This document shows positions 1 through 64,000 of a stretch of 64,000 nt of DNA, in pieces. The stretch is from Hygrophila difformis (lineage: Eukaryota > Streptophyta > Magnoliopsida > Lamiales > Acanthaceae), in the NCBI GenBank assembly GCA_030278955.1, contig JAOANR010000014.1, positions 16,184,068 to 16,248,067 of the forward strand, written 5' to 3'. Under the pieces are notes generated by a model. The model did not search any database. It was given only the letters and a program-made list of their open reading frames with translations, and was not told where the DNA came from. Position numbers and translations under genes: made by a program. Within the stretch, counting starts at the first letter, position 1. Each line of letters opens with the position of its first letter.

Positions 1-62
1 TTTTATAGTTCATCATTCACCAGGGCTCTTGTGACCGCAATCCTCATAATCAATATTTATAA

Positions 63-205
63 TTAACCATTCGCCAGGGCTCTTATGTCCACTGGCCGTT
101 CGCTTGGGCTCTTATGTCCACAAGCCGTTTGGTCGACCATTCGCTAGGGCTCTTATGTCCACTAGCCGTTCGCTTGGGCTCTTATGTCCACAAGCCGTCT
201 GGCCA
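63..205. repeat. Hairpin array with constant loop and varying stems (TE-A LTR, copy 1)
   Basis: Four consecutive units of about 24 bases share the core GGCTCTTATGTCCA. The five bases on either side change but stay complementary: GCCAG with CTGGC, GCTTG with CAAGC, GCTAG with CTAGC, then GCTTG with CAAGC again. A degenerate fifth unit precedes them near 20-40. The same array is at about 4005-4147 in the other LTR. Confidence 0.85.
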
Positions 206-1763
206 TATTGATCATATCAAACTTGGTCATAAATTCCCCAATGTTTCTAAAGAATTCTTTTACAGAAAATGTTTTTATTTGGTGTAACGGGATTTTTCAA
301 AAATATAGCTTTATCGTAATTCCAACGTCTCGATCGTTGTTTAAAAGATTTCAAAAATCGATCGATGTCACAGTTTGCGCCTTTTTGGTTTAAAAATCCA
401 TTTCTTAGGCGATTGATTTGAAATTTGTACAGTAGCTCAAAAACATCCCAACGAACAACTTTCGTGTTTTAAGTTTTTCGGAAAAACGATGGGAAGCATG
501 TCAAAAATCGAGTTTTGTACAGAATCAAAAAGCTGTCAGGATTCAGGTTTGTCAACGTTAAAAGATTCGACTTTCTATCACATCAAATGGACTCCAAAAA
601 TTCTGAAATTGTACAGAGACATACTAGACTTGATTTCCAACAACTTTTGTTTAGATCATGAAGATTGATTCGGACTAGAAGTGATAGGAATAAGCTCCTC
701 AAGATTGGATATGAAATCTGTCATCCTTTGACAATTCTTAAAAACGCAGAATATGTTCGATACGATTTGGGGTATCAAAACTTGATGAAAATCTTTGAAA
801 TTTTTACACAATATAGCTTATGATCTTTGGATCAAAATCTTAGTTTTGAGTTTTCAGGTTTGAACACTCGAAGTAAGAGTTTTGCTCGTCGAGTTTGATT
901 AAGAAATCTGTCAAGGTTCTTGACATCGGTTCTAACGCAGATCGGATCGGCTCGAGTTCGGAGGTTCAAATCTCAACGAAAAATTCTAAAAATTTGCAGA
1001 AATGTTCTAAACTCATAGATCTACAACTTTCATGTTCAACACCAATCCTAGATCGGCCTAGATCCATGGTCAAAATAACCAACAAGATTGAGAGTGAAAT
1101 CTGCCAAAGTTCTAAGATCCAGATTTAATACTCTTCGGTTTTGGGTTGGTTTCAGGTTTCAAAACATCATGAAAAATTCTAAAAATTTTACAGAAGCTAG
1201 ATCTAAGTCTTAGGAACACTTTTCATGTTTTGGGTTTTTCCGTTTGAAGACTTTTAAGGGTTCGAAAAATTCATACGAAAACGCTGCGCCGGGGGTTTTT
1301 CTTGTTGACAGATTTTAGAGTTTTTAAAACTCTATGTTTGGTTGCATTTTAAGTCACCCAAAACCATAGTAAGGTTAACTTACAAAGATTGTGTTCTTGA
1401 GTCGTCCAAACACCTACGAACGGATCTACGAAACGCAAAGTTCCCGACTTTGGCCACGAACGTATTTGCAATCAACGATTCAAGAGTTAGATTGGGGATT
1501 TGAGAGGAAAAACGAGATTGAGAACCTAAGATACTACTTACCAAAGATCTAAGCACTGTGATCCTTGATCTACACACTTCCTTGGTCGGATTTGGTTGCC
1601 GGAAAGTTGCCGGAAGTTCGTCGGAAGTTCGCCGGAAAGGTGTTTTGGCTTTGGGAGAGTTTTGGGAGTGTTTTTGGGTGAAGAAATGAAGTAGATGGGT
1701 GATAATGGGGTGTTGGGGGTGTATTTTTGGCATTAAAGGGACAAAAATCCGACAAGGGATCGG

Positions 1764-1842
1764 CTGCTACAGTACCCGCACGTGCTACAGTACTGCTACA
1801 GTACTGCTACAGTACTGCTACAGTAGACACGTGCTACAGTAA
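1764..1842. repeat. CTACAGTA short tandem repeat (TE-A LTR, copy 1)
   Basis: The motif TGCTACAGTAC is repeated about five times, with CACGTG-containing interruptions near each end. The identical tract is at 5706-5784 in the other LTR. An oligo-T run follows it. Confidence 0.85.
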
Positions 1843-2389
1843 CTTTTAATATATTTTTTTTTTTTTTTTAATATTAAGATTCCTTATCTACAAAAATAAA
1901 AATCATAATGTGGGAATTATCCGTGATTGTTGGGACAATTCGATAAACTCGTTTCGAGTTGTTATCTTCCGGTAAATAATAAATTCCGCTCTCTCGGAAT
2001 TATTTTGGTTTTAATAATTTAAATCCAATTCTTTATTTTTGGATTTAAATTTTCGATGGCGATTTCTCGGGTTCGTCGGCTTCCAATTTGTCGTCTTTTG
2101 ATTCCCGTGCAATAACTTGTATCATTAAATTTCTTCCGACTTCACGGGTTCTTGGAATTAAAATTCTTTTCCTTCTTGAATTTAATTCCAATTATCTTGA
2201 CTCAATTCATGGAATGTCTTCGGGCTTCCTTTCCCTCTTTTATTCCGTTTTGAATTTGAATCTATCGGCGTTTTATTTCCGAGCAATAATTTATTGTGAT
2301 AAATTATTTTCTTCTTCTCGGAGATATTTCGACATTGATCGGAATAAATTTTATTCCTTTGGGCGTTGATAAAAATCTGGGGTATTACA

Positions 2390-2405
2390 CTCCACCCCCC
2401 TTAAG
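2390..2405 (-). other. Polypurine tract of TE-A
   Basis: The plus strand reads C-rich (CTCCACCCCCCTTAAG) directly against the LTR end. On the element strand this is a purine-rich tract adjoining the 3' LTR, the expected primer for plus-strand DNA synthesis. Confidence 0.8.
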
Positions 2406-3289
2406 AATCAACTTCGTCCTCGAAGTTGTGTTTCAGCTTTTCTCGCGCTAAGAGTTATGGTCCTTTTGTTTACTATTTGCGATATTGTGTTATTGAATTA
2501 TTGTTCGATTGTTGATTATTTTTTTGTTGTTTGATTATTGTTTGATTGAACCCAGAATTGAAATTTCCAGGTTGCCTACGTACCCTGTGAAGGGATCAAG
2601 TCATTACGTAGTTCAAAAATTTATTTGGGATACAAAATTTTCGAGTTTCAAAATAAATGCTTATGCTTTCTTACGGGGTATTACATCCTCCCCCCCTTAA
2701 GATTACAGTTATGTCCCCATAACTGCCTATGTATTATTCACAACCATGTTCGGGTATCATCGCATATGATCCTTCCTCAGTATTCTTCTAGGTGTCATTT
2801 TAGAAGCACGCGAAGATGAGTTTCTAAGTGATCAAGATCTAGGACTAAGGCAAAGTTAGTCTTTAGCAAGCGCTCCTAAGTCAAGATCATGTCGAGTTCT
2901 AAGGTAGGAGTGTTTCTTATTACCGATAATTCACATAAAAAGAGTTAGTGTAAATATTTATGTATGCATATGTATATGTGATCCCCCCAATAAAAAAAAT
3001 TTTATGCATGCATTTATTTATCCATGGGTTTTAAAAATAAATTTATTCCATGGATAGATTAAAATAAGGATAAAAGGTTTGGACCACTATATTGGGCCGA
3101 AAGAAATAAATTATTTGGGCTTTAAATAAAAACAAGGCTATTGGGCCAAGATAATTTCTTGGGCTTCTAAAAAAAAATTTTGGGCTAAAAATTTGGGCTT
3201 TAACTTCAAAATAATAATTGGGCTCTTTAAAATATAATAGCTTCAAAATAATCCGGGCTCTTTAAAATAGTAGTTTTAAAATATTCCGG

Positions 3290-3301
3290 GCTCTGATACC
3301 A
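3290..3301 (-). other. Primer binding site of TE-A (tRNA-iMet type)
   Basis: The plus strand reads GCTCTGATACCA, so the element strand reads TGGTATCAGAGC, complementary to the 3' end of plant initiator tRNA-Met. It lies three bases from the LTR end at 3305 and fixes the minus-strand orientation. Confidence 0.9.
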
Positions 3302-3742
3302 CTCTGTAACACCCCGGTTTTGGTAACCCAGGCCGGGATGCCACCGCCGCACCTCCCTAGCAAGACACGGTTTCTCCGAGCTCACTTAAGAGATGCAAGG
3401 CTATGGTTTTCAGTATTTAAAATATTCAAACAGCCCATTCATATATAATTTAAAGATAATACATCAAAGTTGCAGCGGAAATTTTATTTGTGCAGCGGAA
3501 ATAATGTATAAGGGCCAACATGGCCAAAACACGGGTTAAACAGGCCCGTTCATGATGTAATCCCCAAAAATTCCCAGTATGCATATGATGATGCATATTC
3601 TTCGACTCTGTAAGAAAAAGGGGATAAATGGTTTGGGTCAGCAAAAACGCGCTGAGTAAGCTAACACATAGCATGGGTTAGGGGTTTCAAAGCCTTTAGT
3701 TAAATTTAATAAAAAGATTTCTTGCTCAACAATGTTTAGTTT

Positions 3743-3906
3743 AGCCGGCAATCCGGCGGCCGCAGCCAATTTCATAAAATCTGAGCTTTTTAATATATTT
3801 CCCGTTACGTCATCATCTCAACAATATATCAGATAGCCGGTGATCCGGCGGCCGCAGCCAATATCAATAGTAACAGTTAGCCGGTGATCCGGCGGCCGCA
3901 GCCAAT
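3743..3906. repeat. Three GCCGG-CCGGC hairpin repeats in the TE-A LTR
   Basis: A 28-base unit starting AGCCGG occurs at about 3743, 3835 and 3879. Each has arms GCCGG and CCGGC around a four-base loop (CAAT or TGAT), followed by GGCCGCAGCCAAT. Confidence 0.8.
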
Positions 3907-4004
3907 TTCAAAAGTATCACTTCTCAAAATATTTTTCGTTTCTTTTATAGTTCATCATTCACCAGGGCTCTTGTGACCGCAATCCTCATAATCAATATTT
4001 ATAA

Positions 4005-4147
4005 TTAACCATTCGCCAGGGCTCTTATGTCCACTGGCCGTTCGCTTGGGCTCTTATGTCCACAAGCCGTTTGGTCGACCATTCGCTAGGGCTCTTATGT
4101 CCACTAGCCGTTCGCTTGGGCTCTTATGTCCACAAGCCGTCTGGCCA
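4005..4147. repeat. Hairpin array with constant loop and varying stems (TE-A LTR, copy 2)
   Basis: This is the second copy of the 63-205 array. The core is GGCTCTTATGTCCA with compensated stems GCCAG/CTGGC, GCTTG/CAAGC and GCTAG/CTAGC. Confidence 0.85.
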
Positions 4148-5705
4148 TATTGATCATATCAAACTTGGTCATAAATTCCCCAATGTTTCTAAAGAATTCT
4201 TTTACAGAAAATGTTTTTATTTGGTGTAACGGGATTTTTCAAAAATATAGCTTTATCGTAATTCCAACGTCTCGATCGTTGTTTAAAAGATTTCAAAAAT
4301 CGATCGATGTCACAGTTTGCGCCTTTTTGGTTTAAAAATCCATTTCTTAGGCGATTGATTTGAAATTTGTACAGTAGCTCAAAAACATCCCAACGAACAA
4401 CTTTCGTGTTTTAAGTTTTTCGGAAAAACGATGGGAAGCATGTCAAAAATCGAGTTTTGTACAGAATCAAAAAGCTGTCAGGATTCAGGTTTGTCAACGT
4501 TAAAAGATTCGACTTTCTATCACATCAAATGGACTCCAAAAATTCTGAAATTGTACAGAGACATACTAGACTTGATTTCCAACAACTTTTGTTTAGATCA
4601 TGAAGATTGATTCGGACTAGAAGTGATAGGAATAAGCTCCTCAAGATTGGATATGAAATCTGTCATCCTTTGACAATTCTTAAAAACGCAGAATATGTTC
4701 GATACGATTTGGGGTATCAAAACTTGATGAAAATCTTTGAAATTTTTACACAATATAGCTTATGATCTTTGGATCAAAATCTTAGTTTTGAGTTTTCAGG
4801 TTTGAACACTCGAAGTAAGAGTTTTGCTCGTCGAGTTTGATTAAGAAATCTGTCAAGGTTCTTGACATCGGTTCTAACGCAGATCGGATCGGCTCGAGTT
4901 CGGAGGTTCAAATCTCAACGAAAAATTCTAAAAATTTGCAGAAATGTTCTAAACTCATAGATCTACAACTTTCATGTTCAACACCAATCCTAGATCGGCC
5001 TAGATCCATGGTCAAAATAACCAACAAGATTGAGAGTGAAATCTGCCAAAGTTCTAAGATCCAGATTTAATACTCTTCGGTTTTGGGTTGGTTTCAGGTT
5101 TCAAAACATCATGAAAAATTCTAAAAATTTTACAGAAGCTAGATCTAAGTCTTAGGAACACTTTTCATGTTTTGGGTTTTTCCGTTTGAAGACTTTTAAG
5201 GGTTCGAAAAATTCATACGAAAACGCTGCGCCGGGGGTTTTTCTTGTTGACAGATTTTAGAGTTTTTAAAACTCTATGTTTGGTTGCATTTTAAGTCACC
5301 CAAAACCATAGTAAGGTTAACTTACAAAGATTGTGTTCTTGAGTCGTCCAAACACCTACGAACGGATCTACGAAACGCAAAGTTCCCGACTTTGGCCACG
5401 AACGTATTTGCAATCAACGATTCAAGAGTTAGATTGGGGATTTGAGAGGAAAAACGAGATTGAGAACCTAAGATACTACTTACCAAAGATCTAAGCACTG
5501 TGATCCTTGATCTACACACTTCCTTGGTCGGATTTGGTTGCCGGAAAGTTGCCGGAAGTTCGTCGGAAGTTCGCCGGAAAGGTGTTTTGGCTTTGGGAGA
5601 GTTTTGGGAGTGTTTTTGGGTGAAGAAATGAAGTAGATGGGTGATAATGGGGTGTTGGGGGTGTATTTTTGGCATTAAAGGGACAAAAATCCGACAAGGG
5701 ATCGG

Positions 5706-5784
5706 CTGCTACAGTACCCGCACGTGCTACAGTACTGCTACAGTACTGCTACAGTACTGCTACAGTAGACACGTGCTACAGTAA
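5706..5784. repeat. CTACAGTA short tandem repeat (TE-A LTR, copy 2)
   Basis: This is identical to the 1764-1842 tract and shows how little the two LTRs have diverged, since such repeats usually change quickly. Confidence 0.85.
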
Positions 5785-6331
5785 CTTTTAATATATTTTT
5801 TTTTTTTTTTTAATATTAAGATTCCTTATCTACAAAAATAAAAATCATAATGTGGGAATTATCCGTGATTGTTGGGACAATTCGATAAACTCGTTTCGAG
5901 TTGTTATCTTCCGGTAAATAATAAATTCCGCTCTCTCGGAATTATTTTGGTTTTAATAATTTAAATCCAATTCTTTATTTTTGGATTTAAATTTTCGATG
6001 GCGATTTCTCGGGTTCGTCGGCTTCCAATTTGTCGTCTTTTGATTCCCGTGCAATAACTTGTATCATTAAATTTCTTCCGACTTCACGGGTTCTTGGAAT
6101 TAAAATTCTTTTCCTTCTTGAATTTAATTCCAATTATCTTGACTCAATTCATGGAATGTCTTCGGGCTTCCTTTCCCTCTTTTATTCCGTTTTGAATTTG
6201 AATCTATCGGCGTTTTATTTCCGAGCAATAATTTATTGTGATAAATTATTTTCTTCTTCTCGGAGATATTTCGACATTGATCGGAATAAATTTTATTCCT
6301 TTGGGCGTTGATAAAAATCTGGGGTATTACA

Positions 6332-7173
6332 ATTATTCCTAGCCTTACAAAAAGACCAAGAAATTCAAACCCAAGTGTGCAAGGATAAATTCTATCAAAG
6401 GCATTAAACTTATGATCATCAATCCATATTAATCAGTATTCAATAAACCGATTTTTTTTTTTTAAAAAAAAAAAGAGAAAAATGTTGAATTCATTTCAAC
6501 AAAAATAAATTGCGAATGACAAAGCAAATTAGACTTAGTCTAATGTCATGCAATAGAAGAGAAAAGCAAAAGAAAGAAAGAAACAATGATGATCATAAAC
6601 TCTAAATAAAAATGCCAAGTTATGATAAAATAAATCTTCGCCACTTCCAGCCCAATAATTTCCCTTTCCTACCTAATGTTACAACCGTATGCCCCGTTAT
6701 AACCTTAAATAAGACCTCATGATCTCGATTTGAAGAAATGAGCCGGTGGCGAGTTGGTCTGATTGCAAGCTTATGGATAATTTAATTGAAATCGATTTTG
6801 AGAGTTCAATGATAAAACCCCAATTGAGAGTGAGTGAAATTTCCGATTCTCTTATAAGTGAGGCTCTGTTTCATTGAAAATGTTCATGTCATCCTCTAAT
6901 TCTCATCCTTAATCTTTGCATCTTTCAAACATGATATTCATAAAGGGTTGATAATGATGTTTGATTGGTAGGCCCGATGTAGTGAGCAAGTATCATTTCA
7001 TTAAACACTGCAATAAAGGGAATTTAATACTTGAAGTTTTTGATTGTCTTATCCCAATCCAAAAAGAATGTGATTTATGAAGCCACGAAAATGAATTGAA
7101 TATGTAGAGTCCGTGTTCTTAGGAACATTGACTCTGACTGCTCGGGGACGATCAGTATTAAATGTGAGGATGT
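6332..7173 (+). mobile_element. TE-C internal 3' tail (Athila-type), interrupted by TE-A
   Basis: This sequence is the reverse complement of the TE-G internal 3' region at about 41950-42790. Shared stretches include the TTACAAAAAGACCAAGAAA region, the TGACAAAGCAAATTAGAC region and the run leading to the PPT (GACTGCTCGGGGACGATCAG). It therefore belongs to a plus-strand Athila-type element whose body lies left of the window, with TE-A inserted at 6331/6332. The PPT (AAATGTGAGGATGT, 7160-7173) directly precedes the LTR. No ORF is recognisable here. Confidence 0.85.
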
Positions 7174-7484
7174 TGATAATGGCCAGAAATGACCATTATT
7201 TTCAATCCATTTCCGTGTCTTAAACGGGCATTTGATCGCATTTCGGTCTTACATTAAGTAAGAAAGCAGTCGAATTGGACTGATTTATGCATAATTGTAA
7301 AAATGATAAGCTGGTGTGAAAAGGCATAAATATGTAATTTTGTTACATATTTATGTTAGAAAAATCCAAAAACATGAGAAAAAGAAAAGAAAAGAAAAAG
7401 GAACAAAAAGATGGGAAAAAGAGAAAAAAGCCCACAAAAAGAATATTTTCGGACCATCCGGCCCAATCCAGCAGGTCCAGGAAC

Positions 7485-7740
7485 ACCTTTGTCGCGGAAG
7501 CCCCTTTGTCGCGATGCATGGTTCCGCAACAAAGGCATGTTCCGCGACCAAGCAACCCAGATGAAGAAGGAAACCAGCCAAGCCCCTTTGTCGCGATGAC
7601 CCTTGTCGCGATGGCATGCTCCACGACAAAGGCATGTTCCGCGACCAAGACACCCAATTAGAGACACCAGACCCAGTCGAGAAGCTTTGCCACATGCAGC
7701 ATGTTCCGCGACCAAACTTGATGCTCCGAGACAAAGCTGT
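7485..7740. repeat. Palindrome block upstream of the TATA box, TE-C LTR
   Basis: Half-units and imperfect dyads are built from TTTGTCGCGG and CCGCGACAAAG, for example around 7488-7560 and 7590-7650. They are less perfect than those in 8471-8990. Confidence 0.7.
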
Positions 7741-7806
7741 GATGTGTGTGATGTCTTGAGACACAATGGGCTAGAATCAAGGCCCATGGGCTTAGGGTTA
7801 CACTTC

Positions 7807-7814
7807 TATAAATA
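7807..7814 (+). promoter_or_regulatory. Putative TATA box of the TE-C LTR
   Basis: TATAAATA lies between the two palindrome blocks, at the same relative place as TATA boxes in the TE-D, TE-E and TE-G LTRs. A pyrimidine/AG-rich leader follows. Confidence 0.6.
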
Positions 7815-8470
7815 TGAGATGTTTCCCATGAGCAAGGGTTGGATTTTTGTTGATTAGAGCTCTCTTGAAGGCAAAGCAGTAGGAGTTCTCTCTTAGGTAG
7901 TGTAGTTTAGATTTATTTTCATGTATTATTTAATTATTGCCCTTAGTTTAGTTTAGTTTAGTGTTTATCTTAATATTTCACTGTTCGCAGTGATCTAGAT
8001 AGCCACTTTTATACCATGTTTTGGTTTCTAAACTCTTGTTTTAGGGTTTGTAGTACCCAAATCATGGGTATTAACAACACCCCTTCAATAATATGGGAAA
8101 ACATTCATCATTTGTGTCCCAAATCATGAAATGGGTCTCACACCCCATGGATTTATGCTTTCTTTTTCATTTTGGGGTCATTTGACCCCCATTATGTTAT
8201 CTTTATGTTCACTGTTAGCATTTTATGGATAATGTTGTGTGTATGTGTGATCAAACCCTAGATTAGGATTCTTGCTTTATTTTTAAATTCTGTCCAGCTT
8301 TATTTATTTTTGCTCAAGCATGTTCTTCCTTATTTAGAATGTTTCTTGTTTGTTTTTAGCTTAGAATAGCTTTTTGATCTGAGATAGGGTGAGATCACGC
8401 TGTTTGCATGCCACTGTTCATTTCTGCTTTTTCTGACTTTTGTCCTGAACCACCTTGGTCGCCAACCGCC

Positions 8471-8990
8471 TTTTGTCGCGGAACCACGTTCCGCGACAAA
8501 ATGGTTGTTCCGCGACAAAGGTGTCTAAAGACACTTGTCTCCATAATTTAAAACCCTTTGTCGCGGAACACCTTGTCGCGGAACCACGTTCCGCGACAAA
8601 ACTTTCCATGCATAGCGACAAAGGAGCCAAACTCTTGCATTTTGTCTGCATGGCTTTTTGTCGCGGAATAATCTTGTCGTGGAACCACGTTTCGCGACAA
8701 AATCTCATTCTGAGACAGAAAAATTATGCCGTGTTCTTATTTCTTTGAACACTTTGTCGCGGAACCACGTTCCGCGACAAAATTTTCCATGCATAGCGAC
8801 AAAGGATCAAATGCTTTAAACTTTCTGAAAATCCTTTGTCGCGAAACACCCTTGTCGCGGAACCACGTTCCGCGACAAAATCCTGCTTAGCGACAAAGAG
8901 GCGTTATGCTGCCAAAAATTCTAAAAACTTGTCGGGATACCCATGTCGCGGATCTCGGTCTGCGACAAAATTTATGATATCGCGACAAAG
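8471..8990. repeat. Main palindrome array in the TE-C LTR (TTTTGTCGCGGAAC arms)
   Basis: At least five dyads are present, near 8471-8501, 8572-8602, 8671-8701, 8757-8787 and 8853-8883, with a diverged one near 8943. The best have 14-base arms TTTTGTCGCGGAAC around the loop CAC and are perfect inverted repeats. The diverged units (GTCGTGGAAC with GTTTCGCGAC) still pair if G-U is allowed. Single arms lie between the full units. Confidence 0.9.
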
Positions 8991-10914
8991 ACTCCCTTCT
9001 CTTTATTTAATCTCAAACATTCTTCATTCTCCTCCTATATTATATTGCATCACTCACATCATAACCCCACGGGTTAAGGTGTAACATTCTGGAATTGCAA
9101 TATAGGGTGTTATGCTGCCCAAATTTTGATTCTCCATTTGCATCGCTTAATTAATTGAACCCTTGAGTCATCAGTGATTAAAGATTGAGATTAGCAATAA
9201 TTACACATCACTAATCATCATGATTAAAGGACCTTTGTTCAATTGCCATTAAAACACTCCTCTATAAACAAAACCTTGATGGCTTAAGCAGATAATCCGG
9301 ACTGTAATTAATTATGGTAGGAGGGATTATTTTAGATCATCAATTGTGGACGCAATCCACAACCTTGCATGAGAAACCAACGTCTCTCATACAAGGAAAT
9401 TTCTTTTATTTTGTGTTGATTTTGTCTTTGTGTGTTGTGTGTAACAATTAGTAAAGATTACATCAGACTAATGTTGGCGGGTATTCCCTCATGGATAACT
9501 AGCTCGTAATCTGAGTATTAATTACTAAGTGTTATTTTGCATGGTCTGGATGACTGTCAGTGGAAGCCTTGGCGGTTCGCCCATCCGGGGTCATAATAGC
9601 TGCTCGACTGACTTCCATCCAGATACAGTTTATTCTTCTTATCTTAATTTCCAAACCCAAATTCCAATCTGTAATAGGAATCAGTTGACATCAGTCAATG
9701 CTAACTGATGATCATTATAGAAAAGAAGCATGTAGGTCTTTATCCGAATTCACAGGCAGTGAAGGCCCAACTGGTACTGACACTGCTATTATAGGGTCTA
9801 AGCTGTCTAAATTCGCTCCATCCGAGTAATTGGGAAATTGGACAGTAGATGTTTACAATCCACCCGATTATTCTGCCATTACTTTGGTCTCCTGACCACT
9901 TCATATCTGTGTTTCACCTTCTGTCTAGACCCGCATCTATATTTTGGGTCAATTAATTTTACACTTCCCTATATCTTTATGCATGATAATATTATGTACT
10001 ATTGTGGTCTGTAATTATTTTGGGATCCTTCCCTTGGACAATAGAAGTCTAGATCTTAAACAGATATTGTGTAATAAATTTCCAACAAAAATCTCTTTAT
10101 AAAATCCGGATCTGAGTAAGGGATAAATTCCTCAGTTATGACTAATTCATATTCTGTCGAGGATTGTATTTTGGGAAATTAGAAGCAGATTCAGCGATTA
10201 GGTCTCACTTAGACTGAAAGGGGTCTGTGTTTTAACTGAGAGTCTAGTACCTCTTTAGGGAGTGATTTTCAAATCCTTTATTTTCCAAAATTGATGTGTA
10301 TTGGGAATTTAGTCTTAATTAACACACCGAGATGGGATCCACTTGGATTCAAATACAGTGTGTTAGATAATTCTAGAGGAACAATACATAGGCCTTGGTT
10401 ATTTTCTAAGATAGGGTTGAGTTTTCTTTCAACTGCTATCCTCTCCTGCCAAAGCCTATTTTTGAGTCCTGGATGAGTGCATCTGAAACGAACTGATTAA
10501 TTAGTTCGTTTCAATAGTTTGTATCTCATAACCACCCGGAAGGAAGTGAACACACATGAGGTTCACCAAGAGCCGTGAATTCTTGATCCATACCCCTTCA
10601 CCCTGATGGGGAGCTGTCTTTTACTACCAGGGTTAGATTTTCAAAACCTCCGAGTGATAGGTTTTAAATGCTTTCTTTACTGCTTTCTTTTAATCGCTTT
10701 CATTAGAGGTCACTCGGTTGTATTGAGAGTTGCGTAACTGCTACTAGGATTGACAGTTAAGGGATAGTTTAGGGCTTAATTAGAATCTTTGGGTGTGACA
10801 TGGGGGAATGATAGTAGTACTTGGCATTTCAATAAATGATATGTCGGGTGTTGCTTTTCCACCACAGATGAAGTAACACACCCAGGCCAGGGCAGTTACG
10901 AATCTGTGGTATCT

Positions 10915-12868
10915 TAGAATCTGTGGTCTTAAGAACATGTAAACTCATATTGTAAGTACCTGTCTGTTAAAGGGAAAGCATTATTGAGAGCATGAGAATT
11001 AGCTGTCTGATAGAATTATCCCAAACAAAGATCTGTGTATAAAAATGGAAGTTTAATACTGCTATATCTAAATCTTGTCCAATTTTCATTCTTTTCTTCC
11101 TGTCCCCTCTGTCTACATTGTGATTCAGCTTCACAGCTAGCACAATGTAAATTTTCCCTGCTTTCATAGATAATGTTTATCGCATGTTTTAGAATAACTT
11201 TACCCGCTTTCTAGGATAGATTTATTCGCTTTGTAGAGTAATTTAAATGCTTTAAATTCTAGTTTAAATTCATGCCAGTAGTTATTAATCACTTTTCAAA
11301 CCCATTGAGCAATACGAATGGAAAATCTAGTAAAACGACGTGGGCCCTGCTTCTATCGCACATCCTCCAGTGAACGATCCGGTCTTACTATAAATTACTG
11401 CAATTTTTGACATCGTGCGCTTTCGGGCCACAGTTTCTTAAACACGAGCAATAAAAACGTGACAACCTATAAATATATCCCTAATCACAACTCCGCCATC
11501 AGAAATTGGTTTCATTAAATAAAATCTAAACCAGGATCATGATTTTTTTCGGAAAATACTCATGTAGTGGAAATCTGTCAAAAGTTTCATGGCAGGGAAT
11601 CTTATGGCAAGAATTGATGAGAAGTATCATGGCACATATGCCGGGGACCCTCAGTGTGACAGGCTGAAGGTCAACCTATCCCGGCTGTACCATGAGATTT
11701 GTCAACAGTTTCATGACAGAGAGGACCACAGCGCCATTCGAAATTAAGGCACCACACTTGAGTAATAAAAAGAATAACAATCTTGATATATCCCTAAACC
11801 CCTTCCCGTGAATCACAACTCTTTTCATTTAGTAAATCTAACCTGGTATAATTTAAGAAAATGCCCGTGTGGGAAATTGTCAAAAGTTTCATGGAATCTG
11901 TGGTATTAAGAACATGTAAACTCATATTGTAAGTACCTGTCTGTTAAAGGGAAAGCATTATTGAGAGCATGAGAATTAGCTGTCTGATAGAATTATCCCA
12001 AACAAAGATCTGTGTATAAAAATGGAAGTTTAATACTGCTATATCTAAATCTTGTCCAATTTTCATTCTTTTCTTCCTGTCCCCTCTGTCTACATTGTGA
12101 TTCAGCTTCACAGCTAGCACAATGTAAATTTTCCCTGCTTTCATAGATAATGTTTATCGCATGTTTTAGAATAACTTTACCCGCTTTCTAGGATAGATTT
12201 ATTCGCTTTGTAGAGTAATTTAAATGCTTTAAATTCTAGTTTAAATTCATGCCAGTAGTTATTAATCACTTTTCAAACCCATTGAGCAATACGAATGGAA
12301 AATCTAGCAAAACGACGTGGGCCCTGCTTCTATCGCACATCCTCCAGTGAACGATCTGGTCTTACTATAAATTACTGCAATTTTTGACACCGTGCGCTTT
12401 CGAGCCACAGTTTCTTAAACACGAGCAATAAAAATGTGACAACCTATAAATATATCCCTAATCAGAACTCCGCCATCATAAATTGGTTTCATTAAATAAA
12501 ATCTAAACCAGGATCATGATTTTTTTCGGAAAATACTCATGTAGTGGAAATCTGTCAAAAGTTTCATGGCAGGGAATCTTATGGCAAGAATTGATGAGAA
12601 GTATCATGGCACATATGCCGGGGACCCTCAGTGTGACAGGCTGAAGGTCAACCTATCCCGGCTGTACCATGAGATTTGTCAACAGTTTCATGACAGAGAG
12701 GACCACAGCGCCATTCGAAATTAAGGCACCACACTTGAGTAATAAAAAGAATAACAATCTTGATATATCCCTAAACCCCTTCCCGTGAATCACAACTCTT
12801 TTCATTTAGTAAATCTAACCTGGTATAATTTAAGAAAATGCTCGTGTGGGAAATTGTCAAAAGTTTCA
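10915..12868 (+). repeat. 977-base tandem duplication at the 3' end of the TE-C LTR
   Basis: The segments 10915-11891 and 11892-12868 repeat in tandem with offset 977, and the copies differ at only a few positions (for example G/A near 11334 and 12307). Both end in GTCAAAAGTTTCA, the LTR terminus, so the LTR end itself was duplicated. Confidence 0.9.
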
Positions 12869-13367
12869 GAGACCGATTCGGATAGCTCTACATTATCTCA
12901 GGATTCGAGACAAATCCAGAAAACGATTCAAAATTATAATAATATGAATTTTACCTGAAAAATAGATAACTTGAACCAACTAACAAAACAAATCTGGAAA
13001 TTATTTCAAGACCTAAATAGAGAAGTCTAACATCTAAAATGTAAGATTTTAGATATTAAGAAAAGACGAAAAGATACTATTGGATTTTCCAAGATTAATC
13101 AAGCAAACATTGGAGATACATTTGGAACAATAGAGGCTTAGGATAAAGCAACAATGATTCCCAAGGAAAAAAAAAAGGCAAGAATAGTTGATAATTGTTC
13201 TTCTGAAGACTATCTAATGAATGTATTAGGCCCTCGCAATGGAGATGTATTTGCTCACGTGACAAACATAAAAACCTGCAGATGAGGCATTTGACCAATG
13301 GGGAAGGGGCTTGAGGAGAGATGTGTAACTAATTTGCTACCTTGGGCACGGGTTTTAATGATAAGTA
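12869..13367 (+). pseudogene. Interrupted ORF of unknown origin in the spacer
   Basis: From 12869 one forward frame stays mostly open for about 140 codons with four in-frame stops. It is lysine-, asparagine- and glutamine-rich and looks coiled-coil forming. The composition is unlike the LTR sequence on its left. It could be a decayed retroelement or endogenous pararetrovirus ORF, but I do not recognise a domain and make no assignment. It is the DNA that flanks the right end of TE-C and the left end of the outer hAT element. Confidence 0.3.
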
Positions 13368-14410
13368 TAGGGGTGAGATTAGGTCAGGCTACCCGACAGG
13401 CGCTACGGCCTAGCCTACGTACCGAAGGTCAGGCCAGGCCAGGCTTTTTTTATAAACAGGCTAAGCTCAGGCTTAGGGGTGTTAACGAGCCGAACTGAGA
13501 CATGTCGGAAAATAAATATATATATGTACTAAAATAAATATAATTACTAATAAATAAATACTTCTTTCATTTCACACTCCTTAAAAGGAGATGCATTAAT
13601 TGTATAGGGTAGACATGTCGGAAAAATAGTTATAGACTCTAAATTTATTTTATTTATTTTAAAGTCTAAACAAATATATTATTAGTACAATACATTTCAA
13701 AAGACATGTATTGTATGAGATTTGTATTATAAGTTAATAAAACACGAGCCTGTTCGCGAGTTTTTCGAGCCGAACTCAAAGGTGTTCGGCTTGGTTTGTA
13801 AATTATTCGAGTCGAACTCGAACTCGAGTCGAGCCTATTCGAGTCGAATTTTGACCGAACTTTGACCGAACCGAGCTGGAACTGTTCGCGAACTACCCTG
13901 GCTCATTAACACCCCTACTCAGGCTATTTGAAAAGCCTATTTAGCTAAATAGGCCTAGGTCAGGCTTTGTAAAAAGCCTATTAGGCCTACCAAGCTGGCC
14001 TATCTATCATTATTATTAGTTTGTTATGTTTACTACATGGGAATATCGAGTATTATTATTATTATTCTATGTAGAAATAATTATTAATTTGATATTATAT
14101 TGATTTTTAAAATATTTATAAATTTTTTCTCGTATATAAATAGTTGTAGATAACGACTTGCCTAAGTGCACAAATTCATGTTTTCAAACCTTACATCCGA
14201 ACATATATAAAAGTATTTTAACTTAATTTTGAAATAGGCTTAATCAGGCTTATTTTAAAAGAATTAAAAACTAGCTTTTTTAAATAAAGAGGCCACACTT
14301 AAGCCTATAAGATAGGCCTATCAAAGGTAATAGACCAGGCTTAAAAATTCGACGCAGGCCTAGGCCGTTCAAGTCTAAGCCTAGCCCGGGCTAGCCTATT
14401 TCCACCCCTA
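13368..14410. mobile_element. hAT-type non-autonomous element (outer), with a nested hAT MITE
   Basis: The ends are inverted repeats beginning TAGGGGTG at 13368 and ending CACCCCTA at 14410. They are flanked by near-identical 8-base TSDs: GATAAGTA at 13360-13367 and GCTAAGTA at 14411-14418. Eight-base TSDs and TAGGGGTG termini are typical of hAT elements. The interior is full of AGGCCTA/AGGTCAGGC inverted motifs and has no transposase ORF. Without the inner element (and its duplicated 8 bases) it would be about 590 bases. Confidence 0.85.
13474..13917. mobile_element. hAT MITE (inner), 444 bases
   Basis: The terminal inverted repeats are TAGGGGTGTTAACGAGCC on the left and its complement with one mismatch on the right. 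A perfect 8-base TSD, CTCAGGCT, lies at 13466-13473 and 13918-13925. It inserted into the outer hAT element. The interior repeats GAGCCGAAC and TTCGAGTCGAACTCG motifs and encodes nothing. Confidence 0.93.
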
Positions 14411-14755
14411 GCTAAGTACGTATACATTTTTTTTGAAAAAAGTTGTAACTTTTATTTTTTATTTTTATTTTTTAATAACCTTTTTATTTTAAAAACTCAA
14501 ATGCATCATATTTTAATTACCTTTTTAACTCTATATGTCTAAAATGTCAACATATTTGTCCAACATGTTAACCTATATGTCCAAAACGTTAATCTATGCT
14601 AACTTATGTGTGCCCTTGAATTTGTATTTTCATGTTTTATGTAATAGAAATATTTAAAAATATTTTTTGGAGTTATTTATTCAAAATATTTAAAATGTTA
14701 AATAATTAAAATAATTGAATATTTATCTAAAAATTAAATTATTTTTTATAGTTGG
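14411..14755. other. AT-rich spacer, no gene seen
   Basis: This is AT-rich DNA with short repeated phrases (TCAACATATTTGTC, TTAACCTATATGTCC) between the hAT element and the TE-D LTR. I see no ORF, RNA gene or element terminus in it. Confidence 0.6.
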
Positions 14756-15057
14756 TGATAATGGTCAAAATTGTCCATTATTTCCAATTTATTTCCGTGT
14801 CTAAGATGGACATTTTGATCGTATTCCCATCTTATTTCAATAAGAAAGCAGTTGAACTTCACAGATTAATGCGAGTTTGTAAAAATAATGAGCTGGTGAA
14901 GAAAAACACAAAAGTATGCAATTTTAATTGTATTTGTGTTAGAAAAATCCAAAAACATGAAAAAAGGAAAAATAAAAGAAAAAGGAAAAGAAAAGTTGGG
15001 AAAAAAATAAAAAATCCCACAAAACTGGAAATTTGGTTAAGTATTGAAGGATGATGT

Positions 15058-15615
15058 GGTCTATAATATGGATGCGGTTTAAGACCGCATACATAGAAAA
15101 GACCGCATCCCCGAAGAAGAAGCCAAAATTTGGTTAAGTGTTGGAAGCAGATGCGGTCAATGCAATGCGGTCTGTCCGATGCGGTTTAAACCGCATCGCT
15201 TTGATAGACCGCATCGCATCTAAAAGACCGCATCCCAGAAAGAAGCTCAGAAATCAACTAAGTGTTGGAAGAGATGCAGCATTGCCTAATGAGGTCTACT
15301 CGATGCGGTCTAGACCGCATCAAGCCAAAAAGACCGCATCGATTGAAGAAGCAAGGAACCAAGCTCAGGAGGAAAAGAAGCAGAAATTGGCTGTGTTGAA
15401 AATTGATGCGGTCTACTCAATGCGGTTTAAACCGCATCGATCCAGTTAGACCGCATCCCAGCCAAAGACCAAGGAAGAGAAGACTGAATGAGATGCGGTA
15501 AATCCAATGCGGTCAATCCAATGCGGCCAAACCAATGCGGTTTAGACCGTATCGACCTCATAGACTGCATCAACCTCATAGACCATATCGAATTCAAATA
15601 ACCGCATCTCAGAAG
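15058..15615. repeat. Palindrome array in the TE-D LTR (GATGCGGT arms)
   Basis: There are several dyads with arms GATGCGGT and ACCGCATC. The centre is TTTAAA (15179-15198 and 15419-15439) or TCTAGA (15302-15321), and both are self-complementary. Single arms GACCGCATC are interspersed. Towards 15540 the units decay. Confidence 0.88.
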
Positions 15616-15698
15616 GACAGATCTGGATAAGACTGTGCAACACGTGATAAATGCATGCTCCTGTTTACCTAATGGGCCTAGAGTTTTGTGAGAAAGAG

Positions 15699-15706
15699 TA
15701 TAAAAG
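15699..15706 (+). promoter_or_regulatory. Putative TATA box of the TE-D LTR
   Basis: TATAAAAG lies directly downstream of the palindrome array, followed by a leader with AGAGAGAG-type sequence. Its placement matches the TATA boxes in TE-C, TE-E and TE-G. Confidence 0.65.
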
Positions 15707-16626
15707 GTATCTCTTCCACCACTTCAGGCGAACTTTATCCATTCAGACAAAAAGGAAGTACAAAAAGAGAGAGCATCTTCAGTTCTCACCCACTAAGGGT
15801 TAGGTAGGTAGTGTAGTTTAGATTTATATTTTTCTTGTATTTTAGTTCAGTTTTAGCTTATCTTAACCATAGATTAGTTGTAAAATTCTTGTTCTTACCT
15901 TTTCAGAATAGCCATTACCATACATTTTAAAGCTTTTTAGTTAGAACAAACTCAACCTTCAAATAATGGGTGGTTTTGGGTTATTTATCATGCTTTCAAG
16001 TGTTTTAATACAATGAAAAATTCTAGAAATGAGTTTTTGACTGATGTATTTAGACACTATTTAATGCTTTCCTAGTAATAAATGTGTAGAATGTTTGTTT
16101 TAAAATGGAAGTTTGATTATTGTTTCATCTGAATCTTGTCCAATCTTCATTATTTTTTCTTCATGTCCCTTCTGTCACATTTTAATTATGTTTTTAGATA
16201 GTGTAACTGATTTTACATGTTTTCTTAGAATAAGTTTAATTGCTTTCTAGAATAATTTTGATGTGCTTTGTAGATTAACTTTATTGCTTTCATAATCTAG
16301 TTTAAATTATGTCAAGTAGTTGTAAAACCAAACTCAAACTTGAATCGGGTAACCAAGTGGAAAATCTTATGAAACGGTGTGAAACCTGCTTCTATCGCAC
16401 ATCCTCCAGTGAACGATCCGGTTTACTATAAATTACTGCAATTTTTGACACCGTGCACTTTCGGCCCACAGTTTGCTACACGAGTATATAAAAACGTGAC
16501 AACCTATAAACATATCCCTAATCCCAACTCCATCTTCATAAATTGGTTTCATTAAATAAAATTAAATCGGGATTATTTTCTTTCAAAAAAAAAAACTCGT
16601 ATAGTGGGAAATTGTCAAAAGTTTCA

Positions 16627-16644
16627 TGGCGTCGTTGTCGGAGA
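16627..16644 (+). other. Degenerate PBS of TE-D (Athila/Tat type)
   Basis: TGGCGTCGTTGTCGGAGA differs from the intact PBS of TE-G (TGGCGCCGTTGCCGGGG at 53017-53033 on the minus strand) mainly by C-to-T changes and one G-to-A. This pattern fits cytosine deamination in a silenced element. Confidence 0.8.
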
Positions 16645-17440
16645 ATTACGTTAATAAATGTTTTTTGTTCGTTTGTCTGTTGCCTTGCAAGTTGAGCTGA
16701 AAAGTGTATATTTATATCAATAGGGAAATATGTGAAAACAAACAAAGTGCTGCCAATTTTTCCCTGACATGGTTTTCCCTAATGCTTTGTGTGTGGCATT
16801 TATGTGTAGAAAATGACAGAGTTGGTAGGATAGAGTATTTTGTAAGTGTTTTACTTGCACATTTTGGGATATGTGGGGAATCAACAAGTGAAGTAAACTT
16901 TTTGCTCACTTGGGATTACCCATTCCCAAGCAAAAAAATCAAATGGGGACCACTCACTCCCCAATTTTATTAAATAAATAAGTCAACACTCTTTATAAAA
17001 ATAAAAATAGTGTGTGGTGTTTATTTTCTTCTCTTCTTAGTCCATTGCATCATGCTCTATTATTATATGTGTCAACTATCTTGTGCACTCACTCATCATT
17101 CATGAGCATCAACATTCCATACCACATTCACATTTTCACAATCACTTTGGGAATGATTAAAAATAATAAATCCCTTTTGTAGGCTCAATAGCCTATAAAA
17201 ATTCTATCTCTTGGTCTCTTGACCACTTGAAAAATCGTTAGACTATTTTTTTAGTCTAATAAAAATTTGTAAGGGTCCAAGACCTTTATTTCTCTTCTCT
17301 TTTGTAATTATTGGTTACTACAATAATGTTAGATTTAAGAATCTAGCTTCATATCATATTATATTGTATCTTCATAAAGTCAAGTAAAACCAATTAACTC
17401 ACATTAGAGCAAAGCTCAAAATGCGAGGATGTTGATTTTC
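16645..17440 (+). mobile_element. TE-D leader/spacer, homologous to the spacer flanking the F-box gene in TE-G
   Basis: Several blocks match the reverse complement of about 44475-45070 in TE-G: GTCATTTATGTGTA-like sequence near 16795, TTTGTAGGCTCAATAGCCT at 17177-17195, and GGTCCAAGACC near 17275. The likeness continues up to the place where the F-box ORF starts in TE-G. Here it is followed by AATGCGAGGATGTTGAT, a PPT-like sequence. No coding potential is evident. Confidence 0.6.
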
Positions 17441-17520
17441 AACTTGAATATTATTTTATTAAAAAGTGCTAAAAATATTCCTGTCTTATCTTCTTCAGGG
17501 ATAAACAGATTATAGATTCC

Positions 17521-18258
17521 ATGATGTGCCTACCGAAAACAACTCCAGACCTTGCCTTTTTGGAAATAGAGGAAATGAAAAAGGAAATAGGCGAGTTCAG
17601 ATGGGCCCTGGGAGGAGAATTTGAATTAGTAATGGACCACCAGATTGACTTCAGATTTGAAATGAATGAGCATTGGTGGAGAGATATCCCAGAGGAGGAG
17701 AGAAATCATAAAGCCCTGGGGCTAGAGAGGGACTTCTGCAAGCATTTATGAAACTTTTGGGATCAAGACTTCAATTATGCAAGGAATGATCAGAAGTTCC
17801 CTCCACACGTACATTACGAGAGAATGGTCCGGAGAATGAAAGAGATTAAATGCCGACGGATCCGAATGCTCGAACAAGCACTGGGAGACAATCAAATGGC
17901 AGCGTTCGAGCCGATTCTGATACCGCCAGGGAAAACACTAGGAGGCAATATGTCAGACATGTCCCTCTAGTACAAAAAGTAGCATCGACTGGAGTATTCT
18001 CCATGGCGGATGCTTTTCCATTCATGTTCAAGAAAGAATTGTATGACAATGGAACCGTCTGCGGACCTCAAGAGCAGCAAAGGCTCACAGAGCAAGCCAA
18101 ACTACGCCATACATAGATGGCATTCAATTTGTGGGCTGCTGCCAATTCTAGACTTCGGGATGAAGAACAACTCTCCCATTCTGGACATGCTCATCGAACG
18201 TACAAAAGCAACGAGGAAACTTTGGGATGATTATACCAAAGCATGGATTGCTGAATGA
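17521..18258 (+). pseudogene. Broken ORF of unknown function, part 1 (TE-D internal)
   Basis: Open segments in changing frames (17521-17751, then about 17760-17970 and 17850-18116) look like decayed coding DNA. The first starts at an ATG and has an acidic, tryptophan-containing stretch of 76 residues ending in a stop. Later segments contain a MADAFPFMFKKELYDNG-like run. I do not recognise a family. Part 2 continues at 23977 beyond the inserted solo LTR. It could be the gag-like or lineage-specific ORF of a non-autonomous Athila-type element. Confidence 0.4.
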
Positions 18259-20904
18259 AGGGGTAGAGATACTGAAACTTTTGACAAATTTCCCACACGA
18301 GTATTTTTAAGAAAATAAGATAATCCCAATTTTTGATTTTTATTTAATGAAAATCGATTTATGAAGGCGGAATTGGGATTAGGGATATATTTATAGGTTG
18401 TCACGTTTTTATTTACTCGTGTTAAGAAACTGTGCCCCCGAAAGCGCACGGAGTCAAAAATTGCAGTATTTCTAGTAGTACTGGATCGTTCATTGGAGGA
18501 TGTGCGATAGAAGCAGAGCCCACGTCGTTTACTAAGATTTTCCAAGTTTGGAATTGGAATTTGAATTGGATTGGGAATAATGAGAATTGTTTGGGAAGAG
18601 GGTTTGGGAGTGCCCATTGTGCTCTTTTGAATATATATATAGTTTTTGTGGTAACATCTTCATTCGATTCAAGTTTGTGTTTGATTATAATCTACTTGAC
18701 ATAATTTAATTCTAAGCTATGAAAGCAATAGAATAAAGCAGATAAAATTATTCTAGAAAGCGAATTAAATTTAATCTAAGAAAGCAATAAAATTATTCTA
18801 AGAAAGCGGTTAAAATTATTCTAAGAAAGCAAATTTAAAATGAAACAGAAGGGACAGGAAGAAAATAATAAAAATTGGACAAGATTCAAATGAGACGGAA
18901 TTAAACTTCCATTTTAATACACAGATCTTTGTTTGGGATAATCCATCAGTTAGCTAACTCTCATGTTTTCTATACTGTGTTCCCTTTAACAGACAGGTAC
19001 TTACAGTAAGAATTTACATGCTCTTAAGAAAACAAATTCTAAGATACCACAGATGCATAACTACCCTTGCAATGCATTGCTGAGGTATATTATTTATCTA
19101 TGGTGGACAAGCAACACCTGACACATCATTAGTTGAAGTGCCAAGTACTCCTATCATTCCCCTATGTCACACTAAAAGATTTAAATCAAGCCCTGAACTA
19201 TCCCTTAACTCTCAGTCCTAGTAGCAGTTAGAAGATCTAGTGATGCATCCGAGTGACCTCTACGAAAGCGATTAAAAAAAAGCATTAAAGAAAGCATTTA
19301 AAATCCTATCACTCGGAAGTTTCAAAAGCTTCGTACTGGTAGTAAAAGAAAGCCCCCAGTCAGGATGACCGAATGTGGATCAAGAATTCCCGGATCTCGG
19401 TGAACCGCTCGCAGTGTTCACTTCCTTCCGGGTGGTTATGAGATACAAACTAATGAAACGAACTAATAGATTAGTTCGTTCCGGATGCACTCACTCAGGA
19501 CTCAAAATTAGGCTTTGGCAGAAGAGGATAGTAGTTGAAAGGAACTCAACCCTATCTTAGAAAATAACCAAGGCCTACGCATTGTTCCTCTAGAATTACC
19601 TATCACACTGTATTTGAATCCAAGTGGATCCCATCTCGGTGTGACAGTTAAGACTAAATTCCCAACACATAACAATTTCGGAAGGTAATGAATCTTTGAA
19701 AATAATTTCCTAAATAGGTACTAGACTCTCAATAAGAACACAGACCCTTTCAGTCTAGGTGAGACCTAATCGCTGACTCTGCTTCTAATTTCCCAAAATC
19801 AACCCCAAGTCGAATGTGAATTAGTCATAACTGTGGAATTTATCCCTTACTCAGATCCGGATTTTATAAATGAATTTTTGTTGGAAATTTATTCTGAGAC
19901 ATCTGATTAAAAATCAAGACTTCTATGTCCAAGGGAAGGATTCCAAAATAATTTGATCACAATAGTTACATAATATTATCATGCATAATTTTATGTGAGA
20001 AGTGTAAAATTAAATTAACCCAAAATATAAAGTGGGTTTAGACAGAATGTGAGACACATAGATGAATTAGCCGGAGATGAGAAGAATTTATTTGGCTAAA
20101 AAGATGACAAAAATAATCAGGATAATCCGGACTGCAAACATCTGCTATCCAGGTCCTGACTATTCCAGGTGGGATGATTTTAGACAGCAGAAGACCTTAA
20201 ATGACAGTGATCGCTATCATCAAGATTCCTACTATCTGTGAAATTAGAGAAAAACCTACATATTTTCTCACTATATTACCAGTCAAACAGTGTTGATCGA
20301 CACAGTCTGATAATATTACAGTTTGAAATTCGGGTTTGAAAATAAAATAAGAAAATAAAACTGTATTCAGACAGGGACTGGCCGAGTGGCTACTTCATTT
20401 CCCGGTAAGAGGACCGTTCGCCTGACCTCGTCAGTCACTATCCAAACCATGCAAAATAACAAATAGTAATTGATACACAGACTACGGGCTACTTCATTTC
20501 CCGGTAAAGGGACCGTTCGCCAACATTATTCTATGATATTTCTCACTATTCGTTTCACACAACACAGGTAAAGACAAAATAAATAAAAGAAAATGTTTTT
20601 AGGTCATCTTGTATGAGAGACATTGGTTTCTCATGCAAGGGTATGGAAATTGATCCATAATTACTCTTTATGTCTAAATAATCACTCATTCTATAATTAA
20701 TTAATTACAATCCGGATTATATACTTAGATCATTAGAGTTTAATTTTGTAGAGAAATTTTTTAATGGAATTGAATAAATTTCTTTATATCAAATTAATCA
20801 TGGGTTGAGATCATTGGATTTCAACCTCAAAATATTAATATAAAGGTTCAATTAATTAATGGAATGCGATGGAGAATAAAAATTTTGCAAGAGAGTGCCA
20901 TGCA

Positions 20905-21600
20905 TGTCGTGAAACAGAAATTGCGTCGTGAACCGTGGGTTCACGACGGGAGGATCACGACATGAGGGGTGGGGAATAAGAGAAATTGAATTTTTTAGAA
21001 ATTTAGGGTTTCCATGTCGCTAGACAAAAATTGTGTCGCGAGACGTGGTCTCGCGACACGGGTCTGGCGACATGGGGGTTGGAAGTCAGAATTTTTTGGT
21101 AATTAAAAGAGATGAGGACCCAGTCGTGGGACTATAAATTGTGTCGCGAACCTAGGCTCGCGACATGGGTCTCGCGACTGGGATTTTTAAAATTTTGTTG
21201 CAAGACTTGGCTCCGTGTCACTAGACAGGGAATGTGTCGTGACACGTGGTCTCGCGACAGGAGTCTGGCGACACGAGGCTTCTCTGGAATTTTTCAAAGT
21301 ATTTGATCCCCAGTCGCGAGTCTCGAAAGTGTGTCACGAGACTTGGTCTCGCGACAAGTGGGTCTGGCGAATGGGTTTTGAAAATTTTTTTTGTGTTTGG
21401 TCCCATGTCGCTAGACTGAAAAGTGTGTCGCGAGACGTGGTCTCGCGACAGGAATGTCTAGCGACTGGGTTGTATAAAATTTTATAAAAATTTTGGCAGC
21501 ATAACGCCTTAAATTGCATTGCATAAAAGTGCGTTGTGATCCGTGGGATCACAACGGGAATATTACGTTGCAACCCGTGGGGTTACAACGTGATGCAATA
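20905..21600. repeat. Palindrome array downstream of the TATA box, TE-E LTR
   Basis: Dyads with loop GTG have different arms: GTCGTGAACC (near 20925), GTCGCGAGAC (near 21040 and 21430) and GTTGTGATCC (near 21535). Another begins CGTTGCAACCC (near 21563) with one mismatch. Each arm is matched by its own complement on the other side of the loop. On the element strand the loop reads CAC, as in TE-C. Confidence 0.9.
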
Positions 21601-22299
21601 CAATATAGGAAAAGAGATTTTTAATATGCACAAACACTTAAATATCATCCCTCTCTAGATCTAATGTATTAAAAATAAAAAGTAAAACTAAAAATAAAAA
21701 CACTACCTAAAAACTAAAGAAAGAAAAAAAAATAAGAACAGCATAAATAAAAATAAAAAAATTGACAAAGACGTATAGTGGCAAAAAAATAAATAAGGGC
21801 AAATTACACTAACAAACTAAAATTAAACTAAAACCTACACTAAATCTATCAAGAGATAAGTATCAAGTGTTTATACATTTATTAAATCTAAATAAAGCAT
21901 TAAACCTAACTAAAAATAATAAAAATGGTCAAGTGACCAAAATGCAAAAAAATAAGCAAGTAATACTATAATGGAAGTGATCCATAATAAATTTGTGGAA
22001 CATTTTCTTGATAATTTCACAAAACCCAAAACATGGTTCAAAATACACTTATTAATTAAGTGTTTGAAACCCACAAACCTAAAACTGTAAACAAAAATAA
22101 AAATATAAAAACTGGCTACACAACTAGAAACCCATTTATTATCTAAATCTAAGAGACTAAAATCGAAAAACTGGCTACACAACTATAATAAACCTATCTA
22201 TTCTAAATTGCTTGGGAGCACAGTGGTGCCCCAAAAACAAGACCAAACTAATCTGAAAAAAATGGATGTGTAGCTACTGTTCAAAGGGGTGGGAGGATA

Positions 22300-22307
22300 T
22301 ATTTATA
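22300..22307 (-). promoter_or_regulatory. Putative TATA box of the TE-E LTR
   Basis: The minus strand reads TATAAATA between the two palindrome blocks, matching the arrangement in the TE-C LTR. Confidence 0.6.
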
Positions 22308-22344
22308 GAGGAGTAGGAAAACCCTAGGCCCATTTAAGGCCCAC

Positions 22345-22820
22345 CGTGTCGCCAAGCAAAATGTTGTGTCGTGAAACAAATTCTGGCTAGCGACACAACA
22401 CACACTTGCTTTTTTACTTCAGGTTTTTGTAAAGGAGGGGACGGGACGTTGAGGTCCGGAGGAAAAAGACGAAAATTCCAACACTTGGGGGACTTCAACT
22501 CCTGCGATCTTACCATTAATTTAGCATGTGAGGAATTTTGAATTTAAAGGGAGGTGGCAGCTCACGTGACTTGAGCCTTTAATTTTCTCTCGTGTTGCGT
22601 GAGATGCTCCAGTCGCGAAGCTCATTTTACAGTCGTGAGACTCCTCTCTCACAGTCCTGAAACCATTTTCCAGTCCTGATACTCCTAGTCGTGATACTAT
22701 GTTTCACGACTGGGCTTCTTCTCCCAGACTACCCAGTCGTGATACTACTCTCACAATGTCCCTAAGCAATTTCTCAGTCGCTAGGCATCTATCGCGAGAC
22801 ATAGCTTCGCGACAGGGTCC
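22345..22820. repeat. Palindrome block upstream of the TATA box, TE-E LTR
   Basis: Many CAGTCGTGA / TCACGACTG and GTCGCGAAGC half-units are present, with imperfect dyads near 22695-22720 and 22788-22815. They are the same family as the 20905-21600 array but more decayed. Confidence 0.7.
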
Positions 22821-23560
22821 CGAGCTCTGAATAAATTTTATCTCTCTTTCCTCTTTCCTCCCTCTTCTCTTTCCTCTCTTATTTTCTTTCTTGTTTTCTG
22901 CTGGGTCTCGTTTTCTTCTCTTTTCCTCCATTTTCTTTCTCTCTTCCTCTCCCATTTTCTCTTCCGTTTTCTTTGTTCTGCCCGGATTCGTCCCCGATTT
23001 CTTGCTGTTTTGGAGAGATGGAGATGGTGGCCGAAGAGCTCGGCGGTGAGGGTGGTGGCTGCCGGAGGGGGCTGCTGTGGTGGTCGATGGCATGTGGGAG
23101 TGATGGCGGCGAGGCTGCCGGAGCAGCGGCGAGGAACGGCAATGAAATTGGAGCTCGGAATGGAAGGTGGAGGGAGCTGTGGACTGAGATGAGGATGGCG
23201 ACATCGGTGGTGGCTGTTGATGGCAGGGGCAGCGGTTGGCTGAGCTGTCGGATTTGAGGATGGAAGAAGGGGGCTTCCGGAGAAGCTACTGGTGGTGGGC
23301 GGAGCCGCGGAGGAAGGTGACCGGAGATAGGTGGTTGTTGAGGATGGCAGTGGCCGGAAGCTTTAAATGGAGGATGGCAGCCGGATGATGTTGCTGGACT
23401 TGAAATTGGAGACAAAAATAGGAGGTGGTCGGCGATGATGAGAGCTTGGCCGGAGAAACTGAGTTGGCCGGAGTTGGAACTGTGGAGGTGGTGACTGGTT
23501 GCTGCTTCCGTTTTCAATTTTTGAGTTGGGGAAGATGATAGGGTGGGCCCCACTTATAAT
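22820..23560. other. GC-rich segment inside the TE-E LTR
   Basis: A pyrimidine-rich stretch (22840-22990) leads into about 570 bases rich in GGTGGCCGGAG-like words. This segment is absent from the TE-C LTR. Long overlapping ORFs on both strands (up to 224 codons) are low-complexity (Ser/Pro/His-rich on the minus strand), as expected from GC-rich repeats. It could be a captured gene leader or a piece of a gypsy LTR; similar CCGGAA words occur in the TE-A LTR near 1600. Confidence 0.45.
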
Positions 23561-23976
23561 TAATACTGTCATTAATTGTTTTGTTTCTTTTTTTTAATAT
23601 ATATATATAAAATAAAATAAAGATAAATAAAACTATAAATAAAAATAAATATATTTATTCTAATTGAGTATTTGGCTTGTGTTCCATTTAATGGACTCGT
23701 ATTCCACCGAACAGATATAACCAAACCATAATTCTCAAATTACATCAAAAATGGGATTTTTAATATTTTTATCATGTTTTTGGATTTTTTAATACAAATT
23801 TAATAAAAATAATAATATTTTTGTATTTTTCAAAACCAGTTTATTATTTATACAAATTTGCATATATCTGTCAAATTCAACTGCTTTCTTATTTAAATAA
23901 GACCGGAATGCGATCAAATTCTCATGTTTAGACACGGAAATAGATTGAAAATAATGGTCAATTTTGACCATTATCA

Positions 23977-25858
23977 GATACCCCCAGAGAACGAGAAATT
24001 TGTTCCAGCATTTCTGCGCAAGAGATTTCCGGCAGTCGAACCCAAGGAAGCCAAGCTGGATGGCATGCCCCATTTTGCATTGATCAGAGCTGAATGCACC
24101 ACTATGATTCGGACCAGGCAATGGACAAAGATGGGCAACAGAAAATGCCAAATACGCCTGATGGACGATGTTAAGTGCTTGAGCCACCTGAATGTCGGAC
24201 CAGTCCGGGATCTATCATACTTAAAGGAGAAGGAGGCAGACGTCATGGATATATTTTACGCTGACATGAAGCAGAGGTTTTTCAATCTACTAAAGGAGAT
24301 GGATGAGGAAGGCCTGAGATACTGCAATGAAAACAGAAGAGGGCGATTGGATACGATGTGGGGTTCCAAGGAGTTCTGGGTAGGCATATTAAACAGAGAT
24401 GGACAGAGCAGCTAATCGCAATGACCAAACCCGAATTTATAAAAAAAATATTTGAAGATCAAAGGACCAGAATTTGGGCTATGGACAGCTGATGATGACA
24501 AGATTATTGATGAGTATGTAGACCCATCTCCTGCACCACATCAATCAATCGAATCGGAGCCCCTCTAATCTGAAGGCGAGCCAGAGCCGGCAAAGAAGAA
24601 GTGAAAATTGACAACTCTGGCAGCGAATGAGAAAACCGGAAGGCCAGCCGAACCACAAATCAGAATACAAGAGCCCAAGCCTTCCAGTCAACCAAGAATT
24701 ATCCCTCCGGTGCCGAAATTCGATGAACCTTCAAGGCCGAGGGATAAGGGCAAAAGTCAATTTGTGGAATTGTCAAAGAAGGAGCATAGGCGGCTAGCCC
24801 AAGAAAAAGCAGATGCCGAGTTGGCAAAGAAAGCCCAGGAAAGAGCGAACGCTGAACTGGCACAGCAACAACAAGCCGTTGAATTGGAAGCCCGAAAGCA
24901 GAAAAAGGCACAAACAAGGGCTGAGAGGGAGGAGGACAGGAGACTCATAGCAGAAGATGAAAGAATTGAAGCTGAGAAGAAAATGAAAGAGGCCGAAGCA
25001 ACAATTGACAAAGTTGTTGAAGGATTGGGGCCCACTGAAGAAGTGGAGGAAATGGTGCATCAAAGCAATGAGCAAATTGAAGAAGTCCGGGGAAAGGGTA
25101 CCGAGCTGATAAAGGAAATGGGGCACGTAGCTAAACAAACTACAGCGCCACTGTTGCTCAACCTCAACCAGATGCACATCAAGAAAACATGCAAGGCTTG
25201 GAGGATTCAAGCGACAACTCAGGGTCGCGAATCCAACCAGGCAAGGCAAAAGTGGTGATGAGCGAGAGCAACAGTGACGATGATCAAGAAGCTATGGAAG
25301 CCATGGATGCCATCTTTAAAGGAAAAACCATTCAACAAGTCCTCCGAGGTGCTGAAGATGCAAAGGATGAAGAAGATGAGAGATTAGAAAAAGAAGCAGA
25401 ATAACAAAATAAAAGGGGGGAAGTGGAGGTACCACTAAAAGAATATCAACATGTTGTTGATCCTTTCTTTCCCGTTGGTTTATTTAATTCTGTAAGTCAT
25501 GAAATCCCTTGTAATCCATGTACACAGGATGAATTGAGGCGATAATGCTGAAACGGAGCAACCCATTGAGGAGAAACAGCAAGAGCAGCAACATGAGGCC
25601 TCAGATTCTGACTGGGAGCAGGCAGGGCCAATGCAAGCATTGTCTGAGGGAACCCAAGAATCAACAGGATCAGCCAGACCTGCTGAGTATTGGATAACCT
25701 CCACATCAAAGGGCCAGATGGGGGTAGCCACAAAGAAATACCGTAAACACCCCATCAAGGATGATGAAGATTTTATGAGGAGGTTCAATGGCAACGAGCA
25801 CAATGCGGGACGATACATGGCACTTTTTGTCTGGAGTGTTCATTCCCATCAAGTTTGA
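23977..25858 (+). pseudogene. Broken ORF of unknown function, part 2, with coiled coil (TE-D internal)
   Basis: Coding-like DNA resumes right after the TE-E solo LTR. The first segment (to 24415, about 145 residues) is globular-looking, with motifs such as MPHFALIRAECT and RFFNLLKEMDEEGL. After stops, 24608-25258 is a 216-residue ORF with a proline-rich start and a long Lys/Glu/Ala/Gln coiled coil at about residues 60-145. Acidic segments follow at 25189-25404 and 25520-25858. No zinc knuckle, protease, RT or integrase motif is present. I do not recognise the family; a structural protein of a non-autonomous Athila-type lineage is one possibility. Confidence 0.45.
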
Positions 25859-26356
25859 TTATTGTTTCATCTGAATCTTGTCCAATCTTCATTATTTTCT
25901 TCTTGTCCCTTCTGTCACATTTTAATTCTGCTTTTTAGATAGTGTAGCTAAGTTTACATGTTTTCTTAGAATAATTGTTATCGTTTTCTTAGAATAAGTT
26001 TAATTGCTTTAGATTAACTTTATTGCTTTCATAATCTAGTTTAAATTATGTCAAGTAGTTGTAAAACTAAACTCAAACTTGAATAGAGTAACCGAGTGGA
26101 AAATCTTATGAAACGGTGTGGAACCTGCTTCTATCGCACATCCTCCAGTGAACGATCCGGTCTTACTGTAAATTACTGCAATTTTTGACACCGTGTGCTT
26201 TCGGGCCACAGTTTCCTACACGAGTATATAAAAACGTGTCAACCTATAAACCTATCCCTAATCCCAACTCCATCTTCATAAATTGGTTTCATTAAATAAA
26301 ATTTAACCGGGATTATTTTCTTTCAAAAAAAATACTCGTATAGTGGGAAATTATCA
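25852..26356 (+). mobile_element. TE-D 3' LTR, 5'-truncated
   Basis: This matches the last 500 bases of the TE-D 5' LTR, starting at the GTTTGATTATTGTTTCATCTG sequence found near 16109. The first 1.35 kb of the LTR and the PPT are missing, so a deletion joins ORF remnant to LTR. The end reads AAATTATCA instead of AAATTGTCAAAAGTTTCA. The next bases GTTGA resemble GTTGG before the 5' LTR (4 of 5), a possible decayed TSD. Confidence 0.75.
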
Positions 26357-27090
26357 GTTGATAAAATAAAATATAAATGGTATAATAAATAAATAGTAAA
26401 TGGGTCCCCTAAATACCTATTTTTAAGGTATTGTTGTTGGGGAAGAGTTTTATTTATAAGTAGAGGTATTTAACTATTGATGCGGCGCTGATGTTGCTCC
26501 TAAATACCTAGAATTGAGGTATTAACCATGGGAGAATGCCTTAAAAGCAGATCTATTAGAACTACATGTAAAGCCATCGAAACAAAATCTACATGTAGAG
26601 CCATCAAAACAGGCCCACTGAGCAAAATTTATTGACAGGCCCAGAATACCTAGGCCCAACCTTCCCCACTTCCGAGTTGGGGAAATGTGGGCCAGCCGAT
26701 GAATTTTTTAATAAAATAATATTAAATGTAAAAATGTAAATTTGTGATATATTTTTATTGTATAATAAATTGAAAATTAGATATAGATGTTTATAATTGA
26801 TTTTTCAAATTATAAATAATTCAGGGTGTATTTTTTTGCACAATTATTTATTTTAATTATGGGTTTGTTGAATAGTTCTTCAAGATTTATTCTATTAGTA
26901 ATACTAAATGAGTATATATATTATATTCTAAAAATTTAGTATTATGCAAGACAAAAGTTTTATAGTTATTGATTGGGGAAAAAATGTAAAATGGTGTCGT
27001 AACTTTGCCAATTTTTCAATTTGGTACCATAATTTTGAAATTTTCTAATTTGGTGCCACAATTTTGCTAATTGTCTCCGATTTAATCATC
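26357..27090. other. AT-rich spacer between TE-D and TE-B, no gene seen
   Basis: It contains a MITE-like stretch at about 26395-26545, with TAAATACCTA / TAGGTATT-type inverted words and a GATGCGGCGCTGATGTTG centre. It ends in a TTTGGTACCATAATTTTG / TTTGGTGCCACAATTTTG short repeat (27010-27070). I could not define element ends. No ORF or RNA gene is recognisable. Confidence 0.5.
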
Positions 27091-27095
27091 TCGGG

Positions 27096-30000
27096 TGTAA
27101 CACCCCGAAATTCATCCTCATAAGGTTTCAGAATGTTACCGCCACACTTGTCAGTCAGGCTCACCCTTCGGCTAACTTAATTGACAAGTGCTACGGCTAA
27201 ATATCTTGACATATAAATTTTTGTAGTATGGACTTTAAAAATAATTGTCAATTTTATAAAATATAGACATAAGAAAAATTAAAGTACTTTATACCAGAGT
27301 CATTGTTCTTTCTCGCGCGGAAGCATAAAGCAATATATAGGACATTAATAATAAAAAGTACGTGGTCCCTTAAAGCAACAATCTTTTTGATGAAAGGTAA
27401 TCCCATCCCCAAATGCTCATATCATGAGATGCAGTTCACATGTCAGCTCCATTATCTGTAAAAAGATAACGCAACAACTTTTTATCAGTACAATGGTACT
27501 GAGTAAATCAACCCGCTCCACTTTAAGAAGTGGGTTTTAAAATAATGATTGACACTAAAAAAAACAATAATAATATTTTTCTTTTAAAATACACACATTA
27601 CCTTTAACAAAATAAATAACTTTCATTCTTACCATTGTAGCAACTATGCACAAGAGGACACCTTTTTCATATATCATATCATATCATATCGATCATAAGT
27701 CATGACCAGCATGCAGCGGACTCATATACAGACACACTCCGGACCCTTGGGTACCCATCACGGATACACCCAAGAGTATAGACTCATACATGCAACAACA
27801 CCGTTTTGGCACAATTTATCAATAATGCCGTCTTGGCATATTTAGAGGGGGAGGCCCCGCAAGACACATCCCTAGTGCATTAGCCCTCTATCAAGTATGG
27901 CATCTTACTCAAGTTAATAGTGCACAATGGATTTAAAAGTGTGTTTCACAATTTTCCACATAATATCCTCTTTAAAAGAGTTTTCAACAATTTCACGGAA
28001 GTAACCTCATAACAAGGGCATTCAATAATGCCAAATATCATTTCAACATTTAACTCCCATATCAATATCTCATAAATATGAAAATATCATTTCATGGATC
28101 TCAAAATCCAACAATTTCTCACTTGGACCAAAAATCAAGTCCAATATCGCAGTTTACGCCAAGTCAGTTTAAAAATTCATATGAAAGGCGATTGCTATGA
28201 AATTTAAACTGTAGATACTCAATACATAGTTGAACAAGTTTCATATTTTACACTTTTCAAAATAAGGTATGGAAATATTTCAAAAATCGAGTTCTTTTCA
28301 AAACATGTATTCTGCCAGAAATTCAATAGTGACTCTATAATTTTCAACAGGTTTTAAAAATAGTAATTCGCGACCAAAAATTCTAAAATTTTACCACAAG
28401 GTAGATAACACATAGATAAATATTTTTCATGAAGAAACCATTTGATTTTGAGACATTTAAGACCTTCTAAAATGTGGATTTCAGAAAACACTATCATTTC
28501 TTAATTTCAACAAAAAGAGATTTCGACCTTTCGATAAAGCGGATCCCATAACTTTTTCATAAAAGATCTAAAAATTATAAAATTTTCCAGAAAGATACTC
28601 AACTCAATAAGGAACAAGTTTTATGAAGGAACCTTTGAGGGATAATGAACTAAAATAGTTTAAAAAGATGGATCTTTATGAAACGAAAAACTGACAGATT
28701 TTGGTATAATGGGGAAATTCTAATTTTGTACTCTTAAAACATGGATTGGGATTTCCAAAACTTGAAGTAGAGAGTGTTAACTTACTGAATTGATGTAGAA
28801 GAGTAAGAAGATTCAAAGATAATGGCCGTTATAACACAAGATTCACACCATAAAATACAGATTTCACTGAAATTCGACAAATAGAGGAAAATCAATTTAT
28901 AATATCAAAATAAAAGATTTAGATCTCTAAGATACAAGTTTACAAGGAGGATATCTTACTAACCAAGTGTTGAGAAGAGTTAGAACTCTTAGAATGATGA
29001 AGGTTGCCAAGCCTACAAGACTCCACAATCCTTAAGATATGCTCACTATATGGGAGAACTTTGAAGAATAGAATGGGTAGTGAATTTGGCTAATGAGATG
29101 GATGATATTGGTGTGTTTGAAGGCTAGAAACTCCCTCTATTTATAGGCTAAGATTTAAACAATTGAACATGATACATTGTGAGAGTGATTACAACCTTAC
29201 CAATTATTCCAATTAAGTGTGTCTTGAGGAATAATGGTTAGAGTATTTGTATCCACTCATTTGGTCCTTATAGCCTAACAAAGAGGCTATTAATTTGGGA
29301 GGCTATTCATTTTGTCCATCATGTTGTCTATTAACATAATGGTTTGCCTATTATGGAGGCTATTAATCTTGGTGGGTTCAAGAGATAATTGATCACCTTT
29401 CTTTGCTAGCCATTCATCCAAGACACTTGTTAATCATGTTGATTTTTCATCTATTTGTTTAGGAAGAGAATTTCTTGCAATTGCTTTTAACCTTATATTT
29501 GTGTAAGTAGTGTATCATGAAAATAATTGAAGTATTAGCTTGTCTACAAAAATCATTATTCTTGCCATTATTTAGTGGCATGCATTTATACTCAATGACT
29601 TGGATATGATAATATAATATTTATTTATTTCAAGTATTGTATTTATATTAATGTGCTTTCAAAAAGATAATAATAATATACATGCATGGTTTTATGTTAT
29701 TCATAACAATACTCAAACCACAAAGTCTTCATGTCATTATCAAATAAAAATTATAATCTATGAATATATTTTCTTATATATAAAAGTTAATTCTCATAGA
29801 TTCACATAAAAACTCATACTTTTATTTTTATAAAAATTTATTCCATAATGAATATCAAAATACTTAAAATATTCACATACTATCCTCATAATAATTTTCA
29901 AGACCAATGTGTATATACATAAAAATTTATATATATAATTTAAACAATAGATTTAAAAAATATTCCATAAACTATATAATTCTATTACCCTTGATATTGA

Positions 30001-30163
30001 AATTCATATTTCTTTTAGAAAAGACAAATTTACATATATAATTTTACAAGTGTTGTTTTGTAGAAAAAATCAATATACTAATTCTTTAAGCAAGTGTTTA
30101 AATATTTAATAAAAGTCTACTTAATGAATTAAAATTATTTCGGGTAATTTCTATGGTATTACA
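27096..30163 (-). mobile_element. TE-B 3' LTR (chromovirus, Ty3/Gypsy)
   Basis: A 3068-base LTR has plus-strand ends TGTAACACCCCG and ATGGTATTACA. TCGGG at 27091-27095 matches TCGGG at 58848-58852 beyond the other LTR, so these are the TSDs of the full element. Small hairpins occur near 27805-27840 (GCC-GTTTT-GGC and TGCC-GTCTT-GGCA). It differs from the 5' LTR by scattered substitutions and small indels. No ORF of note. Confidence 0.93.
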
Positions 30164-30178
30164 ATCCACCCTCCTTAA
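30164..30178 (-). other. Polypurine tract of TE-B
   Basis: The plus strand reads ATCCACCCTCCTTAA against the LTR end. On the element strand it is purine-rich next to the 3' LTR. A second C-rich tract preceded by GGTTACATCC lies at 30307-30328, as also seen in TE-A. Confidence 0.75.
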
Positions 30179-30336
30179 GAATCAACTTCGTCTTCGAAGT
30201 TTTAACAAAAATTACTATGGCAATCTAATATGCGAAATACAAGATAAAAGTTAATGAGAAAGGTTTTAGGAGATTTCGAACATACCCTATCAAGATTGTG
30301 TCGGGTGGTTACATCCTCCTCCCCTTAAGCCCACAG

Positions 30337-31029
30337 TTATGTCCCCATAACTGTTTTTCGGTTGTTTAAAAAGAGATTGGGGTAGCGTTGCTTCATATCA
30401 TCCTCTAGTTCCCATGTTGCTTCTTCCGTACCATGATTGGACCAAAGTACTTTAACAATCCGGGTGGTCTTGTTCCTTGTCGTTCTTTCTTTGATGTCGA
30501 GTATTTGGATTGGATACTCTTCATAAGTTAGATCTTCTTTGAGTTCAATTACTTCCTGTTGAAGTACATGGGTTGGGTCATGCACATATTTATTTAAGTG
30601 TGAAACATGGAACACATTGTGCACTCAAGATAGTTGTGGCGGTAGGGCTAGTCTATATGCCAGGGTTTCGACTCGTTCCAGAATGTCATACGGTCCAATA
30701 TATCGAGGACTTAACTTTCCTTGCTTTCCAAAATGCATCACTCCTTTTATAGGTGATATTTTTAGCATAACCTTATCTCCAACTTGAAATTCTAGGTCTT
30801 GTCGCCTAACATCGGCATAACTTTTCTGTCGATCTTATGTTGCCTTCATTTTCCCTTGGATCATCGTGATATGTTGGGCCATATCTTCAATGAGTTGCGG
30901 CCCAACCACAATAGAATTCTCACATTTTTCCCAACATAATGGGCTTCGGCACTTGCGTTCATAGAGTGCCTCAAACGGTGCCATGCCTATACTAGCATGA
31001 TAGCTGTTATTGTAAGAGAACTCTATCAA
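30337..31029 (-). pseudogene. TE-B integrase C-terminus and chromodomain, broken
   Basis: On the minus strand the reading begins at MIEFSYNNSYHASIGMAPFEA (integrase C-terminal part, 30835-31029). It continues after a stop into the GPY/F-like region and then, after another stop near 30625, into VFHVSHLNKYV and a chromodomain-like end (30337-30624) containing RNKTTRIVKVLW and EATWELEDDM. Chromodomains mark the chromovirus clade (Tekay/Del-like) and are thought to guide integration to particular chromatin. At least two in-frame stops make it non-functional. Confidence 0.85.
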
Positions 31030-31202
31030 ATGTAGATGGTTTTCCCAACTTCCTTTAAATTCAAGAACGCATGCTCTCAGCAGTCCTCCAGTGTTTGGAT
31101 TGTCCTTTCTGTTTGTCCATCCGTCATCGGGTGAAAAGCGGTGCTCATTTTAATTTGGGTACCAAGAGTTTCTTGCAGCTTGGTCCAAAAATGAGAGACA
31201 AA

Positions 31203-31418
31203 TCAGCTGTCTCTATCAGAGATTATATCATGTGGCACTCCATGTCGTTGAACCACGTTATTGATATATGCTCTTGCTAATTGATCCATAGACCATGTAT
31301 CCTTCATTGGTATGAAGATCGCAATCTTTGTCAATATATCAATAATTACCCAAATTTTATTCATTCCTTTTGGTGATCGTGGTAGTCCTGAAACAAAATC
31401 CATTGATATACTATCCAA
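31203..31418 (-). pseudogene. TE-B integrase catalytic core fragment
   Basis: This 71-codon segment has [13 protein letters not shown], with the first catalytic Asp, and HGVPHDIISDRDS, with the second. The frame ends in a TGA right after SDRDS, but the same frame continues with a DGQTER motif holding the catalytic Glu (near 31115). It overlaps the preceding ORF by about 58 bases in another frame, so a frameshift separates it from the RT part. Confidence 0.85.
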
Positions 31419-32830
31419 TTTTCAACTTGGGATTTCCAATGGTTCATGAATCCTAAGGGCTTTTGACGTACTGTTTTAACCTTCTGACAGGTTAAACATC
31501 TAGCCACAAACTCAACTACCTCATTCTTCATCCTTGGCCACCAATAAACCTTCTTTAAATCCTTATAAAGCTTATCACCCCCTGGATGTACTGAATATGG
31601 GGTGTTGTGGCCTTCTTCCATTAATCTTCGTTTTAGCTCTACGCATTTATGCGGTACGCACCATCTCCCTTTGAAGCGAATGCTTCCATCATCATGGATT
31701 GCAAAACCAATTGCTTTTCCTTCAGCAACCTTCTTCTTGATCCTTTCAAGCTTTATGTCGCCTGGTTGAGCACTGCGTATTTCATCAAATACCGTAGATT
31801 CAATGGTCATAGCATTAATGACATTTTCCACAGTTCCATAATGGACTAGCTCCGTGTCTACCTTGACCAAGTCCATATACAGTTCCGAAGGTAAGATAAG
31901 AATATTTGCCACGTGTCGAGTCTTGCGGCTCAACGCATCTGCGACCACATTAGCTTTCCCTTCATGGTAGGCGATGTCCAAATCATAATCCTTGATCAAC
32001 TCTAACCATCTTCGTTGTCTCATATTTAACTCCTTCTGAGTAAATATATATTTAAGGCTCTTGTGGTCGGTGAATATCCAACAAGTTCGTCCGTACAAGT
32101 AGTGTCGCCAAATCTTTAATGCGAACACTACCGCTGCTAATTCTAGGTCGTGCATCGGATAATTCTCCTCATGAGGCTTCAATTGTCGTGATGCATATGC
32201 AATGACTTGCTGTTGTTGCATTAAAACACACCCTAGCCCCTCTTTTGAAGCGTCACTATACACTTCAAAATCTCCATTCTCTATTGGCAATGTTAAAATT
32301 GGTGCTGTTGTGAGGCGTTTCTTTAACTCTTGAAATGATGATTCACACTTTTCTGTCCATTCATACTTCAAGCCTTTCTTCAAAAGTTGAGTCAGAGGTC
32401 GTGCAACTTTGGAAAAGTCCTTGACGAACCTCCTGTAATATCCAGCCAGTCCAAGAAAACTTCTCACTTCTGTTTGATTAGTAGGCGTAGGCCACTCGGT
32501 GATTGCTGATATTTTTGCTGGGTCAACAGAAACTCTATCAGCTGATACAATGTGGCCTAAAAATGCTACTTTTTCTAACCAAAAGTCACACTTGGACAAC
32601 TTGGCATAGAGTTGGTGTTTCCTTAATGTTTCTAGCACCTGATGCAAGTGTTGCTCATGCTCTTCATTGCTCTTTGAATAGATCAAGATGTCGTCGATGA
32701 AAATGACTACACATTGATCTAAAAATTCTCGAAACACATCATTCATGAGATTCATGAATACTGCTGGGGCATTTGTTAGCCCAAATGACATCACTGTAAA
32801 TTCGTAATGTCCATAACATGTCCTGAACAC
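31361..32830 (-). pseudogene. TE-B pol: RT palm, RNase H, integrase zinc domain
   Basis: This 489-codon open segment covers the RT from [10 protein letters not shown] to the catalytic FIDD (about residues 44-47). It continues through the connection region, RNase H ([23 protein letters not shown]) and the integrase H-H-C-C zinc region ending CLTCQKVK. Its Met is internal: the true pol frame continues upstream, and this frame was cut off from the preceding ORF by a one-base insertion in a C run near 32876. RT and RNase H active-site residues are visible, so this part decayed late. It has no own start signal. Confidence 0.9.
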
Positions 32831-32849
32831 AGTTTTCGGAATATCCTTT

Positions 32850-34019
32850 TCAGCGATTCGCAGTTGATGATAACCGGGATCGCAAATCTATCTTGGAGAA
32901 TACCGTTGCACCTTTAAGTTGATCGAAAAGGTCATCAATCCTAGGTAACGAGTATTTGTTTTTAACCATTACCTGATTTAAACCTCTATAATCGATACAA
33001 AGACGTAACCCTCCATCTTTATTCTTTACGAATAAGACTGGTACTCCCCACGGCGACGTGCTAGGTCGTATATACCCCTTTTGTAATAATTCCTCAAGTT
33101 GCTCCTTGAATTCATTCATTTCTAGGGTTGCCATGCGATAAGGAGCTTTTGATACAGGTTCTGTTCCGGGAAGTAGATCGATTGTAAACTCAACTTCACG
33201 TTCTGGAGGCATTCCAGGAATTTCTTCTGGGAATACATCTGGATACTCCCTCACTACTGGAATGTCATTAATTTTATTCTCATTTAACTTGAGGTTATGG
33301 ATATAGCATGCATAAAGCATATATCCTTTCTGCATAAGACTATAAAATTTTAAGGCATTTACTACCTTAGTCTTACGTTTGGGGAGTTGGACATAGTAGT
33401 TGACATTTTTGCCTCTAGTCTTAGACAGTGTAATTTTGTGTTTCTGACACTCAATTACCGCTTTATATTGGGTAAGCCAATCCATTCCCAATATAATATC
33501 AAAATCTTTAAGGTCAAATTCTACTAAGTTTGCATAGAACTCAAGGTTCTTAATGACTATAGGAATCCCATCGTATCGTTTGGTGCACGATACAATTTTT
33601 CCCGAAGGCAACTGAATTCCTAAGTTAATCATTTTAGGTTTTGGCATCTCTAATTCAGGCAAGATTCTAGAAGAGATAAACGAATAACTTGCTCCAGAAT
33701 CAAATAAAACCTTAACAGGCACACTTAAAGCCGTAAATGTACCTGTTATCACATCCCCTTGAGTTGAAAGATCTGCCTGATTAATAACATTGAGCCGCCC
33801 TATAGGTGCTCCATGGTTCCCTTGTCGGTTTCTATTTTGCTGAGGCCTCTGCCCTTGATTATTTCCGTTTCGCACATCCTGATTATTTGGCAGAGTAGGG
33901 ATATTGATAAGGTCATCTCTTTTTGTAATATTTTCAATGCGGGTCTTACACTCCTTCCTCATATGACCTTCTCGGCCACATCTATAACATGTTCCCGGCT
34001 TGGGGCATCCTCTAGCCAA
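32850..34019 (-). pseudogene. TE-B gag zinc knuckle, protease and RT N-terminus
   Basis: This 389-codon segment starts at the CCHC knuckle (C11, C14, H19, C24). It contains the aspartic protease motif VLFDSGAS (Asp about 107) and then the RT fingers region with [12 protein letters not shown]. It ends out of frame just after FSKIDLRS because of one extra C near 32876. The rest of RT is in the 31361-32830 frame. Together they show the order gag-PR-RT-RNaseH-IN-chromodomain of a Ty3/Gypsy chromovirus. Confidence 0.9.
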
Positions 34020-34124
34020 GTGGGGCTTGTTGCATTTTGGGCATTGTGGTATGTACCATTCATGGTTTCTAGTACCATTGTTGCCCCCTCCTTTGTTTCC
34101 CTGGACGAGTCGATTCTGCCCACC

Positions 34125-35124
34125 TCAAATATTGCCTTTATTGTTGCTGAGATGGTTGTTGTTGCTGCTTCCTCGATTGTCCCGAATCCTCTTGTCCAAT
34201 CCTTGGAATCCGCGGCTAGACTCCCCGGCTTTTCTCTTCATCTGTTGTACACGAGAAACTGCGACAGCTCGATCGTAGATCGCTTGGATGGTAGGATACT
34301 GAACTCCAGCCACCACTTCTCTAATAGAGAGGTTTAATCCCATTTCGAACTTCTGTGCCTTCTCGGCATCGGTGGAGACTAGCTTAGGAGCAAATCTGAC
34401 TAAATCCTTGAATCTGACATAGTATTCTTGTACAGATTGTGCTCCTTGTCGTAACAATAGAAACTCTTCATACATTGTTGCTTTGGTACTCATCGGGTAA
34501 AACCTTTCTCTTAGAGCTTCTGTAAAGTTTTCCCATGTATACTCCTCATCATCATCTAGCTCTCTCTTCTGTAACTGCCACCAGTCATCTGCATCACCTC
34601 CTAAAAAGTACGAGACTACAGTAATCTTCTGCTCATCTGGACAACGAGTCGCCTCGAGTAGCTTGTTAAAACTTTTTTATCCAATCCTCCAATTTAGTAG
34701 GGTCCTCCTGCCCATCATAACGAGGTGGTCTGTATTGGTTCACCACTTCTAGGTGATTGAGCTGGGCTTGAGGTGGCGGCACAGCTGTTGTGGTTTGATT
34801 AATTTGACCCTGACCTAAGGCAATGAGCATTTGCTCAATGATCCTTAGGCGATCATTGTCGAGCGAGTTTGGCGTGTTTCGATTCTGAGGGATTTGGTTG
34901 TTGGGTGCTCCCTGATTAGGAGGTACCATGTTGTGTCCAACGCCCTGATTGTTGGTGATGTCAGGGTGATGTATGTTGTGTACAGGTGGTACAGCTTGTT
35001 GATTGGATATACCCTGTGCTGCTGGCACTTCGTGGTTAGTCATGTTCAGATTTTGGTGTGGCTCCATGTTGTTGAGGGCATTAACACTTCGGAGGGTTTT
35101 TTTAGTCCTTGCACGGGGTGCCAT
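34125..35124 (-). pseudogene. TE-B gag, broken
   Basis: The gag start is probably the ATG at 35122-35124 (MAPRARTKK...), about 690 bases from the PBS. A 152-codon Asn/Gln/Pro-rich segment reaches 34666. After a frameshift around 34670 it continues in another frame to the 122-codon segment at 34125-34493 (YYVRFKDLVRFAP; a typical retrotransposon gag core), and then through a stop to the zinc knuckle at 33987. At least two breaks exist. Confidence 0.8.
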
Positions 35125-35809
35125 TCTGCTAAGGATGGTTAAGCAAGAGTGAGTTCAAGTCTAAGGGATGGTTATGTCCTAAAACTCGTTAGGTCATAGT
35201 ATAAGGATGAGTTAACGCAGAAATGTCTAAGTTATGAGTATGACTTTATTTATAGAGAGATTAACCAGAAAGAATGAAATAACCAGCTTTATTTCATAAA
35301 TCTAGAAAATATTACAAGATGGAGAATTTAAAAAGAGCACTTATGATAAGGTCAACTGACTTAGTATATCATAACAATTTTTATTTTTTTTATTTTTTTA
35401 TTTTTAGAAAATGATGCATGCTCATGAATGCATATGTCCCCACCCCAAAAATAATTTCTAATTTTCAAAATTTAACTTAGCCCATATGGGCCTTTGAAAA
35501 TATTTTGCATATTTCTTTCTCAAAATGGACTTTTTTTTTTAAATCCATAAACCGGAGTTAAACTGTCGCATCCCTTAGTCAAGCTCGCCTTGTTGCTAAC
35601 TTAACCAAGAAATGCTAAGATTAGAGGGTACCACCCTCTAACTAATTTGCCAACTAGTTAAAATATATAGCTATAGAGTCGCATTCCCAGGAAAGACTGG
35701 TAGAGCCACCGGCTGACGGGCAATCTTTAAAAACCAGACTCCTTAGACAGAATCACCTCATGTAGCTCTATATTTAACAGTTTTACAAATACTCAGAGTT
35801 TAAAAATAT

Positions 35810-35821
35810 GCTCTGATACCA
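35810..35821 (-). other. Primer binding site of TE-B (tRNA-iMet type)
   Basis: The plus strand reads GCTCTGATACCA (element strand TGGTATCAGAGC), three bases from the LTR end at 35825. It is the same PBS as in TE-A. Confidence 0.92.
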
Positions 35822-35824
35822 CTC

Positions 35825-37960
35825 TGTAACACCCCGACATTCATCCTCATAAGGTTTCAGAATGTTACCGCCACACTTGTCAGTCAGGCTCACCCTTCGA
35901 CTAACTTAATTGAGAAGTGCTATAGCTAAATATCTTCACATATAAATTTTTGTAGTATGGACTTTAAAAATAATTGCCAATTTTATAAAATATAGACATA
36001 AGAAAAATTAAAGTACTTTATACCAGAGTCATTGTTCTTTCTCACGCGGAAGCATAAAGCAATATATAGGACATTAATAATAAAAAGTACGTGGTCCCTT
36101 AAAGCAACAATCTATTTGATGAAAGGTAATCCCATCCCCAAATGCTCATGTCATGAGATGCAGTTCACATGTCAGCTCCATTATTTGTAAAAAGATAATG
36201 CAACAACTTTTTATCAGTACAATGGTACTGAGTAAGTCAACCCGCTCCACTTTAAGAAGTGGGTTTTAAAATAATGGTTGACACTAAATAAATAATAATA
36301 ATAATTTTCACTTTTTTCTTTTAAAATACACACATTACCTTTAACAAAATAAATAACTTTCATTCTTACCATTGTAGCAACTATGCACAAGAGGACACCA
36401 TTTTCCATATATCATATCATATCATATCGATCATAAGTCATGACCAGCATGCAGAGGACTCATATACAGACACACTCCGGAGCCTTGGGTAACCCATCAC
36501 GGATACACCCAAGAGTATAGACTCATACATGCAACAACGCCGTTTTGGCACAATTTATCAACAATGCCGTCTTGGCATATTTAGAGGGGGAGGCCCCGCA
36601 AGACACATCCCTAGTGCATTAGCCCTCTATCAAGTATGACATCTTACTTAAGTTAATAGTGCACAATGGATTTAAAAGTGTGTTTCACAATTTTCGACAT
36701 AATATCCTCTTTAAAAGAGTTTTCAACAATTTCACGGGAGTAACCTCATAACAAGGGCATTCAATAATGCCAAATATCATTTCAACATTTAACTCCCATA
36801 TCATATCTCATAAATATGAAAATATCATTTCATGGATCTCAAAATCCAACAATTTCTCACTTGGACCAAAAATCAAGTCCAATATCGCAGTTTACGCCAA
36901 GTTAGTTTAAAAATTCATATGAAAGGCGATTGCTATGAAATTTAAACTGTAGATACTCAACACATAGTTGAACAAGTTTCATATTTTACACTTTTCAAAA
37001 TAAGGTATGGAAACATTTCAAAAATCGAGTTCTTTTCAGAACATGTATTCTGCCAGAAATTCAATAGTGACTCTATAATTTTCAATAGGTTTTAAAAATA
37101 GTAATTCGCGACCAAAAATTCTAAAATTTTACCACAAGGTAGATAACACATAGATAAATATTTTTCATGAAGAAACCATTTGGTTTTGAGACATTTAAGA
37201 CCTTAAAAAATGTGGATTTCAGAAAACACTATCATTTCTTAGATTTCAACAAAAAGAGATTTCGACCTTTCGATAAAGCGGATCCCATAACTTTTTCATA
37301 CAGGATCTAAAAATTATAAAATTTTCTAGAAAGATACTCAACTCAATAAGGAACAAGTTTTATGAAGGAACCTTTGAGGGATAATGAACTAAAATAGTTT
37401 AAAAAGATGGATCTTTATAAAACGAAAAACTGACAGATTTTGGTATAATGGGGAAATTCTAATTTTGTACTCTTAAAACATGGATTGGGATCTCCAAAAC
37501 TTGAAATAGAGAGTGTTAACTTACTGAATTGATGTATAAGAGCAAGAAGATTCAAAGATAATGGCCGTTATAACACAAGATTCGCACCACAAATTACGGG
37601 TTTCACTGAAATTCGACAAATAGAGGAAAATCAATTTATAATATAAAAATAAAAGATTTAGATCTCTAAGATACAAGTTTACAAGGAGTATATCTTACTA
37701 ACCAAGTGTTGAGAAGAGTTAGAACTCTTAGAATGATGAAGGTTGCCAAGCCTACAAGACTCCACAATCCTTAAGATATGCTCACTATGTGGGAGAACTT
37801 TGAAGAATAGAATGGGTAGTGAATTTGGCTAATGAGATGGATGAGATTGGTGTGTTTGAAGGCTAGAAACTCCCTCTATTTATAGGCTAAGATTTGAACA
37901 ATTGAACATGACACATTGTGAGAGTGATTACAACCTTACCAATCATCCAATTAAGTGTGT
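35825..37960 (-). mobile_element. TE-B 5' LTR, first part (interrupted by TE-G)
   Basis: It begins TGTAACACCCCGACATTC and matches 27096-29223 closely, with substitutions and short indels. The match stops at AATTAAGTGTGT, where TE-G inserted. The last five bases, TGTGT (37956-37960), are one copy of the TE-G TSD. The LTR resumes at 57715. Confidence 0.95.
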
Positions 37961-40900
37961 TGAAACTTTTGACGAGTTTCATTAACACGAGCAATTTTCT
38001 GAAATCTCAAATGTGGATTTATTAAATGAAAAGAGTTATGATGTAGGGAAGGGGTTTAAGGATATGTTATAATTCCCGTTTTATTACTCATGTGGGGTGT
38101 TTTAATCTCAAACGGCGCTGTGGTCCTTCCCGCCATGAAACTTTTGACAAATATCACGGTGCAACCGGGATTGACCTTCAGTCTGTCACCCTGAAAGTCC
38201 CTGGTATCTGCGCCATGATACTTCTCATAATTTCATGTCACGAAAGCACCTGCCATGAAGCTTTTGAACATCTTCCCACTGTATGAGTATTTTCCCAAAA
38301 TGTTGTGTTTTTATTTACTCGTGTCAAGAAACTGTGCTCCCGAAAGCGCACGGAGTCAAAAATTGCAGTAATTTATAGTAAGTACCGGATCGTTCACTGG
38401 AGGATGTGCGATGGAAGCAGGGCCCATGTCGTTTACTAAGATTTTCCACTCGGTTACTCGTTTCAAGTTTTGCAAGGTTTTCTAACAACTACTTGACATT
38501 AATTAAACCAGATCATGAAAGCAGTAAAAATTATTCTACAAAGCATGGTAAACTAGATCGAAGAAAGCAATTAATTCTATACTACGAAAGCAATATAAAA
38601 TTATGCGACACTATCTAGAAAGCAGGTTTAAATATGACAGAAGGGACAGGGAGGAAATAATAAGGATTGGACAAGATTCAGATGAAACACAATTAAACTT
38701 CCATTTTTATACACAGATCTTAGCTTGGGATAATCCTCTAGTTAGCTAACTCTCATGCTTTCTACACCATGTTCCCTTTAACAGACAGGTACTTATGGTG
38801 AGAATTTACATGCTCTTATGACCTCAATTTCTAAGATACCACAGACTCACAACTGTCCTCACATGGCCATGCTAAGGCGTATCATTCATCTGTGGTGGAT
38901 AAGCAACACCTAACATATCATTAGTTGACATGCCAACTACTCCTATCATTCCTCCATGTCACACCCAAAGTTTCAAATCACGCCCCAAACCATTCCATAA
39001 CTCTCAAACCTTTTAACAGATGGACAGCCCTAATTCTTCCGAGTGACCTCTATGAAAGCATTTAAAAGGAAAGCAGTAAGAATGCTGTAAAGAAAGCATT
39101 TAAATCTATCACTCGGAAGCATTAAAAACGTCTCTTTCCATTAGTATAAAAGAGCCCCTGGTCTTGGTGACCAGATGCAGATCAAGAACCCCCGAGATAT
39201 CAATAAGCCACAGGGCTTACAACATCTGGGTAGTTATGAGATACAAACTAAATGAAACAGATCCATAAATGAACCTATTCCGGATGTACTCACTCAAGAC
39301 TCAATTCTAGACTTTGGCAGAAGAAGATAGTAGTCGAAGGAATACTCGACCTTACCTTAGAAATTCACCAAGGCCTATATGTTGTTCCTCTAGTATTATT
39401 TATCACATCTCATCTACACCCAAGTGGATATTGACTTAATGCGATATCTAATATCAGATTTCCAACACACAGCAATTTTGAGAAACCAAATGATATCTGA
39501 AAATCATTCCCTAGACAGGTACTAAACTCTCAATTAAAACACAGATCCTTTCAATCTAGATGAGACCTAATCGCTGACTCTGCTTCTAAGCTCTCAAAAT
39601 CGACTCCCAGTAAAATGTGAATTAGTCATAACTGTTAAATTTATCCCTTACTCAGATCCGGATTTTATAAAGGAATTTTTGTTGGAAATTTATTATGCAG
39701 CATCTGATTTAAATCAAGACTTCTGTGTCCAAGGGGAAGGATCCCCAAAATAGCAATAAGACCAGAACATCTACATAATAGTATCATGCATACCAGTATA
39801 TGAAAAGGAAAATAAAACACCCCTAAATATATGGTGGGTTAGACAGAATGCGATACACAAAGATGGATTAGCCTGAGATGAGAAGAAATTGGCTAAAAGG
39901 GTGCCATAGATAATTGAGGTTTTCCGGACTGCAAACATCTGCTGTCCGGTTCCCAATTTTCCCAGATGACTGATTTTAGACAAAAAGAATTCCAAACAAC
40001 GGTGACCGCCGTCATTTAGTTTTCTTTTGTCTGTGAGTGGAAGAAAAACCCACATATTTCTTGTTGTAATATGTCTTAACTGATGTTGGTCGACATCAGT
40101 TACTACTATTGCAACTTGAATCAGGTTGAGAAATTAAGAAAAGGAAAATTGAAACTTTATCTGATTAGGAATTGGCTGAGTGACTAATCGAAACTCTTGG
40201 TGAAGAGAACGCTCGCCGAAGCTTCCACCAACCACTAACCAGATCATGCAAAATAACAGATAATAATTGACACACAGAAGACGGGTTAGTCGATATCCTT
40301 GTGAAGGGACCTTTCACCAACATTAATCTGTGGTGTTTCTCATTATCCGTTCATACACACAACGAAAAGGAAAACTTGAAAATAAGGAAAATGTTTTTGG
40401 TATTGTGCGGGTGTTAAGCACACAATAAGTGGACACTAATGGGTTGAAATGTGTAATGGACAGAAATCAGATGAATTGGGCCCAGACCCAATACATCCAT
40501 GCAACTTACACTAATCATGGAAGAAAAATATTTTTTTTGGAATTTTCAAAATAAAAGGATAGTTCAATTCGAATTATTGGGGGTAATTCGAATTGAGAAT
40601 GCATGAAGGATGAAGTATTACTTTACCCAATTGATCATTGCTAGAAATTGGAGCATCATCTAATTCGAATTATTGACCAATTCGAATTAATTCGAATTGG
40701 ACAACTCGAATTGGCGAAGTCCTTTTCTTGCTCAAATTGACTAAGGCATTTACCTCAAGGGGAAGGTGAATTCGAATTGTCCAGCAATTCGAATTAATTC
40801 GAATTGGACAATTCGAATTGGTAAGAGATGAAGAAATAAACCAAGGCATGAATGGGTGGTATGCAATACAATGTGGTTTCTCATGCCAATTCGAATTGTG

Positions 40901-41949
40901 TGAACCAATTTGAATTAATTCGAATTAGAGAATTCGAATTGGTTGGAAACCACATGAAGAAATTTTTGGTTGTGCAATTCGAATTTCTTAGGCAATTCGA
41001 ATTATTCGAATTGCCTCAATTCGAATTACACATTTTCGAACAATAACAATTTTTGTTCTCACAAGTATGGGTTAGGTGTACACTGTGCGGTTAATGATGG
41101 GTTTAGATTTACCAAATCTCTCATCTCACATCAATGTCACTTCACAGCCACCCTAGTGAGGTTTTCAAGAAATAAACAAACACATGTCCAGTGGGTATTG
41201 GCGAGATTCAAACCCTATTTCTACAAACAAAGGATTCAAAGATCAAAGAACCTAAAACATCTAGGTATCTAAGAACTACATGAATAAACTAAGAACACTC
41301 AAGTTATCTAAGGCAGCATAAAATAAAAATCAAGGCAGTAAAATAAGGCATAAAGGTAAATTCGAACAAACCTAAAAACGTCTAAAACCTAAGAACACTT
41401 ATTTGAAGCTCTAAGGCACAAAATCAAGCCAAAAACCCACCAAACATGCATTTATTAGGTTTGAATGTCAACTAGGACATAATAAATGTAACCTAGTTGA
41501 AACAAACAAACACTCTAAGCATTTATTTCTAAAGAAAGCATTAAAGAGTGCCAAAACACATGAATAACACCATTTCTGGAAATTTTTCTTGTATTGACAC
41601 TTTGAAAGCAAAATAAAGAACCCAAAACCATCATTAGCTTGAAGGTAGGGTTTATTCTAACTAGAAAGCATGTAAAAATCTGGAAATGGCTACTCTAAGG
41701 GTTACACAAACTGCTTCTACACTATACTAAGATCAAAGCATGTAAAAACTATACTACTTGCAAGAAAAAAATAAACTAAACTAAACTAAACTACCTACCT
41801 AACCCTTAAGGGCTCGATGTTTTTACAAACTAGCATTAATCTGTTAAATTCAACTGCTTTCTTATTACAATAAGATGGAAACACGATCAAAATGTCCGTC
41901 TCAGACATGGAAATGGATTGAAAATAATGGTCAATTTTGGCCATTATCA
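37961..41949 (-). mobile_element. TE-G 3' LTR (Athila-type), with promoter deletion
   Basis: It starts TGAAACTTTTGACGAG and ends TTTTGGCCATTATCA, matching the 5' LTR at 53034-57709 with few substitutions. It lacks about 746 bases that correspond to 56825-57570, including the TATA box and the TATA-upstream palindrome block. It has one 62-base stretch missing from the 5' LTR (near 39020-39085). It contains palindromes at 40562-41040 and fossil LTR/PBS junctions at about 38130, 38210 and 38260. The ORFs 38092-38286 and 39771-40055 have no domains. Confidence 0.93.
40562..41040. repeat. Palindrome array in the TE-G 3' LTR (AATTCGAATT arms)
   Basis: Dyads have arm CAATTCGAATT followed directly by AATTCGAATTG (near 40678, 40786 and 40905), with many half-units CAATTCGAATTG between. 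The same array is in the 5' LTR at about 55575-56050, with small differences that show independent change. Confidence 0.9.
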
Positions 41950-43676
41950 ACATCCTCACATTTAATACTGATCGTCCCCGAGCAGTCAGAGTCAGTGCTC
42001 CTAGGAGCTTGGACTCTGCATATTCAATCCATTTGCGTGGCCTCAGAAATTTCATTCTTCTTACATTGGGATAAGACAATCAAAATTACAAGTATTAAAC
42101 TCTCTTGGTTGCAGTGTTTAATGGAATGATACTTCTCACTTGCATGAACACACAAACCCATCATTATTGTTAATTCTTCTTGAATATGTGTTTAGAAAAA
42201 ATTCATTGGCTTACTTCTAGAATTCAAGCATGACATGATCATTGATTAATAGAAACAGAGCCTCACATATAGTAGAATCGGAAAGTTCACTCACTCTCAA
42301 GATTGGCTTTTATCATCAACGCTCAAAATCCAATTCAATTAAATTCTCCCATAAGCTTGCAACTGGACCAACTCGCCACCGACTCATTTCCTCAAATCGA
42401 GATCCCGAGGTCTTATTCAAGGTTATAACAGGGCATACGGTTGTAACATTTGGTAGGAAAGGAAAAATATTGGGCTAAAAAGTGACACGACACCATTCCA
42501 CCATAACTTGGTATTTTTTAGAATTTATGATCATCGTTATTTCTTTCTTTCTTTTGTTTTTTCTTTCCTTTTCTATTGCATGACATTAGACTTTGTCTAA
42601 TTTGCTTTGTCATTTGCAATTTATTCTTGTTGAATAGATCTCAACTTTTTTTTTTGAATCGGTTTATAGCATACCGATTGACATTTTTTATGATCAAAAA
42701 TTACAATGCCTTGATGGGATGGCTCATGTACACTTGGGTTTGATTTTCTTGGTCTTTTTGTAAGGCTGGGAATAATATAGTGGTTTCAAAGAAAAATTAG
42801 GCTTAAAGGCTCAAGTTGGTTAATCCTAAAGGGAAAATGTTTTTGGGTTTGGAATTCAAATGAAAGCCAAAATTTTGGGTTTTCTAAGTGCCTCGATCAT
42901 TTGCTCGATTTTGGGAATATGGCATGGTCTTGAATCGGTCCCAATTGCAAGTTCTAGTGTCCTTTAATCGAATTGATTCACACAATCAAAGAAGGAAATG
43001 AGTGATAGTGACTCATGGCTCAAATCTCACATGGTATGGTTTGATTATGTCATACTTTCATTCTCAAATTTAGCCTTTGAAAAATTTCTTGCAGCTTATT
43101 CAATCAAATTCTCAACATGAAGATTTGTTTTTCTTTCAAGTGATCATATCATTGGATTTTTATAGCTCAAAACTTCGAAAATTTATATCATGCATATTTT
43201 TAATTGTTTTATCCCAATTTAATAATCTGAAAATTTCATCATCAGCCTAAATTCAACATGTGAATTTAGGTGACAGATTTATGCTTGTTTTATGCCGGTT
43301 TGTTTAATTGAAAGCAGTAAAAAGACACTGTGAACATGCAAGCATGTCACAGCTTGTTTTTGGCGTGACAGTCACTTATTCATCTTGGACTGCCACAAAT
43401 CTTTTTCAAATAATAGAGAACTCAAGACGAAATTCTCTTTTGGAAAGCAGTAAATGTGCGACTACTAGAATACGTCGTACAACCATCATAACAGACAAAT
43501 CCAAGGTTCGTTATATAGTACACGACCTTAATCATAGCTAAACATTAATACAGACGCAGCTGTACACTTGAATAAGTTAGCATTAAAGAACAGTCAAAAG
43601 ATTACCAAAATACGGTTCCAGTCAGTCCAGTTAAAAGTGAATCTTTACAGATTCAGCCCATCAGCATTCTTCCCTT
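41950..43676 (-). mobile_element. TE-G internal 3' region between the F-box gene and the LTR
   Basis: On the element strand this lies after the F-box ORF and ends in the PPT (plus strand AACATCCTCACATTT, 41950-41964). The part 41950-42790 is homologous to the TE-C tail at 6332-7173, so it belongs to the family and not to the captured gene. The ORFs in it are short and without domains. Confidence 0.8.
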
Positions 43677-44474
43677 CTACCCCTGGAAAAAGATCCTGGT
43701 CCAGTGGACAAAGTTCGTTAGGCTACAGGGTACGCAGTAGTCTCCCATGTCTTCCTCATCTTCCTCCATTACCCTTGTGCAGTAGACTCTTGGTCCTTGG
43801 TTCCCAAACAGGTCAGGGGTCTCCAGGCTTTCAGCCAGCCATGCGAAGACATTGGTCCCTATATATGTCATGACGAACCTGTTTGTTATGATCTTGTTTA
43901 TCATTGACACCCCCTGCTGGACCTGTTCATTATCCAGCTTGCTGAGCAGCATGTATCCCCTGACAAAGATCGAGGCCTTATGGTTGTCCTCAATCCCTTC
44001 CTTTAGCAGCTCACAAGCCAGACTTTCGTTTCCTGCTCCGAATGCCTGCAGAGCTGGGATGAGTTGGAGGTTGTAGTTGCCAGCTTCTTCGCACTTGACC
44101 AGGAGTGCCTCCTTTTGCAGTTCAACCCTTTGTTCCCACATCTTGACGATGGTGGTCTCCAGTTCACATCTCTTGTAGACAATGGGAAGGTCAGCTGCAT
44201 CCCTGAGTTTGGTACACACCTCTCTGACTCTCCATACTTTCTTAATGGAGTCCTCTCCGATGCGGGAAAGGATTTCTCCTAGGAGCTCTACTGGTAGATC
44301 CAGTAGTTGGGTCCCTTCCTCGTGATCTTCATTTTGAATTGGGGGAATGATGCCTCTGGAAAGACATGGAGAAATGATTAGGTCTGAAACCCTCAGCCTT
44401 ACACCTTCAGCCACCTCAAAGTATAGTTCGCTTGTTATCACCTGTCTTACTTGAGGTACACTATGAAGGTCCAA
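43677..44474 (-). pseudogene. F-box protein gene sequence carried inside TE-G, 5' incomplete
   Basis: This open frame of about 265 codons has an F-box at about residues 57-105, beginning LLDLPVELLGEILSRIG and followed by VREVCTKLRDAADLPIVYKR. The C-terminal half resembles plant F-box proteins with Sel1-like/TPR-like segments: an EAGN motif, a GYMLL stretch, and Cys residues near the C-terminus. F-box proteins bind SKP1 in SCF ubiquitin ligases and choose targets. No ATG precedes the F-box: the frame opens after a TAA and the first codon is a TTG, so the 5' end is missing or another exon is lost. It lies on the element strand, downstream of pol, where other Athila-group elements may carry an env-like ORF. 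No intron is apparent. Capture of a host gene is inferred; whether it is expressed is unknown. Confidence 0.75.
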
Positions 44475-46890
44475 TGGGTCAGATTATCAAATCTATTCTT
44501 ATTGTAGCAAAAATAAGGAAAGCAAGAGAGATATAAGGATCTTGGATCCTAAAAAAAAAAATTCTTGGACTAGAAATAGTCTAAGATGTTTTTGGGTGGT
44601 CGAAGGACCAAAAAGAGAATATTTCGCAGGTTATTGAGCCTACGAAAGGATTTTGATTTTTATCACTTGAGAAGTGATTGAAATCAGGTGAGATAGGGGA
44701 GATAAGAGATTAATGATGTACGGCAAATGTGAGAGATGAGTTATGTAATCATCAGTATGCATAAATGGACCAACAAAATGAAAATAAAAACAAACATGCA
44801 TGCATAAAAGGTAATTTTTAGATTTTTATGAAAAAGTGTTGATTTGTTTATTTAGTAAAATTGGAGGTGTAAGTGGTCCCCCATTTGGATTTTGTTTTGG
44901 AAAGTGGGTTTTTAAGGAATAGAACAAAACATTCCTCATGAATATTCCCCACTTGTTCCAAAGTGACAAAGATCACACACTTTTAATGCAAAGAACATTC
45001 CATCATTTTGTCTTTTTACACATAAATGACTTGCCAAAAGTGTTGGAAAAATTTTGGCATGGTTTCGTCTGTACCATGTGTCCCGGATGTACAAACATCA
45101 ACTTCTAGAATTGAGTTTGCAAAGTGCGGGCAGCATGTACCCGACAAAAGCATTTATTACAAAAATACTCATATAATATAATACATGCAAACATCAAATA
45201 AGCAACACAATTGGTCCAAGAACACTACTGTAATGCAACACTTAACATCAACATGCATTATCAATCATCATCATCAAATATATGTCAAAACTAACAACAC
45301 AGTGACTAATAAACAAAAACACTGTGTTACCCCTATCTTCACAGAATCACAAAAACAAGAGTAAAACATGTAAACACTACAAAAGCAAACAAAAACAAAC
45401 AAAAACAGATTTTTGGGGGTTTTGCATCCCCTATTTTCAAAATGAACAACCTAAAAACACAGAAACTTTAGAACCCTAGAAATGGCAGTTTCAACAAAAA
45501 ACTCTAGAAACCTAGGTTCTGCCCTAAGCGGTTCTACCTCATAACCGACTATACCCAGTCATCTCCGACCACTTTCCGACCATCCCTGACGCTAAAACAG
45601 AGCACATTCCCCTCCCCATCCCTGATTTCACAAGGAAGATGAAAAGACGAAAACTGAAATCTATGAAAACAGAGTGCGAAAATGAAAAAGAACCACTTAC
45701 CCCCGACTCCCACTCGGATTAGACGATGAAGAAGCCATTTCCAAGCAGTTTGAATGGAGGAAAGGTCGAGAAGATGAGACTGGTTTCGCGAGAGAAGACA
45801 GTTTCGCGAGAGAGAACACGGGGGGTTTTGGGATGTGAAAGTGAAAGTGAGGGAAATGAGAGGGAAAGGGGGGTATAAAAAGGATTCGGAAAAGAGGTTC
45901 GAATTATTTCATCAATTCGAATTAATTCGAATTGATGGTTTCTGTGAGAGATGCGAGTTATTCAGGCCAATTCGAATTAATTCGAATTGGCTTGAAAGAC
46001 AAAGAAACAAAGCAAGTTCAAATTCTGAGATCAATTCGAATTAATTCGAATTGACTCATAATTCGAACTGGAGGTTGTGAGCAAAAACTGCACAAGGTGC
46101 CTAAGTAAGCTAATTCGAATTATTGTGGCCAATTCGAATTAATTCGAATTTCTTTGAATAACTCGAATTGCTCACTTTCTGAAGAGAATGCCTTTTGTAT
46201 GCTAATTCGAATTAGTCAGGCAATTCGAATTAATTCGAATTGCCTTATAATTCGAATTGCAATACTTGGCCAAATAAAACATCCGAAAGTTCTGCCTTGG
46301 GTGCCAAGTCGAATTTGCATATCAATTCGAATTAATTCGAATTGCCTGCATAATTCGAATTAACTAATCCGAGAGTGAAAATTTCCAAGGCAAAATGTCT
46401 TATGTGGTTTGTTCCAAGCAATTCGAATTAATTCGAATTTTCTTGAAATGAAAAATAAACCATAGTCAAGACTTAGGAAAATATTTAGGTTTTCAAAAAT
46501 TTATGTTCATCAAGATGAACTCAATAGCAAACATTTATACACAGAAATAGAATCTAAAACATATTGCTTGCATAAATTAGGTTGGGTTAACAATTTTATT
46601 TTATGAATTTATTCTGGATTTTAGATTTCTCTAAATTCCAGAATTAATTTTCGTTAAATATAATATTAACCCAACCGGGAACCTGGTTTTTGGAAGCTTT
46701 ATCTTTCTTTTTGTTGGTTCCTCGAATTCCTGCAAAACAATTATAAGAAAGCATTAGGTTTTATCCAAGTATCAACATCCTCACATTTAGAGTCTTAGTA
46801 CTCTAAATGTTCAATGGATTTTTGGATACTTCATCCCAATAAAAATAGGTGGAGCAAGTAATAAATAATAAGTAAATATATGTATAATAT
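44475..46890 (-). mobile_element. TE-G spacer between pol and the F-box sequence
   Basis: Non-coding. The part nearest the F-box (44475-45070) is homologous to the TE-D leader (16645-17440). The part near pol carries a third AATTCGAATT palindrome block (45895-46440). The middle (45150-45700) is AT-rich with CAAACAAAAAC runs and no recognisable feature. Confidence 0.7.
45895..46440. repeat. Internal palindrome block of TE-G (AATTCGAATT arms)
   Basis: Eight or so dyads share the centre TTCGAATTAATTCGAA. Their flanks change in step: ATCA with TGAT (near 45910), GCCA with TGGC (near 45970), TCA with TGA (near 46031), and AGGCA with TGCCT (near 46219). This block lies in the internal region, not in an LTR. 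Confidence 0.9.
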
Positions 46891-49725
46891 TTATTGAGCA
46901 TAAGCCGGTTCTGTTGTCATTTGAGCTTCTTTTTCGGGATCGAACTGCCCAAGATACTCCTTCAATCTGTGTCCATTCACTACCAGCTCTCCTTTGTCAG
47001 TTCGGATCCTGACAGCTTCACTTTCAAACATGTGCACCACTTCGTATGGCCCTTCCCATCTGGATTTAAGCTTTCCGGGGAACAACTTCAACCTGGAATT
47101 AAATAACAAGACATTCTGGCCAACATAGAAGTGTTTAGACTTAATACGACGATCGTGTAACTTCTGGGTCCGCTCTTTATAAATCCTCGAGCTTTCATAA
47201 GCTTGCGCACGTATTTCCTCAATTTCATTGAGGTCCAACTTGCGCTTACTCTGAGCAACTCGTGAGTCAAAATTGAGCGTTCGTACGGCCCAGTAAGCCT
47301 TATGCTCTAGTTCTACGGGCAAATGACAGGCCTTTCCGAAGACGAGTCTGTATGGAGACATCCCAATGGGAGTCTTGAATGCAGTGCGGTATGCCCATAA
47401 AGCATCATTGAGCTTACGTGACCAATCTTTGCGAGTTGTCCCCACAGTGGCCTCGAGTATGTGTTTGATTTCGCGGTTTGAGACCTCGACTTGACCAATG
47501 GTTTGGGGATGGTAAGGCGTGCCGATCTTGTGGAGAATCCCATTTTTGCTCATAAGATTTGCAAATGCTTTATTAACAAAATGGGTTCCGCCATCTGATA
47601 TGATCACCCTGGGTACACCAAATCTGTTGAAAATGTTATTTTTCAAAAATTTGACGACCTGGTTGCCATCATTGGTTGGCAGTGCAACGGCCTCAACCCA
47701 CTTGGAAACGTAATCGACAGCTACCAAGATGTAATGGTTCCCATCAGATGTCGGGAATGGTCCCATGAAGTCAATACCCCATACATCGAAAATCTCGAGA
47801 GTGAGAATTCCTTGTTGAGGCATCTCATCCCTCTTGGAGATATTCCCTAGTCTTTGGCATCTGTCGCAAGCTTTAACAAACGCTTTGCAATCCTCGTAAA
47901 TGGTAGGCCAATAAAAACCGCACTCGAGCACCTTATGGGCTGTTCGAGTGGGGCCATGGTGACCTCCATATTCCGACTCATGGCATTTCTTAGCGATTTG
48001 ATAAGCCTCGTGCTCAGTTACACATCGTCTAATAATCGAATCTGCACAATGCTTGAAGAGATAAGGATCTTCCCAGAAGTAGTTAACTACATCTCGGTTG
48101 AACCTTGCTTTGTGGCCCCTGCTTTGAAATGGTGGAATTATTCCGCATGCTAAAAAGTTAGCAATATCGGAAAACCACGGACAAGCTTGATCATGAAGAT
48201 GCAAGGCAAACAGTTGCTCGTCCGGAAAATTCTCATTTACGGCTAGCTCATTTTTATCATTTTCTAGTCGAGACAAATGGTCAGCAGCACCATTATCTCT
48301 GCCTTTTCTATCTTTTATTATAATGTTGAATTCTTGCAACAAAAGTACCCACCTGATTAATCGAGGTTTGGCGTCTTGTTTGCTAAACAAGTATCTCAGT
48401 GCAGAGTGATCTGTGTACACTGTGGTTTTCGTACCAATAAGATATTGTCTGAATTTATCAAATGCAAAAACCACAGCATACATCTCCTTCTCCGTGGTGG
48501 TGTAGTTAATTTGGGCCTCATTCAAGGCATGACTTGCGTAATGAATTACACAATGCTTCCCTTCCTTATGTTGCCCAAGAACTGCACCCACGGCGAGATC
48601 ACTTGCATCACACATTACCTCGAAAGGCATTGACCAATCGGGTGGTTGCACTATTGGAGCAGAAATCAACATCTCTTTGAGCGTGTCAAAGGCTTGAACA
48701 CACGCTTCATTTATTACGAAAGGATTTTCTTTACAAAGCAAGTTAGTGAGCGGCTTGGCAATTTTAGAAAAGTCTTTAATGAATCTCCGGTAGAAACCGG
48801 CATGCCCTAAGAAACTCCTAACTGCTTTTATTGAATTAGGCAATGGTAGGTTTGAGATGACTGAGACCTTAGCCCTGTCGACTTCGATGCCTGCGCGCGA
48901 GATGCGGTGACCTAACACTATTCCTTCGGTGACCATGAAATGGCACTTCTCCCAGTTCAAAACTAGGTTGGTGTCCTCACATCTTTTCAAAATTTGTGCA
49001 AGATTAGTCAAACATTCATCAAAAGTATCTCCATACACAGAGAAGTCATCCATGAAAACTTCAATGCATTTTTCGATAAATTCTGAGAAAATTGACATCA
49101 TGCATCTTTGAAATGTGGCAGGCGCATTACAAAGTCCAAAAGGCATGCGCCTGTACGCAAAAGTTCCATATGGGCATGTGAAAGTGGTCTTGTCGTGATC
49201 CTCGCTAGCTATTACAATCTGATTATAGCCAGAGTACCCATCCAAAAAGCAATAGAACTCCCTTCCGGCCAACCGCTCCAGCATCTGATCAATGAATGGC
49301 AAGGGGAAATGGTCCTTCCTGGTAGCGGTATTGAGCTTCCGGTAGTCGATGCAAACTCTCCAGCCGGTCACTGGACGCGTCGCCACTTCTTCTCCTTGTT
49401 CATTAGTCGTTACACAGATCCCCCCACGTTTCGGTACGACCTGCACTGGGCTAACCCATTTGCTATCAGAGATAGGATAGATGATACCAGCATCTAAGAG
49501 CTTGATAACTTCTTTCCTTACCACTTCCTGCATATGGGGGTTCAGACGCCTTTGTGGTTGCCTTGAGGGCTTGTACTCCTCTTCCATTAAAATTCTTTGC
49601 ATGCAAACAGAGGGGCTTATTCCTTTTATATCATAAATGGTCCATCCGATTGCATGTACATATTTCTTTAGAATGTCTACCAGAGCTTTTTCTTGTTCTT
49701 GTGTCAGCTTGGCAGACACAATCAC
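46891..49725 (-). CDS. pol: TE-G pol: RT, RNase H, integrase (Athila-type Ty3/Gypsy)
   Basis: This 944-codon frame is uninterrupted. RT has [11 protein letters not shown] (about residue 122) and the catalytic FMDD (about 224-227). RNase H has [11 protein letters not shown] (about 368) and [11 protein letters not shown]. Integrase has the HHCC zinc region (about 578-620) and the catalytic core with Asp in [10 protein letters not shown] (about 650), Asp in SDGGTHF (about 708) and Glu in VEVSNRE (about 745). These enzymes copy element RNA into DNA and insert it. The first codon counted here is GTG and overlaps the gag stop. There is no true start: the frame stays open upstream to about 49855, where pol was probably joined to gag. 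All key residues seen are intact, so decay is recent. Confidence 0.92.
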
Positions 49726-52700
49726 CGGTAATCTTTTATGTTCAGCGAGAAAGACGTACTTAAGATGATCCGGAAGTATTTTAAGTTCAAGCTCTGGTGG
49801 GCATTCAATGGAAGGCAGTAATTTGCGAGAAATGGATGGGAGAGAGAGAGATCAGATTTACCTTCAGGATCCTGTGTCAGTACAGGATCCACTTTCTCCT
49901 CAGCGGTGCTTTCCTCTTCCTCCGGGATGAACTTAACCCCATCGAATTCTTCAAGGTCCTCAGAGAAAGGGTCCTCGAAGTGGACAGCGTTGCAGCTCCC
50001 TGGTTGCTCCGCACCTTCAGGCTTCAGTACCTGTTTTGAAACTTTGTTTGGCTCATCAGTCACAGAGTTTATGCTCTCATCCTCACTCCTACTTTCTATT
50101 ACATCAAATATGGAACAAGATCCCTCATTCGGAAACTTCTGCAGCTGTTCCATGTCAAAGGTGATTTCTTTGTCATCGACCCTCAATGTGACTCTTCCAG
50201 ATTTGGCGTCAATCAGTGCACCGCCAGTGGCCAGAAACGGGCGTCCCAGGATAAGTGGCATTTCAGAGTCCTCTTCGATGTCGAGGATGATGAAGTCAAC
50301 CGGGAAAAGAACTTGACCGGTTTTGACTACCACATCCTTGAGGATTCCTACGGGCTTTGTGATTGATCTGTCTGCAAGCTGCAACTTCATCTTGACTGGT
50401 TCAATCTCCCCGAGCCTTAGGCGAATTGCCATGGCTAAGGGCATCACATTGATGCTGGATCCTAGATCACATAACCCCATGCTCACTTTGGCCTTCCCAA
50501 TCTGTACTGGTAGCGTGCAACATCCAGGGTCTTCTTTCTTTTCGGGCAGTTTCTTCTGAACTATGGCACTGCATGTGCTGTTGAGAACAATCACCTCCTC
50601 CTGCTCTACCTGCCTTTTCCCTGAAATCAATTCTTTCAAGAACTTAGCATAGGTGGGCATTTCTGAAATCATTTCCACAAGAGGAATGGTTATCTCTACA
50701 GACCTTAACCGTTCTAGAAATTTCTTGAATTTAAGGTCATGTTCCTTATTTTTAAGACGTGCTGGGTATGGCACCCTTGGCATGTACTTATTATTGTTTG
50801 TTTTTGGTGGTAAAGAGAAGGAATTTGTACCTTCAACCCTACCCTTTTCAGCTCCCTTTGCAGCTTCAGCCTGCGGAATAGCTGTTTCTGATTTGTCCTC
50901 GACCAGTCCAATACCGTCTCCTCCTTCAATCCTTTCATTTTCTTTTTCACCCTCCACTGGATCCTTTTCCTCCTTGGCCGTCTCTTTTCCATGTCCAACA
51001 ATTCCTTTTAGAGTCTTGCCTCCCCGCAATGTGATTGCTTTACACTGCGGGTTAGCTTCAGTACTGCTTGGAAGTGTTCTTTTCCCCCTGTTCTGCAGTT
51101 CCTTGGCCAATTGGGTGACTTGCGTCTCCACATTCTTGATTGATGACTGCAGTTGTTGGTTTATATCCTTCTGGTTGGCTATAAACTCAGTCATCAAGTT
51201 CTCCAGACGAGATGGTGGCCTTTGGTTATATTGTTGATTTTGATCAGGTTGGGATTGGAAATTCTGGGAATTCTGGCCTTGGTTCTGATTAGGCCTCTGT
51301 TGGATTTGAGGTTGGAAATTCTGATTCTGATTTGGAAAGTTCTGCACTCTTTGCTGGACGAATCCTTGATTCTGAGGTCTGAAGCTTTGCTGTGGGTTTT
51401 GATTTGCGAACTGGTTGGGCTGGTTTGGCTGCAACAAATGCGCATTAAGTGCATTGTTGTTGGAATAGGAGAGATTGGGATGGCGATTTTGGTAGTTCCC
51501 GGCATAATTACAACTCTCGGTAGCTATCTGTTGGCATGTATCAGTTGGATGAGGTCCCTGACACAGTCCATAGACAACTCCCGATTGCTGTGTTTGAACT
51601 TGGTTTGATGAGGTTCCTGCCTGGGAAGCGTCTATTCCCTTCCCTTTATCCTGGCTCAGCTGTATCGCAGCTACCTGTTCTTGCAATTTTTCAAAATCTG
51701 TTTTCCCTTCACTTACAGCAAAGACTTTTCTAGGAGGATCCTCCTTCCTATCATCTGTTTTTAGGATGGATCTGTTGACAGACATTGTCTCAATCTTCTC
51801 CCAAGCTTGGTCCATAGGCAGGTGGAGTAAATGTCGTCCGCCAGCAGCGTCTAACATTGTTCTCCATGGATGGGTGAGTCCTCCGTAGAATTTCCTCAGT
51901 TGCTCCCATGGTGCGTACCCGTGTTGGGGGCATCGCCTGATGAGGCCCAAGAATCTTTCTTTCGCATCATATAATGACTCGTCTGGCTTCATTTTAAAAT
52001 CTCCAATCTTAGCTCGTCCTTCCTCAATCTTTGATTCTGGAAAATACTTCAGCAAAAAGCTCCTCACCAAGTCTGCCCAAGTGCTCCTCTGGTTGATAGG
52101 TAATGACTTATACCAGTCCCTGGCACCACCATATAAAGAAAATGGAAACAACATTAGCCTAATAGTATCAGGAGAGACTCCCTGATTTTTGATCGTGTCG
52201 CAGAGCTCCAGGAAGGTCTGGAGATGATCATGAGGGTCCTCATGATTTGCGCCGCAGAACTGATTGTTTTGCACCAAATTAATGAGTGCCGGTTTCAGCT
52301 CGAAATTTCTTGCAGGAAAGTGTGCTCTCCCAGGTCCATCCAGATAGGGCTCTACTATTGGTTGCATGAAGTCTGCCGCTGCTTGCTGCTGTTGTTGATT
52401 TCCTTGTTCAGCTTGGTTCTGGTACTGTTGGTGGTAATTGGGAAATTGCTGGAAGTTATGTGGATCTTGTGGGTTGTTCTGAAACTGAGCTGGATTGAAA
52501 GCTTGGTTTTGGTATTGTTGGTTTGGTATGTTTTGATTTTGGTGAAATTGGTTTAGGGGTGATGGCGGTTGTTGGTGGAATTGCTGGTATTGTTGCTGAT
52601 TGGGATTTGGTAGATTCTCCTCTTCGTTGGCACGATTAGGATGTTCTACCATTCCTCCGTCAGCTCCATTACCAGGGTTATTTGGTGGTTGGTCTATGGG

Positions 52701-52886
52701 TAAGATCGGGGGAATGTTCTGGTTATCTACCATGTCTGATAGATCGCTGCTCGATGTTTCAGGTGAAGTGCGGGTCCGACGCTCCTGCTCTTTCCGTCTT
52801 CTGGCTTCTGCCCTCAGTTGGCGAGCGGTCCTTTCTATTTCTAGATCGAACGGTAGCTCCGGCGATGTGTTCCTCCTCCGTTGCAT
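49722..52886 (-). CDS. gag: TE-G gag and aspartic protease (Athila-type)
   Basis: This 1054-codon frame starts at the ATG at 52884-52886, about 130 bases after the PBS. It has a basic N-terminus, an Asn/Gln/Pro-rich stretch, and a gag core with [20 protein letters not shown] (about 240) and [20 protein letters not shown]. Then come a zinc knuckle remnant, [14 protein letters not shown] (about 437), more Gln/Asn-rich sequence, and a protease with [12 protein letters not shown] (catalytic Asp about 804). Gag packages element RNA in virus-like particles and the protease processes the polyprotein. The knuckle's first Cys is Tyr (TAT for TGT). The last 40 or so codons are out of frame with pol, apparently after a CT dinucleotide gain near 49845. 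Confidence 0.9.
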
Positions 52887-53015
52887 AAGCAGTTGGTATC
52901 AAGATTTTGACAGTACCTGCACAATCCCCAAGTTAGTGATGGTTTGATAGTATATACAAAAATTATCTGTGAGTAAATCAGGAGCGTAATTCTCCTAGTA
53001 AACGGCGCTGCATCC

Positions 53016-53033
53016 TCCCCGGCAACGGCGCCA
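53016..53033 (-). other. PBS of TE-G (Athila/Tat type, tRNA-Asp-like)
   Basis: The element strand reads TGGCGCCGTTGCCGGGG directly after the LTR end at 53034. This PBS is characteristic of Athila/Tat-group elements and appears intact. About 130 bases of leader (52887-53015) separate it from gag. Confidence 0.93.
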
Positions 53034-55574
53034 TGAAACTTTTGACGAGTTTCATTAACACGAGTAATTTTCTGAAATCTCAAGTGTGGATTTATTAAAT
53101 GAAAAGAGTTATGATGTAGGGAAGGGGTTTAAGGATATGTTATAATTCCCGTTTTATTACTCATGTGGGGTGTTTTAATCTCAAACGGCGCTGTGGTCCT
53201 TCCCGCCATGAAACTTTTGACAAATATCACGGTGCAACCGGGATTGACCTTCAGTGTGTCACCCTGAAAGTCCCTGGTATCTGCGCCATGATACTTCTCA
53301 TAATTTCATGTCACGAAAGCACCTGCCATGAAGCTTTTGAACATCTTCCCACTGTATGAGTATTTTCCCAAAATGTTGTGTTTTTATTTACTCGTGTCAA
53401 GAAACTGTGCTCCCGAAAACGCACGGAGTCAAAAATTGCAGTAATTTATAGTAAGTACCGGATCATTCACTGGAGGATGTGCGATGGAAGCAGGGCCCAC
53501 GTCGTTTACTAAGATTTTCCACTCGGTTACTCGTTTCAAGTTTTGCAAGGTTTTCTAACAACTACTTGACATAAATTAAACCAGATCATGAAAGCAGTAA
53601 AAATTATTCTACAAAGCATGGTAAACTGGATCGAAGAAAGCAATTAATTCTATACTACGAAAGCAATATAAAATTATGCGACACTATCTAGAAAGCAGGT
53701 TTAAATATGACAGAAGGGACAGGGAGGAAATAATAAGGATTGGACAAGATTCAGATGAAACACAATTAAACTTCCATTTTTATACACAGATCTTAGCTTG
53801 GGATAATCCTCTAGTTAGCTAACTCTCATGCTTTCTACACCATGTTCCCTTTAACAGACAGGTACTTATGGTGAGAATTTACATGCTCTTATGACCTCAA
53901 TTTCTAAGATACCACAGACTCACAACTGCCCTCACATGGCCATGCTAAGGCGTATCATTCATATGTGGTGGATAAGCAACACCTAACATATCATTAGTTG
54001 ACATGCCAAGTATTCCTATCATTCCTCCATGTCACACCCAAAGTTTCAAATCATGCCCCAAACCATTCCATAACTCTCAAACCTTTTAAAGAAAGCTGTA
54101 AAGAAAGCATTTAAATCTATCACTCGGAAGCATTAAAAACGTCTCTTTCCGTTAGTATAAAAGAGCCCCTGGTCTTGGTGACCAGATGCAGATCAAGAAC
54201 CCCCGAGATATCAATAAGCCACAGGGCTTACAACATCTGGGTAGTTATGAGATACAAACTAAATGAAACGGATCCATAAATGAACCTATTCCGGATGTAC
54301 TCACTCAAGACTCAATTCTAGACTTTGGCAGAAGAAGATAGTAGTCGAAGGAATACTCGACCTTACCTTAGAAATTCACCAAGGCCTATATGTTGTTCCT
54401 CTAGTATTATTTATCACATCTCATCTACACCCAAGTGGATATTGACTTAATGCGATATCTAATATCAGATTTCCAACACACAACAATTTTGAGAAACCAA
54501 TTGATATCTGAAAATCATTCCCTAGACAGGTACTAAACTCTCAATTAAAACACAGATCCTTTCAGTCTAGATGAGACCTAATCGCTGACTCTGCTTCTAA
54601 GCTCTCAAAATCGACCCCCAGTAAAATGTGAATTAGTCATAACTGTTAAATTTATCCCTTACTCAGATCCGGATTTTATAAAGGAATTTTTGTTGGAAAT
54701 TTATTATGCAGCATCTGATTTAAATAAAGACTTCTGTGTCCAAGGGGAAGGATCCCCAAAATAGCAATAAGACCAGAACATCTACATAATAGTATCATGC
54801 ATACCAGTATATGAAAAGGAAAATAAAACACCCCAAAATATATGGTGGGTTAGACAGAATGCGATACACAAAGATGGATTAGCCTGAGATGAGAAGAAAT
54901 TGGCTAAAAGGGTGCCAGAGATAATTGAGGTTTTCCGGACTGCAAACATCTGTTGTCCGGTTCCCAATTTTCCTAGATGACTGATTTTAGACAAAAAGAA
55001 TTCCAAACAACGGTGACCGCCGTCATTTAGTTTTCTTTTGTCTGTGAGTGGAAGAAAAACCCACATATTTCTTGCTGTAATATGTCTTAACTGATGTTGG
55101 TCGACATCAGTTACTACTATTGCAACTTGAATTCAGGTTGAGAAATTAAGAAAAGGAAAATTGAAACTGTATCTGATTAGGAATTGGCTGAGTAACTAAT
55201 CGAAACTCTTGGTGAAGAGAACGCTCGCCGAAGCTTCCACCAACCACTAACCAGATCATGCAAAATAACAGATAATAATTGACACACAGAAGACAGGTTA
55301 GTCGATATCCTTATGAAGGGACCTTTCACCAACATTAATCTGTGGTGTTTCTCATTATCCGTTCATACACACAACGAAAAGGAAAACTTGAAAATAAGGA
55401 AAATGTTTTTGGTATTGTGCGGGTGTTAAGCACACAATAAGTGGACACTAATGGGTTGAAATGTGTAATGGACAGAAATCAGATGAATTGGGCCCAGGCC
55501 CAATACATCCATGCAACTTACACTAATCATGGAAGAAAAATATTTTTTTTTGGAATTTTCAAAATAAAAGGATA

Positions 55575-56050
55575 GTTCAATTCGAATTATTGGGGTAATT
55601 CGAATTGAGAATGCATGAAGGATGAAGTATTACTTTACCCAATTGATCATTGCTAGAAATTGGAGCATCATCTAATTCGAATTATTGACCAATTCGAATT
55701 AATTCGAATTGGACAACTCGAATTGGCGAAGTCCTTTTCTTGCTCAAATTGACTAAGGCATTTACCTCAAGGGGAAGATGAATTCGAATTGTCCAGCAAT
55801 TCGAATTAATTCGAATTGGACAATTCGAATTGGTAAGAGATGAAGAAATAAACCAAGGCATGAATGGGTGGTATGCAATACAATGTGGTTTCTCATGCCA
55901 ATTCGAATTGTGTGAACCAATTCGAATTAATTCGAATTAGAGAATTCGAATTGGTTGGAAACCACATGAAGAAATTTTTGGTTGTGCAATTCGAATTTCT
56001 TAGGCAATTCGAGATAATTCGAATTGCCTCAATTCGAATTACACATTTTC
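55575..56050. repeat. Palindrome array downstream of the TATA box, TE-G 5' LTR
   Basis: CAATTCGAATT + AATTCGAATTG dyads occur near 55689, 55797 and 55918, with half-units. This is the partner of 40562-41040. Confidence 0.9.
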
Positions 56051-56905
56051 GAACAATAACAATTTTTGTTCTCACAAGTATGGGTTAGGTGTACACTGTG
56101 CGGTTAATGATGGGTTTAGATTTACCAAATCTCTCATCTCACATCAATGTCACTTCACAGCCACCCTAGTGAGGTTTTCAAGAAATAAACAAACACATGT
56201 CCAGTGGGTATTGGCGAGATTCAAACCCTATTTCTACAAACAAAGGATTCAAAGATCAAAGAACCTAAAACATCTAGGTATCTAAGAACTACATGAATAA
56301 ACTAAGAACACTCAAGTTATCTAAGGCAGCATAAAATAAAAATCAAGGCAGGAAAATAAGGCATAAAGGTAAATTCGAACAAACCTAAAAACGTCTAAAA
56401 CCTAAGAACACTTATTTGAAGCTCTAAGGCACAAAATCAAGCCAAAAACCCACCAAACATGCATTTATTAGGTTTGAATGTCAACTAGGACATAATAAAT
56501 GTAACCTAGTTGAAACAAACAAACACTCTAAGCATTTATTTCTAAAGAAAGCATTAAAGAGTGCCAAAACACATGAATAACACCATTTCTGGAAATTTTT
56601 CTTGTATTGACACTTTGAAAGCAAAATAAAGAACCCAAAACCATCATTAGCTTGAAGGTAGGGTTTATTCTAACTAGAAAGCATGTAAAAATCTGGAAAT
56701 GGCTACTCTAAGGGTTACACAAACTGCTTCTACACTATACTAAGATCAAAGCATGTAAAAACTATACTACTTGCAAGAAAAAAATAAACTAAACTAAACT
56801 AAACTACCTACCTAACCCTTAAGGGGTGTGGAACCTCCTGCTGTTCTTGTCCCAGCTGCTTTTTGGTTAAATTCCTGATCTCCTTGCTCTGTTGTGAAAG
56901 GTCTG

Positions 56906-56913
56906 CTTTTATA
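56906..56913 (-). promoter_or_regulatory. Putative TATA box of the TE-G 5' LTR
   Basis: The minus strand reads TATAAAAG between the two palindrome blocks. The corresponding segment is deleted from the 3' LTR. Confidence 0.65.
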
Positions 56914-56989
56914 GACAAATTTTCGAAACCCTAGGCCCACCAATGTTGTGCTCATGCTCCACAGCTTTAATGAGTGAAGTTCGAATTAT

Positions 56990-57380
56990 CTCAATCAATT
57001 CGAATTAATTCGAATTGTGAGACCTCTTCCTTGAGCTGGAAATGTGGCCTTCAGTTATCAATTCGAATTGTTGTGAAGAATTCGAATTGGTCTTTTCTCG
57101 AATTGGATGAGGGTTTCTGCTTGGCCTCTTTGCATATGTTGGCAATTTGAATTGTTTGTGCCAGTTCGAATTAATTCGAATTGGACAATTCGAATTGCAT
57201 CTTCTTCTTGCCTTTGGGTTTCTTCTCTCTTCATTCCCTAATTCGAATTATTCAAGCCAATTCGAATTAGTTCTTCTGCATCCCTTCCCAACACTTAACA
57301 AATTTTTCTTCTTCTCCTCAGCAATTCGAATTACAAGAGCAATTCGAATTAATTCGAATTGCGTAATTCGAATTGGGCTT
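56990..57380. repeat. Palindrome block upstream of the TATA box, TE-G 5' LTR
   Basis: AATTCGAATTAATTCGAATT dyads occur near 56997, 57165 and 57341, with single CAATTCGAATT arms between. It is absent from the 3' LTR because of the 746-base deletion. Confidence 0.88.
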
Positions 57381-57714
57381 CAACACTTAGCCAAAATCCA
57401 GTTGTGGGATTTTCAATCTTTTCCCCATCTTTTTGGATTTTTGTGGGCTATATTATTCTTTTGCCCATCTTTTCATTCCTTTTTCTTTTCTTTTTCCTTT
57501 TTTCATGTTTTTGAATTTTTCTAACACAAATACAATTTAAAATTGCATATTTTGTGTCTTTTTATTACCGGCTCGATGTTTTTACAAACTAGCATTAATC
57601 TGTTAAATTCAACTGCTTTCTTATTACAATAAGATGGAAACACGATCAAAATGTCCGTCTCAGACACGGAAATGGATTGAAAATAATGGTCAATTTTGGC
57701 CATTATCATGTGTC

Positions 57715-58847
57715 TTGAAGAATAATTGTTAGAGTATTTGTATCCACTCATTTGGTCCTTATAGCCTAACAAAGAGGCTGTTAATTTGGGAGGCTATTAA
57801 TTTTGTCCATCATGTTGTCTATTAACATAATGGTTTGTCTATTATGAAGGCTATTAATCTTGGTGGGTTCAAGAGATAATTGATCACCTTTCTTTGCTAG
57901 CCATTCATCCAAGACACTTGTTAATCATGTTGATTTTTCATCTATTTGTTTAGGAAGAAAATTTCTTGCAATTGCTTTTAACATTATATTTGTGTAAGTA
58001 GTGTATCATGAAAATGATTGAAGTATTAGCTTGTCTACAAAAAATCATTATTCTTGCCATTATTTAGTGGCATGCATTTATACTCAATGAGTTGGATATG
58101 ATAATATAATATTTATTTATTTATTTCAAGCATTGTATTTATATTAATGTACTTTCAAAAAGATAATAATAATATACATGCATGGTTTTATTTTATTCAT
58201 AACAATACTCAAACCACAAAGTCTTCATGTCATTATCAAATAAAAATTATAATCTATGAATATATTTTCTTATATATAAAAGTTAATTCTCATAGATTCA
58301 CATAAAAACTCATACTTTTATTTTTATAAAAATTTATTCCATAATGAATATCAAAATACTTAAAATATTCACATACTATCCTCATAATAATTTTCAAGAC
58401 CAATGTGTATATATATAAAAACTTATATATATAATTTAAAAAATAGATTTAAAAAATATTCCATAAACTATATAATTCTATTACCCTTGATATTGAAATT
58501 CATATTTCTTTTGAAAAAGACAAATTTACATATATAATTTTACAAGTGTTGTTTTATAGAAAAAATCAATATACTAATTTTTATTTTTTTTGAGGAAAAT
58601 AGACTTTATTCATGAAAGTGTAGAACACGACCGACTACGCCAGAACAATACAACCATCACAAATTCCAGTAGGCCTGGGAACTGAATCAACAGACCAAGG
58701 AAGCAACTATCAAAATCTTACAAATTGAACAAAAACTGACATCACAAAAACTGACAATATACTAATTCTTTAAGCAAGTGTTTTAATATTTAATAAAAGT
58801 CTACTTAATGAATTAAAATTATTTCGGGTAATTTCTATGGTATTACA
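57715..58847 (-). mobile_element. TE-B 5' LTR, second part
   Basis: It resumes exactly where 37960 left off (CTTGAAGAATAATTG) and matches 29224-30163. It ends ATGGTATTACA, followed by the TE-B TSD TCGGG (58848-58852). It is enlarged by a 175-base retroposon (58580-58754) absent from the other LTR. Confidence 0.94.
58580..58754 (-). mobile_element. Short retroposon (LINE 3' end or SINE-like), 13-base TSD
   Basis: A 13-base direct repeat CAATATACTAATT flanks it (58567-58579 and 58755-58767), and the other TE-B LTR has the site only once. On the minus strand the insert ends TGAATAAAGTC...CCTC followed by an A-rich tail, as in LINE 3' ends copied by target-primed reverse transcription. No tRNA-like A/B boxes are evident, so a 5'-truncated LINE is slightly preferred. 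Confidence 0.85.
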
Positions 58848-58972
58848 TCGGGCCTTAGTCACACTGATTTAGGTGCGCCATATAGCTGCAACGTAGGCAT
58901 TGACTGTGTTTGACCTACACATATGTACACATGTAGAAACTTGATTACCATCATACCATTTTCACCTAACAT

Positions 58973-58978
58973 TTTATT
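58973..58978 (-). terminator. Possible poly(A) signal of the defensin gene
   Basis: The minus strand reads AATAAA about 120 bases after the defensin stop codon. It lies about 125 bases from the TE-B LTR end. Confidence 0.5.
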
Positions 58979-59099
58979 AATTATCACAACCTTGAAGTCC
59001 AACAAAACCAGAACGAACATACCATTCCTCCCTCATGTCTCAACAACAAACTAAAAATCACAACTTGAACCATAGTCTTAACGATACGAAACCCTCATA

Positions 59100-59552
59100 T
59101 CATGCACACGGTTTGGTGCACATGCAACGGCGCCAGAAGCCTTTGCACTCTCCGCCCGGGAAGCCCTCCATATTGCACACTGTTTTACAGTTGGACCAAC
59201 TCAGACAAGGCCCCTTGAACTTCTCGCTCGGGGAGTAGCACGTCCTGTCCTTATGTCTCGGACCCATGCCTGTGTGCATGTGCATCGGCAGTTGTTGGTT
59301 GTCGGCTGTAGCCATTGCCTATCTCATCAAAAAAATACATTCTTGGTTTACAACTACTACCATAAACAATAATGTTTGGTAGCAAAACAACACAAACGAT
59401 TAACGTTTTGTGGAGTCGAGAAGGTGGAAATGAAGAAAATAAAATTATATGATGAGAAACTCCAAATTACAAATATGTAATAATTAGTGTACCAGTGAGC
59501 ACAAGCTGAGAACCAACAGAGCTAATAACAGCGCTGTCGGAACGCGCCCCAT
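59100..59552 (-). CDS. Plant defensin, two exons (join 59493-59552 and 59100-59318 on minus)
   Basis: Exon 1 (59552 to 59493) encodes 20 residues, [20 protein letters not shown], a typical secretory signal. A 174-base intron (59319-59492) has GT and AG ends, with a T-run before the acceptor. Exon 2 (59318 to 59100) encodes 72 residues. The total is 92 residues, usual for the family. The mature domain starts [14 protein letters not shown] and has eight Cys with spacing C-10-C-5-C-3-C-9-C-6-C-1-C-3-C and the gamma-core [11 protein letters not shown], exactly the plant defensin pattern. Such peptides are secreted, small, disulfide-rich and often antifungal; this one's target is unknown. The His/Met-rich segment between signal and Cys domain is longer than usual, so a downstream acceptor is possible. 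An ATG at 59313-59315 would omit the signal peptide and is rejected. No lesion is visible. Confidence 0.88.
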
Positions 59553-59654
59553 CTTCGATTTCTTTCTTAGTTGTGTACTACTTACTATACGAGACGTAAA
59601 TATAAATTTCCAGAATATGGATATGTTGATTGAATTACTTCTGGCTCCAAGGGG

Positions 59655-59662
59655 TATTTATA
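59655..59662 (-). promoter_or_regulatory. TATA box of the defensin gene
   Basis: The minus strand reads TATAAATA about 103 bases upstream of the defensin ATG. Only about 190 bases separate it from the TE-F LTR, so the native promoter is short or partly displaced. Confidence 0.7.
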
Positions 59663-59848
59663 ACTAGAGAGGTTGGGTAGGACCTTCGGTATGTCATTAA
59701 GACCAGAGGAGTCTTAGAATTTGTTCGAATGTTATTTTTAAGTATTATGGTTGCAAAGATTTTTGCTATCCAATTACAATTAATAAACTATATATACTTA
59801 TAAAAATATTTTTATATAAACATAGAAATAATTATTTGCGTTTAATAC
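59663..59848. other. Spacer between the defensin promoter and TE-F
   Basis: This is AT-rich upstream sequence of the defensin gene, with nothing else recognisable. It is all the proximal promoter left before the TE-F LTR begins at 59849. Confidence 0.6.
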
Positions 59849-60504
59849 TGTAACACCCCGGATTTGATAACCCAGGCCGGGATGTCACTGCCGCATCTCC
59901 CTAGCAAGACACGGCTTCCCGAGCTCGCTAAGGAAATGCAAGGCTTGTGGGTATGTAAAAGATTTAAAACATTCCAAGATTTAGTTCGGAAATTTATAAT
60001 ACTTAATACGATAGTAGTAATCATCATTCGCGAAAAATAAATAAAGTAAGTGCAGCGGAAAGTAAATCACGGCCAACATGGCCAAATCCTCGGGTTTAAC
60101 AGACCCGGTAAAAACAGTACGATGCAGAATTTAAAATGTCCGTTATGATTCCCCCCAAGTGCATATGCAATGCGTCACTCGACATATTCTGTAAAAAAAA
60201 AAAGAAAATGACAACAATTGTCAGTATAAAAATATACTGAGTAAGTTAATCCCTAACTAACAAATAAAAGGGGTTACAAGTGTTTAACCTAAAGATTTCG
60301 CTTACCGTACGAGAATTTAAAAGTACATAATTTATTAGCAGCGGAAAAACATGATAAAAGGGCTTAATCTTAAAAACGTAATTTAAAGCATAATTTAAGA
60401 TGCATAAACTTTAAATACATAATTAAAGACATGATAAATACGATTTAAGCATAATGAAACACTCACACAAGTCTTTTACTTTTCATCCCGTAGACTAAGA
60501 AGAG

Positions 60505-60745
60505 GACACCATACCGGGAGATCACTAACGAGGCAATCTCAACATAGGACCACTAACGAGGCAGTCCAAACAATGGGAGACCACTAACGAGGCAGTCTCA
60601 AAGATAGTAGGACCACTAACGAGGCGATCCAAAAAGATAGTAGGACCACTAACGAGGCGATCCACAAATACAGCGCGCGAGATCACTAACGAGGCAATCT
60701 CAGATAGTAAGGAGACTACTAACGAGGCAGTCTCAAAGATAATGA
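60505..60745. repeat. Hairpin array in the TE-F LTR (core CACTAACGAGGCA)
   Basis: Seven units share a near-constant core ACTAACGAGGC. The arms vary in step: GAGAT with ATCTC (two units), GGAC with GTCC, GAGAC with GTCTC (two units), and GGAccACTAACGAGGCgaTCC (two units). Confidence 0.88.
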
Positions 60746-62137
60746 TAGCATGACGATCGGCTCAGCCTAGTGAACAGGATTTTTCGAAAGTTCGTATTTC
60801 AAAGTTATCAAATGATCGATATCGCGTTTTCATAGTTCGAGTTTTCTCAAGTTCGAAAAATCCTATTCGAGGCAGTTTACGCCTTTCTTAATTAAAAATT
60901 CGTCTTTTCTCCAAAAATTCTGAAACTTTTACAGTAATTCAAAAACACACACACGAACAACTTTCATGTTTAAAGTTTTTGGAAATAGGGTTCCGAAGCG
61001 AGTCGAAATTCGAGTTTATTGCAAGGAATAATTTCTGTCTTAAAAACTGTTTTCGTCACAGGTTCATGCAACGCCGATTAAAAATTCATTTCAAAACCAA
61101 TCGATGTGAAATTTTTACAGTAGCTACACAACACGTTAAGAAACAACTTTCATGTTTTAAGAATTTGGAAATAATGAATTCTTGGTATTCAAAAATCGAG
61201 TGCAACTCACTGCATACTGGCGGCCCTCAAAACGATTTTAAAGCAGTTTAAAAACTCGGCCGTTTTGACATATCAAATGAACACAAAATCCGTGAAATTT
61301 TATATGCATAATCTAGACACAATTATCTACAACTTTTTTTAGGAATGCAAAGTTAAATCATTCGAAAAATGGGTGAAAAACATGCATCAAGTTGAATGAA
61401 GAAATCTGTCACAGTTTTAAAACGTTCGGTTCGACATAGAAGGTTTACGGCGGGATTTGGGATAGCAAAACTCAATGTCAACGGCTGAAATTTGGACACA
61501 AGATAGATAAAGGTGTTAGGAACAACGTTTATGTTGAAAGGTTTTCGGTTTGAATTCCCGAAGTTCGAGTTTTAGGCGAGTCTTTAAAATTGGACGAAAA
61601 TAGGGTTTTTGAAAACCGATTTTTGTTACAAGCCTATATCTCGAGATTTAAACAACAAACAACCACGAAAATTTGTGAGTAAGGTTTTAACTTACTTAGA
61701 ATGATGATAGGGTCGCTGGATTGGGTTTCCGGACGTCCTAGGGTCACGACGAACGGCCAACTTCTCCGATCGCTTTTTGTTCGTTTTCCGACGGGAAATC
61801 GTAGTAAGGAAAAAGGGTTAGAATATGAGTTTCTAAGATCTATGGACGAATTGAAACTTTGTACAATAGCTTACCAAGAGTCTAGAGGGCAGGGGCTTGT
61901 CCCGGTCGTCCCGTCGTCGCCGGAATACTTGCCGGAAGGTGGTGTCGAAGGAGTTTGAACTTGGAGAGGGAATTGAGGGTGGAGGCTTGAACGTTTTCTG
62001 AAAACCTAGGGTTTGGGGCGCTCCTAGGGTATTCTTAAGCCTTCCCCAAGGCTGAGATTCGATTGCCATGGTTAGGGGTGTGGTTTTTGGCAAGAAAATC
62101 GCCATGGAAGGAAAGTTTGCACTTTCAGCACCTCTGG

Positions 62138-62250
62138 CGCGCTGGCGGCGCGCACCTAAGCTTTTGCCCGCGCGGAGCACGCGCGACCAGCCTGGAGTCG
62201 CGACGCCCTTGCCCGCGCGGCGGCGCGCGGACAGCGCGGGCCGGCCGGTT
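62138..62250. repeat. GC-rich inverted repeats in the TE-F LTR
   Basis: Overlapping dyads occur, such as GCGCGC-TGGCG-GCGCGC and CCCGCGC...GCGCGGG, in an otherwise AT-rich LTR. Similar dyads occur at 63165-63250. Confidence 0.65.
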
Positions 62251-62588
62251 CGGCGGTCCGCGTGTTCCGTCGGGTCTTCTCTCGCGTTCCCCTATCGGTT
62301 TTCTACGTGTTAGCTCGATTCCCTGGGTCGTCTCCGTTTCGGAATCTTCTCCTTAAACTTGTTACGAGTCCGGCTTATCGCTCGCAACATTTCCGTGTCC
62401 TAAGTAGCCTAGTCTAAATTGGTTCCAACACCTCCTATCGTCCTTGTGATCCAATTCGTGATGTATTTTGTGATTTATTTCGTGACTGAACTTAGAAATT
62501 AGTTCTAAGCTGCCTACGTACCCTGTGAAGGGATCAAGTCATGACGTAGTTCAAAACAATTTGAATTTTTTTTTCCTCGGGTGTTACA

Positions 62589-63110
62589 TCCTCCCCCCCT
62601 TAAGAATACAGTTATGTCCCCATAACTGTGGTCGGGTCGCCTTGGAAGAGGGCAGGGTAACGTTGCCTCATGTCGGCTTCCAATTCCCAAGTCGCCGTTT
62701 CCGTCTCGTGGTTTGACCACAGGACCTTGACCATCTTTACAGTTTTATTCCTTGTCACCCTTTCCTTGAAGTCGAGTATTTGCACCGGGGTTTCTTCATA
62801 GGTCGAGTCATCATCCAATTCGATTACGTCCGGTTGGAGTACATGCGACGTGTCGGCATATACTTCCTTAGTTGGGGGTCGTGGAACACGTTATGGTTAC
62901 GAGCAAACTGTGGTGGGGACGTTAGTTAACACGCGGTTCTCTATTCCCTACGGAATTTCTTATGGTCCCTATGTATTTACGTCCCGGGGGTTTCCTGTAG
63001 TCCTGCGAAAGGAGGACGTGAGGCAATTCCGCTGTCCTTGCCCGGAATAATGCCATGTGATGCTCCATGTCGTCGTATGTCTCTGTCAATGTATGCCCGG
63101 GTTCAGCGAG
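62589..63110 (-). pseudogene. TE-F internal remnant with chromodomain fragment
   Basis: A C-rich tract (the PPT on the element strand) is followed by the conserved CAGTTATGTCCCCATAACTG sequence. Then 62612-62818 on the minus strand encodes the chromodomain end of pol (RNKTVKMVKVLW; TATWELEADMRQRYPALF), related to the TE-B protein at 30337-30624. Past 62850 there are only scrambled pieces: the 63050-63110 stretch resembles integrase DNA (compare 31225-31280) but is not contiguous with it. Most of the element is gone. Confidence 0.75.
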
Positions 63111-64000
63111 GAGCGTATAGCAAAAGAGATTGAGCAGAACAGGAAAAATAAAACTCCATCCGGGTCTCGCGCGGTGGCCGCACGGTGGCACGCGAAGAGC
63201 GCGCGGCTCCCTCTGTTCGAGAAAATAGGGCTCGCGCGGAGCGCGAGCCACTTCCCCCATTTTCCACTCGAGAACACACCCCCAATTCTCTCTAAATCCG
63301 GCGAGTCACCTTCCTGTTTGCTTGATTTCGACTTCAATTTCACCCATCTAGGTACAATTCTACTAAACCCACTTACTAATTTCAACTTTTATGTTTTGAA
63401 TGACTTGATTTGTGTAGAGATTTAGGAAGTTAGGGTTTGTGTACAAAAATTGGGGGTTTATGACTTTTAGGCTTGATTTGTGCAAATTAGCAAGTGTAGG
63501 TGGCAATTATCGTTACTCTTGTTGCCTTGCCTATGTTTATGTTATAATGTGTTTATATTTTTGGCAAATTCTTGTTGAATTCGAATCCTTAGAAAGGCTA
63601 TGATGTTTGGGTGTTATTGGGGTATGGTTATTGGTTCGTTCCCCTGTTGTTTGGTGCGGTAGGACGCGCTGTGTTGTCAATAGAATGATTGTTTCATTCG
63701 GTGGGCAATTTCCGTGTGTTGTTAGTAACTTAGGTTTTGATTTATTGCGCACATAACGTGTTCGACGAAACGCCACAAAGGGTTTACGCACTAGTTTGAG
63801 AATATCCTTTGTCTAGATTACCTCCTGGTTGGTCCTAGTAAACGGTAGGATTTGTTGTTCTTACGGTACATTCGCGTTGGAAGCGTATATTGATGCCCTT
63901 TACGTGTTTTCGCTTGACTTTTGTGCGGGACTTAGTCTTATAATTGGTATTTGGTAACTTGCAGGATGTTGCTCTTTTTGTGGGTCGTTTTGGCGTCTCT
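63111..64000. other. Unassigned right end, possibly another LTR or gene leader
   Basis: It starts with GC-rich dyads (GCTCGCGC-GGA-GCGCGAGC near 63228-63246). These are followed by T-rich DNA with a splice-donor-like site (CTAG/GTACAATT near 63352) and an acceptor-like site (AACTTGCAG/GATG near 63966). The style resembles a gypsy LTR and leader in plus orientation, but no terminus, PBS or ORF can be fixed before the window ends. The ORFs 63057-63791 are short and without domains. Confidence 0.35.

Follow-up and report, generated by a model that had tools for sequence, protein, structure and literature searches.

Four related LTRs (C, D, E and G) in a 64,000-nucleotide stretch of the Hygrophila difformis genome, here called the window, are densely packed with family-specific half-sites of about 10 bp: GTCGCGGAAC in C, GTCGCGAGAC in E, GATGCGGT in D and AATTCGAATT in G. 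The spacing of these half-sites is better conserved than their letters, mostly 14-17 bp between forward neighbours (>>) and mostly 17-20 bp between reverse ones (<<). Words that differ between families at similar spacing suggest, from the letters of the DNA, sites for a recognition factor with ever-changing specificity. We lean towards the view that the arrays are promoter-associated recognition sites, bound in a set orientation by an oligomeric DNA-binding factor, and that their motifs turn over synchronously like the VANDAL targets of VANC.

The arrays and their positions

The arrays lie where the first-pass annotation had placed them (Table 1). It was also right that the LTR ends are related: the first 130-270 bp are 78-88% identical among C, D, E and G, TGATAATGGYCA opens all five LTRs, and GTCAAAAGTTTCA closes C, D, E and both G LTRs. 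It described four families with unrelated arrays. The motifs are indeed family-specific, but the C and E arrays are homologous (70% over 230 bp), so the window has three unrelated motif classes and not four. The dyads it reported are present, but units often have four arms (> >< <) and go beyond simple dyads. The CAC loop it gave for C and E is correct in part, since CAA and TA also occur among the eight E dyads. Exact C dyads at 40 other loci have loops of fixed 3-nt length with free letters (23/23; ATG 8, CAC 6, CAT 4, AAT 4, ATT 1), which favours recognition sites.

Arrays occupy three positions, namely U3 (array 1), the downstream LTR (array 2) and upstream of ORF3 (array 3). The LTR TATA box follows shortly after array 1, at roughly 30-90 bp from its end by inspection, a further point for recognition sites. 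The TGGGCCTAGGGTTT pattern before the TATA box is exact in D, E and G and has one mismatch in C (3 matches; 0 in 100 shuffles). CpG o/e is 0.86-1.59 in the arrays versus 0.49-0.68 elsewhere in these elements, which we count on the same side; the GC content of the G arrays is just 34-37%. Array 1 is the sole array visible in TE-D, whose internal ORF pieces gave nothing above cut-off against Pfam. Judging from the flanks, TE-E seems to have inserted within the TE-D internal region. The Athila lineage name comes from the first-pass annotation, which was made from sequence only. The PBS at the TE-G LTR border, TGGCGCCGTTGCCGGGGA, is one we take to be of the tRNA-Asp type, presumably an Athila-lineage feature.

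Table 1. Positions of the elements, arrays and associated features in the window
Feature	Position	Strand	Remarks
TE-C 3' LTR	7174..12868	+	contains tandem duplication 10909-11891 / 11886-12868, 98.8%
TE-C array 1 (U3)	7486..7744	+	half-site GTCGCGGAAC and variants
TE-C TATA box	7807..7812	+	preceded by TGGGCTTAGGGTTA
TE-C array 2	8469..8990	+	six dyads GTCGCGGAAC-CAC-GTTCCGCGAC or variants, plus outer arms
TE-D 5' LTR	14756..16626	+	followed by PBS-like TGGCGTCGTTGTCGGAGA
TE-D array 1	15070..15610	+	half-site GATGCGGT, loopless dyad
TE-D TATA box	15699..15704	+	preceded by TGGGCCTAGAGTTT
TE-E solo LTR	18273..23976	-	TSD GTATC at both sides
TE-E array 2	20920..21600	-	eight dyads, types GTCGCGAGAC / GTCGTGAACC / GTTGTGATCC
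TE-E TATA box	22302..22307	-	preceded by TGGGCCTAGGGTTT
TE-E array 1 (degenerate)	22340..22820	-	
TE-G full element	37961..57708	-	TSD ACACA
TE-G 3' LTR	37961..41949	-	without equivalent of about 56826-57569 (array 1 and TATA)
TE-G array 2, 3' LTR copy	40558..41033	-	
ORF3 predicted exon 2	43677..44355	-	TPR_27 and F-box-like protein; 54% identical to H homologue
ORF3 predicted exon 1	45701..45738	-	ATG 45738, putative donor GTAAGT at 45700 (predicted splicing)
TATA-like before ORF3	45872..45881	-	TTTTTATACC; H relative has CTATAAATACCCCC at same position
TE-G array 3	45905..46440	-	seven AATTCGAATTAATTCGAATT dyads, directly upstream of presumed ORF3 promoter
TE-G extra polypurine tract (PPT) behind pol	46771..46788	-	AAATGTGAGGATGTTGAT; letters identical to 3' PPT, 41950-41963
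TE-G pol ORF	46891..49851	-	order RT-RNaseH-integrase
TE-G gag-containing ORF	49722..52898	-	
TE-G 5' LTR	53034..57708	-	4675 bp
TE-G array 2, 5' LTR copy	55570..56045	-	
TE-G TATA box	56908..56913	-	preceded by TGGGCCTAGGGTTT
TE-G array 1 (U3)	56990..57380	-	AATTCGAATT units

The shared motif of the TE-G arrays and the gene behind pol

Arrays 1, 2 and 3 of TE-G share one motif, as sites for a single factor should. In the two full-length families examined, G and by inference H, pol is followed by an F-box-like gene with a presumed internal promoter of TATA type, and an array 3 with the family's own motif lies upstream of that promoter. The loci L052 (5' LTR) and L107 (internal) carry one H motif, with CTATAAATACCCCC after array 3 and before a homologous ORF3, and the extra PPT behind pol is found in L107 as well. 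We infer that they are parts of one H element, and if they are, one motif runs across all three of its arrays. ORF3 is the one additional gene recognised, and its protein matches TPR_27 above the curated cut-off and F-box just below it. The profile search matched no DNA-binding family, which counts against recognition sites. A protein search gave 893 candidates, none at E <= 1e-3, in a collection that may be poor in plants, and the single-sequence fold was uninformative (pLDDT 37). Between the two TE-G LTRs, 3/475 array sites and 32/3314 other sites differ, no clear difference.

Motif classes across the genome

The 915 Mb host genome has 4,101 LTR starts of the C/D/E/G type. Our sample of 40, all on contig C1 at 3.8 to 41.4 Mb and each matching a 33-mer exactly, revealed two further motifs, H (TACGACGCTA) and K. 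Classes assigned by eye cover 35 of the 40 loci (C 19, H 8, G 5, E 2, K 1), and five are without class (L025, L026, L033, L043, L046). The motif 8-mer exceeds the largest of 20 shuffle maxima at 29 of the 40, and the LTR offset is nearly equal for four motif classes. Where the interior was read (C and H copies L101-L104, and L105, class unknown), the LTR is 5.5-5.8 kb and the interior 2.5-2.9 kb, and the interiors of L101-L105 have no sense ORF of at least 110 aa. L106 has no LTR end and L108 no motif, and both were left out. These C and H copies are non-coding derivatives, a point against recognition sites; the putative factor would therefore act on them in trans. IMG/VR scans with the G dyad, the C/E dyad and pol relatives returned nothing.

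Each motif keeps largely to its own family. At up to one mismatch within the window, the C motif has 20 matches in the C LTR and 0 in the D, E and G LTRs, the E motif 14 in E, 2 in C and 0 elsewhere, and the D motif 25 in the D LTR, while the G motif has 32, 21 and 18 in the G 5' LTR, internal region and 3' LTR and 0, 0 and 2 in C, D and E (shuffled LTRs give means of 0-2.4). The 24 kb outside the elements hold the D word 7 times (shuffles 9.8) and the G word 7 times (shuffles 3.1), at or near chance, and the D word in the G internal region is also near chance (6; shuffles 4.9).

A motif can also be seen changing in place. At L098-L100 the D word has switched from GATGCGG to GGTGCGG, with 11-12 GGTG versus 5-6 GATG on both strands; GGTG is absent from 13/21 D loci. 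The switch is synchronous though incomplete, and we count it for recognition sites.

Spacing, orientation and constraint

Similar spacing across unrelated motifs also counts for recognition sites. Among neighbour pairs under 60 bp, D has >> 14 in 81/106 and << 18-19 in 108/131, and G has 14 on the left in 81/92 and 17-19 on the right in 111/117. H array 2 has >> 14 or 17 and << 19-20 (7/7 each), and C array 2 has >< 13 in 10/10; the spacing table covers loci with the promoter word (H 5/8, C 17/19, E 2/2). The exceptions speak against recognition sites: K is irregular, G2 has 19, 19 and 10, C array 1 has << 19 in 25 and 15 in 15 of 67 pairs, and H array 1 >> ranges from 19 to 42. C array 1 has 121 reverse versus 36 forward half-sites at 17 loci; such unpartnered half-sites count for recognition sites and against a fold.

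Variants present in at least three copies are depleted in the arms. Their ratio to singletons is 12:73 in arms and 88:187 in spacers (Fisher p 0.0013), which we read in favour of recognition sites. The units of any one array share a common origin, however, and counts are therefore pseudo-replicated. Taken alone, neither C (p 0.19) nor G array 1 (p 0.32) reaches significance in this test. The variants come from 20 C copies from 40 scored matches and 23 G copies (20 of 40 matches plus L035, L037 and L044), with the window added to each; the length limit kept C 20/20, G array 1 23/23 and G array 2 22/23.

A proposed mechanism and its rivals

We propose that the putative factor recognises oriented half-sites of about 10 bp in a fixed oligomeric geometry, and would bind units of the form > 14-17 > centre < 17-20 <. 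Its candidate sites lie upstream of the LTR promoter (array 1) and further down within the LTR (array 2); where the element is full-length, it would also bind upstream of the ORF3 internal promoter (array 3). Binding may turn on, or shield from silencing, just that element family. The site letters of one family would change together while spacing and dyad symmetry stay, because factor specificity and sites would co-evolve. Array expansion and palindrome-perfecting template switching could supply and homogenise the sites. Among the options in the first-pass annotation, dimer-binding sites fit best, with dyads kept through paired letter changes.

Selection on a fold was another of its options, and here the evidence divides. 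The arrays might be selected as structure: each unit would fold, in RNA or as a cruciform, into an extended hairpin comprising an outer stem, an asymmetric internal loop and an inner hairpin, and serve packaging, dimerisation or RNA stability. The claim that dyads are kept while letters change stands, since arm changes are paired beyond shuffles: C/E inner dyads have 93.2% of cells paired and double changes in 8/12 pairs (22 cells; 0/500 shuffles as high), and two D orthologous units, compared across the window and 20 of the 40 scored D relatives, have 17 and 16 double-change cells (0/1000 and 1/1000 shuffles), but the D unit at 15177 is not significant (113/1000 shuffles). When halves are exchanged between units, folding becomes weaker in G (p 5e-5, n=14) and in E (p 2e-4, n=8); for C (p 0.06, n=6) and D (p 0.15, n=5) the effect misses significance, and few left halves fold best with their own partner (4/14 G, 3/8 E, 1/6 C, 2/5 D). 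An outer stem can be scored in 20/30 units, with the right linker longer in 18 and equal in 2. The flanks beyond the G core are also able to pair inside their own unit (p 4e-4 for contiguous pairs and p 0.02 for the first six positions; 3 units of the 3' LTR excluded as duplicates), a unit-specific complementarity that a protein-site model does not need and that we count against it. However, many half-sites are unpartnered (in the H copy L027, array 1 reads >>>>><<) and single mismatches on the sense strand across all stems show no overall G-U preference (12 G-U vs 16 A-C, although G-U is favoured, with 7 cells, when the aligned C/E inner dyads are taken by themselves), which makes a pure hairpin function unlikely. 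Array 1 is upstream of TATA and would therefore be transcribed only at the 3' end, and Rfam gave 0 matches at the gathering threshold. We do not accept a fold as the main cause and consider it improbable.

The dyads could instead be products of mutation. Reverse transcriptase or DNA polymerase, switching templates in hairpins, would make quasi-palindromes perfect and propagate arms, leaving arrays as by-products. Template switching is able to create and maintain perfect stems (PMC8794818, in excerpt), and would account for the unit-specific flank pairing and for adjacent paired changes such as G array 1 pairs 36/67 and 37/66. At these pairs, however, the unpaired intermediate occurs in 4 and 5 copies, so single steps occur. 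Nor does it explain the promoter-side location, one motif in separate arrays of an element, the conserved spacing or the depletion of shared variants in arms, and we rate it lowest of the readings discussed here. Ordinary host transcription-factor enhancers, each family having recruited a different host factor, are unlikely too, if a little less so than a fold. Arrays upstream of TATA fit enhancers, Tnt1 BII boxes bind defence-induced factors (PMC3316501, in excerpt), and Sirevirus RMs compared with a database recovered mainly stress-related factor sites (Bousios et al., PMC2829016, in excerpt). But different host factors are not expected to impose similar spacing of 14 and 17-20 bp on unrelated motifs, or to give synchronous in-place switching as in D.

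Recognition by a family-specific factor is the reading we prefer. A wider version is possible but rather doubtful: one Ty3/gypsy lineage would run self-recognition, with a fast-evolving factor, a constant oligomeric geometry and a private DNA word at all own-family promoters. Five words or more (those of C, E, D, G and H, and probably others) would then act as insulated specificities in one genome. The F-box-like ORF3, a protein that could direct others to degradation, would belong to the circuit.

Comparison with known systems

The first-pass annotation knew of no standard LTR component like this, a claim not supported in view of the palindromic RM boxes of Sireviruses, which are Ty1/copia elements. 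According to excerpts of PMC2829016, these are family-specific, high-copy, CpG-rich palindromes clustered upstream of the LTR TATA, with additional clusters upstream of the gene behind pol, and among the Ty1/copia elements compared such promoter arrays are Sirevirus-specific. Maize Sirevirus palindromes are reported to be small-RNA hotspots of rapid evolution (Bousios et al. 2016, as cited in excerpts of PMC5311732 and PMC10760457). The families here likewise have many element-specific palindromes upstream of the LTR TATA, extra copies before the env-position gene in the two elements examined (TE-G array 3; H element L107), and arrays that are CpG-island-like by CpG o/e. Unlike RM boxes, they have four-arm units with a polar spacing grammar common to unrelated motifs, a further array downstream of TATA, and an LTR backbone that carries several motif classes within a single genome; the TE-G pol order, unlike that of Sireviruses, is that of Ty3/gypsy. 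By reading, a CGG-CCG core is in C and D dyads and absent from E (TCGCGAGAC) and G (AATTCGAATT), as from Tnd-1 (PMC2829016, in excerpt). The kind of array is already known; here it turns up in Ty3/gypsy, with a spacing grammar that unrelated motifs share and several specificities per genome.

VANC targets are similar in being short, non-coding, family-specific motif arrays with synchronous turnover that differ between relatives, though the D switch here is incomplete; VANC is an element-encoded protein with demonstrated binding (excerpts of PMC5735166 and PMC10398659), whereas the factor here is a putative one. VANC motifs are described as tandem repeats, with no mention of palindromes in the excerpt of PMC5735166, whereas the arrays here are palindromic. 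VANDALs are DNA transposons and our elements LTR retrotransposons. Tnt1 is Ty1/copia, unlike the Ty3/gypsy elements here, and we know of no four-arm grammar in its boxes. Its BI/BII boxes are cis-regulatory boxes of the U3 promoter, like our putative sites, and bind nuclear factors (PMC3316501, in excerpt); box I is symmetric (mentioned in PMC2829016, in excerpt). Retand is Ty3/gypsy with a long pol-3'LTR region, extra ORFs and family-specific repeat arrays, as here, but its extra ORFs are mostly antisense with other domains (TRP28), its tandem repeats lie between pol and the 3' LTR, and palindromic LTR arrays are not described in the excerpt of PMC11963269. TE-G and L107 share an extra PPT behind pol with Athila4 and Calypso (PMC2829016, in excerpt). 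Unlike the env-like ORF3 of Athila, the ORF behind TE-G pol has the TPR_27 and F-box matches given above.

Palindromic arrays in Ty3/gypsy whose spacing rule persists while the letters are replaced suggest a more general, possibly convergent device. With several specificities on one LTR backbone, the private control of selfish elements, be it activation, anti-silencing or small-RNA escape, becomes directly testable. If the factor is found, these families would offer a natural series of matched factor and site pairs.

Arrays at comparable places

The arrays in TE-C, TE-D, TE-E and TE-G, the related LTR elements of the window, are a real, well-organised feature. Each is dense in about 10-bp half-sites of its own family, which are essentially missing from the LTRs of the others, and the C and E half-sites have a core in common. 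In the arrays the CpG observed/expected ratio is 0.86-1.59; elsewhere in these LTRs, and in the G internal region, it is 0.49-0.68. Array 1, in U3, ends about 30-90 bp before the TATA box, and array 2 starts about 0.66-0.86 kb 3' of that box in C, E and G. The TATA box is preceded by TGGGCCTAGGGTTT, exactly in D, E and G and with one mismatch in C, which we take to resemble a site II element joined to a telo-box. That pairing is linked to cycling cells.

The genome (915 Mb) contains 4,101 occurrences of the 33-nt LTR start with at most one mismatch, and none of the reversed control. By eye, 35 of 40 sampled loci have a motif class (C 19, H 8, G 5, E 2, K 1; none for 5), and 29 of the 40 have a motif 8-mer above all of the shuffle maxima. 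The H motif is TACGACGCTA and the K motif ATACATGTAT; the K-type LTR L050 has ACATGTAT 43 times on both strands, at irregular spacing unlike the other families. The first-pass annotation held that unrelated sequences occupy comparable places. This is directly supported: arrays of four classes have almost identical offsets on one LTR backbone, 80-88% identical over its first 350-480 bp (C 1361-1524 and 1336-1477, H 1332-1415, E 1313-1520, the G2 variant 1315-1490), one H copy lying apart at 1087-1230. Five loci, L101-L105 (three C, one H, one unclassified), have LTRs of 5.5-5.8 kb and interiors of 2.5-2.9 kb in which no sense ORF of at least 110 aa was found; they are large non-autonomous derivatives.

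Elements in the window

TE-G is a full element with TSD ACACA and gag and pol ORFs. The domain order of its pol (RT, RNase H, integrase) makes it Ty3/gypsy, and it is young since its LTRs differ at 35 of 3789 aligned sites. Its 3' LTR is missing the segment with array 1 and the TATA box. TE-C is a 3' LTR, its tail in tandem duplicate (983 bp, 98.8%), and its internal region abuts a very young element, whose direct repeats of 2389 bp are 100% identical and enclose an interior of 1.55 kb. TE-D consists of a 5' LTR and an internal region that is short and eroded and in which no gag-pol was seen; broken ORF pieces without a Pfam match come after a stretch resembling the ORF3 intron region of TE-G. 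The TE-E solo LTR apparently sits inside TE-D as an insertion. The LTRs have their first 130-270 bp in common at 78-88% identity and share the letters of their ends. An inverted repeat is conserved at the extreme start of all five.

Coordinates of features in the window
Feature	Position	Strand
TE-G LTRs	57708-53034 and 41949-37961	-
TE-G PBS TGGCGCCGTTGCCGGGGA	53033	-
TE-G ORF3, predicted spliced	43677-45738	-
TE-G ORF3 intron region	44909-44481	
TE-D stretch resembling it	16918-17344	
TE-G ORF3 leader, CTCTCGCGAAAC copies	45783-45814	-
TGGGCCTAGGGTTT and TATA box	15673-15704	
TGGGCCTAGGGTTT and TATA box	22302-22332	-
TGGGCCTAGGGTTT and TATA box	56908-56939	-
ATAATGG...CCATTAT inverted repeat	7176-7199, 14758-14781, 23951-23974, 41924-41947, 57683-57706	
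TE-C LTR tail duplicate	10909-12868	
TE-D internal region	16627-18272 and 23977-25255	
Very young element	1-6331	
Its direct repeats	1-2389 and 3943-6331	
TE-C internal region, abutting	6332	

Spacing of the half-sites

The argument from spacing is the agreement across families with unrelated letters; the counts are not independent, since units in one array share descent. Among D neighbours less than 60 bp apart, two forward sites (>>) are spaced 14 in 81/106 and 18 in 17, facing sites (><) 10 in 75/100, and two reverse sites (<<) 18-19 in 108/131. G has 14 on the left (81/92) and 17-19 on the right (111/117). In array 2, H has >> 14 or 17, >< 18 and << 19-20 (7/7 each), and C has >> 14-16 (5/5), >< 13 (10/10) and << 18-19 (4/4). 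In array 1 a >< of 13 is prevalent (C 21/33, H 4/7, E 2/3). When both sides were searched over the same range, an outer stem could be scored in 20 of the 30 window units; 18 of these have the longer linker on the right, and 2 have linkers of equal length. There are exceptions: C array 1 (<< 19 in 25 and 15 in 15, of 67), H array 1 (>> 19-42), G2 (19, 19, 10) and the irregular K. In the H array of L027 the five forward sites stand 31, 21, 31 and 21 bp apart, near whole helical turns, a pattern not exactly repeated in other H loci.

Paired changes: fold or protein sites?

The central claim of the first-pass annotation was that arms change while remaining complementary. Of the C/E inner dyads 14 were compared, 11 of them distinct; 93.2% of their cells are paired, with two-sided changes at 8/12 pairs and 22 double-change cells, a number reached in 0/500 shuffles (slid controls, 1-4). 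Three orthologous units in the window and 20 diverged D relatives gave 7, 17 and 16 double-change cells, equalled in 113, 0 and 1 of 1000 shuffles; most of these turn an A-T pair into G-C within GATGCGG/GGTGCGG or a central T-A pair into C-G. Outside the core, the flanks of G also pair within units: contiguous pairs number 26 where permutations give 15.95 (p 0.0004), and pairs at the first six positions number 41 where they give 32.65 (p 0.02). Predicted folding becomes weaker when halves are exchanged between units of G (p 0.00005, n=14) or of E (p 0.0002, n=8), with no clear effect in C (p 0.063, n=6) or D (p 0.15, n=5), and calculation with DNA parameters agrees. Among units having both outer arms, G keeps the effect at p 0.0006 (n=10) and E at p 0.007 (n=6). 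Subsets show it weakly, with p 0.028 for the G LTR units (n=6), 0.083 for the G internal ones (n=4) and 0.042 for E units of one motif (n=5), and it is absent in E inner dyads of a single motif type (p 0.20, n=5). Near-identical copies rarely show paired changes (C 2/132 pairs; G 3/62 and 1/71), as expected if their differences are mostly post-insertion. The claim therefore stands, with the limit that the pairing shows most clearly across motif types and in the flanks of G units. Template switching (PMC8794818) is a likely origin of the perfected flanks.

Are the arrays then a pure fold? The aligned C/E inner dyads do lean to G·U, in 7 cells, but overall a G·U preference is absent. Loops are fixed in length and free in letters, which a triloop would also allow, and C array 1 has 36 forward against 121 reverse half-sites (17 loci). 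In L098-L100, three D loci, GATGCGG has become GGTGCGG at most sites on both strands (11-12 vs 5-6), and GGTGCGG is absent in 13/21 D loci; this switch speaks for sequence recognition. The skewed half-sites, the lack of G·U preference and the free loop letters argue against a pure fold; taking these with the D switch, we favour putative oriented protein sites.

When C array 2 is pooled with both arrays of G (1 and 2), variants common to three or more copies are scarcer relative to singletons in arms (12:73) than in spacers (88:187; Fisher p 0.0013). Taken one by one, G array 2 is the sole array to reach 0.05. Shared variants would approximate change in source lineages and singletons post-insertion decay.

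The third array and ORF3

Array 3 of TE-G lies behind pol and an extra PPT, directly before a TATA-like box, an ATG and a splice-donor consensus. The ORF3 exon, 1.3 kb further on from that consensus, has a TPR_27 match above the cut-off and an F-box match of 19.9 bits (cut-off 20.5). We infer splicing and read this as an apparently intron-containing TPR_27/F-box-like gene with its own TATA-like box. Its leader has two CTCTCGCGAAAC copies resembling E-type arms, though the TE-G arrays are G-type.

Elsewhere in the genome is L107, an internal region with pol and extra PPT; an H-type LTR, L052, precedes it by 8.6 kb on the upstream side and has identical orientation. Eleven H sites at 3644-3875 follow the same grammar (a twelfth match, at 3246, stands apart), then come CACCTATAAATACCCCC and an ORF3 that shares 54% identity with the TE-G one. 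Distance, orientation and motif suggest that L052 and L107 are one element; the first 40 bases of its 3' LTR were read. Taken with the TE-G arrays, this would make the LTR-promoter word the ORF3-promoter word in two families. Between the two ORF3s dN/dS is 0.19 over 215 codons, at a dS of 1.97, near saturation; read with that saturation in mind, it points to constraint on this retroelement-borne TPR_27/F-box-like gene.

Relation to known systems

Sireviruses have palindromic RM boxes that form CpG islands and lie upstream of both TATA and env, with an internal env promoter suggested (PMC2829016), and small RNAs in maize are reported to concentrate on Sirevirus palindromes (PMC5311732, PMC10760457, citing a 2016 paper). 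Also described are synchronous evolution of VANC targets in tandem arrays (PMC5735166, PMC10398659) and family-specific repeats behind pol in Retand elements (PMC11963269). Among titles and abstract beginnings, in a library that covers few subscription journals, nothing described such arrays for Ty3/gypsy elements. This kind of feature is already known from the Sirevirus RM boxes; the variant described here is new.
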